A stretch of 64,000 bases of DNA, taken from contig NZ_FOYL01000001.1 in assembly GCF_900115955.1 (NCBI RefSeq), forward strand, positions 868,001 through 932,000, written 5' to 3'. This document shows positions 1 to 64,000 of this stretch, one piece after another. This DNA is from Lentzea waywayandensis (GTDB taxonomy: Bacteria; Actinomycetota; Actinomycetes; Mycobacteriales; Pseudonocardiaceae). Positions within the stretch are counted from its first letter, which is position 1. Every line of letters begins with the position of its first letter. A model generated the notes under the pieces. It saw only the letters and a list, made by a program, of their open reading frames with translations, had not been told where the DNA came from and searched no databases. The translations under genes were made by a program, and so were the position numbers.

Positions 1-2429
1 GCCTCGACGAGCGCGGACAGCACGCCGTCCGGTCCGATCTCCAGCAGCGTCCGGTCGCCCAGGCCGGTCACGGCGTCGTGGAAGCGAACGGTGTCGCGGA
101 CGTGGCGGACCCAGTACTCGGGGCCGGCGACATCGCCGGTCATCGGGATCGCCGGGCTGCGGAACGTGATGCCGCCGATGGCTTCGCGGAAGGCGTTGAG
201 CATCGGGTCCATCAGCGGCGAGTGGAACGCGTGGCTGACGGCGAGTTGCTTGCTCTTGCGGCCTTCGAACCGTGCGACGATCGCGCGAACTTCGCTCTCG
301 ACGCCCGCGATGACCAGGGAATCCGGTCCGTTGATCGCCGCGATGGAGACGCCGGGGGTGAGGGTGATCTCGTCCTCGGTGGCCTGGAGCGCGATCATCA
401 CGCCGCCGGGCGGCAGCTCCTGCATGAGGCTCGCGCGTGCCTGGACGAGGGTGGCGGCGTCTTCGAGGCTGAACACGCCGGCGATGTGCGCGGCGGCGAT
501 CTCGCCGATCGAGTGGCCGGTGACGTGCGCGGCGGTGACGCCGAACGACTCCAGCAGCCGGTAGAGGGCGACCTCGAACGCGAACAGCGCGGGCTGCGTG
601 TTGCCTGTCTGGTTCAGCGCCTCCTCGTCGCCCCACATGACGTCGCGCAGCCCTGGGTCGAGGTGCCGCAGCACCTCGTCGAACGCCTCGCGGAAGACCG
701 CGAACTCGGTGTACAGCTCCTTGCCCATGCCGACGCGCTGCGCACCCTGGCCGGAGAACAGGAGTGCCAGTTCGGTCCGCCGCGCCAGGCCGTGCGCGAT
801 CTCGGTTCCGTCCAGCAGCACGGCCCGGTGCTCGAACAACGCGCGCGTGGTCGCCAACGAGAACCCGACGTCCACTGGGTCGGCGTCGAGCGCGCGCACC
901 CGTTCGATCTGCGCCGCGAGCGAGGCCTCCGACCTCGCCGACACGAGCCACGGCGGCGCGCTCTTCGGGATCGATTCGGATTGTTCGGCCCCCAGGGGGC
1001 TGCGAGCCCCCATCTCAATCATCTCAGGCAGGTCTGACAGTTCTGGAGCACTCGGAGCTTCCAAGATCACGTGGGCGTTGGTGCCGGATACGCCGAACGA
1101 CGAGACGGCGGCGCGCGGGGCGCGACCGGTGGAAGGCCAGGCCACGGCCGAGGTGGCGAGTTCGACGGAGCCGGCGGTCCAGTCGACGTGCGTGGACGGG
1201 CGGGACACGTGCAGGGTGGCGGGCACGACGCCGTGCTGCATCGCTTGGACCATTTTGATGATGCCCGCGACGCCGGCGGCGGCCTGGGTGTGGCCGATGT
1301 TCGACTTCACCGAACCCAGCAGCAAAGGCGAAGGCCGATCCGCGCCGTACACCGCCAGCAGGCTGCGGGCCTCGATCGGGTCGCCCAGCGCGGTGCCGGT
1401 GCCGTGGGCCTCCACGACGTCCACATCGGACGGACCAAGACCGGCGCGGTCCAGGGCGGCGCGGATGACCCGTTGCTGGGCGCGGCCGTTCGGGGCGGTG
1501 AAGCCGTTGGAGGCGCCGTCGGAGTTGACGGCCGAGCCACGCACCACGGCGAGAACCGGGTAACCCAAAGCCTCTGCATCCGACAGGCGGGCCAGTGCCA
1601 GCACGCCGACGCCCTCGGACCAGCCCGTGCCGTCCGCGTCGTCGGAGAAGGCCTTGCATCGGCCGTTGGACGCGAGTCCGCCCTGACGCGAGAACTCGAC
1701 CAACGAGCCTGGCGTGCACATGACGTTGACGCCACCCGCGAGAGCCAGTGAACACTCCCCCGCGCGTAGTGCGTGCACGGCCAGATGCAGTGCGACCAAA
1801 GAAGAGGAGCACGCCGTGTCGACGGTCAAAGTCGGGCCTTCGAGGCCCAGGGCGTAGGAGATGCGACCGGACTCGGCGGACGCCGCGATGCCGGTGCCGA
1901 CGTCGCCGGTGGCGTCGTCGAGGCCGCGGATCAGCAGGTGCTCGTAGTCCTGTCCGTTGGTGCCGACGAAAACACCGGTGCGTGAGCCGCGCAGAGAAGA
2001 AGGGTCGATGCCGGAGCGTTCCAGCGCTTCCCAGGACGTCTCCAGCAACAGGCGCTGCTGGGGGTCCATCGTCACGGCCTCGCGCGGCGAGATGCCGAAG
2101 AACGCCGGGTCGAAATCCGCGATGCCCTGCAGGAAACCGCCCTGCACGGACACGCTGTGGCCGCGTTCGTCGACACCGCCGCCCAGCAGCGCGTCGATGT
2201 CCCAGCCGCGGTCGGCCGGGAAACCGGTGATCGCGTCACGACCGGACGACACCAGCTCCCACAGGTCCTCCGGCGAGCTGATGCCGCCGGGGAAGCGGCA
2301 GGCCATCCCGATGATCGCGATCGGTTCGGTGGCGGCGGCGACGAGCTGCCGGTTCTGCTTGCGCAGCCGCTCCGCCTCCTTCATCGCGGCGCGGAGGGCC
2401 TCGACCACCTTCTCGCTGGAGGTACTCAT
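1..2429 (-). CDS. Modular type I PKS, 5' part only (docking-KS-AT...), polyene AmphJ/NysJ-like position
   Basis: The gene reads leftward and leaves the window at base 1, so only the first 809 codons are seen. The ATG is preceded by GGAG at good spacing. Residues 1-30 form a charged coiled-coil docking helix ([18 protein letters not shown]...). It should receive the chain from the C-terminal docking tail of the upstream hexamodular synthase. A ketosynthase follows with Cys207 in DTACSSS and the HGTGT and NIGH histidine motifs. After a linker carrying a dispersed repeat comes an acyltransferase with GHSIGE (Ser640) and HAFHSPLM, the signature of malonyl-CoA selection. Reductive domains and the ACP lie outside the window. 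By order after the six-module protein it sits where AmphJ or NysJ sits in polyene clusters; that equivalence is inference. Confidence 0.93.
967..1045 (-). repeat. Dispersed in-frame palindromic element, copy A
   Basis: The copy lies in the KS-AT linker of the downstream PKS and encodes [20 protein letters not shown]. It contains the hairpin GGGGGCT-GCG-AGCCCCC (995-1011) and, on the plus strand, ends with the GTCTGACAGTTC motif. Confidence 0.8.
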
Positions 2430-2518
2430 TCATCAGCTCCGTCAGTCCAGCCGGACACGGTCATCCCGCCAGCAATTGGAGCAGCAGAAGCGGTAGCGAA
2501 TTCCTCAGAAAACCCAGC

Positions 2519-2548
2519 GGCCGGCCACCTCCGGGGAGGTGGCCGGCC
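2519..2548 (-). terminator. Strong hairpin between the two PKS genes
   Basis: A perfect 14-bp stem (2519-2532 paired with 2535-2548) with a 2-base loop lies just after the stop of the six-module PKS. On the minus strand it is followed by GCTGGGTTTTC, a short T run. It looks like an intrinsic or partial terminator that would modulate read-through into the next PKS gene, or a 3'-end stabiliser. Confidence 0.6.
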
Positions 2549-2564
2549 ACGAGGAAACCGACGA

Positions 2565-29183
<26,619 letters not shown>

Positions 29184-29234
29184 CCCTCAACCCATCTCGA
29201 GACGCGACCTGTCAGGAATCCTCGCGTCCGAGCG

Positions 29235-29250
29235 CCTGGCATACCCCTAG
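29235..29250 (-). promoter_or_regulatory. Weak PimM-like (LuxR-type) operator upstream of the hexamodular PKS
   Basis: On the minus strand this reads CTAGGGGTATGCCAGG. It shares the CTAGGG half of the PAS-LuxR (PimM) consensus CTVGGGAWWTCCCBAG but has about four mismatches. It lies roughly 50 bp upstream of the PKS ATG. Confidence 0.35.
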
Positions 29251-29257
29251 AAACGGA

Positions 29258-29289
29258 CAGGGGCACCCCTACGGCGAGGGGTGCCCCTG
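29258..29289 (-). terminator. Hairpin between the P450 and PKS genes
   Basis: A 13-bp perfect stem (29258-29270 with 29277-29289) and 6-base loop lie 14 bp past the P450 stop and about 75 bp before the PKS start. No long T run follows on the minus strand (TCCGTTTCTAGG). It may act as an attenuator, weak terminator or RNA-processing barrier between two genes expected to be co-expressed. Confidence 0.5.
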
Positions 29290-29302
29290 AACGGAGAAGC
29301 GC

Positions 29303-30517
29303 TTACCAGGTAACGGGAAGCTCCCGCAGCGAGTAGACGATGGCGCCGTCGCGGAACCGGAGCTCCTCCGCCGGTTTGGCCAGCGCCAGGGTCGGGATGC
29401 GGGTGATCAGCGTCAGCAACGCGACCTGAAGTTCCACGCGGGACAGGAACTTCGCGATGCAGCTGTGGACGCCGTGCCCGAACGCCAGCGGCGTGGAGTC
29501 CTGGCGCGTGATGTCGAGCTTGTCGGCGTCCGAGTACACGCTCTCGTCGCGATCCGCGGACGAGAGCAGGGCGATGATCCCGTCGCCCGCCCTGATCTGC
29601 TGGCCGGCGATCTCCAGGTCCACTTTGGCCACCCGGCCGACGCCGCACTGCATCACGTTCTGGTGCCGCAGCAGTTCCTCGACGGCGCCGACGACGAGGT
29701 CCGGGTTCTCGCGCAGCTTCACGAGCTGTTCCGGGTGTTCCAGCAACGTCAGGATGCTCAGCGCGATCGACGACGCCGTCGTGTCGTAGCCGGCGGAGAG
29801 CAGCATCATGCCGATGACGACGGCCTCTTCGCGCTTCAGCTCGCCCGCGGCCATCTGGTTCACGACCAGACGTCCGAGCACGTCGTCGGTGGGTTCCTTC
29901 TCCTTCTGCGCCACCAGCTTCGTCAGGTAGCCGAACAGGGCGCCCGCCGCGGCGTTGCGGTGAGCCTGGGACGACGTCGTCTCGACCAGGGTGTTGATCC
30001 AGCGGCCGAACGCGAGGCGGTCCTTGTACGGGACGCCGAGCAGCTCGCACACGACGGTCAACGGGATCGGGCGCGCGAAGTGCGTGACCAGGTCGACCGG
30101 CTGCGGGCCCTTCAGCAGCGCGTCGATCCGCTCGTCCACCAGCTTCTGCACCGAGGGACGCACTTCCTCGGCCCGTTTCTTGGTGAACATCGACATGATC
30201 ATCCGCCGGTACCGGGTGTGGTCCGGTGCGTCGACCGTGACGAACGCACCCGGCTGCGGGTCGACCGGGAACAGGTAGCGCGGGTAGCCGGGGTTCATCA
30301 CCTCGGCCGAGAACCGTTCTGTGTCGGCGAGAAGGGCCCGCACGTCCGCGTACCTGGCCACGAGCCACGCCGTGTCCCCCGCCGGTGTCGTCACCTTCTG
30401 CACCGGCCGGTCGGCGCGCAACCGGCCGTACTCCGGTGGCAGGTCGAGCGGGTTCTGCGGATCACGGGCGAAGGGGAACGGGCACGCCGAGGCCGGCGCG
30501 ATTACTTCTTCCGTCAT
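29303..30517 (-). CDS. Cytochrome P450 (macrolide tailoring hydroxylase/oxidase)
   Basis: This 404-residue protein has the usual bacterial P450 landmarks: helix-C region DAPDHTRYRRM (about 97-106), I-helix AGYDTT (242-247), ExxR as EELLR (about 280-284) and heme loop FGHGVHSC (Cys353). The residue pattern after Cys is C-I-A-K rather than the usual C-x-G, a small departure. It would act with ferredoxin and reductase partners, which are not encoded next to it. Polyene clusters carry P450s that oxidise the module-3-derived methyl to a carboxylate or hydroxylate the polyol; which role applies here cannot be read from sequence alone. ATG 30517 has GAAGG 8 bases upstream. An alternative GTG at 30532 overlaps the ccr stop (TAGTG), so the two genes are probably translationally coupled. 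Confidence 0.93.
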   Translation of the reverse strand: MTEEVIAPASACPFPFARDPQNPLDLPPEYGRLRADRPVQKVTTPAGDTAWLVARYADVRALLADTERFSAEVMNPGYPRYLFPVDPQPGAFVTVDAPDHTRYRRMIMSMFTKKRAEEVRPSVQKLVDERIDALLKGPQPVDLVTHFARPIPLTVVCELLGVPYKDRLAFGRWINTLVETTSSQAHRNAAAGALFGYLTKLVAQKEKEPTDDVLGRLVVNQMAAGELKREEAVVIGMMLLSAGYDTTASSIALSILTLLEHPEQLVKLRENPDLVVGAVEELLRHQNVMQCGVGRVAKVDLEIAGQQIRAGDGIIALLSSADRDESVYSDADKLDITRQDSTPLAFGHGVHSCIAKFLSRVELQVALLTLITRIPTLALAKPAEELRFRDGAIVYSLRELPVTW

Positions 30518-30531
30518 AGCGGGAACCTTCA

Positions 30532-31851
30532 CTAAGAGGAGCGGAATCGGTTGATCGCGTCGATGTTTCTGCCGCGCAGCTCATGGTCCAGCACGCCGAG
30601 ACCCTCGGACGGCGCCAGGCACAGCACTCCGACCTTGCCCTGGTGGGCGTTGCGGTGAACGTCGTGCGCGGCCTGCCCGGTCTCGTCGAGCGAGTACACC
30701 CTGGACAGTGTCGGGTGGATCTTTCCCTTGGCCACCAACCGGTTCGCCTCCCAGGCCTCGCGGTAGTTCGCGAAGTGCGACGAGACGATGTGCTTGAGGT
30801 TCATCCACAGGTACCGGTTGTCGTACTGGTGCAGGTATCCCGACGTGGAGGCGCAGGTGACGATCTTGCCGCCCTTGCGCGCCACGAACACCGAGGCACC
30901 GAACGTCTCCCTGCCGGGGTGCTCGAACACGATGTCCGGGTCCTCGCCGCCGGTGAGCTCACGGATGCGCGCGCCGAACCGCTTCCACTCGCGCGGGTCC
31001 TGCTCGTGCTCGTTCTTCCAGAACCTGTACCCCTCGGCCGAACGATCGATGATCAGCTCCGCCCCCATGGATCGGCAGATCTCCGCCTTGTCCGGCGAGG
31101 ACACGACACAGACAGGGGTCGCGCCGCCGTTCAACGCGAACTGCGTGGCGTAGGAACCGAGTCCGCCGGAAGCACCCCAGATCAGGACCGTGTCGCCCTG
31201 CTTCATGTTGCCGCCGTTGGTCGACACCAGCTGGCGGTACGCGGTGGAGTTCACCAGACCGGGCGAGGCGGCCTCCTCCCACGTGAGGTGCTCGGGCTTC
31301 GGCATCAGCTGGTTCGCCTTGACCAGCGCCAGATCGGCCAGGCCGCCGAAGTTCGTCTCGAAGCCCCAGATCCGCTGCTGCGGGTCCAGCATCGTGTCGT
31401 TGTGCCCGTCCGGGCGTTCCAACGGCACGTCCAGGCAGTGCGCAACCACCCGGTCGCCCGGCTTCCACACCGTCACGCCAGGGCCTACGCGCAGCACGAC
31501 GCCGGCGAGGTCGGACCCCACGACGTGGTACGGCAGCTGATGTCTGCCCCCCAACCGGCGCAGGAACCCGAACGTCGACACCGGCTCGAAGATCGACGTC
31601 CACACGGTGTTGTAGTTGATCGCGGACGCCATCACGGCAACCAACGCCTCACCGGGCGCCAGCTCCGGTGTCGCGACCTCGCGGACCTTCAGCGACCGCC
31701 GCGGGTCCTTCTCCCAGGTCGGGAGGCCCGCGAACATGTCGGCGTCGCTCTCCTCGACCACCACGGCGCGATAGCTCTCCGGCACCGGTAGCGCCTCGAA
31801 GTCCCGCGCCACCGCGTCGTCAGATTCGATGGCGCTCAGGATTTCGCTCAT
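30532..31851 (-). CDS. ccr: Crotonyl-CoA carboxylase/reductase
   Basis: This medium-chain dehydrogenase/reductase converts crotonyl-CoA (or longer 2-enoyl-CoA) plus CO2 and NADPH to ethylmalonyl-CoA (or alkylmalonyl-CoA), an unusual PKS extender. The 439-residue protein has the cofactor motif WGASGGLGSY and segments typical of the carboxylating subfamily: INYN (Asn81) and GFETNFGG (Phe164-Glu165), which correspond to the CO2-site region as I recall the family. ATG 31851 has GAGG just upstream; a TTG 9 bases earlier is less likely. It is first in the series ccr-P450-PKS and shares a promoter region with the ABC exporter pair. It could supply an ethylmalonyl unit to a module outside the window, or C4 starter metabolism. 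Confidence 0.93.
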   Translation of the reverse strand: MSEILSAIESDDAVARDFEALPVPESYRAVVVEESDADMFAGLPTWEKDPRRSLKVREVATPELAPGEALVAVMASAINYNTVWTSIFEPVSTFGFLRRLGGRHQLPYHVVGSDLAGVVLRVGPGVTVWKPGDRVVAHCLDVPLERPDGHNDTMLDPQQRIWGFETNFGGLADLALVKANQLMPKPEHLTWEEAASPGLVNSTAYRQLVSTNGGNMKQGDTVLIWGASGGLGSYATQFALNGGATPVCVVSSPDKAEICRSMGAELIIDRSAEGYRFWKNEHEQDPREWKRFGARIRELTGGEDPDIVFEHPGRETFGASVFVARKGGKIVTCASTSGYLHQYDNRYLWMNLKHIVSSHFANYREAWEANRLVAKGKIHPTLSRVYSLDETGQAAHDVHRNAHQGKVGVLCLAPSEGLGVLDHELRGRNIDAINRFRSS

Positions 31852-31876
31852 GTACCTCAAGGTAGGAGGACCGGCC

Positions 31877-31892
31877 CTAGGGAATGCCCGAG
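31877..31892. promoter_or_regulatory. PimM-like PAS-LuxR operator box 1 in the ccr/ABC divergent promoter
   Basis: CTAGGGAATGCCCGAG matches the published PimM consensus CTVGGGAWWTCCCBAG at 15 of 16 positions (G for T at position 10). It sits between divergently transcribed ccr (start 31851) and the ABC gene (start 31941). PimM-type activators control pimaricin and other polyene clusters. Confidence 0.65.
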
Positions 31893-31911
31893 AGAAACGA
31901 GCCCTGCAAGT

Positions 31912-31927
31912 CTAGGGATTGCCGGTA
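31912..31927. promoter_or_regulatory. PimM-like half box 2 in the ccr/ABC divergent promoter
   Basis: CTAGGGATTGCCGGTA keeps the left half of the PimM consensus and part of the right. It is centred 35 bp from box 1, on the ABC-transporter side. CTAG is normally rare in such GC-rich DNA, which makes the pair notable. Confidence 0.4.
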
Positions 31928-31940
31928 CGGCCACTGAGGT

Positions 31941-33680
31941 GTGCTGGGGCGTGTGCTCGCCCGATTCCTGAACCACCACCTCCGGCCGTACCGGGGAACA
32001 CTCGTGCTCCTGGTGGTGCTCCAGCTGGTCCAGACCGCCGCGACCCTGCTGCTGCCCACGCTCAACGCGCAGATCATCGACAACGGCGTGCTCCTCGGCG
32101 ACGCCGGCTACATCTGGGGCACCGGCCTCACGATGCTCGGGGTCGCGGCCGTGCAGATCCTCACCGCGAGCGGCGCGATGCTGCTCAGCTCCCGCATGTC
32201 CGCGGGCCTCGGCCGGGACCTGCGCGAGAAGGTGTTCCGCAGGGTCATGACCCTGTCGGCACGGGAGGTCGACCAGATCGGCGCGCCGTCGCTGATCACC
32301 AGGACCGTCAACGACGTCGGGCAGGTCCAGAGCATCGTGCTCACGACCGCCGACGTCGCCGTGTCGGCGATCATCATGTGCGTCGGCGGCGTCGCCCTGG
32401 CTCTCGTGCAGGACGTTCCGGTGTCGATGATCCTGATCGCGCTGGTCGTCATCGTGATCGCCGGCCTGACGTTCATGCTCCAGCGCCTCTCGCCGTTCTA
32501 CAAGGCCATGCAGAGCTATCTCGACCGCATCAACCACCTGCTGCGCGAGCAGATCATCGGTGTTCGGGTGATCCGCGCGTTCGTCCGTGACCAGCACGAA
32601 CGTGGCCGGTTCGACGCCACCAACGGTGATCTGCACGCAACATCGCGGCGGGTCGGGCGGATCATGGCGACGATGCCTGTGATGGTCATGACCGTGATGA
32701 ACGTGCTGACGATCGGCATCATCTGGTTCTCCGGTCATCGCATCGAGGACGGCACCATGCAGCTCGGTGCTCTGCTCGCGTTGCTGTCGTACGTCACGTT
32801 GATCATCGTCGCGATCATCATGGCGATGCTCGTGTTCACCGAGGCTCCCCGCGCCGCCGTGTCCGCGAACCGCGTGAACGAGGTCCTGCAAGCCGAGTCG
32901 AGCATCGCCAAGCCGCGAACACCCGTCACGAAGACGGCCCTGCGTGGGCATCTGGAACTGCGCGGCGCCACGTTCGGCTACCCCGGTGCGGAGAAACCGG
33001 TGCTGCGGGACGTCGGCCTCACCGCCCGGCCGGGCGAGACGGTCGCGATCCTCGGCAGCACCGGCAGCGGCAAGTCGACGCTGTTGTCGCTGGCACTGCG
33101 GCTCTACGACGTCACCGGCGGTCAGGTGCTGATCAACGACACCGACATCCGCGACCTCGACCCGCAGGCACTGCACCGGATCGTCGGCTACGTGCCGCAG
33201 AAGGCACACCTGTTCAGCGGCACGATCGCGTCGAACCTCCGCTACGGCAAGGAGGACGCGACCGACGACGAGCTGTGGCACGCGCTGGAGATCGCGCAGG
33301 CCGCCGAGTTCGTCCGGCCGCTCGGGCTCGACGCGCCGATCTCGCAGGGCGGGTCGACCGTCTCAGGTGGACAGAGGCAACGCCTCGCCATCGCACGGGC
33401 ACTGGTCCGGCGGCCCGAGATCTACCTGCTGGACGACTGCTTCTCCGCGCTCGACCTCGGCACCGAAGCCAGGCTGCGCGCGGCGCTGGCCCGCGAGCTC
33501 CACGACGCGACGATCCTGCTGGTCACCCAGCGGATCAGCACCGTCGAGGCGGCGTCGCGCGTCGTCGTGCTGGAGGACGGCCAGGTCGTCGGCTCCGGTA
33601 CGCACGCCGAGCTGATCGGCACCAACCAGACCTACCGGGAGATCGCCCTCTCCCAGCCAGTCGGAGGGACCGTCCGATGA
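31941..33680 (+). CDS. ABC exporter half-transporter, degenerate catalytic site (AmphH/G-type)
   Basis: The 579-residue protein has an N-terminal six-helix membrane domain (about 20-290) followed by an ATPase domain. Walker A is GSTGSGKST near 372 and the signature is VSGGQRQR. The Walker B end reads LLDDCFSALD, so the usual catalytic Glu after Walker B is Asp (499). That is the hallmark of the degenerate partner in heterodimeric exporters. The next gene starts inside its stop codon (ATGA), so the two products probably form a heterodimer exporting the macrolide or conferring self-protection, like AmphG/H, NysG/H or PimA/B. The GTG start is preceded by TGAGGT. Downstream GTG at 31953 is an alternative. 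Confidence 0.93.
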   Translation: MLGRVLARFLNHHLRPYRGTLVLLVVLQLVQTAATLLLPTLNAQIIDNGVLLGDAGYIWGTGLTMLGVAAVQILTASGAMLLSSRMSAGLGRDLREKVFRRVMTLSAREVDQIGAPSLITRTVNDVGQVQSIVLTTADVAVSAIIMCVGGVALALVQDVPVSMILIALVVIVIAGLTFMLQRLSPFYKAMQSYLDRINHLLREQIIGVRVIRAFVRDQHERGRFDATNGDLHATSRRVGRIMATMPVMVMTVMNVLTIGIIWFSGHRIEDGTMQLGALLALLSYVTLIIVAIIMAMLVFTEAPRAAVSANRVNEVLQAESSIAKPRTPVTKTALRGHLELRGATFGYPGAEKPVLRDVGLTARPGETVAILGSTGSGKSTLLSLALRLYDVTGGQVLINDTDIRDLDPQALHRIVGYVPQKAHLFSGTIASNLRYGKEDATDDELWHALEIAQAAEFVRPLGLDAPISQGGSTVSGGQRQRLAIARALVRRPEIYLLDDCFSALDLGTEARLRAALARELHDATILLVTQRISTVEAASRVVVLEDGQVVGSGTHAELIGTNQTYREIALSQPVGGTVR

Positions 33681-35563
33681 CCCTGCTCGCCGATCCCGAA
33701 GTCCGGTCCGAGGTCTCGGAACCGAAGAAACCCGCCACCACCAGGCGACTGTTCGGGCTGCTGGTGCCGTACCAGGGCAAGCTCGTGATCATCGGACTGC
33801 TCGCGGTCGTGACGATCGGGCTCAACCTGCTCGGCCCGATCCTGCTCGGCCGCGCCACCGACCTCATCTTCACCGGCCTCGTCAGCCGAGGCCTTCCCGC
33901 GGGCGCCACCGAGGAACAGGTCCTCGCCCAGCTGCGGGCGGAGGGCAAGGGCACCCTCGCGAACGTCATCAGCACCGTCGACTTCGTGCCCGGCCAGGGC
34001 GTCGACTTCGACACGCTCGGCAAGTTGCTGCTGCTGATCCTCGGCCTGTACGTCATCGGATCGGTGTCCATGCTGATGCAGGGCCGGGTCGTCAACAACA
34101 TCGTGCAGCACGCCGTCTTCAAGCTGCGCGAGGAGATCGACGCGAAGCTCACCCGGCTTCCGCTGGCCTACTTCGACCGCAACCCGCGCGGCGAGATCCT
34201 CTCCCGAGTCTCCAACGACGTCGACAACCTGCAACGGACCGTGCAGCTGTCGATCGGTCAGATGCTCACGTCGGTGATCTCGGTGTTCGGCGTGCTGGCG
34301 ATCATGCTGGTGATCTCCGTACATCTCGCCCTGCTGGTGCTGATCTGCGTGCCGATCGCACTCGTGCTGGCCGCATGGATCTCCAAGCGCGCCATGCCGA
34401 AGTTCGCCGAGCAGTGGCAGTCGACGGGCGCGTTGAACGCGCACGTCGAGGAGATGTACAGCGGCCACGCGCTGATCACCGCCTTTGGCCGGCAGGAACA
34501 GGCCTCGCGGGAGTTCGCCGGGCGCAACGAGACGATGTACCGATCATCGTTCAGCGCACAGGCCATCTCCGGCCTCATCGGACCGGCGACCCGGTTCATC
34601 ACCGACCTCAACTACGTGATGGTCGCCGTCGTCGGCGCGCTGCGGGTCGCGTCGGGCTCGGTGTCGATCGGTGATGTGCAGGCGTTCATCCAGTACTCCG
34701 GCATGTTCTCGCGGCCGATCATCGACGTCGCGAACTTCTCCGGCCAGCTCCAGTCCGGCATCGCCTCGGCCGAGCGCGTGTTCGAGCTGCTGGACGAGCC
34801 GGAGCAGTCGCCGGCGCCCGCCAGGCCCGCGACCGTCTCGCCGGTGCGCGGACACGTCGAGTTCTCGCACGTCTCCTTCCGCTACACGCCCGGCAAGCCG
34901 CTCATCGACGACCTGTCGCTGTCCGCGGCACCCGGCCGGCTCGTGGCCATCGTCGGGCCGACCGGTGCCGGCAAGACGACGCTGGGCAACCTGCTGCTGC
35001 GGTTCTACGAGCTCGACGCCGGCCGGATCCTGCTGGACGGCACGGACATCACGTCGCTGACCCGCGAGGAGCTCCGCTCGGCCATCGGGCTGGTCTCGCA
35101 GGACACGTGGCTGTTCGAGGGCACGATCGCCGAGAACATCGCCTACGGACGGCCCGGTGCCACACGGGACGAGGTCGTCGAGGCCGCGAAGGCCATGTGC
35201 GTGGACCGGTTCGTGCGGTCGCTGCCCGACGGGTACGACACGGTCCTCGACGAGGAGCACGGCGGGTTGTCCGCGGGTGAGCGGCAGCTGATCACGCTGG
35301 CCCGCGCGTTCCTCGCCCAGCCCGCGATCCTGCTGCTGGACGAGGCCACGTCGTCCATCGACACCCGCACGGAGGTCCTCATCCAGCAGGCGATGACGTC
35401 GCTGCGGGCGGGCCGGACGAGCTTCGTGATCGCGCACCGGCTGTCCACGATCCGGGGCGCCGACCTGATCGTCGTGATGGACCAGGGTGCCGTGGTGGAA
35501 CGCGGCACGCACGAGGAACTGATGGCCGCCCAGGGTTTCTACGCCAGGCTGTACTCGGCCTAG
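33677..35563 (+). CDS. ABC exporter half-transporter, catalytic partner (AmphG/H-type)
   Basis: The 628-residue protein has a cytosolic N-tail, six membrane helices with a long loop between helices 1 and 2 (about 75-115), and an ATPase domain with Walker A GPTGAGKTT (near 427), signature LSAGERQL (near 530) and LLDEATSSID (near 552) with the catalytic Glu present. It overlaps the upstream half-transporter by 4 bases (ATGA). It should complete a heterodimeric exporter with one consensus and one degenerate ATP site. The signature has LSAGE rather than LSGGQ, a common variant. Location beside the PKS supports a role in product efflux. Confidence 0.93.
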   Translation: MTLLADPEVRSEVSEPKKPATTRRLFGLLVPYQGKLVIIGLLAVVTIGLNLLGPILLGRATDLIFTGLVSRGLPAGATEEQVLAQLRAEGKGTLANVISTVDFVPGQGVDFDTLGKLLLLILGLYVIGSVSMLMQGRVVNNIVQHAVFKLREEIDAKLTRLPLAYFDRNPRGEILSRVSNDVDNLQRTVQLSIGQMLTSVISVFGVLAIMLVISVHLALLVLICVPIALVLAAWISKRAMPKFAEQWQSTGALNAHVEEMYSGHALITAFGRQEQASREFAGRNETMYRSSFSAQAISGLIGPATRFITDLNYVMVAVVGALRVASGSVSIGDVQAFIQYSGMFSRPIIDVANFSGQLQSGIASAERVFELLDEPEQSPAPARPATVSPVRGHVEFSHVSFRYTPGKPLIDDLSLSAAPGRLVAIVGPTGAGKTTLGNLLLRFYELDAGRILLDGTDITSLTREELRSAIGLVSQDTWLFEGTIAENIAYGRPGATRDEVVEAAKAMCVDRFVRSLPDGYDTVLDEEHGGLSAGERQLITLARAFLAQPAILLLDEATSSIDTRTEVLIQQAMTSLRAGRTSFVIAHRLSTIRGADLIVVMDQGAVVERGTHEELMAAQGFYARLYSA

Positions 35564-35567
35564 GACG

Positions 35568-35630
35568 AACGGGATCTCCAGCTCCGCTGGTTCGGCGCGC
35601 TCCGCTTCGGCCGGGGCGCGCCTTCCCGTT
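35568..35630 (+). terminator. Nested inverted repeats after the ABC exporter genes
   Basis: The outer arms AACGGGA and TCCCGTT (35568-35574, 35624-35630) enclose the inner arms GGCGCGC and GCGCGCC (35594-35600, 35616-35622). The structure starts 5 bases after the stop. There is no real T tract beyond TTT, so termination is only suggested. Confidence 0.4.
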
Positions 35631-35719
35631 TCCCCACCGGCAGCACGTCGGTGTCGGAGAACGAGGCGGGTCCCGCACCGGGCGGCTTCCGCACCGCGCA
35701 GCTTCGTCCAGGAGAGAGC

Positions 35720-35759
35720 AAAAAAGATCCACAGCCGCAGACTTCAGCGGCTGTGGATC
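35720..35759 (-). terminator. Rho-independent terminator of the GDP-mannose dehydratase gene
   Basis: A 13-bp perfect stem (35726-35738 with 35747-35759) has an 8-base loop. On the minus strand six T residues follow it (A run at 35720-35725). It lies 14 bases past the stop of the minus-strand gene. Confidence 0.85.
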
Positions 35760-35773
35760 CCGGGAGGGTGGAT

Positions 35774-36811
35774 CTACCAGCTGGCGGCGGCCAGCAGGTC
35801 GCCGTACTGGTGCTCGGTGGCGACGTGCTTGAGGTCGGCCTCCACCATCATCTTCATCAGCGCCGAGAAGTCGACCTCGGGCTTCCAGCCGAGCTCACCG
35901 CGCACGCGGCTGGTGTCGGCGCACAGGATCTCGACCTCGGCCGGGCGGACCAGCACCGGGTCGATGTAGACGTAGTCCTCCCAGTTGAGGCCCACGTGCT
36001 CGAACGCGAGGCGCACGGCGTCGCGCACCGAGTGCATCTCGCCGGTGCCGACGACGTAGTCCGTGGGCTCCTCCTGCTGGAGCATCAGGTGCATCGCGCG
36101 GACGTAGTCGCCGGCGAAACCCCAGTCGCGCAACGCGTCCAGGTTGCCCAGGGCCAGCTTGTCCTGCAGGCCCTGCTTGATCTTCGCGACACCGAGGGAG
36201 ATCTTGCGCGTCACGAACTCCGCGCCGCGGCGCGGCGACTCGTGGTTGAACAGGATCCCGCCGACCGCGTACATGCCGAACGACTCGCGGTAGTTGCGCG
36301 TGATGAAGTGCCCGTAGGCCTTCGCCACGCCGTAGGGGCTGCGGGGGTGGAAGATCGTGGTCTCGCGCTGCGGCGTCTCGGCGGCCTTGCCGTACATCTC
36401 CGACGACGACGCCTGGTAGAAGCGGATGTTCTTGGCCGAGGCGCCGTTGTGGCGGCTGCTGGACAGGCCCGAGACGATGCGGATCGCCTCCAGCACGCGC
36501 AGCACGCCCATGGCGTTGACCTCGGTGACGAGCTCGGCCTGTTGCCAGGACATCGGCACGAACGAGATGGCGCCGAGGTTGTAGACCTCGTCCGGCTGCA
36601 CCAGGTCCACAGCGGACACCAGCGAGGCCTGGTCCATCAGGTCACCGTCCACGAAGGACAGTTCCGACATGAGCCGCGACACCCGCATCTTGTGCGGGTT
36701 CGCCTGTCCCCTGACGAGTCCCCACACGTCGTAACCCTGCTTGAGCAGGTGTTCCGCGAGGTACGACCCGTCCTGGCCGGTGATCCCGGTGATCAGTGCC
36801 CGCTTGGTCAT
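35774..36811 (-). CDS. gmd: GDP-mannose 4,6-dehydratase
   Basis: This short-chain dehydrogenase-family enzyme makes GDP-4-keto-6-deoxy-mannose from GDP-mannose. The 345-residue protein has GITGQDGSYL at 9-18 (NADP binding), SSSEMYG with Glu138, and the Tyr160-x3-Lys164 catalytic pair in SPYGVAKAYGHF. In polyene clusters the equivalent enzyme (NysDIII, AmphDIII) starts GDP-mycosamine synthesis, which fits the PKS type. No aminotransferase or glycosyltransferase is visible here, so they should be elsewhere in the cluster. A general cell-surface deoxyhexose role is the alternative. ATG 36811 is chosen because AGAGGA lies 6 bases upstream; ATG 36826 is less likely. Confidence 0.92.
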   Translation of the reverse strand: MTKRALITGITGQDGSYLAEHLLKQGYDVWGLVRGQANPHKMRVSRLMSELSFVDGDLMDQASLVSAVDLVQPDEVYNLGAISFVPMSWQQAELVTEVNAMGVLRVLEAIRIVSGLSSSRHNGASAKNIRFYQASSSEMYGKAAETPQRETTIFHPRSPYGVAKAYGHFITRNYRESFGMYAVGGILFNHESPRRGAEFVTRKISLGVAKIKQGLQDKLALGNLDALRDWGFAGDYVRAMHLMLQQEEPTDYVVGTGEMHSVRDAVRLAFEHVGLNWEDYVYIDPVLVRPAEVEILCADTSRVRGELGWKPEVDFSALMKMMVEADLKHVATEHQYGDLLAAASW

Positions 36812-36857
36812 CCCGTTTCCTCTCATCGCCTTACCGCTCGGTCCGACACGGGACGGA

Positions 36858-36906
36858 CCTGAATCCCTTGCAAAATTAGGGGTTCAGGCACTAGGGGATT
36901 CGCCGG
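36858..36906. promoter_or_regulatory. Inverted repeat and CTAGGGG motif between the thioesterase and gmd
   Basis: Arms at 36858-36868 and 36878-36888 form an 11-position imperfect stem around the thioesterase stop codon. CTAGGGGATTCGCC follows at 36891, resembling the left half of the PimM box. It could be a weak terminator for the thioesterase or an operator for gmd. Confidence 0.35.
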
Positions 36907-37621
36907 AAACGACGTCCGCGACCGCGCTTCTGTTGTCGGACAGAAAGAAATGGCCGCCGGAGAACACCCTGAGCGTGAAATCGCCGGTGGTGCGCTCTCG
37001 CCACTGCCCCACCTCGTCCACCGACGCCTTGGGGTCGGCGTCTCCGGTCAGCGCGGTCAGCGGGCACCGCAGCGCCGGACCCGGCCGGTAGCGATAGGTC
37101 TCGGCGGCCCGGTAGTCCGCGCGGATCGCCGGCAGCACCATCCGCACCAGTTCCTCGTCGTCGAACACCCGTGCGTTCGTGCCCGCGAGCCTGCGGACCT
37201 CGGCGATCAGGCCGGCGTCGTCACGCTGGTGCACGCGGTCGTCGCGGACGAGCTGCGGTGCGCGGCGGCCGGAGACGAACAGATGGTCCGGTTCGTGCCG
37301 CAGTGCCACCTCGAACGCGATCATCGCGCCCATGCTGTGCCCGAACAGGTGCAGCGGCCGGTCGGGGGTCAGCAGGTCCGCGATCTGGTCGGCCAGCGCG
37401 CGGATGTCGTCGATCAACGGCTCTGACCTGCGGTCCTGCCGTCCCGGGTACTGGACCGCGACCAGTTCGGCCCGTCCTTCGAAGTGCCGGGCGAACGGCT
37501 GGTACCAGCTCGCCGCGCCGCCCGCGTGCGGGAAGCAGACCAGGCGAGGTGCCCCCGCGGGAGCCTCGGAGAGTCGCCGGAACCAGAGATCGGTGTCGAG
37601 TGTGGAGGCCACGCCTGGCAT
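36884..37621 (-). CDS. Type II thioesterase (editing, alpha/beta hydrolase)
   Basis: This stand-alone thioesterase removes aberrant acyl groups from stalled PKS carrier proteins. The 245-residue protein is the usual length. It has the early motif CFPHAGGAASWY (about 29-40), the nucleophile Ser96 in GHSMGA, GDADP near 193 and the catalytic His224 in GGHFF. It matches NysE/AmphE-type enzymes in placement with a PKS cluster. It lies directly behind gmd on the same strand and may be co-transcribed with it. ATG 37621 is chosen because the conserved domain begins there and a divergent gene starts 53 bp away. Longer in-frame starts would run into that gene. Confidence 0.92.
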   Translation of the reverse strand: MPGVASTLDTDLWFRRLSEAPAGAPRLVCFPHAGGAASWYQPFARHFEGRAELVAVQYPGRQDRRSEPLIDDIRALADQIADLLTPDRPLHLFGHSMGAMIAFEVALRHEPDHLFVSGRRAPQLVRDDRVHQRDDAGLIAEVRRLAGTNARVFDDEELVRMVLPAIRADYRAAETYRYRPGPALRCPLTALTGDADPKASVDEVGQWRERTTGDFTLRVFSGGHFFLSDNRSAVADVVSGESPSA

Positions 37622-37673
37622 GCAAGCACCGTTTGCACTGAGGAAACGCCTCGGAACGGTTAGGTTGGACGGC

Positions 37674-38618
37674 ATGGGCAAGTCCCCGGCTGTGGAGCTC
37701 GAGGTGGAGGACCGCGTCGTGCGGATCTCCAACCCCGACCGCGTCTACTTTCCCGCGCGCGGCGAGACGAAACTGGATCTCGCGAACTACTACCTGTCCG
37801 TCGGTGACGGAATCGTCCGCGCGCTGCGGGAACGGCCGTGCATGCTGCACCGCTTCCCCGAGGGCGTCACGGGCGAGAAAGTGCACCAGAAAAGGCTTCC
37901 GAACGGCGCGCCACCGTGGGTGCGGACCGTGCGGGTGCACTTTCCGCGCTACAACCGCCACGCCGACGAACTGTGCGTCACGCACCTCGCGGACGTGATC
38001 TGGGCGGTGCAGATGTCCACTGTGGAGTTCCACCCGTGGAACTCGCGCGCCGCCGACACCGAGAAGCCCGACGAGTGGCGCATCGACCTCGACCCCGGCC
38101 CCACGTGCACGTTCGACCGCGTGCGACGGGTGGCGCTGGTGGTGCAGGAGGTCCTGGCCGAGCTGGGCGCGACGGGGTTCCCGAAGACGTCCGGGTCGAA
38201 AGGCCTGCACATCTACGTGCGGATCAAGCCCGACTTCGGCTTCCAGGACGTGCGGAAGGCGGCGCTGGCGTTCGCGCACGAGGTCGAACGGCGGGCGCCC
38301 GACGACGTCGAGACCACGTGGTGGCGCAAGGACCGCGACCCGTCGCTGGTGTTCGTGGACTACAACCAGAACACGCGCGACCGCACGATCGCCAGCGCCT
38401 ACTCGGTGCGCGGCTATCCCGAGGCGACGGTGTCCACGCCGATCCGCTGGGACGAGATCCCGGACGTCGACCCGCACGACTTCACCATCGCCACCGTGCC
38501 GAAGCGCTATGCCGAACTGGGCGACCTGCACGCCGGGATCGACGACGCGGTGTGGTCGATCGAACCGCTGCTGGAGTGGGCCGCCAGAGACGAACTCGAG
38601 GTTCCCGATGAGCAGTGA
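37674..38618 (+). CDS. LigD-type polymerase/primase domain protein (archaeo-eukaryotic primase family)
   Basis: This 314-residue stand-alone relative of the LigD polymerase domain belongs to the family that adds or fills nucleotides, preferably ribonucleotides, during non-homologous end joining. The catalytic acidic pair is seen as IDLDPG (Asp138, Asp140), with the nucleotide-binding stretch SGSKGLHIYV near 173-182 and SAYSVRGYP later. No ligase or nuclease domain is fused and no ku gene is nearby. The next gene is a paralogue overlapping it by 11 bases. The ATG has only a weak purine motif (TTGGACGGC) upstream. Confidence 0.9.
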   Translation: MGKSPAVELEVEDRVVRISNPDRVYFPARGETKLDLANYYLSVGDGIVRALRERPCMLHRFPEGVTGEKVHQKRLPNGAPPWVRTVRVHFPRYNRHADELCVTHLADVIWAVQMSTVEFHPWNSRAADTEKPDEWRIDLDPGPTCTFDRVRRVALVVQEVLAELGATGFPKTSGSKGLHIYVRIKPDFGFQDVRKAALAFAHEVERRAPDDVETTWWRKDRDPSLVFVDYNQNTRDRTIASAYSVRGYPEATVSTPIRWDEIPDVDPHDFTIATVPKRYAELGDLHAGIDDAVWSIEPLLEWAARDELEVPDEQ

Positions 38619-39537
38619 GCTGAAGTTCTCGTCGCTCGACCAACCCCTGTTCGGCGGGCTGCTCAAGGGCGACCTGGTGGAGTACCTGCGGTTCGTCGCC
38701 GACAGGTTCGTGCCGGTGCTGGCCGGGCGGCAGCTGTCGGTGTGGCGGATCCTGCGCGGCCAGGACCCGTTCATGCAGAAGAACGTCCCCAAGTACACGC
38801 CGTCGTACGTGAAGACCGTCGAGGTCTGGGCCGAGGCGTCGCACCGCAAGATCAAGTACGCGATCTGCGACGACGTGCAGACGCTGATGTGGTTCGCGAA
38901 CCAGCGCGCGGTCGAGTACCACGTGCCGCTGTACCTCGGTGATCACTTCGGCGAGGACCACCACCAGACCCACATGGTGCTCGACATCGACCCGCCGGAG
39001 GGTGCCGGATTCGACGTCGTGGTGGGCTCGGCGTTGCTGATCCGCGAGGCACTGGTGGACGCCGGCCTGGAAAGCGTCGTGAAGACGAGCGGCGCCAAGG
39101 GTGTGCACATCTTCGTGCCGCTGGAGGAGCACTCCCCCGACGACGTGGCCGCGGCGACGCGCGCGGTGGCGGTGCGGGCGGAGAAGCTCGACCCCGCGCT
39201 CGCGACCACCGCGTACATCCGGGCCGAGCGGGGCGGGAAGGTGTTCCTGGACTCGACACGCGCCTGGGGTGCGACCGTCGTCGCCGCCTACAGCCCCCGG
39301 TTGCGTGAGGGCCTGCCGATCTCGTTCCCCGTGCCGTGGGAGTCGTTGGGTGATGTCACGCCCGCCGACTTCACGATCAAGACCCGGTTCGACGGCGACC
39401 CGTGGGCGTCACTGATGCCGAAGCCGCAACGCCTGCCCGACGACCTGATCGCCGAAGGGCACACCATCCCGGTCGCCCGCGTGGTCGCGATGCACGAGGG
39501 CAAGCGGCGGAAGGCTCAGCGGGAGCGCGAGAAGTAG
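38608..39537 (+). CDS. Second LigD-type polymerase/primase domain protein
   Basis: This 309-residue paralogue of the preceding protein has the acidic pair in LDIDPPE (Asp126, Asp128) and SGAKGVHIFV at 161-170. It also has a long N-terminal segment (GDLVEYLRFVADRF) like LigD polymerase domains. It starts inside the end of the first gene, so the pair is co-translated. The two may act together or be specialised for different ends. The 3' end overlaps the convergent caspase gene by 22 bases. The substrate and partner ligase cannot be deduced here. Confidence 0.9.
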   Translation: MSSELKFSSLDQPLFGGLLKGDLVEYLRFVADRFVPVLAGRQLSVWRILRGQDPFMQKNVPKYTPSYVKTVEVWAEASHRKIKYAICDDVQTLMWFANQRAVEYHVPLYLGDHFGEDHHQTHMVLDIDPPEGAGFDVVVGSALLIREALVDAGLESVVKTSGAKGVHIFVPLEEHSPDDVAAATRAVAVRAEKLDPALATTAYIRAERGGKVFLDSTRAWGATVVAAYSPRLREGLPISFPVPWESLGDVTPADFTIKTRFDGDPWASLMPKPQRLPDDLIAEGHTIPVARVVAMHEGKRRKAQREREK

Positions 39538-42011
39538 GCCACGATCGCGGCCGCAAGTGGCAGCGTCACGTGGGCGACGCTGGTGAACGTCGGCTCGCTC
39601 GCGGACACGTAGTCGCCGGCGCGCACCAGGATTCCGGCCGCGAGGGCGGTGCAGGCGGCGAACCTGGCGGTGCCGGTGGTCAGGACGACGATCAGGGGGA
39701 TCACGACCAGGCCCGCCAAGCTCACGTGGGTGACGTACAGCGGGACCTCGGCCGTCAGGGTGATGACCACCTCCAGCAGCAACAACGCCGGTGCGATCGC
39801 GCCGAACCACCGCCGGTCGCGCCAGATGCGATAGGCCGCGAGGCAGGTGAGGGCGGCCGCCGTGATGAACAGCGTGATTTCCTCGCCGTCGCCGTTGAAC
39901 GGTGTCAGGTCCTGCGCCGCGTACGCGACCACGTACACACCCAGCGCGCCCAGCCCGCCTCCGGCCAGCGCCAGCCACCACGGGGTCGCCGCGGCGGCGA
40001 CGGCCAGGACGGTGGCCGCCAGCGCGTACGGGATCCACGGGTAGGTCTCACCACCGCTGAGCAGGCCTGTCGTGGCGGCCAGAAGGCCCAGCGCGGCGCC
40101 GGGAACCCACGGGTGGTCGCGGCAGGTGAGCACGAAGAGTGCCGCGACCAGCGCCCATGGCCAGACCGCGGCGAACACGAACGTGTGGGGGCTGGAGTCG
40201 CCGAGGACTCTGAGGATGCCGCCGGGGATCGTCATCAGGCCCAGGACGAGAAGGATGAGGGCCAGGCCTGCGGCCAGACGCGGCAGCGCGGTCGCCGCGG
40301 TCGTCAGGGAGGGGACGGGCGTGGGCTCTTCTGCCGTGCGCGGTGCATGGCCGTCGTCCGGCGGCCGAGCGGCAGGCGTGTCCTGTGCTTGCCTGGCTGC
40401 GGTGCCCGGCGGGCTCGCGGCAGGGGTGCGCATTGCCTGCCGGGCCGCGGTGCCTGGCGGCCGCGCAGCGGGAGTGTCCGGCGCTTGCCCGCCCGGCGGC
40501 CGCTTGGCGGGCGTGCCCGACGTGGCCGTTCCGGAGCCGGACGCGCTGAGCAGAGTGCGCCTGGGCGTCGGCGGAATCGATTCCGCCTCGTCGGCCCCCA
40601 GGGGGCTCGAAGCCCCCACTCCCATCGTCTCAGGCGGCACCGACAGTTTTCGCGCCTCGGCGTGGTCCCTGGCCGGGAGCTTCGAGGTCGGCGCGGGCAC
40701 GGCCTTCTCCCCCAGCGCGTCGCGGGCCGCGGCCGCCACCATGCGGCTGTCGTCGTCGGACAGCTTCCGCAACGCCAGCCGCGCCGCCAGCACCCGCCCC
40801 TCGTGCGCGATCGACAGCATCCGGCGCAGTTCCGGGATCGCGCCCGCCCGCACGCCCGGCAGCGAGTGGTCGATCGCGTCCTGAAGTTCCGCGGGAAGGG
40901 CCGCGGGCACCGAGACCGGGCGGGCGCGGCGGGCTATGCGCAGGTCGCCGCGCACGTCGAGCATCCACTTGCCCGGGGTCTGGTGCGGGGTCACGCGGCG
41001 GACGCGGTCGTAGACGTACTCGTAGAGCTCGTCCAGGCCCACGTGGCCGTCCTGGTCGCGGTCGGCGTCGCCCGATTCGAGGCCCTCCACCAGCGCCGAG
41101 GTGAAGACCGACGGTTCGCCCTCGGACGAGTCGGCCACGGCCGCGCCCTCGAAGGCGTACTCCATGGCCGACGAGGCGGTGATGACGGCCCGGCCGCTGC
41201 CGCCGAACTGTTCCTCCAGGCCGATGAGGCCGCCCGCGCGGGCGACCATGCCGCGGCCGAACGCGCCGGAGTAGCAGCAGTCCAGCAGCAGGACGATGCG
41301 GCGGGAGCGGGAGCGGTTCATGCGGCGGGCCACGAAGTCCGCGGAGACGGCGGTGCCGGCCAGGCGGGAGAGTTTGGTGCTGGAGGTGGCGAAGTGGAGC
41401 TCGCCGGCCTCGTCCTTCACGCCGTGGCCGGAGAAGTGCAGGACCAGGAGGTCGTCGGAGGCGCGGTCGGCGAAGAAGTCCTCGACGGCCTCGTTCACCT
41501 CGGCGGCCGGGGAGTTGATCATCGTTCGGACGTGGAAGCCACCGATGCGCGGGTCCGCGAGCACCTCGCCCAGGCGGGCGGCGTCGTGGGCGGGGGCGCG
41601 CAACGACGACAGTCCGGGATCAGCGAACTCGTGGCTCGCGATGATCAGCGCGTAGCGGTGGAGGTGGCGGCCCAGCCACGCGGACCGCTCCGCCAGCTCC
41701 GCCTCGGTCGGAGCGCCGGTGAGTTCCAGGCTCTCGCCGTCCGCCTCGACCGTCACGGAACGACCGCGGCGCTGGCCCAGCCACGTCGACACGGCGTTGA
41801 TCAGTGCGGCGAGCACGGTGGACTGGGAGATCGTGGTCAGCAGGGTGCCCAGTTCGGCCGGGTCGACGGTCTTGGCGCCCGCGGGGGCCTCGCCGGAAGT
41901 GGAAGAGACGGCGACGAGTTCCCGCAGTTCCGTCCGCAGGAACGCGGTGAGCTGCTCGATGCGCTCGTCGTCTGCCCCGTCTTCGCGCACGCGCAGTGTG
42001 ACGTCGGTCAT
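39516..42011 (-). CDS. EACC1-caspase-EF-hand-transmembrane protein (probable conflict or suicide effector)
   Basis: The 831-residue protein has several parts in order. Residues 1-100 look like the effector-associated constant component EACC1 (TLRVREDG..., STWLGQRRGRSVTVE). The caspase-like domain (about 118-310) has the His in SGHG (196) and the Cys in DCCYSG (246). An EF-hand loop with DxDxDGxVxxxE spacing follows at 317-328. A HEAT-like helical segment comes next (about 355-430). A disordered Pro-rich linker contains the dispersed element and 16-residue repeats. About nine or ten membrane helices form the C-terminal third. The architecture suggests calcium- or partner-triggered proteolysis at the membrane, possibly killing an infected cell. 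That function is inferred from family context. ATG has a perfect AGGAGG 5 bases upstream. Confidence 0.88.
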   Translation of the reverse strand: MTDVTLRVREDGADDERIEQLTAFLRTELRELVAVSSTSGEAPAGAKTVDPAELGTLLTTISQSTVLAALINAVSTWLGQRRGRSVTVEADGESLELTGAPTEAELAERSAWLGRHLHRYALIIASHEFADPGLSSLRAPAHDAARLGEVLADPRIGGFHVRTMINSPAAEVNEAVEDFFADRASDDLLVLHFSGHGVKDEAGELHFATSSTKLSRLAGTAVSADFVARRMNRSRSRRIVLLLDCCYSGAFGRGMVARAGGLIGLEEQFGGSGRAVITASSAMEYAFEGAAVADSSEGEPSVFTSALVEGLESGDADRDQDGHVGLDELYEYVYDRVRRVTPHQTPGKWMLDVRGDLRIARRARPVSVPAALPAELQDAIDHSLPGVRAGAIPELRRMLSIAHEGRVLAARLALRKLSDDDSRMVAAAARDALGEKAVPAPTSKLPARDHAEARKLSVPPETMGVGASSPLGADEAESIPPTPRRTLLSASGSGTATSGTPAKRPPGGQAPDTPAARPPGTAARQAMRTPAASPPGTAARQAQDTPAARPPDDGHAPRTAEEPTPVPSLTTAATALPRLAAGLALILLVLGLMTIPGGILRVLGDSSPHTFVFAAVWPWALVAALFVLTCRDHPWVPGAALGLLAATTGLLSGGETYPWIPYALAATVLAVAAAATPWWLALAGGGLGALGVYVVAYAAQDLTPFNGDGEEITLFITAAALTCLAAYRIWRDRRWFGAIAPALLLLEVVITLTAEVPLYVTHVSLAGLVVIPLIVVLTTGTARFAACTALAAGILVRAGDYVSASEPTFTSVAHVTLPLAAAIVAYFSRSR
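40359..40514 (-). repeat. 48-bp tandem repeats encoding a Pro/Ala linker in the caspase protein
   Basis: Two full 48-bp units (40428-40475 and 40380-40427) encode TPAARPPGTAARQAMR and TPAASPPGTAARQAQD. Degenerate part-units lie on each side. They make a flexible linker before the membrane region. Confidence 0.75.
40570..40650 (-). repeat. Dispersed in-frame palindromic element, copy E, inside the caspase gene
   Basis: The copy encodes KLSVPPETMGVGASSPLGAD plus ESIPP in the disordered linker of the caspase-family protein. It has the perfect 18-bp palindrome GGCGGAATCGATTCCGCC (40570-40587) and the hairpin GGGGGCT-CGA-AGCCCCC (40601-40617). Orientation and reading frame are the same as in the PKS copies, although the host gene is unrelated. 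Confidence 0.8.
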
Positions 42012-42054
42012 AGCGGCCTCCTATGGAAGGAGGTCGCTCACCGGACGCGAAGCA

Positions 42055-42945
42055 TTACGACGGGTCGGAACCCCGGAAAGCCGCCCACCACAGGCCCAGC
42101 ACCCCGGCGATCACGGTGGCCGTGATCCAGCCGGTGAACCCGCTGCGGTCCAGGTAGGCCCAGAACAGGCCGACCACCGGCGCGGGCACCATGAACACCG
42201 CGTCCACCCGCAGCTGGGCGGCCAGGCCACGCGGCGCGCGCGTGTCCGGATCGGGTCGCACCGGGTTGTCGAGACGACGGCCGCGCGGGTGCTTGGTCAC
42301 CGGGCGGCCGGACGGGTAGACGGTCACACCGTCGATCAGAGCGACACGGCCGCCGCGCAGCTCCACGGACGACGGCGACGGCAGCGTCACGAGCACCGGG
42401 TCGTAGTAGACGGGCAGCCAGCGCTCGACCGGTCCCTCGATCTCCAGCCACGACCGCACCATCAGCCCGGACTGCAACCGGATCCGCCGCACGGAGACGG
42501 TGACAGCGGCGGCACGCGCCGACCGCACCGCCAGCAGCACCCGCACCACCCCGGCGAGGACGACCAGCAACGCCACCGCGACGGAGAACGTCACGCCGCC
42601 CAACGCCCGGTCGAGCTCCAGGAACAGGTCCGAGCCCGGGATCACGGCACGCGACGGGTCGGCGGGGTCGAACGCGACCTGCGTCTGCTTTCCGACGATC
42701 CGCGCCCCGTTCTCGTACGCGACGCGGGCGGTCCCGGACGGCCAGCGCACCTCGACCGCGCCGTCCGAAAAGGACACGACCTCGCCCATGTCGCGAGACG
42801 TCAGCGACACCAGTGCCGCGCGATCGTCCGAATAGGACAGCCAGGAGAACGACGCGACGACGAAGCACACGACCAGCACGACCGCCGTGGCGAGAAGACC
42901 ATGGCGCAGCGCGCGAACCCGGGAACGCAGCAAGACCAGCTCCAA
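42055..42945 (-). CDS. Membrane protein of unknown function upstream of the caspase gene
   Basis: The protein has 296 residues if it starts at TTG 42945, or 292 from TTG 42933, which has GGAG 6 bases upstream. One N-terminal helix (about 15-35) is followed by an extracytoplasmic stretch of about 75 residues, a second helix near 115-140, a soluble domain of about 100 residues, and two C-terminal helices. I see no catalytic motif; the first loop resembles DUF3592-type membrane proteins only loosely. It lies 43 bp upstream of the caspase gene on the same strand, so the two are likely co-transcribed. It may be a membrane partner, but this is unproved. Confidence 0.75.
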   Translation of the reverse strand: MELVLLRSRVRALRHGLLATAVVLVVCFVVASFSWLSYSDDRAALVSLTSRDMGEVVSFSDGAVEVRWPSGTARVAYENGARIVGKQTQVAFDPADPSRAVIPGSDLFLELDRALGGVTFSVAVALLVVLAGVVRVLLAVRSARAAAVTVSVRRIRLQSGLMVRSWLEIEGPVERWLPVYYDPVLVTLPSPSSVELRGGRVALIDGVTVYPSGRPVTKHPRGRRLDNPVRPDPDTRAPRGLAAQLRVDAVFMVPAPVVGLFWAYLDRSGFTGWITATVIAGVLGLWWAAFRGSDPS

Positions 42946-42954
42946 ACAGAAAGA

Positions 42955-42986
42955 AACGGCCCGGCGGAAGGACCCGCCGGGCCGTT
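42955..42986 (-). terminator. Rho-independent terminator of the peptide-transport operon
   Basis: A 13-bp perfect stem (42955-42967 with 42974-42986) has a 6-base loop. TTTCTTTC-like sequence follows it on the minus strand. It lies 18 bases after the binding-protein stop. Confidence 0.85.
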
Positions 42987-43004
42987 CGACAGCTGACTAC
43001 CTCA

Positions 43005-44696
43005 TCACTCGGTGAAGCCCATGTGGATGTAGTCGTACGGACGGTTCGCGTACGCGACGGCACCGAAGTTGGCGACGTTGCTCTTCACCGCGACCGCGCC
43101 GGGCAGCTGGTACAGCGGCAGCTGGGCGCCCAGCTCCCAGATCTTCTTGTCGGCCTCGTTCGCGATCTCCAGGCGCTTGGTGTCGTCGAGCTCACCGTTG
43201 GCCTGCTCCAGCAGCTTGTTGACCTCTTCGGAGCCGATCCGGCCGTAGTTCTGGTTGGTGCTGGCCGGGTCGAGCGTGTAGATGCCCTTGCTGTCCGAGA
43301 TCGGCGTGGCCGAGGCCAGCCAGCGGAAGCCGGTCATGTCGAAGTTGCCGACGTTCACGAACTGCTTGAAGAAGTCGGTCGACGGCACGGCCTGGATGTC
43401 GACCTTGGCGCCGACCTCCTTCAGCTGCGTCTGCACGAGCTTCGCGATGCTGTCCGAGACGGGGTTCGGCGTCGGGATGACGTACCGGATGACCAGTTCC
43501 TTGCCATCCTTCTTGCGCGTCTCACCCTCGAGCTTCCAGCCCAGCTCGTCGAGCTGCTTCTTCGCGGCTTCCTTGTCGAACGACGCGACGGCCGAGTTGT
43601 CCTTGTAGCCGGCGGAGCCGAGCAGGAAGAAGTGGTTACCGGTGACCTGCGCGTCACCCTTCAGCATCTGACCGAGCAGAGCCGTGGTGATGACCTTGGT
43701 GTCGATACCGCGCATCAGGGCGACGCGGAGCTTCGCGTCCTTCAGGATCGACGAGTCGGCGCCGTTGAAGGTGATGTGCGAGTAGTCCGGCGTGATCGCC
43801 TGGCGGATGGTGACGCCCTGGATCGTCTTCGCCTTGGCGAAGTTGTCGATGCTGGAGCCGATGTCGAAGAAGTCGATCTGGCCGTTGGAGAGCGCGTCCG
43901 CGAGCGCGGGGCGGTCGACCTGACGGAACGTGATCTTCTCGAGCTTGGGCTTGTCGCCCCACCAGTTGCTGTCGCGCACGACCGTGACGGTCTTGGCGGT
44001 GCGGTCGATCGTGCCGATCTTGAACGGACCGGCGGTGATCTTCGGCGCGTCGGCCCAGCCCTTGTTGAACTCCTCGGCCGAGGAGGACATGGACTTCGGG
44101 AAGAGCGGCGAGAACAGGCCACCCTTCCACTCGGCGAACTTCTTCTTGAACGTCACCTTGACGTCGAGGTCGGTCGCGCCCTTCTCGACCTTCTCGACGT
44201 CCTCGTAGCCGGTGGTGCCGGCGACCTCGTAGGCCTTGTCGGTCCCGTTGAGGGACTTCCACTGCGCCTCGAAGTCCTGCCAGGACAGCGGGTTGCCGTC
44301 CGACCACTTGGCCTTCGAGCTGATCTTGAACTCGAGGACCTGCGGGTCGGAGGAGGCGAGCTTCGCGTCGTCGAGGTAGTCCTTGTTGACCTCGATCGTC
44401 GAGTCGGCCTTCTGCTTGAACAGGTTCGGCATGACCGTGTCGATCATGCGACGACCGTCGGCGTTGGTGCCGTCGAGCTGGTTGTAGTTCCAGTTGTCCG
44501 GCAACTGGTCGACCGGCCAGCGGAACTCGCCGCCGTCCTTGACCTTGGACGCGTCCTGCGGGTTGATGTCCGCTTGGCCGATCGCGTTGTCCGCGCCCTT
44601 GAGCCCGGAGTCGGTCTTGCTGGGCCCCCCACACGCGGTAAGCGTGAGGGCGACGACGGCCAGCGCGGTCACACCCACCTTGGTACGTCGACTCAC
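43005..44696 (-). CDS. ABC transporter substrate-binding lipoprotein, peptide family (SBP_bac_5)
   Basis: This 563-residue lipoprotein captures oligopeptides (or related ligands) outside the cell for the adjacent importer. The signal peptide ends in a lipobox LTAC with Cys22, followed by a Gly/Ser/Asp-rich tether. Family features include WSDGNPLSWQDFEAQWK, the ITAGPFKI segment and YGRIGSEEVNKLLEQ near the C-terminus. GTG 44696 is chosen because the signal peptide starts there and GGAGG lies 9 bases upstream; the reading frame continues further upstream without signal-like sequence. It is the last gene of the operon, after the ATPase, and is followed by a terminator. Confidence 0.93.
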   Translation of the reverse strand: MSRRTKVGVTALAVVALTLTACGGPSKTDSGLKGADNAIGQADINPQDASKVKDGGEFRWPVDQLPDNWNYNQLDGTNADGRRMIDTVMPNLFKQKADSTIEVNKDYLDDAKLASSDPQVLEFKISSKAKWSDGNPLSWQDFEAQWKSLNGTDKAYEVAGTTGYEDVEKVEKGATDLDVKVTFKKKFAEWKGGLFSPLFPKSMSSSAEEFNKGWADAPKITAGPFKIGTIDRTAKTVTVVRDSNWWGDKPKLEKITFRQVDRPALADALSNGQIDFFDIGSSIDNFAKAKTIQGVTIRQAITPDYSHITFNGADSSILKDAKLRVALMRGIDTKVITTALLGQMLKGDAQVTGNHFFLLGSAGYKDNSAVASFDKEAAKKQLDELGWKLEGETRKKDGKELVIRYVIPTPNPVSDSIAKLVQTQLKEVGAKVDIQAVPSTDFFKQFVNVGNFDMTGFRWLASATPISDSKGIYTLDPASTNQNYGRIGSEEVNKLLEQANGELDDTKRLEIANEADKKIWELGAQLPLYQLPGAVAVKSNVANFGAVAYANRPYDYIHMGFTE

Positions 44697-44782
44697 TGTC
44701 GTGAACCTCCCTCGTGCCCGGACACCAGTTGCCGGGGACACTGTTCCTTCGTGCTCGCAGGGCTTCTGAGGCGACGGATGCA

Positions 44783-46906
44783 TCAGAGCACCTGACGGAT
44801 CTGGGCGAAGTGGCAGGCGGCCTCGTGGTCGGGGGCCTGGACTTCGCGCGGCGGTTCGACATCGATGCACTTGCGCTGCTGCTCGGGCGGCAGCGAGGCG
44901 TGCAGGAAGCACCGCGTGCGGAACCGGCAGCCGGACGGCGGGTTCGCCGGGCTCGGCAGGTCGCCGGTGAGGATGATCCTCTCCCGCTGACGTTCCTTGA
45001 CGGGGTCGGGAATCGGGATCGCGGACAGCAGTGCCTGCGTGTACGGGTGGCGCGGCGCGTCGAACACCGAGTCCACCTCGCCGATCTCGATGATCTTCCC
45101 GAGGTACATGACGGCCACCCGGTCCGCGATGTGGCGCACCACCGACAGGTCGTGTGCCACGAACAGGTAGGCCAGGCCCAGCTTGGACTTGAGCTCCTCC
45201 AGCAGGTTGATGACACCCGCCTGGATGGAGACGTCCAGCGCCGACACCGGCTCGTCGAGCACGACGAGCTTCGGTTCGAGCGCGAGCGCCCGCGCGATGC
45301 CGATGCGCTGACGCTGACCGCCGGAGAACTCACCGGGGTAGCGCGACAGCTGCTCGGGACGCAGGCCGACGAGCCGCATGAGGTCCGGTACGCGCCGGTT
45401 GATCTCGTCCTTGCTGTAGCCGTGGACCTGCATCGGCTCGGCGATGCAGTCGTGGATCGTGATGCGCGGGTCGAGCGACGCCATCGGGTCCTGGAAGACC
45501 ACCGACATGTCGCGGCGGATCGCGAAGCGGCGCTTGCTGTCCACTTCGGACGACTTCGTGCCGAGCACGGAGATCTCGCCGCCCATGGGCTTCTGGAGGT
45601 TGAGGATCTCCATCAGCGTCGTGGTCTTGCCGCAGCCCGACTCGCCGACGAGGCCCAGGGTCTCGCCCTCGCGGACGTCGAACGTGATGCCCGCGACCGC
45701 GTGGACGGTGCCGACGCGGCGCTTGAACACCACGCCCTTGTTGACCGGGTACTCCTTGACGAGGTTGTCGAGGCCCAGCACGACGTCGCGCTGCTCGCGC
45801 GGGATCTTCGCGACCTCGGGCTCACCGGCCACCTCGGCACCGAAGATCTCGACGGCGGCCTCGGCGCCCTCGGCGTCGGCCGCGGCGATCTCGTTGGTGC
45901 GGATGCACGCGGCGCTGTGCTCGGCCGAACCGTCGACGTCCACCAGCGGCGGTTCGGCGGTGTGGCAGGCGTCGACGACCATCGGGCAGCGCGGCGCGAA
46001 CGGGCAGCCGTCGGGCAGGTCCGTGAGCGACGGCGGCTGGCCCTTGATCGGCACGAGCGCCTGCTTCTCGCTGACGTCGAGGCGCGGGATCGAGCCGAGC
46101 AGGCCGAGCGTGTAGGGCATGCGCGGCCGCTGGTAGATCTCGTCGACGTTGCCCTTTTCGACAGCGCGGCCCGCGTACATGACCATCAGCCGGTCCGCGA
46201 ACCCGGCGACGACGCCGAGGTCGTGGGTGATGATCACGATGCCCGCGCCGGTGACCTCCTGCGCGGTCTCGAGCAGTTGCAGCACCTGCGCCTGCACCGT
46301 CACGTCGAGCGCGGTGGTCGGCTCGTCGGCGATGATCAGGTCGGGGTCGTTGGCGATCGCCATCGCGATCACCGCGCGCTGCCGCATGCCACCGGAGAAC
46401 TCGTGCGGGAACGCCTTGGCGCGCTCGACGGCGTTCGGGATGCCGACGAGGTCGAGCAGCTCGACCGCGCGCTTGGCCGCGGCGGCCTTGGACACCTTGC
46501 GGTGCACCAGGATCGCCTCGGCGATCTGGTCGCCGACGGTGTAGACGGGCGTCAGCGCGGACAGCGGGTCCTGGAACACCATCGAGATGCGGCGGCCGCG
46601 GATCTTCGACAGTTCGGCGTCGTTCTGGCCGATGAGCTCACGGCCCTGGAACTTGATGGAACCGCTGATGCGCGCCGAGGACGGCAGCAGGCCCATGACC
46701 GCGAGCGACGACACGGACTTGCCGGAGCCGGACTCGCCGACGATGCCGAGGACCTCGCCGGGTGAGACGTGGTAGCTCAGGCCGCGCACGGCCCGCACCC
46801 GGCCGGACTCGCTCGGGAAGGACACGTGAAGGTCCTCGACCTGCAGAACCGGGCCGTCGAGGACCGGGTCGGCCGGAGTGTCGAACTGGATCTCCGAGGT
46901 GGTCAT
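44783..46906 (-). CDS. Oligopeptide/dipeptide ABC transporter ATPase, DppD-DppF fusion
   Basis: The 707-residue protein carries two complete ATPase domains. The first (about 20-260) has GESGSGKS and the FSGGMRQR signature; the second (about 365-600) has GESGCGKT and FSGGQRQR. Each is followed by the C-terminal oligopeptide-transporter segment with a Cys pattern (CPFAPRCP...C; CRFRTRCF...C), typical of DppD/DppF. One gene therefore supplies both ATP-binding subunits. The ATG shares one base with the stop of the upstream permease gene (TGATG). The open frame continues upstream through the permease genes in another register, but those residues are not homologous to anything and are not part of the protein. 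Confidence 0.95.
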   Translation of the reverse strand: MTTSEIQFDTPADPVLDGPVLQVEDLHVSFPSESGRVRAVRGLSYHVSPGEVLGIVGESGSGKSVSSLAVMGLLPSSARISGSIKFQGRELIGQNDAELSKIRGRRISMVFQDPLSALTPVYTVGDQIAEAILVHRKVSKAAAAKRAVELLDLVGIPNAVERAKAFPHEFSGGMRQRAVIAMAIANDPDLIIADEPTTALDVTVQAQVLQLLETAQEVTGAGIVIITHDLGVVAGFADRLMVMYAGRAVEKGNVDEIYQRPRMPYTLGLLGSIPRLDVSEKQALVPIKGQPPSLTDLPDGCPFAPRCPMVVDACHTAEPPLVDVDGSAEHSAACIRTNEIAAADAEGAEAAVEIFGAEVAGEPEVAKIPREQRDVVLGLDNLVKEYPVNKGVVFKRRVGTVHAVAGITFDVREGETLGLVGESGCGKTTTLMEILNLQKPMGGEISVLGTKSSEVDSKRRFAIRRDMSVVFQDPMASLDPRITIHDCIAEPMQVHGYSKDEINRRVPDLMRLVGLRPEQLSRYPGEFSGGQRQRIGIARALALEPKLVVLDEPVSALDVSIQAGVINLLEELKSKLGLAYLFVAHDLSVVRHIADRVAVMYLGKIIEIGEVDSVFDAPRHPYTQALLSAIPIPDPVKERQRERIILTGDLPSPANPPSGCRFRTRCFLHASLPPEQQRKCIDVEPPREVQAPDHEAACHFAQIRQVL

Positions 46907-47883
46907 CAGGCGGCCTTCTCCTTGGTGTCCTTCTTCTCCTTGCGGCGCACGCGCGTGGAGGTGGGGTCGAGCGCGTCGCGAAGCCCGTCGCCGACCCAGT
47001 TCACCGCCAGCACGAACACGACGAGGAAGCCCGCCGGGAACAGGAACAGCCAGGGGAAGGTCGTCGCGGACTCGGCGTTGAGTCCGATCAGGGTGCCGAG
47101 CGAGACGTCGGGCGACTGGACGCCGAACCCGAAGAAGCTCAGGCCCGTCTCGGCGAGCACCGCCGAACCGACGTTGATGGTCGCGTCGATGATGAGCAGC
47201 GATGCCATGTTCGGCACGATGTGCTTGGCGATGATCTTGCGGGCCGGCTGGCCCATGAACTTGGCCGCCTTCACGAACTCGCGTTCCTTCAGCGTCAGTG
47301 TCATGCCGCGCACGATGCGGGCGGTGATCATCCATTGGAACGCCGCGAGCATCACCACCAGCAGGAACCACGACTTGCCGCGGAACCACGGGCTCAGGAT
47401 CGCGATGATCAGGAACGACGGCAGCACCAGCAGCAGGTCGACGACCCACATGAGCGCCTTGTCGGCGGCACCGAGGAAGTAGCCGGCGGCCGCGCCGACG
47501 ATCGCGGCGATGGTGGTCGAGATCAGCGCGACGAGCAGGCCGATGATCAACGACTTCTGCAGTCCGCGCATGGTGAGCACGAACATGTCGGTACCGATCT
47601 TGTCGGTGCCGAAGATGTGCTCGGAGTAGGGCGGTTCCAGGAACGCCGAGTAGTCCTGGGTGTCGTAGGTCCACTTCGACAGCAGCGGGCCCACGAACGC
47701 CATCAGGTACATCCCGACGATGACCACCAGGCCGACCAGCGCCAGTTTGTTGCGCATGAAGCGGATGAGCACGAGCCTGCCGCGCGTCATCGCCTTGTCC
47801 GGTTCGGGCGCGGCGTCGACTGGGCTGCCTGAGGCTGCACCGGTGGTTCCGGCGGCGTCGCCCTCGTTGAGGATCACGGTCAC
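46906..47883 (-). CDS. Peptide ABC transporter permease, DppC/OppC type
   Basis: The 325-residue protein has a cytosolic N-tail, one helix near 45-70, an OppC-type extracytoplasmic segment (HIFGTDKIGTDMF) and five further helices. The EAA-loop region reads FVKAAKFMGQPARKIIAKHIVPN. It forms the membrane channel with the DppB-type protein encoded just upstream. The GTG start has AAGG about 10 bases upstream. Its stop overlaps the ATPase start. Confidence 0.94.
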   Translation of the reverse strand: MTVILNEGDAAGTTGAASGSPVDAAPEPDKAMTRGRLVLIRFMRNKLALVGLVVIVGMYLMAFVGPLLSKWTYDTQDYSAFLEPPYSEHIFGTDKIGTDMFVLTMRGLQKSLIIGLLVALISTTIAAIVGAAAGYFLGAADKALMWVVDLLLVLPSFLIIAILSPWFRGKSWFLLVVMLAAFQWMITARIVRGMTLTLKEREFVKAAKFMGQPARKIIAKHIVPNMASLLIIDATINVGSAVLAETGLSFFGFGVQSPDVSLGTLIGLNAESATTFPWLFLFPAGFLVVFVLAVNWVGDGLRDALDPTSTRVRRKEKKDTKEKAA

Positions 47884-47899
47884 GTCGTCGTCACCTTGC

Positions 47900-48877
47900 C
47901 TAGTTCACACGGATTCGGGGGTCGAGCGCGGCGTACAGCACGTCGGCGAGCCAGCCGGAGAACAGCACGCAGACGGCGACGAAGAGCGTCACCGTGGCAG
48001 TGATGTTCGCGTCCTGCGACCCGATGCCGACGACCAGCCAGTCACCCATGCCGTACCAGGTGAAGATCTTCTCCGTGAACGTGCCACCGACGACGAGCAG
48101 GCCGAACCCGAACGCGAACAGGGTCGCCATCGGGATCAGCGCGGTGCGCAGGCCGTGCTTGAACAGCGCCTTGCGGCGGGTCAGCCCCTTGGCCTGGGCG
48201 GTGCGCAGGAAGTCGCTGCCGAGCACGTCGAGCATCGACGAACGCTGATAGCGGCTGTAGAAGGCGATCTGGCCGAGCGCGATCGCGAGCGTCGGCAGGA
48301 TCAGGTGCTGCAGCCGGTCGCCGAGCTGCTCGAACCAGTTGCCCTGGAAGCCCGGAGTCGTCTCACCGACGAAGATCAGCACGTTGGTGCCGATCGCGTC
48401 GTTGAGGCCCTGAGCTCCCAGTTTGAGCAGCGGGCCCAGCACCAGGACCGGCATGGACAGCAATATGAAGCTGAACAGGGTCGCGAAGTAGTCGCTGAAC
48501 TTGTACTGCCGGATCGCGCTCACCACACCGAGCAGCACTCCGAACAGGATGCCGATCGTGATGCCCAGCAGGAACAGCCTCAAGCTCACGCCGATGCGCC
48601 TGCCGAGCTCGTCGGTGATCGGCCGGTCGGCGACGGTACGACCGAAATCGCCCTTCACCACCCCGCCCATCCACGTGACGAACCGCTGCGGGATCGGCTG
48701 GTCGAGGTGCAGGTCTCGTTTCTTCGCCTCGATCGACGCCGCCGGTGGCGGTGGGTTGCGTTGTTGCAGCACCCCGATCGGGTCAAAGGTGGCGGAGGCC
48801 AACGTGAACGCGAGGAACGTCGCCACTAGGGCGAGCACCACGTAGTTGACCAACCGCCGCAACAGAAATCCGGCCAC
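47900..48877 (-). CDS. Peptide ABC transporter permease, DppB/OppB type
   Basis: The 325-residue protein has six predicted helices and a typical start (MAGFLLRRLVNYVVLALVA). The EAA-type loop reads DFLRTAQAKGLTRRKALFKHGLRTALIP. It is the first gene of the importer operon (permease, permease, fused ATPase, lipoprotein). The GTG has GAGG about 11 bases upstream. The loop after helix 1 carries a short Pro-rich insert (RNPPPPAAS). Confidence 0.94.
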   Translation of the reverse strand: MAGFLLRRLVNYVVLALVATFLAFTLASATFDPIGVLQQRNPPPPAASIEAKKRDLHLDQPIPQRFVTWMGGVVKGDFGRTVADRPITDELGRRIGVSLRLFLLGITIGILFGVLLGVVSAIRQYKFSDYFATLFSFILLSMPVLVLGPLLKLGAQGLNDAIGTNVLIFVGETTPGFQGNWFEQLGDRLQHLILPTLAIALGQIAFYSRYQRSSMLDVLGSDFLRTAQAKGLTRRKALFKHGLRTALIPMATLFAFGFGLLVVGGTFTEKIFTWYGMGDWLVVGIGSQDANITATVTLFVAVCVLFSGWLADVLYAALDPRIRVN

Positions 48878-49278
48878 CCGTGTTCAGTCCTCTCCCCGGT
48901 GGTTGCGACATCGGCACACTGGATTGCAGTGGACGAGTTGCAAGAGATTAACCGCCGATCTGGCGGACCGCTGCCCACCCCCACGATTACGCGGGGGCCC
49001 ACTGACCGGGCCATAGTCACCCATGCGTGGAGGAAAGGTCGGCCGAACTGCCACATCAACAGTTGACGCTCGCCAATTGTGTGCCGAAGCGTGACCATTG
49101 TGCGGCCGTATCGCCGTATTCACCGTGAAGTTCTGTCTCACCACGGATGGATGTGACGCATCCGGGTGAATGGAATCACCGGAAGACGTGGGACAAGCAG
49201 CGCAATGTGATCATAAACCGGGCATCACGCTGCGGAGCGCCCCGCATCTGCACGGTTACTGCATCGATGCGGAGCAGG
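48878..49278. other. 400-bp intergenic region upstream of the peptide-transport operon
   Basis: I see no convincing gene here. It is less GC-rich than its surroundings and must hold the promoter of the minus-strand importer operon. The only structure I can point to is an 8-bp hairpin at 48978-48997 (loop of four), which pairs fully, with one G-U, only on the minus strand, in the presumed 5' leader. Confidence 0.5.
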
Positions 49279-50391
49279 TCAGGCCTCCGTCCAGCGGACC
49301 GGGAGCTGGACCACCCCGCCCACCAGCTGTTCCGTCCTCCTGCTCAGCGCGGCGAGGTCCACGGCTAGGCCGAACGTCGTGAAGCGCGTCACAAGGGCTG
49401 CGAGCGTCTCGGTCAGTTCGACCCTGGCGAGCGGCGCGCCGACGCAGAACCGGAAGCCGTGCCCGAACGACAGGTGCGGGTTGGGGACGCGCCGCGTGAA
49501 GGCCGCGGGGTCGGGGAAGCGGTCCTCGTCCCGGTTGGCCTGCTCGATGCCGAGCAGCACCAGGTCGCCCGCGGGGATGACGGTCCCCTCGACCTCGATG
49601 TCGGCCATCGCGTACCGGGGCAGGCCGGAGTCGCCGGAGCGCGCCGACACGGGTGAGCGGTGGCGCAGGACCTCCTCGACGGTGGCGGCGACGGCTCCCG
49701 GACGTTCCAGCGCGTGCCACTGGTCCGGGTTGAGGCTGAGCAGCATCACCGCGCGGTCGATCGCGGAGACCGTCGTCTCGTGACCCGCGAACAGCAGGCC
49801 CGCGCCGAGCTGCGCGATCTCCTGCTCACGGGCGTCCGGGTTCTGCCCGATCAGACGGCTGATGACGTCGTCCGCCGGGTTTTTCTTCTTCTTCGCGACC
49901 AGTTCGCCCATGTACGCCCAAAGGTTTGTGAAACCTCGCATCGATTTCTGCTCGTCGTTGAGCGTGCTCGTGGCCTCTGACCAGGATCGGAACTCTTCGC
50001 GGTCTTCCGCCGGGACACCCAGCAGTTCGCAGATCACCAGCACCGGAAGCGGGAACGACACCGCTTCGTGAAAGTCCGCGGGCTGATCCTGTTTCACCAG
50101 GTCATCCAGCAAGTCGTTCAGCAGATGACGCACGCGTGGGCGCATCGCCTCCATGTTCTTCGCGGAGAACGCCGGGGCGAGCATCCTGCGCATCCACGTG
50201 TGCTTCTCGTTCTCCTGCTCCGCGGTGGCTTTGTGCGGTTTGCCGAGGATGACCGACGTCGAGAACCTCGGAGCGTTGTCCGGGTCGGCGTGGCCGCGGC
50301 CGAGCCTGCGGTCGGCCAGCAGGGCCTTGACCTGGTCGTAGCCGGTGACCAGCCAGGCCTCGTCGCCGGCCGGTGTGGGTACGCGCTTAAT
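49279..50391 (-). CDS. Cytochrome P450 lacking a standard start codon (5'-truncated or AUU-started)
   Basis: The core is a normal P450: AWLVTGYDQVKALL near the N-terminus, KHTWMRRMLAPAF in helix C, I-helix AGHETT, EEVLR and heme loop FGHGFRFCVG. The first in-frame ATG (50193) lies inside helix C and would delete substrate-recognition and heme-propionate contacts. Upstream coding similarity continues to about 50406 with no ATG, GTG or TTG before an in-frame TAG at 50461-50463. ATT at 50391 (after GGGAG) or ATA at 50397 are the only plausible starts. The first 30 or so residues usual in the family are missing. It may be a decaying gene or use a rare start. A MarR gene is transcribed divergently and may control it. 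Confidence 0.7.
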   Translation of the reverse strand: MKRVPTPAGDEAWLVTGYDQVKALLADRRLGRGHADPDNAPRFSTSVILGKPHKATAEQENEKHTWMRRMLAPAFSAKNMEAMRPRVRHLLNDLLDDLVKQDQPADFHEAVSFPLPVLVICELLGVPAEDREEFRSWSEATSTLNDEQKSMRGFTNLWAYMGELVAKKKKNPADDVISRLIGQNPDAREQEIAQLGAGLLFAGHETTVSAIDRAVMLLSLNPDQWHALERPGAVAATVEEVLRHRSPVSARSGDSGLPRYAMADIEVEGTVIPAGDLVLLGIEQANRDEDRFPDPAAFTRRVPNPHLSFGHGFRFCVGAPLARVELTETLAALVTRFTTFGLAVDLAALSRRTEQLVGGVVQLPVRWTEA

Positions 50392-50428
50392 GGCTATCGG
50401 ACTCTCCCTGCCTGTACTGGTTACTTGT

Positions 50429-50449
50429 GTCGTATACGACGCGTCGTAT
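50429..50449. promoter_or_regulatory. Overlapping palindromes, probable MarR operator
   Basis: The perfect palindromes GTCGTATACGAC (50429-50440) and ATACGACGCGTCGTAT (50434-50449) overlap in the region between the P450 and the MarR gene. A further CTAGGGG motif follows at 50457-50463 (minus strand). The position, 25 bp before the MarR ATG, suits autoregulation. Confidence 0.65.
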
Positions 50450-50473
50450 GCAACGTACCCCTAGACTGCCGCC

Positions 50474-50917
50474 ATGGCCGAGGTTTTCGAGGACGCGGAG
50501 TCGGTGATGGCGCACTTGCGCGCCCTGCGACAGGAGCTGCTGACGACGTCGATCGAACCCTCCGGCGACCAGGCCCGCAGCGGGCTGACCGCGCCCCAGG
50601 TCGGCCTGATCAGGTCGCTGGTGGTGGAGGGGTCGGCAACGGTCACCGAACTGGCGCGACGGCTGAGCCTGTCGCATTCCACGACGTCCGGGATCGTGGA
50701 CCGGCTGCAGGCACGCGGGCTCGTGACGCGGGAGCCCGATCCGCACGATCGCCGGTACACGCGGATCGAGGTGACCGCACCGGTGCAGGGCTACACGCGC
50801 GAGATCTCCGAGGGCCCGTACGGACGGCTCACCCGCGCGCTGGACGCGGCCTCCGCCGCCGAACGCAAGGCCGTGCTGGAGGGACTGGAGACGTTGCGGG
50901 CCCTGCTTTCTAGGTGA
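50474..50917 (+). CDS. MarR-family transcriptional regulator
   Basis: The 147-residue winged-helix protein has helix-turn-helix VTELARRLSLSHSTTSGIVDRLQARGLV and wing DPHDRRYTRIEVT, both standard MarR features. It probably binds the palindromes directly upstream and represses itself and the divergent P450; the ligand is unknown. A TAGACT -10-like hexamer lies 7 bases before the ATG and no ribosome site is seen, so the mRNA may be leaderless. The end overlaps the convergent lipoprotein gene by 8 bases. Confidence 0.93.
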   Translation: MAEVFEDAESVMAHLRALRQELLTTSIEPSGDQARSGLTAPQVGLIRSLVVEGSATVTELARRLSLSHSTTSGIVDRLQARGLVTREPDPHDRRYTRIEVTAPVQGYTREISEGPYGRLTRALDAASAAERKAVLEGLETLRALLSR

Positions 50918-51932
50918 GGCGCCACAACCGGCCACCGGCGATCACGAACACCTGGTCGCCGACCTTCTCCGCCGCCACGACCTTGCCGGACGGGCCCTTC
51001 GCAGGCCGTTCGTCCTTTTCGGACACCAGCTTGACCCCGTCGTGGTCCACGAACAGCGTCGGCGTGCCGTTGACGGAGACGGGCGCGGCGAGCGTGTCGT
51101 CGTCGCCGACCGGGACGTCCGGCGTGGTCAGCTTCTTCCAGTCCGGGCCCGACCACCAGGCGAGCCTGCCCTTGCTGCGGCCCACGACGTGGCAGGTGCC
51201 GTCCCAGCAGCGGGCGGCCAGCGCGGCGTCGCCGTCCGGGAGGGTGGCGGTGGTCCAGGTGGTGCCGTCGAACCGCCAGACCGCGGCGCTCACCACGCCT
51301 TTCGCGATCTGCCAGCCGACGACGAGGGCGCCGTCGCCGTCCGGGGTGACGGCCAGGGGGAACCGGAGGAGTTCCTGCGAGCTCTCCAGCGCTGTGCCGG
51401 CGGACGGCTGACGGGTCCAGGTGTCGTCGGCGAAGGTCCAGGCCGCGAGGTCGAGGCCGGCCTTGGCGCTCTGCCAGGTGCCGATGATCAGCGGGCCCTT
51501 CGCGGTGCGCACCGGGGCGATCAGCTCGCCCGCGCCGTAGCCGCCGAACGTGCTGAAGGCCTGCGGTTTCTCGTTGATCGCACGGGTGTCGCCGGTCCAG
51601 GCGCTCCAGCGGACGTTGCCGTGCGCGCCACCGCGTTCGCCACCGACGCCGGTGATCGTGGTGCCGTCGGAGGTGATGCCGTACCAGTGCGCTTCCTTGC
51701 CGTACGGGGTCGCCGGGGTCAGCCTGGAGTTGCTGAGCCTGCCGTCCTTCGTGCGCGTGACGAGTTCCGGATGGTCGGACGGGCGGGTGCCGATGACCAG
51801 CATGTCCCCGTGCGTCGCCAACGCTTCGGGCGTGGCCGTGAGATCGACGGCGGTGAAGCCGACCGTGTTGTCCGCACCGCCTGAAGAGCAGCCGGCGAGG
51901 ACCAGCAAAACCGCGAGCGTCAACCTCCGCAT
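50910..51932 (-). CDS. Secreted lipoprotein of unknown function, beta-propeller-like
   Basis: The 340-residue protein has signal MRRLTLAVLLVLAGC with lipidated Cys15. The body is made of repeated short beta-rich segments with Trp and Gly (WSAWTGDTR, AAWTFADDTW, AVWRFDGTTW, LAWWSGPDW), as in propeller folds. No catalytic residues are recognised. ATG 51932 fits the signal peptide; an ATG 21 bases earlier would overlap the divergent gene start. Confidence 0.8.
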   Translation of the reverse strand: MRRLTLAVLLVLAGCSSGGADNTVGFTAVDLTATPEALATHGDMLVIGTRPSDHPELVTRTKDGRLSNSRLTPATPYGKEAHWYGITSDGTTITGVGGERGGAHGNVRWSAWTGDTRAINEKPQAFSTFGGYGAGELIAPVRTAKGPLIIGTWQSAKAGLDLAAWTFADDTWTRQPSAGTALESSQELLRFPLAVTPDGDGALVVGWQIAKGVVSAAVWRFDGTTWTTATLPDGDAALAARCWDGTCHVVGRSKGRLAWWSGPDWKKLTTPDVPVGDDDTLAAPVSVNGTPTLFVDHDGVKLVSEKDERPAKGPSGKVVAAEKVGDQVFVIAGGRLWRLT

Positions 51933-51951
51933 GCGGGCCAGTATCGACCAC

Positions 51952-52437
51952 ATGCGCCCCGAACCAGGTCAGGTCCTGCACTTCTCCGAAGATCCGTCGA
52001 TCACCCGGTTCGTCCCGCACCGGGCGGCGACCGCGCGGCAGGCCGAGAAGTACGTGTGGGCCGTGGATGCTCGACGCTCCCCCGGCTACTGGTTTCCCCG
52101 GCAGTGCCCGCGGGTGATGACGATCGGCGGCACGACCAGGGTGCACGCGATCGAGTACGGATGGCTGGAACGGATGCGGACCGTCGAGCTGTACGCGTAC
52201 CGGTTCGACGTCAAGCAGTTCCAGCCGTTCGAAGATCACGCTCACGTCGCCACGGAGCCGGTGGTGCCGCTCGGACCCGCCGAACGCGTCGGCGACCTGT
52301 TCGCGCTGCACGAGGAGGCGGGGATCGAACTGCGCGTGCTGGCCAGCCTCTGGCCGTTCTGGGACGAGGTCACGGCAGGCACGCGGGAGTTCAGCGGCAT
52401 CCGGCTGCGCAACGCCCTGCCGCGTCCAATGGAATGA
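51952..52437 (+). CDS. Conserved hypothetical protein (DUF6886-like)
   Basis: This 161-residue soluble protein begins MRPEPGQVLHFSEDPSITRF and has YVWAVDARRSPGYWFPRQCPRV. I associate this pattern with a small uncharacterised actinobacterial family (DUF6886, from memory). No catalytic motif can be named. It is divergent from the lipoprotein gene (starts only 19 bases apart) and 9 bases upstream of the response regulator, so it may be co-transcribed with the two-component genes. Confidence 0.75.
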   Translation: MRPEPGQVLHFSEDPSITRFVPHRAATARQAEKYVWAVDARRSPGYWFPRQCPRVMTIGGTTRVHAIEYGWLERMRTVELYAYRFDVKQFQPFEDHAHVATEPVVPLGPAERVGDLFALHEEAGIELRVLASLWPFWDEVTAGTREFSGIRLRNALPRPME

Positions 52438-52446
52438 TCAGCGCCC

Positions 52447-53097
52447 ATGCGGGTGCTGCTGGTGGAGGACGACGAGCCGATCGCGGAATCGCTCACGCGA
52501 GGACTGTCCCGCTACGGGTTCGAGGTCCGGTGGGTGCGCACGGGTGCGGAAGCGCTGACGGCCGGAGACTTCGGCCTGGTGCTCGTCGATCTCGGGCTGC
52601 CCGACATGGACGGTCTCGACGTCTGCCGTGAGCTTCGGGCGCGCGGGGACGTGCCGATCATCGTCATCAGCGCGCGGTCCGACGAGGTCGACCGGGTGGT
52701 GGGGCTGGAGATCGGCGCCGACGACTACGTCACCAAACCGTTCGGGGTGCGGGAGGTCGTCGCACGGATGCGTGCTGTTCTCCGGCGCGTGCAGCCTGCT
52801 CAACGCGAACCCGAGACGCACGGGCGGGTGCGCATCGACCGGCGCGGGCGGCGGGTGCACCTCGACGGCGGCGAGGTCGAGCTGACGCCGAAGGAGTTCG
52901 ACCTGCTGGCGTTCCTGGCCGAGGAACCCGGCGCGGTGTTCACCCGCGAGCAGATCATGGAGGCGGTGTGGGACGAGAACTGGTTCGGCCCCACGAAGAC
53001 GCTCGACGTGCACGTCGGGGTGTTGCGCCGCAAGCTCGGTGACGCGGCCTCGCTGGAGACCGTGCGGGGCGTGGGATTCCGGCTGGTGCTCACGTGA
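52447..53097 (+). CDS. Two-component response regulator, OmpR/PhoB family
   Basis: The 216-residue protein has a receiver domain with acidic pocket EDDE (7-10), phosphoacceptor Asp48 (LVDLGLP) and Lys in TKPFG. A winged-helix DNA-binding domain (about 125-215) follows with ELTPKEFDLLAFLAEEPG and KTLDVHVGVLRRKLG. It is paired with the sensor kinase whose GTG overlaps its stop. The target genes and signal are not evident. Confidence 0.95.
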   Translation: MRVLLVEDDEPIAESLTRGLSRYGFEVRWVRTGAEALTAGDFGLVLVDLGLPDMDGLDVCRELRARGDVPIIVISARSDEVDRVVGLEIGADDYVTKPFGVREVVARMRAVLRRVQPAQREPETHGRVRIDRRGRRVHLDGGEVELTPKEFDLLAFLAEEPGAVFTREQIMEAVWDENWFGPTKTLDVHVGVLRRKLGDAASLETVRGVGFRLVLT

Positions 53098-54362
53098 TCC
53101 GCCAGCTCGCCTGGAGCTACGTGCTCCTGGTGGCGGTGGCGATCGCCGCGTTCACGGTGCCGGTGGCGTTCACGCTCAACCAGCAGATCTACGGCGACGC
53201 GGAGAACACCGCGCGCCGCGAGGCCGAGACCGCCGCCTTGCTGCTCGCCTCGGGCGACACCAGGTCGTTGAACGCCCTGGTGGACGCCTACGAACGGCAG
53301 ACGCCCGGCCAGATCGACGTCCTCGAACCCCAGGCGGAGTCGACGGTCTGGGACGACGAGGGACTGAAGCTCACGGTCCCGGCCACGACCCCCGACGGCA
53401 CCGTCGCCGGCGCGATCCGGCTGTCCTATCCGGACGGTCCGATCACGCAACGGCTGTGGCAGATCTGGGGTTTCCGCGCCGCACTCGCCGTGGGCGTGCT
53501 GATCCTGGCGGCGTTCCTGGGACTGTGGCTGGCGCGCAGGGTCACCCGGCCGTTGCGCGAGCTGAACGCGATGGCGGGCCGGCTGCGCGACGGCGACCTG
53601 TCCGCGCGGGCCGAGGAGACGGGACCACCGGAAACCCGCACGCTCGCCAGGACGCTGAACACCGCCACCGAGACGATCGGCACGCTGGTCGGCTCGCAGC
53701 GGGCGTTCATCGGCGACGCCTCGCACCAGCTCCGCACCCCGCTGACCGCTCTGCGGCTCTCGCTCGACAACGTGGCCGACGGTGTCGACGACCCGGTGGT
53801 CCGCGAGGACGTCGAGATGGCGACGGCCGAGGTCGTGCGGATGTCGCGGCTGGTCAACGGCCTGCTGGCGCTGGCACGCGCCGAGGCGGACGTGCCGCAC
53901 CCCGAACCGGTGCAGGTGCTCGACGTCGTCGCGGAACGGTTCACCGCGTGGCGCGCCGCCGCCGACGAACGCTCGATCTCCCTGGTCAGCGAAGGCTTCG
54001 ACATCCGCGTCCTCGCGACGCCGGGCCACCTCGAGCAGGTGCTCGACAACGTGCTGTCCAACGCGCTGGAGGTGTCCCCGGACGGCGCCACGATCCTCGT
54101 CCGCACCACCCGGCCGGGCCTGCTGGAGATCGTCGACGCCGGCCCCGGCCTGCCGGAGGCCGACCGGGCGCGGGCGTTCGACAGGTTCTGGCGTGGCCAG
54201 GGCCTCACCGGCAAGGGCGGCTCCGGCCTGGGCCTCGCGATCGTCAAGCAGCTCGTCACCGACGACGGCGGCGCGGTGTCGCTGGAGGAAGCCTCCAGCG
54301 GCGGGTTGTGCGTGCGGATCAGGCTTTCTCCGGCATCGCCGACGAGTGGTGGTTCACGATGA
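53094..54362 (+). CDS. Two-component sensor histidine kinase
   Basis: The 422-residue protein has a helix at about 8-28, a short extracytoplasmic sensor (30-122), a second helix (about 125-147) and a HAMP linker. It then has HisKA with His211 in GDASHQLRTPL and a HATPase domain (LDNVLSNALE, GSGLGLAIVKQ). It should phosphorylate the preceding regulator. The 92-residue sensor has no recognisable ligand motif. The end overlaps the convergent lipoprotein gene by 44 bases. Confidence 0.95.
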   Translation: MIRQLAWSYVLLVAVAIAAFTVPVAFTLNQQIYGDAENTARREAETAALLLASGDTRSLNALVDAYERQTPGQIDVLEPQAESTVWDDEGLKLTVPATTPDGTVAGAIRLSYPDGPITQRLWQIWGFRAALAVGVLILAAFLGLWLARRVTRPLRELNAMAGRLRDGDLSARAEETGPPETRTLARTLNTATETIGTLVGSQRAFIGDASHQLRTPLTALRLSLDNVADGVDDPVVREDVEMATAEVVRMSRLVNGLLALARAEADVPHPEPVQVLDVVAERFTAWRAAADERSISLVSEGFDIRVLATPGHLEQVLDNVLSNALEVSPDGATILVRTTRPGLLEIVDAGPGLPEADRARAFDRFWRGQGLTGKGGSGLGLAIVKQLVTDDGGAVSLEEASSGGLCVRIRLSPASPTSGGSR

Positions 54363-54807
54363 GCCACTTCCCGCCGATCTTCTCGTAGACGAACGTGTAG
54401 CGGGCGTCCACGGTCGACGGCTTGCCTTCCTGAGTGAGCGAGAACCGGTAGGTGCCCGCGTCGATCGCGTCGTCGGCGTCCAGGACGGCGACGTGCGAGT
54501 CGAGGATCTCGCCGCTCGGCTTGTTCAGCAGGAAGTGCTCGAAGTAGTCGACGATCTCGGCCCGCGTGGACCGCACCTGGTTCGACACCGTGGGCAGCAG
54601 AACCGCGTTCGGAGCGTAGCGATCGGCCACCTTCTGGGCGTCCCCCGTGGCGAGGGCGTTGTTCCAATCGGCGAACAACGCCTTGACCTGCTCGGGCGTC
54701 GGCGCCACGTCCGTGCCGGCGGCGGTTTGCGCTGGGGCGCTGGAACATCCGACGAGCAGGGTGGCGGCCCCGGCCAGTCCGGCGGCTCCGATGAAGTGCT
54801 TGCGCAT
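54319..54807 (-). CDS. Lipoprotein with SnoaL/SgcJ-like (NTF2-fold) domain
   Basis: The 162-residue protein has signal MRKHFIGAAGLAGAATLLVGC with lipidated Cys21 and then a cone-shaped NTF2-like domain (VKALFADWNNALATGDAQKVADRYAPNA..., KWLIVNHHSS), like SgcJ/EcaC or DUF4440 proteins. Enzyme activity is not assured; it may bind small hydrophobic ligands at the cell surface. ATG 54807 matches the signal peptide; an upstream in-frame ATG at 54846 adds non-signal residues. Confidence 0.85.
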   Translation of the reverse strand: MRKHFIGAAGLAGAATLLVGCSSAPAQTAAGTDVAPTPEQVKALFADWNNALATGDAQKVADRYAPNAVLLPTVSNQVRSTRAEIVDYFEHFLLNKPSGEILDSHVAVLDADDAIDAGTYRFSLTQEGKPSTVDARYTFVYEKIGGKWLIVNHHSSAMPEKA

Positions 54808-54929
54808 CGTGTCGTTCTCCCCGATCGAGTGGCTGTTGAGATCCACTTTCGAGGTAGGACGGGAAGCGCTCGGACAGCAGAAGCCCAGTACCGGGACAAG
54901 GTTTCGGAAAGCCTGGTAAACGTGGACGT

Positions 54930-55307
54930 ATGGGACTTCTCAGCGGAATGATGGGGAACGCGTCGAAGCTCGACCCGCGGGACGCCGCGAAGGAGTTCGG
55001 GCGGCTGCTGGCGCAGGGGGAACAGATCCACGCGGCGTACCAGCTGGTGCGCGACTCGTTCCTGTTCACCGACCGGAGGCTGATCCTGGTCGACAAGCAG
55101 GGCATGACGGGCAAGAAGGTCGAGTACCACTCGGTGCCGTACAAGGCGATCACGCAGTTCTCGGTCGAGACCGCCGGCCACTTCGACATGGACGCTGAGC
55201 TGAAGATCTGGGTCTCCAGCGCCGACGCCCCGATCTCCAAGCAGTTCGGCAAGGGCGTCGACGTCTACGAGGTACAGGCGCTGCTGGCCACGTTCACGGC
55301 CCGGTAG
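54930..55307 (+). CDS. Small PH-domain protein (bacterial PH fold)
   Basis: The 125-residue soluble protein with DSFLFTDRRLILVDKQGMTGKKVEYHSVPYKAITQFSVE is the core of bacterial PH-domain proteins (bPH_1 type). The biological role is generally unknown. It stands alone, divergent from the SnoaL-like lipoprotein gene and convergent with the DoxX gene. Confidence 0.88.
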   Translation: MGLLSGMMGNASKLDPRDAAKEFGRLLAQGEQIHAAYQLVRDSFLFTDRRLILVDKQGMTGKKVEYHSVPYKAITQFSVETAGHFDMDAELKIWVSSADAPISKQFGKGVDVYEVQALLATFTAR

Positions 55308-55310
55308 GGG

Positions 55311-55748
55311 CTAGCGGGCCTGGAGCATCGGGCGGAACTTGTCGCGGTACGCCCACGCGAGACCGATCTCGGCCAGCACCACCAGGATCGCGATGCCGAG
55401 ACCGGACGGCTCCAGGAAGACGTGGATCAGGAAGATGTTCACGACCATCGGAGCCAGGATCGCGAGCGCCAGCGGGACGAACCGGCCGATCAGCAGCAGG
55501 ACACCGGCGACGACCTGCACGCCCGAGGCCAGCTGCAGCATGTAGCCGGTGGCGTACAAGGCGGTCGTGAACGCGACCCCGGCGGGCGCCATCGTGCTCG
55601 GATCCGGTGCGGGCATGAAGTTCAGGAACCCGTTCAGACCGGTCACGGTGAACAGCAGACCGGTCAGCACGCGGGTCACGAGCGTCGCGTGACGTGCGGC
55701 GGCGGACTTGCGAACAACGGCGGCGGGGGTGGTGATCGTGGCGGTCAT
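55311..55748 (-). CDS. DoxX-family membrane protein
   Basis: The 145-residue protein has four membrane helices. The first starts TLVTRVLTGLLFTVTGLNGFLNF. It matches the DoxX/DoxD-like family, of uncertain function and sometimes linked to redox stress. ATG 55748 has AGGAGG 8 bases upstream. It sits on the same strand, downstream of the HxlR regulator gene, and may be under its control. Confidence 0.9.
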   Translation of the reverse strand: MTATITTPAAVVRKSAAARHATLVTRVLTGLLFTVTGLNGFLNFMPAPDPSTMAPAGVAFTTALYATGYMLQLASGVQVVAGVLLLIGRFVPLALAILAPMVVNIFLIHVFLEPSGLGIAILVVLAEIGLAWAYRDKFRPMLQAR

Positions 55749-55856
55749 GTCGAGTTCCTCCTGGGCTGTCGTGTCCTTCCACTGATGCGTCGAACGGGCA
55801 CCACCCCGGATCGACACGACCACCCAGAAAATCTTCGAAAATCTCGTCGTCGCTGG

Positions 55857-56522
55857 TCAGGCGTCTGCCTTGGCGGCGCGCACGTGCTCGGCGACCGGGC
55901 TGAGCTTCAGCCACTCCGGCAGGCCGCGCACCACCCAGCGCGTCCCGGTCAGCTCGATCGTGCCCGCGCGCACCGCGTCGAGCAGGCCGACCTCGCCCTC
56001 CCACATCCGGTAGAGCGTCGCGATGTCGGACGCCAGCACGGCGTCGACCTCCAGGCCGGGGTCGGTGTAGCAGATCGAGGCGTCACCGGGTTCGACGACG
56101 AGCCAGAACGTGCGGCGCCGGTCGTTGATGCGGACCTCGATGTTCGCGCGCTTGCTCAGCGTGCCGGTGTCGACGCGGCCGTGCATCCACCACATCAGCA
56201 CCTCGGGGTCGAGCTCGTCGGCGCGCGGATCGCCGAACGCGTACCGGGCACCCCAGTCGGCGAGGCCGAACACCAAGGGGCGCAACGCCTCTCCGGGCGG
56301 CGTCAGCGTGTAGCCGTCACCGGTGCGCTGCACCAGACCGGCGTTCGCGAGCTGCCGCAGCCGCCGTGACAGCAGGGCCCGCGAGAGCCCCGGCAGGCCG
56401 CGGGCGAGCTCGTTGAAGCGCGAGGCACCGGTGAGCATGTCCCGCACGATCAGCAACGTCCACCGGTCGCCCAGCACCTCGACGGCGCGGACGATCGGGC
56501 AGTACTGCGCATACGTCCTCAC
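55857..56522 (-). CDS. HxlR-family regulator with SCP2-like C-terminal domain
   Basis: The 221-residue protein has N-terminal winged helix (CPIVRAVEVLGDRWTLLIVRDML, RFNELARGLPGLSRALLSRRLRQL) typical of HxlR. A C-terminal domain of about 110 residues (RRTFWLVVEPGDASICYTDPG...) resembles sterol-carrier SCP2-type ligand modules found fused to such regulators. It probably senses a hydrophobic ligand. The gene is divergent from the acyl-CoA dehydrogenase. A 10-bp palindrome CTCCGCGGAG (56538-56547) lies in between as a possible operator. Confidence 0.9.
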   Translation of the reverse strand: MRTYAQYCPIVRAVEVLGDRWTLLIVRDMLTGASRFNELARGLPGLSRALLSRRLRQLANAGLVQRTGDGYTLTPPGEALRPLVFGLADWGARYAFGDPRADELDPEVLMWWMHGRVDTGTLSKRANIEVRINDRRRTFWLVVEPGDASICYTDPGLEVDAVLASDIATLYRMWEGEVGLLDAVRAGTIELTGTRWVVRGLPEWLKLSPVAEHVRAAKADA

Positions 56523-56537
56523 AGGGAGAGTCTCCGT

Positions 56538-56547
56538 CTCCGCGGAG
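56538..56547. promoter_or_regulatory. Palindrome between HxlR and acyl-CoA dehydrogenase genes
   Basis: CTCCGCGGAG is 16 bases upstream of the HxlR GTG and about 70 bases before the dehydrogenase ATG. It is a candidate HxlR operator, though short palindromes are common in GC-rich DNA. Confidence 0.3.
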
Positions 56548-56616
56548 GTTTCGTTACCGCCGTCCGGTTCACTTTCAGAACTACCCGCGGGGCTCGCGCG
56601 TTCTTACGTTTGTCGC

Positions 56617-57762
56617 ATGACGACACTTGAGACACCGCGGGTGACCAGCACGTTCCCCACCGTGACCAGAGACGACGACGCCAAGTTCGTGGAGATGGCC
56701 GCCCGCATCGGCGCCATCGCGGCGGCCCACGCGTCCGAGCACGACCGCGACGCCACGTTCGTGAGCGAGGCGTACGAGGCGATGCGCGAGGAGGGCTACC
56801 TGGCGTTGGCCGTACCCGAGGAACTGGGCGGGCTCGGCGCCACGATGCGCCAGGTCTGTTACGCCCAGGCCGAGCTCGCCCGGCACGACGGCGCCACCGC
56901 GCTGGCCGTCACCATGCACCTGTACCTGACGCTGATGCAGGGATATCGCAGACGCAAGGGCGCTCCGGACGCGGAAGGCGTGCTGCGGCGCGTGGCCGCG
57001 GAAGGCCTGGTCATCGCGACCAGTGGCGGCTCGGACTGGCTGTGGCCCACGACGACGGCGACGCCCGTGGACGACGGTTTCCTGGTGAACGGCCGCAAGG
57101 CGTTCTGCAGCCAGTCTCCGCGCGCGAACGTCGTGGCCACGTCCGCTGTTCTCGGCGACGAGGTGCTGCACTTCAGCGCGCCGCTCAACGCCGACGGCGT
57201 GCGCATCGAGGAAACGTGGGACACGCTCGGCATGCGCGGCACGGCCAGCCACGACGTGGTGCTGGAGGACGTGTTCATCCCGGCGGAGAAGATCGCGGCC
57301 CGCCGGCCGTACGGCGAGTTCGGCGCGCCCCTGTTCGCCGCGGTCGTCCACTTCGCCCCGGTGTGCGGGGCGACGTACTTCGGCATCGCGGCGGGTGCGC
57401 GGGACGTGGCCGTGCGGACGACGTCGAAGAACGCCACCAGGCAGATCGGGCTGATGGACTACAGGCTGCGCACCGCGTGGTGGTCGCTGATGGGCTCGAT
57501 CGAGGAGCTCGGCGACGACTACACCGCCAACGCCGAGTCGACGATCACCGTGATGCTGGCCAAGCGGCAGGCCGTCGTGGAGGCGATCGAGGTCGTCGAC
57601 ATCGCGATGGAGGTCCTGGGTGGACGGTCGTTCTTCAAGCGTTCACCGCTGGAACGCGCTTACCGCGACGTGCGCGCCGGAACGTTCCACCCGCTCACAC
57701 CCGAGGCCACACTCATGTACGCGGGCAAGGTCGCTCAGGGTGACTCCGGTGTCACTGAGTAG
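56617..57762 (+). CDS. Acyl-CoA dehydrogenase-family flavoprotein
   Basis: The 381-residue FAD enzyme has the fold landmarks PEELGGLGATMRQVCYAQAELARHD, a flavin-loop region (IATSGGSDWLW), ETWDTLGMRGTASHDVVLEDVFIP and C-terminal MEVLGGRSFFKRSPLERAYRDVRAGTFHPLTPE. The catalytic Glu position of classical dehydrogenases is not obvious, so it could be a monooxygenase-like member. It may be regulated by the divergent HxlR protein. The substrate is unknown. Confidence 0.9.
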   Translation: MTTLETPRVTSTFPTVTRDDDAKFVEMAARIGAIAAAHASEHDRDATFVSEAYEAMREEGYLALAVPEELGGLGATMRQVCYAQAELARHDGATALAVTMHLYLTLMQGYRRRKGAPDAEGVLRRVAAEGLVIATSGGSDWLWPTTTATPVDDGFLVNGRKAFCSQSPRANVVATSAVLGDEVLHFSAPLNADGVRIEETWDTLGMRGTASHDVVLEDVFIPAEKIAARRPYGEFGAPLFAAVVHFAPVCGATYFGIAAGARDVAVRTTSKNATRQIGLMDYRLRTAWWSLMGSIEELGDDYTANAESTITVMLAKRQAVVEAIEVVDIAMEVLGGRSFFKRSPLERAYRDVRAGTFHPLTPEATLMYAGKVAQGDSGVTE

Positions 57763-57830
57763 GTTCAAGTTGTAGGTGTGCCAAGGGTTTGCGAGGATGC
57801 GGGTCCGTCTCATCTGAAGGAGCGATTCCG

Positions 57831-58238
57831 GTGGCCACTCGCCTCAACCCGTACATCAGCTTCGACGGTCAGGCCCGCCAGGCGATGGAGTTCTACCAGT
57901 CGGTCTTCGGCGGCGAACTGAAGATGAACACCTTCGGCGAGTTCGGCATGCAGGACACGCCGCAGGCCGACCAGATCATGCACGCGCAGCTGGAGACGGA
58001 CGCCGGCTACACGATCATGGCCGCCGACACGCCTCCCGGCATGGAGTACAAGTCGGGCTCCAGCATCACGGTGTCGCTGTCGGGCGACGAAGAGGTGCTG
58101 CGCGACTACTTCAACGCCCTCGCCGACGGCGGCAAGGTCGGCACGCCGCTGGAGAAGCAGATGTGGGGCGACGAGTACGGCGACCTCGTCGACAAGTTCG
58201 GCGTCAACTGGATGGTCAACCTGGGCGGCCTGGGCTGA
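57831..58238 (+). CDS. VOC-superfamily (PhnB/glyoxalase-like) protein
   Basis: The 135-residue protein begins VATRLNPYISFDGQARQAMEFYQSVFGG, the classic PhnB-like start, with MHAQLETDAGYTIMAAD and WGDEYGDLVDKFGVNWMVNL at the end. It is a small metal-binding dioxygenase/glyoxalase fold; the specific activity is unknown. GTG 57831 is chosen for AAGGAG 9 bases upstream. Confidence 0.92.
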   Translation: MATRLNPYISFDGQARQAMEFYQSVFGGELKMNTFGEFGMQDTPQADQIMHAQLETDAGYTIMAADTPPGMEYKSGSSITVSLSGDEEVLRDYFNALADGGKVGTPLEKQMWGDEYGDLVDKFGVNWMVNLGGLG

Positions 58239-58247
58239 TCTTCGTGA

Positions 58248-58273
58248 GGCGGGGCTGCGGGAGTAGCCCCGCC
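58248..58273 (+). terminator. Hairpin after the VOC gene
   Basis: A 9-bp stem (58248-58256 with 58265-58273) and 8-base loop lie 9 bases past the stop. No T run follows, so its strength as a terminator is uncertain. Confidence 0.45.
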
Positions 58274-58287
58274 CGCCGCGCTGACGC

Positions 58288-58680
58288 ATGATGTGGACCA
58301 TGAGCGAGCGTCTGCGGGGTGTGGTCGGCCAACTCGCCATCCGGCCCGGTGACCGGGTGCTGGAGATCGGCTGCGGTCAGGGCGTGGCGGCCACCCTGGT
58401 GTGCGAACTGCTGTCCACCGGCACGCTCACCGCGATCGACCGCTCCACCAAGATGATCGAGGCCGCGACCCGCCGCAACGCGCCGTACGTGGCGTCGGGC
58501 AAGGCCGAGTTCCTCATCGCGTCGCTGGAGGACATGAACCTCGGCGACCGGCGGTTCGACCTGGTGTTCGCGGTGCGGGTCGGGCTGTTCCACCGCGATC
58601 CCGGCCGCGCGAACGCCCTGCTGGAACCGTGGCTGGCACCCGGAGCACGCGTGCTCTCGTTCTTCGACGTACCCGTTTAG
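58288..58680 (+). CDS. Small SAM-dependent methyltransferase
   Basis: The 130-residue class I methyltransferase fold has VLEIGCGQG (motif I), TAIDRSTKMIEAA and LVFAVRVGLFHRDP. It ends after about strand 5 (VLSFFDVPV), so it is shorter than typical enzymes (180-250 residues) and may lack a substrate-binding cap. ATG 58288 has no ribosome site, suggesting leaderless expression or a start at ATG 58300. The last 4 bases overlap the convergent lipoprotein gene. Confidence 0.85.
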   Translation: MMWTMSERLRGVVGQLAIRPGDRVLEIGCGQGVAATLVCELLSTGTLTAIDRSTKMIEAATRRNAPYVASGKAEFLIASLEDMNLGDRRFDLVFAVRVGLFHRDPGRANALLEPWLAPGARVLSFFDVPV

Positions 58681-59159
58681 ATGCGGCCGAACAGGTCGGT
58701 GATCAGCTTCTTCGACGGCTCGACGCCCGCCGGCGACATCACCTCGATCTGGGTCTTTCCCTTGCGCGCGGCCACCGTGTGCTGGGCGGTCTCGGCCCCG
58801 CCGGCCGTGGCCTCGTAGGCCTCGTCGAACAGGCCCTCGAGCGCCTTGGCCTTCTCCGGCTTGCCCTTGGCGAACGTCGCGGCGGTCGCGTTCGCGGTGA
58901 ACCTCACCTCGACCGGCATGCCCGCGCCCACGTAACGGCAGGTCGTGACCGCCTTGTCGACGGTCTCCTGCTGGCCCTGCAGCCGCAGCCCGAGCGCCTT
59001 GCCCACGACGGAGGAGTTGGCGTTCGCGCAGTTGGGGCCTTTGCCCGCGGGTTGCTCGACGGTGGTCGGGGCCTGCGGCACCTGCGACGGCGCTGCCTCC
59101 GGCGTGGAGGTGCAGGCGGCGAGCAGGAACGCGGCGGCGGCGAGAAGGGTGATGCGCAC
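58677..59159 (-). CDS. Small secreted lipoprotein (DUF3558-like)
   Basis: The 160-residue protein has signal MRITLLAAAAFLLAAC, with lipidated Cys16, and a Pro/Ala tether. The domain has two Cys (PNCANANS, VTTCRYVG) that could form a disulphide. The pattern resembles DUF3558-type actinobacterial lipoproteins, but I am not certain. The role is unknown. Confidence 0.82.
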   Translation of the reverse strand: MRITLLAAAAFLLAACTSTPEAAPSQVPQAPTTVEQPAGKGPNCANANSSVVGKALGLRLQGQQETVDKAVTTCRYVGAGMPVEVRFTANATAATFAKGKPEKAKALEGLFDEAYEATAGGAETAQHTVAARKGKTQIEVMSPAGVEPSKKLITDLFGRI

Positions 59160-59229
59160 ATCCCTTCATCGGGCCTGCCGCCGCCGCGTTACCCCGTTCA
59201 GGCGTCCAGGGTCCGCCGTCGTGCCCCGT

Positions 59230-60939
59230 TCAGGCGCCGCCGGGCCTCGCCGTCGTGTCGCGGTCGGGGTCGTCGAGGGTGAGCAGGAGGATCTCGTCCA
59301 CGCGGGCGTCCCAGTCCGCCTCCGCGACCGTGCCGTCGAGCACCGAGACCGCCGCCAGCGTCACCGTTCCCTCGACATCGGCGGTCAGCACCGGAACCTT
59401 CGTCGTGGTGGTGAACGCCGTGCCCTGCGGCGCGGTCCGCGACTCCTCGCCCGTCCAGCCCCGCACGCCGACCAGTGGTGACGGCAGGTCCGTGGCCCAG
59501 CCGGTGAGCTCTGCCCTCGTGCCGGGCGGTGCGCCGATCACGCGGTGGATGCGCAGCTCCTGGTCGCCCCAGACCGCGGTGACGCTCTCGATCCGCAGGC
59601 CCGGCACCATGGGCTGGTTCGCGTCGAACACCGGGCGATGCCAGGACGCGGCCCAGTTGTCCGCCGCGCCCAGCGGGTGGATCCGCCGGCGCACGCTGCG
59701 GTCGCCCCGGACGACGAGGCTGATGTGGTTGTCGGCGACGTTGTGCTTCGACGTCGGGCCGCTGGTCGTCGAGTAGGCGAAGCGGCTGTAGAGAGGATCG
59801 TCCTCGGTCGCGTACTCGCCCTCGAACGGCCGGACGTGGTCGCTGCCGTGGTTGTGCAGCCGCGTCACGCCGTTGTGCCGCCGGATCAGGAAGCCCGGTC
59901 CTGGCAGCGCGAGCGTCTGGTCCTCGTCCGGGCTCTCCTCCCGCGCTGTCCACAGTGGATGATCGGGACCGGCGAGCAGGCAGACGAACGCCTTCGACGC
60001 CCAGTACGGCGAGGCCGGTCCGGAGTAGGGCTGGAGGCCGGCCTCGTGCGGGCCGTGCCAGCCGAGGCTGAGCAGGCCGTCGGACAGCGATCCCCGGTCG
60101 AGGAAGTACTGGAGGGTCTTGCCGATGAGGTGCCGTGAGTGGCCGGGGCTCAGCGGCGTCTCGCCGGTGACCGCGCCCAGTGCCACGGCCGACGCGGCGG
60201 CGAAGCGGTAGGTGAGCGACCGTCCGAAGTAGAGCGGGGCTCCGTCCGCGCCGAACAGCAGGTGGAAGCTCTTCAGGTGCTCGCGCAGGTGGGTGGTGAT
60301 CGGCCGGCCGTTCAGGTGCGCGTCCAGCGCCGGGTAGAGGTGCAGCGCCCAGCCGTTGTAGTGGTCGAACGCGCGGCCGTCGCCGTCGGAGTACCAGCCG
60401 TCGCCGACGTACCAGCCTTCCAGCAGTTCCATGGCTCGGTCCTGAGCCCGGCGGGTCTCGTCGTCACCGCGTCCGGCCGCCTCCAGGAACGACGCCACGG
60501 TGTACGGGAAGAAGTACCAGTTGTTGGCGGCCGGAACGTGCCGCAGCGCCTCCCGCAGCCAGGCCTCGGCGCGATCCTGCACCGCCTCCGGGAGCTTGTC
60601 CCAGAGCCACGGCTTGGTCAGGCGCAGACCCAGCGCCACCGACGCCGACTCGACCATGGGCTGGCCGACGTCGAAGATCGCGGGCCACTCCCCCGCCGTC
60701 CCGGCCGCCAGCCCCGCGGCGTAACGCTCCAGCCAGTTGTGCGGGTCCTCGCCGTGCGCGGTGCGAAAGGCGGCGGCGAGGAACGTGCGGGCGTACCCCT
60801 CCAGACCGTCCGACCGGACACCGCTGCGGGACGGCCTGCCCGGCAGGTCGAGAAACGCCTGGTCCGGGGACCCGTACCGCCAAGCGGCGCCCAGCAGCGC
60901 GTCCGCCGTCCCCACCCACTGTTCGCGGCTGTGGCTCAC
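59230..60939 (-). CDS. DUF2264 domain protein (putative glycan-processing enzyme)
   Basis: The 569-residue soluble protein has the DUF2264 pattern: Trp- and Tyr-rich helical N-terminal half (NNWYFFPYTVASFLEA, DGWYSDGDGRAFDHYNGWALHLYP) like an alpha/alpha toroid, then a beta-rich C-terminal half (GPTSKHNVADNHISLVV). Members are linked to sugar-uptake loci and are thought to act on oligosaccharides; the exact reaction is not established. GTG 60939 has GGGAG 8 bases upstream and overlaps the preceding stop (GTGA). It is the last gene of the sugar-transport operon here. Confidence 0.9.
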   Translation of the reverse strand: MSHSREQWVGTADALLGAAWRYGSPDQAFLDLPGRPSRSGVRSDGLEGYARTFLAAAFRTAHGEDPHNWLERYAAGLAAGTAGEWPAIFDVGQPMVESASVALGLRLTKPWLWDKLPEAVQDRAEAWLREALRHVPAANNWYFFPYTVASFLEAAGRGDDETRRAQDRAMELLEGWYVGDGWYSDGDGRAFDHYNGWALHLYPALDAHLNGRPITTHLREHLKSFHLLFGADGAPLYFGRSLTYRFAAASAVALGAVTGETPLSPGHSRHLIGKTLQYFLDRGSLSDGLLSLGWHGPHEAGLQPYSGPASPYWASKAFVCLLAGPDHPLWTAREESPDEDQTLALPGPGFLIRRHNGVTRLHNHGSDHVRPFEGEYATEDDPLYSRFAYSTTSGPTSKHNVADNHISLVVRGDRSVRRRIHPLGAADNWAASWHRPVFDANQPMVPGLRIESVTAVWGDQELRIHRVIGAPPGTRAELTGWATDLPSPLVGVRGWTGEESRTAPQGTAFTTTTKVPVLTADVEGTVTLAAVSVLDGTVAEADWDARVDEILLLTLDDPDRDTTARPGGA

Positions 60940-61886
60940 GCGATGTGCTCCCTTCGTTCCGCGGGTACCGGAGTCTCGAACGGCTCGCCCGCCGCCCATC
61001 TGCGGACCTCTCCCAGCGCGTGCAGGCCGAGGCGGTCCCACTCGTTGCCCTGCGACCCGGCAAGGTGGGGCGTGATGAGCACGTTGTCGTTGCGCCACAA
61101 CGGGTGGTCCGCCGGCAGCACCTCGGGATCGGTCACGTCGAGCACCGCCCGAATCCGGCCGGCCTGCACCGCCAGCGCGTCCTGGTCGACGACGGCGCCG
61201 CGGGCGGTGTTGATCAGCACGGCGTCGTCGCGCAGCAGGCCGAGCAGCTCACCGCTCACCAGTCCCCTGGTCTGCGGCAGCAACGGCGTGTGCACGCTGA
61301 CCACGTCACTGCGTTCGAACAACTCGGTGAGGCTCACGGACTCGGCACCGTCCACTTCGGTCACGAACGGATCGTGCACCAGCACCTGGAAATCGTAGGG
61401 CGCCAGCAGCTCGATCACCCGGCGGCCGATCATCGACGCGGACAGGATGCCGACCGTGGCGCCGAAGTTGCCGACGGACGGCGAGACCCCGTACACCGAC
61501 ATCCGCTTGGTCTCGCGGTACTCGCGGGCACGTTCGAGCACCCGCTTGCCGCTCAGCAGGATCATCGCGACGGTGTACTCGGCGACCGGCAGCGCGTTGG
61601 CCTGGGCGGCCGACGACACCGCGATGCCACGATCCCAGCAGGCGTCGGTGACGAAGCCCTTGACCGACCCGGCCGTGTGCACGATCGCCTTGAGACTGGG
61701 CAGCCGAGCGAGCACCTCGGCGGTGATCGGCGGGCACCCCCAGCCCGTCACGAGCAGGTCGACGTCGGGCACACCGGCGAAGTCCTCGCTGACGCCCTCG
61801 AAGTCGCACAACGCCTTCAGGTCGTGGAGCACGGGCGCGAGGACGACGGCGGCGGCCTCCTCCGACATCACGCCCGCGGCCCTCAC
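60936..61886 (-). CDS. D-2-hydroxyacid dehydrogenase family protein
   Basis: The 316-residue NAD-dependent dehydrogenase has catalytic Arg in INTARGAVVD, Glu in DVTDPE and His in TPHLAGS. The dinucleotide loop reads VGILSASMIGRRV rather than GxGxxG, a variant that may alter cofactor binding. It probably oxidises or reduces a sugar-acid-derived 2-hydroxyacid from the imported glycan. GTG 61886 is chosen for GGGAG 7 bases upstream and overlap with the permease stop (GTGA); ATG 61868 is the alternative. Confidence 0.9.
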   Translation of the reverse strand: MRAAGVMSEEAAAVVLAPVLHDLKALCDFEGVSEDFAGVPDVDLLVTGWGCPPITAEVLARLPSLKAIVHTAGSVKGFVTDACWDRGIAVSSAAQANALPVAEYTVAMILLSGKRVLERAREYRETKRMSVYGVSPSVGNFGATVGILSASMIGRRVIELLAPYDFQVLVHDPFVTEVDGAESVSLTELFERSDVVSVHTPLLPQTRGLVSGELLGLLRDDAVLINTARGAVVDQDALAVQAGRIRAVLDVTDPEVLPADHPLWRNDNVLITPHLAGSQGNEWDRLGLHALGEVRRWAAGEPFETPVPAERREHIA

Positions 61887-62710
61887 TTGACGGCTCCCGC
61901 GGTCATGCCGGCCTTCCAGAACCGTTGCAGCAACATGAACGCGAGAATCAGCGGCAGCACCGCGAAGAGAGATCCCATGATCACCACCGGGTAGTACTCG
62001 GGAGACACCGTGGCCGAACTGTTCCACTGGTAGAGGCCAAGGCTGACGGGGTAGAGCTTCTGGTCGGACAGCATCACCATGGGCAGGAAGAAGTTGTTCC
62101 AGATCGTGGTGAGCTGGAACAGGAACAGCGTCACCATGCCCGGCCCGAGCATCCGCAACGCGACCTTGAAGTACGTGGCGAGATCGCCCGCGCCGTCGAT
62201 GCGGGCGGCCTCCAGCACCTCGTCGGGCACGTAGCCCTGCGCGAAGATCCGGCCGAGGTAGACGCCGAACGGGTTGAACAGCGCCGGGATGAACACCGCC
62301 CAGAACGTGTTCACCAGGCCCGCCTCGGACGCCATCAGGTACAGCGGCAGCGCGAGCACGGTCTGCGGCACCATGACCGCCGCGAGCACGAGCCCGAAGA
62401 GCTTCTCCTTGTGGCGGAAGGAGTACTTGTCGAACGCGTACCCGGAGGCGATCGAGATGAACGCGCTGACCGCGGCGCCGATCACCGCGTACAGCAGACT
62501 GTTGAGGTACCAGCGCCCGTACAGGCCCTTGTCCATCGCGAAGAGGTTCCTGACGTTCTCCCCCAGCGAGAAGCCGCCGAACAGGTCGCTGTTGAACAGG
62601 GCGTCGACGTTCTTCGTGGCGGCGAGCACCAGCCACATCACCGGCAGCAGGGTGTAGAGCACCGAGACGCCGATGACCACGTTGACCGTGGTCCGGCCGA
62701 GAAGGGTCAT
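61883..62710 (-). CDS. Carbohydrate ABC transporter permease (CUT1, MalG type)
   Basis: The 275-residue protein has six helices and the EAA loop EAARIDGAGDLATYFKVALRMLGPG. The N-terminus (TVNVVIGVSVLYTLLPVMWLVLAATK) is typical of MalG-like subunits. The ATG shares one base with the upstream permease stop. It works with the MalF-type permease and the binding protein. No ATPase is encoded in view, so a shared MsiK-like ATPase is likely. Confidence 0.94.
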   Translation of the reverse strand: MTLLGRTTVNVVIGVSVLYTLLPVMWLVLAATKNVDALFNSDLFGGFSLGENVRNLFAMDKGLYGRWYLNSLLYAVIGAAVSAFISIASGYAFDKYSFRHKEKLFGLVLAAVMVPQTVLALPLYLMASEAGLVNTFWAVFIPALFNPFGVYLGRIFAQGYVPDEVLEAARIDGAGDLATYFKVALRMLGPGMVTLFLFQLTTIWNNFFLPMVMLSDQKLYPVSLGLYQWNSSATVSPEYYPVVIMGSLFAVLPLILAFMLLQRFWKAGMTAGAVK

Positions 62711-63585
62711 CAGGCGGCCTTCCTGTTCGTCCAGCGGGTGACGCCGAAGGACAGCGCGACCGTGAAGGCCAGCAGGATCACGGACGCGGCCGCGGCGAGG
62801 CCGTAGTTGTTGCGGGTGAAGGCGGCGTCGTAGATGTACATGCTCGGCGAGAACCGGGCGCTGATCATCGGGGTGGACTGGCTGAGCAGCACGGGTTCGG
62901 TGAACAGCTGCAGCGCCCAGATGAGCGTGAAGATGCCGACCGTGACGATCGCGCCGCGCACCAGCGGTGTCTTGATCCGCAGCGCCTGCTTGACCGGGCC
63001 GGCGCCGTCCACGACGGACGCTTCCAGGACCTCGCGCGGCACGGCCTGCAACGCCGCGTAGAAGATCACCATGTTGTAGCCGAGGTTGCTCCACAGGGCG
63101 ATGTTCACGATCGACGGCAGCACGGTGTTGATGCCGAGGAAGTTGATCTGGATGTCGGCCTTGGCGAACAGGTCGATGATCGGGCTCAGTCCCGGTGTGT
63201 AGAGGTAGAGCCAGATCAGGGCCGCGATGATGCCCGGCACGGCGTGCGGCAGGTAGAGGCCCATCTGCATCCAGCTGCGCAGCTTCGCCACCCCGGAGTC
63301 CAGCAGCAGCGCGAGGGTGAGCGCACCGACGACCATCAGCGGGATGTAGAGCAGGCAGTACAGGACCACGGTCAGCAGGCCGTTGAGGAACGTCGGGTCG
63401 CTGAGCACGGCGACGTAGCTGCGCAGGCCGACGAACACCGTGCTCTCCGGGCCGAAGCCCAGTCCCGGCTGGTCGGCGGCGAAGAAGCTGAGCCAGATCG
63501 CCGTTCCGGTCGGAATCAGGAACACGGTGACCAGCAGTAGGAAGAACGGCGCCATCAGGACGGCGCAGGCGAGTTTGCTCTTCAC
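62710..63585 (-). CDS. Carbohydrate ABC transporter permease (CUT1, MalF type)
   Basis: The 291-residue protein has six helices and the EAA loop EASVVDGAGPVKQALRIKTPLVRG. The GTG has GAGGAGGG 6 bases upstream and overlaps the binding-protein stop (GTGA). It pairs with the MalG-type subunit encoded next. Confidence 0.94.
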   Translation of the reverse strand: MKSKLACAVLMAPFFLLLVTVFLIPTGTAIWLSFFAADQPGLGFGPESTVFVGLRSYVAVLSDPTFLNGLLTVVLYCLLYIPLMVVGALTLALLLDSGVAKLRSWMQMGLYLPHAVPGIIAALIWLYLYTPGLSPIIDLFAKADIQINFLGINTVLPSIVNIALWSNLGYNMVIFYAALQAVPREVLEASVVDGAGPVKQALRIKTPLVRGAIVTVGIFTLIWALQLFTEPVLLSQSTPMISARFSPSMYIYDAAFTRNNYGLAAAASVILLAFTVALSFGVTRWTNRKAA

Positions 63586-64000
63586 CGCGCACCCTCCTCA
63601 GTGGACAGACCGAGGGCCTTCAGATCGGGCATCGTGCCGCTCTGGGCCGTCCGCACCGCGTCGATCAGCGTGCCCTCACCGGCGCCCGCCTTCGCGAACC
63701 CGTCCTGCATCACCTTCAGGGTGGCGGTCATCCGCGGTCCCCACACCCAGCCGTCGCGGACCTTGTTCGCCTCCTGCTCGAAGAGCCGGTAGATGTCCTG
63801 GCCGCCGTAGTACTCGCCGGGGAACGCCTTGGCGCCTGCCGCGACCAGGCCGGGCGCGACCGGGTACTGGCTGCTGGTGCCGCTCTTGAGGCGAGCGGTG
63901 AGCGCGTCCGGGTGGGTGGTCTGCCACTCGATGAACTCCATGGCCGCTTCGGGTTCCCAGGAGTCCTTGGTGATCGCGAAGGTGGAACCACCGTGCGTGC
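63582..64000 (-). CDS. Carbohydrate ABC transporter substrate-binding protein, 3' part
   Basis: Only the last 139 residues are in the window; the gene begins beyond base 64000. The visible part has the extracellular sugar-binding pattern GGSTFAITKDSWEPEAAMEFIEWQTT, a QYPVAPGLVA segment and Trp/Arg-rich VRDGWVWGPRM. It is upstream in the operon of the two permeases, the hydroxyacid dehydrogenase and the DUF2264 gene. The ligand is probably a plant or microbial oligosaccharide, but cannot be named. Confidence 0.9.
   Translation of the reverse strand, partial: THGGSTFAITKDSWEPEAAMEFIEWQTTHPDALTARLKSGTSSQYPVAPGLVAAGAKAFPGEYYGGQDIYRLFEQEANKVRDGWVWGPRMTATLKVMQDGFAKAGAGEGTLIDAVRTAQSGTMPDLKALGLSTEEGAR

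What the first reader, a model, noticed from the sequence alone, without database searches (positions are those of the whole stretch)
967..40650. A dispersed palindromic element inserted in frame in five places, including two unrelated protein families
Copies at about 967-1045, 9556-9626, 18334-18416, 27750-27829 and 40570-40650 share the DNA pattern (hairpin, then ATCATCTCAGG, then GTCTGACA) and encode the same peptide ([19 protein letters not shown]). Four lie in PKS KS-AT linkers, where common descent could explain them. The fifth lies in the linker of a caspase-family gene with no PKS homology. Hairpin arms differ by paired changes (GGGGGCT/AGCCCCC, GGGGAC/GTCCCC, G6/C6), so the fold seems conserved. 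All copies share one orientation and frame and sit in unstructured linkers. This resembles the coding-region palindromic elements of Rickettsia (RPE), but I know of no named actinobacterial family. It could be mobile in trans, or a selected protein or RNA tag.
Basis: partly seen in the sequence, partly recalled or inferred. Interest (0 to 1): 0.82.

Follow-up and report, generated by a model that had tools for sequence, protein, structure and literature searches.

The report
Mobile palindrome inserted inside Lentzea proteins
An 81-letter DNA element has been copied into many unrelated genes of the soil bacterium genus Lentzea, often adding about 27 amino acids to the protein without breaking its reading frame, much like the "selfish" palindromes known from Rickettsia but in a quite different group of bacteria.

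Summary
A model built from the four PKS copies alone finds the caspase copy at 44.8 bits; 40 shuffled windows reach at most 6.6. The host is a Lentzea. Its genome has 20 matches, the 24 genus genomes 201, and 366 other genomes of the family none (two candidates scored per genome). The 92 distinct copies fetched fall into 15 insertion sites. At ten of these the element lies in frame in a gene (PKS linkers, methylmalonyl-CoA mutase, NRPS, caspase, MFS transporter and others), six read in one orientation and four in the other. Filled and empty orthologues coexist: the mutase site is filled in 18 of 24 Lentzea and 0 of 6 outgroups. Variation is even over codon positions, against a selected peptide. 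Best reading: a genus-specific MITE-like palindrome that works like Rickettsia RPEs. Lead: the left end resembles a DNA-damage promoter, tTGTCRgtg-8-TannnT, lacking the first T of the box; 22 of 24 copies of a related second family have it. No mobilising enzyme was found.

The parts
966..1046 (-). Element copy in PKS KS-AT linker; encodes [27 protein letters not shown]
   Evidence: profile hit E 2.3e-23; translation
9550..9626 (-). Truncated element copy in PKS KS-AT linker (right half lost)
   Evidence: profile hit E 2.1e-16; blastn covers only query 5-61 of 82, window 9564-9623
13887..13900 (-). Likely remnant of element right end (CGGAGTCGATTCCG, peptide ESIP) in another KS-AT linker
   Evidence: inference from 12 of 13 bases matching GGAATCGATTCCG at an equivalent place
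18336..18416 (-). Element copy in PKS KS-AT linker
   Evidence: profile hit E 1e-24
27749..27830 (-). Element copy in PKS KS-AT linker
   Evidence: profile hit E 3.2e-25
40572..40649 (-). Element copy in the linker of a caspase-family (Peptidase_C14 + EACC1) protein
   Evidence: E 5e-13 from a PKS-only model; Pfam hits
39516..42011 (-). Host gene: caspase-family protein, 831 aa
   Evidence: orthologues with and without the element
2565..29183 (-). Host gene: modular PKS ORF (8872 aa) carrying three copies and one remnant
   Evidence: ORF; KS ends by motif; not itself scanned against Pfam
3..2429 (-). Host gene: PKS (runs off the window) carrying copy 1

Best explanation
It is a dispersed, non-autonomous, MITE-like palindromic element of about 81 bp (27 codons), found only in Lentzea in the collections searched. 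It has short imperfect inverted ends (CCGGAAY.. / ..ATTCCG), an invariant G4/C4 hairpin core and an open frame on each strand. Insertions were occasionally made into genes and between genes. Those that survive in coding DNA lie in frame, mostly in linkers, and are then inherited with the gene. Shown: dispersal, in-frame fusion in both orientations, filled and empty orthologues, descent of copies by site, no codon-position constraint on the peptide. Inferred: movement by an unidentified transposase acting in trans, and a selfish rather than useful nature.
For: 20 matches in the host genome; 201 in 24 of 24 genus genomes at E<=1e-4; 15 insertion-site clusters among 92 distinct fetched copies. 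Host genes by Pfam: PKS, MM_CoA_mutase, condensation domain, Peptidase_C14, MFS_4, methyltransferase, NIR_SIR_ferr, Lyase_1. The mutase linker is filled in 18 of 24 Lentzea loci and in 0 of 6 outgroup loci fetched. Of 21 propeller-site rows, 12 are filled, 3 altered, 3 empty, 1 a decayed footprint and 2 not comparable. The caspase linker is filled in 5 of 18. The nearest copy is at the same site for 58 of 71 copies; label shuffles give a mean of 15.6 counted over all 78 rows. Entropy by codon position in 32 non-redundant copies is 0.56/0.61/0.51. At the mutase site, 13 copies differ by codon position .147/.079/.177 in the element against .032/.032/.218 and .06/0/.261 in flanking host codons.
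Against: No target-site duplication or exact junction could be fixed: filled and empty alleles also differ by several linker codons. No linked transposase: Y1 transposases occur in 11 of 24 genomes and none of 22 Y1 loci carries the element nearby; other transposase families were not searched. Inverted ends pair imperfectly, 38-100% per pair. The element differs less than host third codon positions at all three comparisons, so it is not simply decaying at the neutral rate; some constraint at the DNA level, or homogenisation, is not excluded. In PKS genes, module duplication and gene conversion can explain many copies without transposition.
Confidence: 0.78

Rival explanations
1. A shared PKS linker spread by module duplication and gene conversion, with the caspase likeness fortuitous or due to a single recombination.
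For: 35 of 92 distinct fetched copies lie in the KS-AT cluster; 15 of 20 host-genome copies lie in KS-AT linkers; 4 of 6 KS ends found by motif in the window carry it at the same place.
Against: Nine further coding sites outside the KS-AT linker, in both orientations, plus sites at or between gene boundaries.
Confidence: 0.08
2. A selected peptide module (a tag or docking motif) carried by several proteins.
For: The sense peptide [21 protein letters not shown] recurs at six of the ten coding sites.
Against: Four other coding sites read the opposite strand; three of them encode GIDSDSQAPRGD..PIPS.SGRSD-like peptides, unrelated to the sense one. No wobble bias; at the mutase site first positions vary nearly as much as third, unlike flanking codons (a weaker contrast at the propeller site). 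Orthologues without it are common.
Confidence: 0.04
3. A mobile or once-mobile damage-responsive promoter: the element ends carry a PafBC/P1-type promoter, family 2 is the working form and family 1 the derivative that settled in coding DNA.
For: In the 78 aligned full-length copies the left end reads TGTC[AG]G (77 of 78 at the first T, 78 of 78 at the rest) and, at the promoter spacing, GAnnnT in 78 of 78, with the three n columns variable. The full pattern TGTC[AG]G-N10-TAnnnT is in 22 of 24 family 2 loci. TGTCRGAC-N8-TANNNT occurs 56 times in the host genome against 6 for the reversed pattern, once before a gene that I read as uvrC (L036). The consensus tTGTCRgtg-8 nt-TannnT is quoted in PMC5656591 (passage).
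Against: Family 1 has G, not T, at the first position of the -10-like box in 78 of 78 copies, and AC rather than tg after the -35-like core in most; no expression data; the match was noticed after the fact; the 78 copies are not independent.
Confidence: 0.2
4. A structured RNA or DNA element with a function of its own.
For: G4/C4 stem (100%) and left TCAG/CTGA stem (97-100%) are preserved in 32 copies. At orthologous sites the element differs less than host third positions (.177 against .218 and .261.157 against .35 and .289), and so do the PKS copies of the host genome (.172 against .423), which hints at constraint on the DNA.
Against: The stems are almost invariant, so give no covariation test, and the outer pairs often break (covariation term -0.25). 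Both transcript orientations occur. No Rfam family matches the element.
Confidence: 0.09

Closest known systems
Rickettsia palindromic elements (RPE; Ogata et al. 2000, 2002, seen only as cited)
   Same: Short palindromic repeat, in frame in many unrelated protein genes as well as between genes; several families in one genus (PMC2229807 and PMC10969869, passages read).
   Different: 81 bp against 105-146 bp; a 10 Mb, 70% GC actinobacterial genome; frequent in PKS/NRPS genes; an exact-pattern scan of 84,980 species' genomes found only Lentzea-type records.
Protein-coding palindromic repeats of Wolbachia (Ogata et al. 2005; seen only as a reference-list entry)
   Same: Palindromic repeats in protein-coding genes, by title
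   Different: Not compared; different phylum
Bacterial MITEs (ERIC, RUP, Correia, YPAL)
   Same: Non-autonomous, short, mostly with short inverted ends (PMC2229807, passages). PMC10969869 (passage) says in-frame fusions by intragenic MITEs are not unusual, with RPEs the extreme case.
   Different: No target-site duplication shown; no parent transposon found; ten of 15 sites in coding DNA
GTAG/CGTC REP elements with Y1 (RAYT) transposase
   Same: Small palindromes, sometimes in coding regions (PMC3733652, passages)
   Different: No GTAG or CGTC tag in the consensus; Y1 transposase not found in 13 of 24 genomes, including G011, the one with most copies. The RAYT link is recalled, from no call.

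Membership tests
RPE (Rickettsia palindromic element) | In-frame insertion into several unrelated protein genes | tested here: met
   10 of 15 insertion-site clusters
RPE (Rickettsia palindromic element) | Also present outside coding genes | tested here: met
   Gap between two glycosyltransferase genes, 5 copies
RPE (Rickettsia palindromic element) | Presence/absence among orthologues of close relatives | tested here: met
RPE (Rickettsia palindromic element) | Occurrence in Rickettsia / sequence kinship with its elements | tested here: not met
   Exact pattern in genome contigs gives 61 stretches, all titled Lentzea apart from two of 'Nocardia sp. NRRL S-836'. RPE sequences themselves were not compared.
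RPE (Rickettsia palindromic element) | Length 105-146 bp with 12-bp terminal inverted repeat | tested here: not met
   81 conserved positions; terminal pairs imperfect
RPE (Rickettsia palindromic element) | Insert compatible with the folded protein | not tested
   Structure job not accepted, machine busy
MITE | Terminal inverted repeats | tested here: inconclusive
   Seven end pairs form in 38-100% of 32 representatives
MITE | Target-site duplication | tested here: inconclusive
   None visible; filled/empty alleles too diverged at the junction
MITE | Parent transposon with the same ends | tested here: inconclusive
   No such longer element noticed among own-genome matches; only Y1 transposases were searched as a family
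REP/RAYT | GTAG or CGTC tag and a cognate Y1 (RAYT) gene | tested here: not met
   No tag in consensus; no element in any of 22 Y1 loci
PafBC/P1 (RecA-NDp) promoter | tTGTCRgtg-8 nt-TannnT | tested here: not met
   Family 1 has GAnnnT in 78 of 78 copies; family 2 has TGTC[AG]G-N10-TAnnnT in 22 of 24 loci; activity not testable here

The most novel reading that the evidence does not exclude
Lentzea carries a superfamily of small mobile elements built on a DNA-damage (PafBC-type) promoter. One branch (family 2, with a TAnnnT box) is spread through the genome, partly outside genes, and could place new damage-inducible promoters. The other (family 1, GAnnnT) has become compatible with translation in both orientations, with the same columns as third codon positions on either strand, and so seeds new linkers in megasynthases and core enzymes.
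Probability: 0.2. Interest if true: 0.85.

Novelty: new member of a known kind. Interest (0 to 1): 0.64.

Why it matters
In-frame 'selfish' palindromes are best known from Rickettsia. A 2024 MITE review (PMC10969869, passages) notes that MITEs do make in-frame fusions elsewhere, but calls protein evolution by an RPE-like mechanism in other prokaryotes only conceivable. Here is such a family in a GC-rich antibiotic-producing genus, with filled and empty alleles among 24 genomes and host enzymes that can be assayed. That makes an open question testable: do mobile DNA inserts create useful protein linkers, or are they only tolerated? It also matters for PKS work, because at least 15 KS-AT linkers of this genome contain the insert.

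Tried and rejected
Rejected or weakened: (1) Common PKS descent as the whole account (non-KS-AT sites). (2) Peptide tag (both orientations, no codon bias). (3) Covarying RNA fold as evidence: RNAalifold gave a covariation term of -0.25 kcal/mol on 15 copies and outer pairs break. (4) Y1/RAYT mobiliser: 11 of 24 genomes, none of 22 loci with the element. (5) Phage or plasmid carriage: no match in viral contigs (exact pattern), plasmids or phages (blastn). (6) Rfam membership: none at the element in the window or in the 13 loci searched.

Led nowhere: the methyltransferase site, because the one close orthologue (L380) gave no usable alignment past the insertion point. Exact junctions and target-site duplication could not be fixed. 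One search stopped on a pattern error after its first result, and the PKS rows were out of frame and the propeller site gave nothing; both were redone. Structure prediction was never accepted because the queue was full.

Changed on checking: I had written that the element decays near the neutral rate. Searches show it differing less than host third positions, so I lowered the best explanation from 0.82 to 0.78 and raised the RNA/DNA-function rival from 0.05 to 0.09 (and set the PKS-descent rival at 0.08, from 0.10, so that the odds stay coherent).

Samples and dropped rows: the 92 copies are a part of the 201 matches; searches took 59 usable stretches, chosen to favour isolated copies, so the PKS share is an underestimate, and copies with under 100 bases of upstream flank were left out. 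One search keeps 79 of 85 distinct hits as full length; L101, fetched without flanks, was dropped, leaving 78; thins these to 32 at 88% identity. One search uses 12 of 21 propeller rows. One search examined 18 close caspase orthologues and 600 bases after each query; one search covered all 30 caspase loci fetched and found the element in the same 5. One search scored at most 2 candidates per genome, at most 9.

Full report
Observation. The five copies exist where reported, all on the minus strand. A profile from the four PKS copies alone finds the caspase copy at E 5e-13 and 44.8 bits, while the best score in 40 shuffled windows is 6.6 bits. The copy near 9556 is truncated, and a likely remnant of the right end sits in a further KS-AT linker at 13887-13900. 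Of six KS ends found by motif in the window, four carry the element, one the remnant and one neither.

Host and distribution. A degenerate DNA pattern of the element, scanned over one genome for each of 84,980 species, gave 61 stretches, 59 titled Lentzea and two titled Nocardia sp. NRRL S-836. The host genome has 20 matches at E<1e-4: 15 in PKS KS-AT linkers and five elsewhere. All 24 genomes of the genus have it, 1 to 23 matches each, 201 in total. In the family search the 24 genus genomes matched and the other 366 did not, with at most two candidates scored per genome. Nothing was found in the viral, plasmid and phage collections.

Anatomy. The conserved stretch is 81 positions, roughly CCGGAAYTGTCAGACCNGCCTGAGAYGATTGGAGTGGGG...CCCCCAGGGGGCC...AGTCSGAATCGATTCCG. 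The core GGGG/CCCC stem never varies in 32 non-redundant copies. The next pairs hold in 69% and 47%, and seven end-to-end pairs hold in 38-100%.

Insertion sites. The 92 distinct copies fetched cluster by flanking DNA into 15 sites: PKS KS-AT linker (35 copies), methylmalonyl-CoA mutase (16), an NRPS condensation domain (10), a propeller-like protein without a Pfam hit (9), a gap between two glycosyltransferase genes (5), the caspase (4 in this count), a CobG-like protein with a nitrite/sulfite-reductase half domain (3), an MFS transporter (2), a lyase C-terminus (2) and six single sites. Pfam supports these names, except CobG-like, propeller-like and 'small subunit' of the mutase, which are my reading. 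At ten sites the element lies in frame in the gene: six sense (KS-AT, propeller, caspase, CobG-like, MFS, methyltransferase) and four antisense (mutase, NRPS, PKS ACP-TE, lyase). Sense sites use one frame (PELSDLPE..); three antisense sites share another (GIDSDSQ..), while the lyase copy changes frame within the element through a length difference. Five sites (the glycosyltransferase gap, L111, L112, L115, L124) are between genes or at ill-defined gene starts.

Filled and empty alleles. In the mutase linker, 6 of 6 outgroup loci and 6 of 24 Lentzea have a short linker (for example VREPAPELPTG-GLPRVRY). The other 18 Lentzea have the insert between the same flanks (for example VREPAV-[GIDSDSQAPWGETPPIPSFSGRSDNF]-GLPRVRY). 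With empty outgroups, insertion within Lentzea is the natural polarity; the empty Lentzea may be ancestral or later losses. In the propeller-like gene, of 21 rows, 12 are filled, three altered, three empty, one a decayed footprint and two not comparable. In the caspase linker 5 of 18 close orthologues have the element, seven have neither, and six have a second, related element in the opposite orientation, twice in one of them. Copies resemble most the copies at the same site (58 of 71; shuffled labels 15.6 over 78 rows), so sites were filled rarely and then inherited.

Selection. Variability is about equal at the three codon positions over 32 non-redundant copies (0.56, 0.61, 0.51 bits). At the mutase site, with 13 orthologous copies, flanking host codons vary mainly at third positions (.032/.032/.218 and .06/0/.261), whereas the element gives .147/.079/.177. 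The propeller site gives .126/.146/.157 in the element against .12/.113/.35 upstream and .161/.139/.289 downstream. For 12 PKS copies of the host genome the element gives .102/.173/.172 and the KS end .277/.202/.423. So the peptide shows no codon-position signature of constraint. But in all three comparisons the element differs less than host third positions, so it is not evolving simply at the neutral rate: constraint on the DNA itself, homogenisation between copies, or recent spread (in PKS) remain open.

Second family. The element in the other caspase orthologues shares the left end (TGTCAGACCnGC-TGAG) but has a different hairpin (GCAGGGGTTCCC..GGGGGACCCCTGC). It matches in 22 of 24 Lentzea genomes and weakly (E 8.9e-6) in 1 of 75 others (at most nine candidates scored per genome). 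Of 24 loci inspected some look coding and several do not; I did not count them rigorously. A superfamily in one genus recalls the ten RPE families of Rickettsia (PMC10969869, passage).

Promoter likeness. The left end of family 1 reads TGTC[AG]G in 77 of 78 copies and, at the spacing of the mycobacterial damage promoter tTGTCRgtg-8 nt-TannnT, GAnnnT in 78 of 78 (consensus from PMC5656591, passage). The R is variable and the three n are variable columns. TGTC[AG]G-N10-TAnnnT is found in 22 of 24 family 2 loci. In the host genome TGTCRGAC-N8-TANNNT occurs 56 times against 6 for the reversed pattern, once just before a gene that I read as uvrC (L036). This is a lead, not a result: family 1 lacks the first T of the box, and nothing was measured.

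Mechanism. Most likely the element moved occasionally by an enzyme acting in trans; insertions that kept a gene's frame survived, mostly in linkers; and within PKS clusters module duplication and gene conversion multiplied them. Dispersal, in-frame fusion, polymorphism and descent are shown. The enzyme, the exact ends, the PKS multiplication route and the absence of benefit are inferred. Y1 transposases are not the answer on this evidence: 11 of 24 genomes have one, and none of the 22 loci carries the element. Other transposase families were not searched.

Known relatives. The closest analogue is RPE. The element works like an RPE by three tested features, but is not a member by occurrence or size. 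I found no report of such a family in Actinobacteria or Lentzea in searches (listings and starts of abstracts only; the held library lacks most subscription journals). One listed paper (PMC6649704, start of abstract) reports coding palindromes in nematomorph mitochondria, and PMC10969869 notes in-frame fusions by other MITEs, so the kind itself is not new. Passages only were read of PMC10969869, PMC3733652, PMC5656591 and PMC2229807; Ogata 2000, 2002 and 2005 were seen only as cited there.

Noticed in passing
L306, L307, L310, L311, L312, L314 (caspase linker); L333-L356: A second, related palindromic family sharing the left end TGTCAGACCnGC-TGAG but with a different hairpin, in 22 of 24 Lentzea genomes and with one weak hit in another genus.
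   Followed up: partly
host genome, 56 places listed; L036: Strong excess of TGTCRGAC-N8-TANNNT, a PafBC-like damage promoter pattern, including one before a gene that reads like uvrC.
   Followed up: partly
L103 about 1955-2066: A 33-bp tandem duplication of the element's left end beside the copy in the PKS ACP-TE linker.
   Followed up: no
window 14172-14240, 23112-23180, 28089-28163 (+): Rfam ASpks (RF01782) matches antisense to PKS genes, above the gathering score; probably conserved PKS coding sequence.
   Followed up: no
L304, L307, L308, L313, L278, L015: Low-complexity short peptide repeats (GTA, PYAA, SGTAS types) expand near the element in several linkers.
   Followed up: no
L155 (G012): NRPS copy with one extra base in the element (GATACGGAG), which breaks the frame in that draft assembly; may be a sequencing error.
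   Followed up: no
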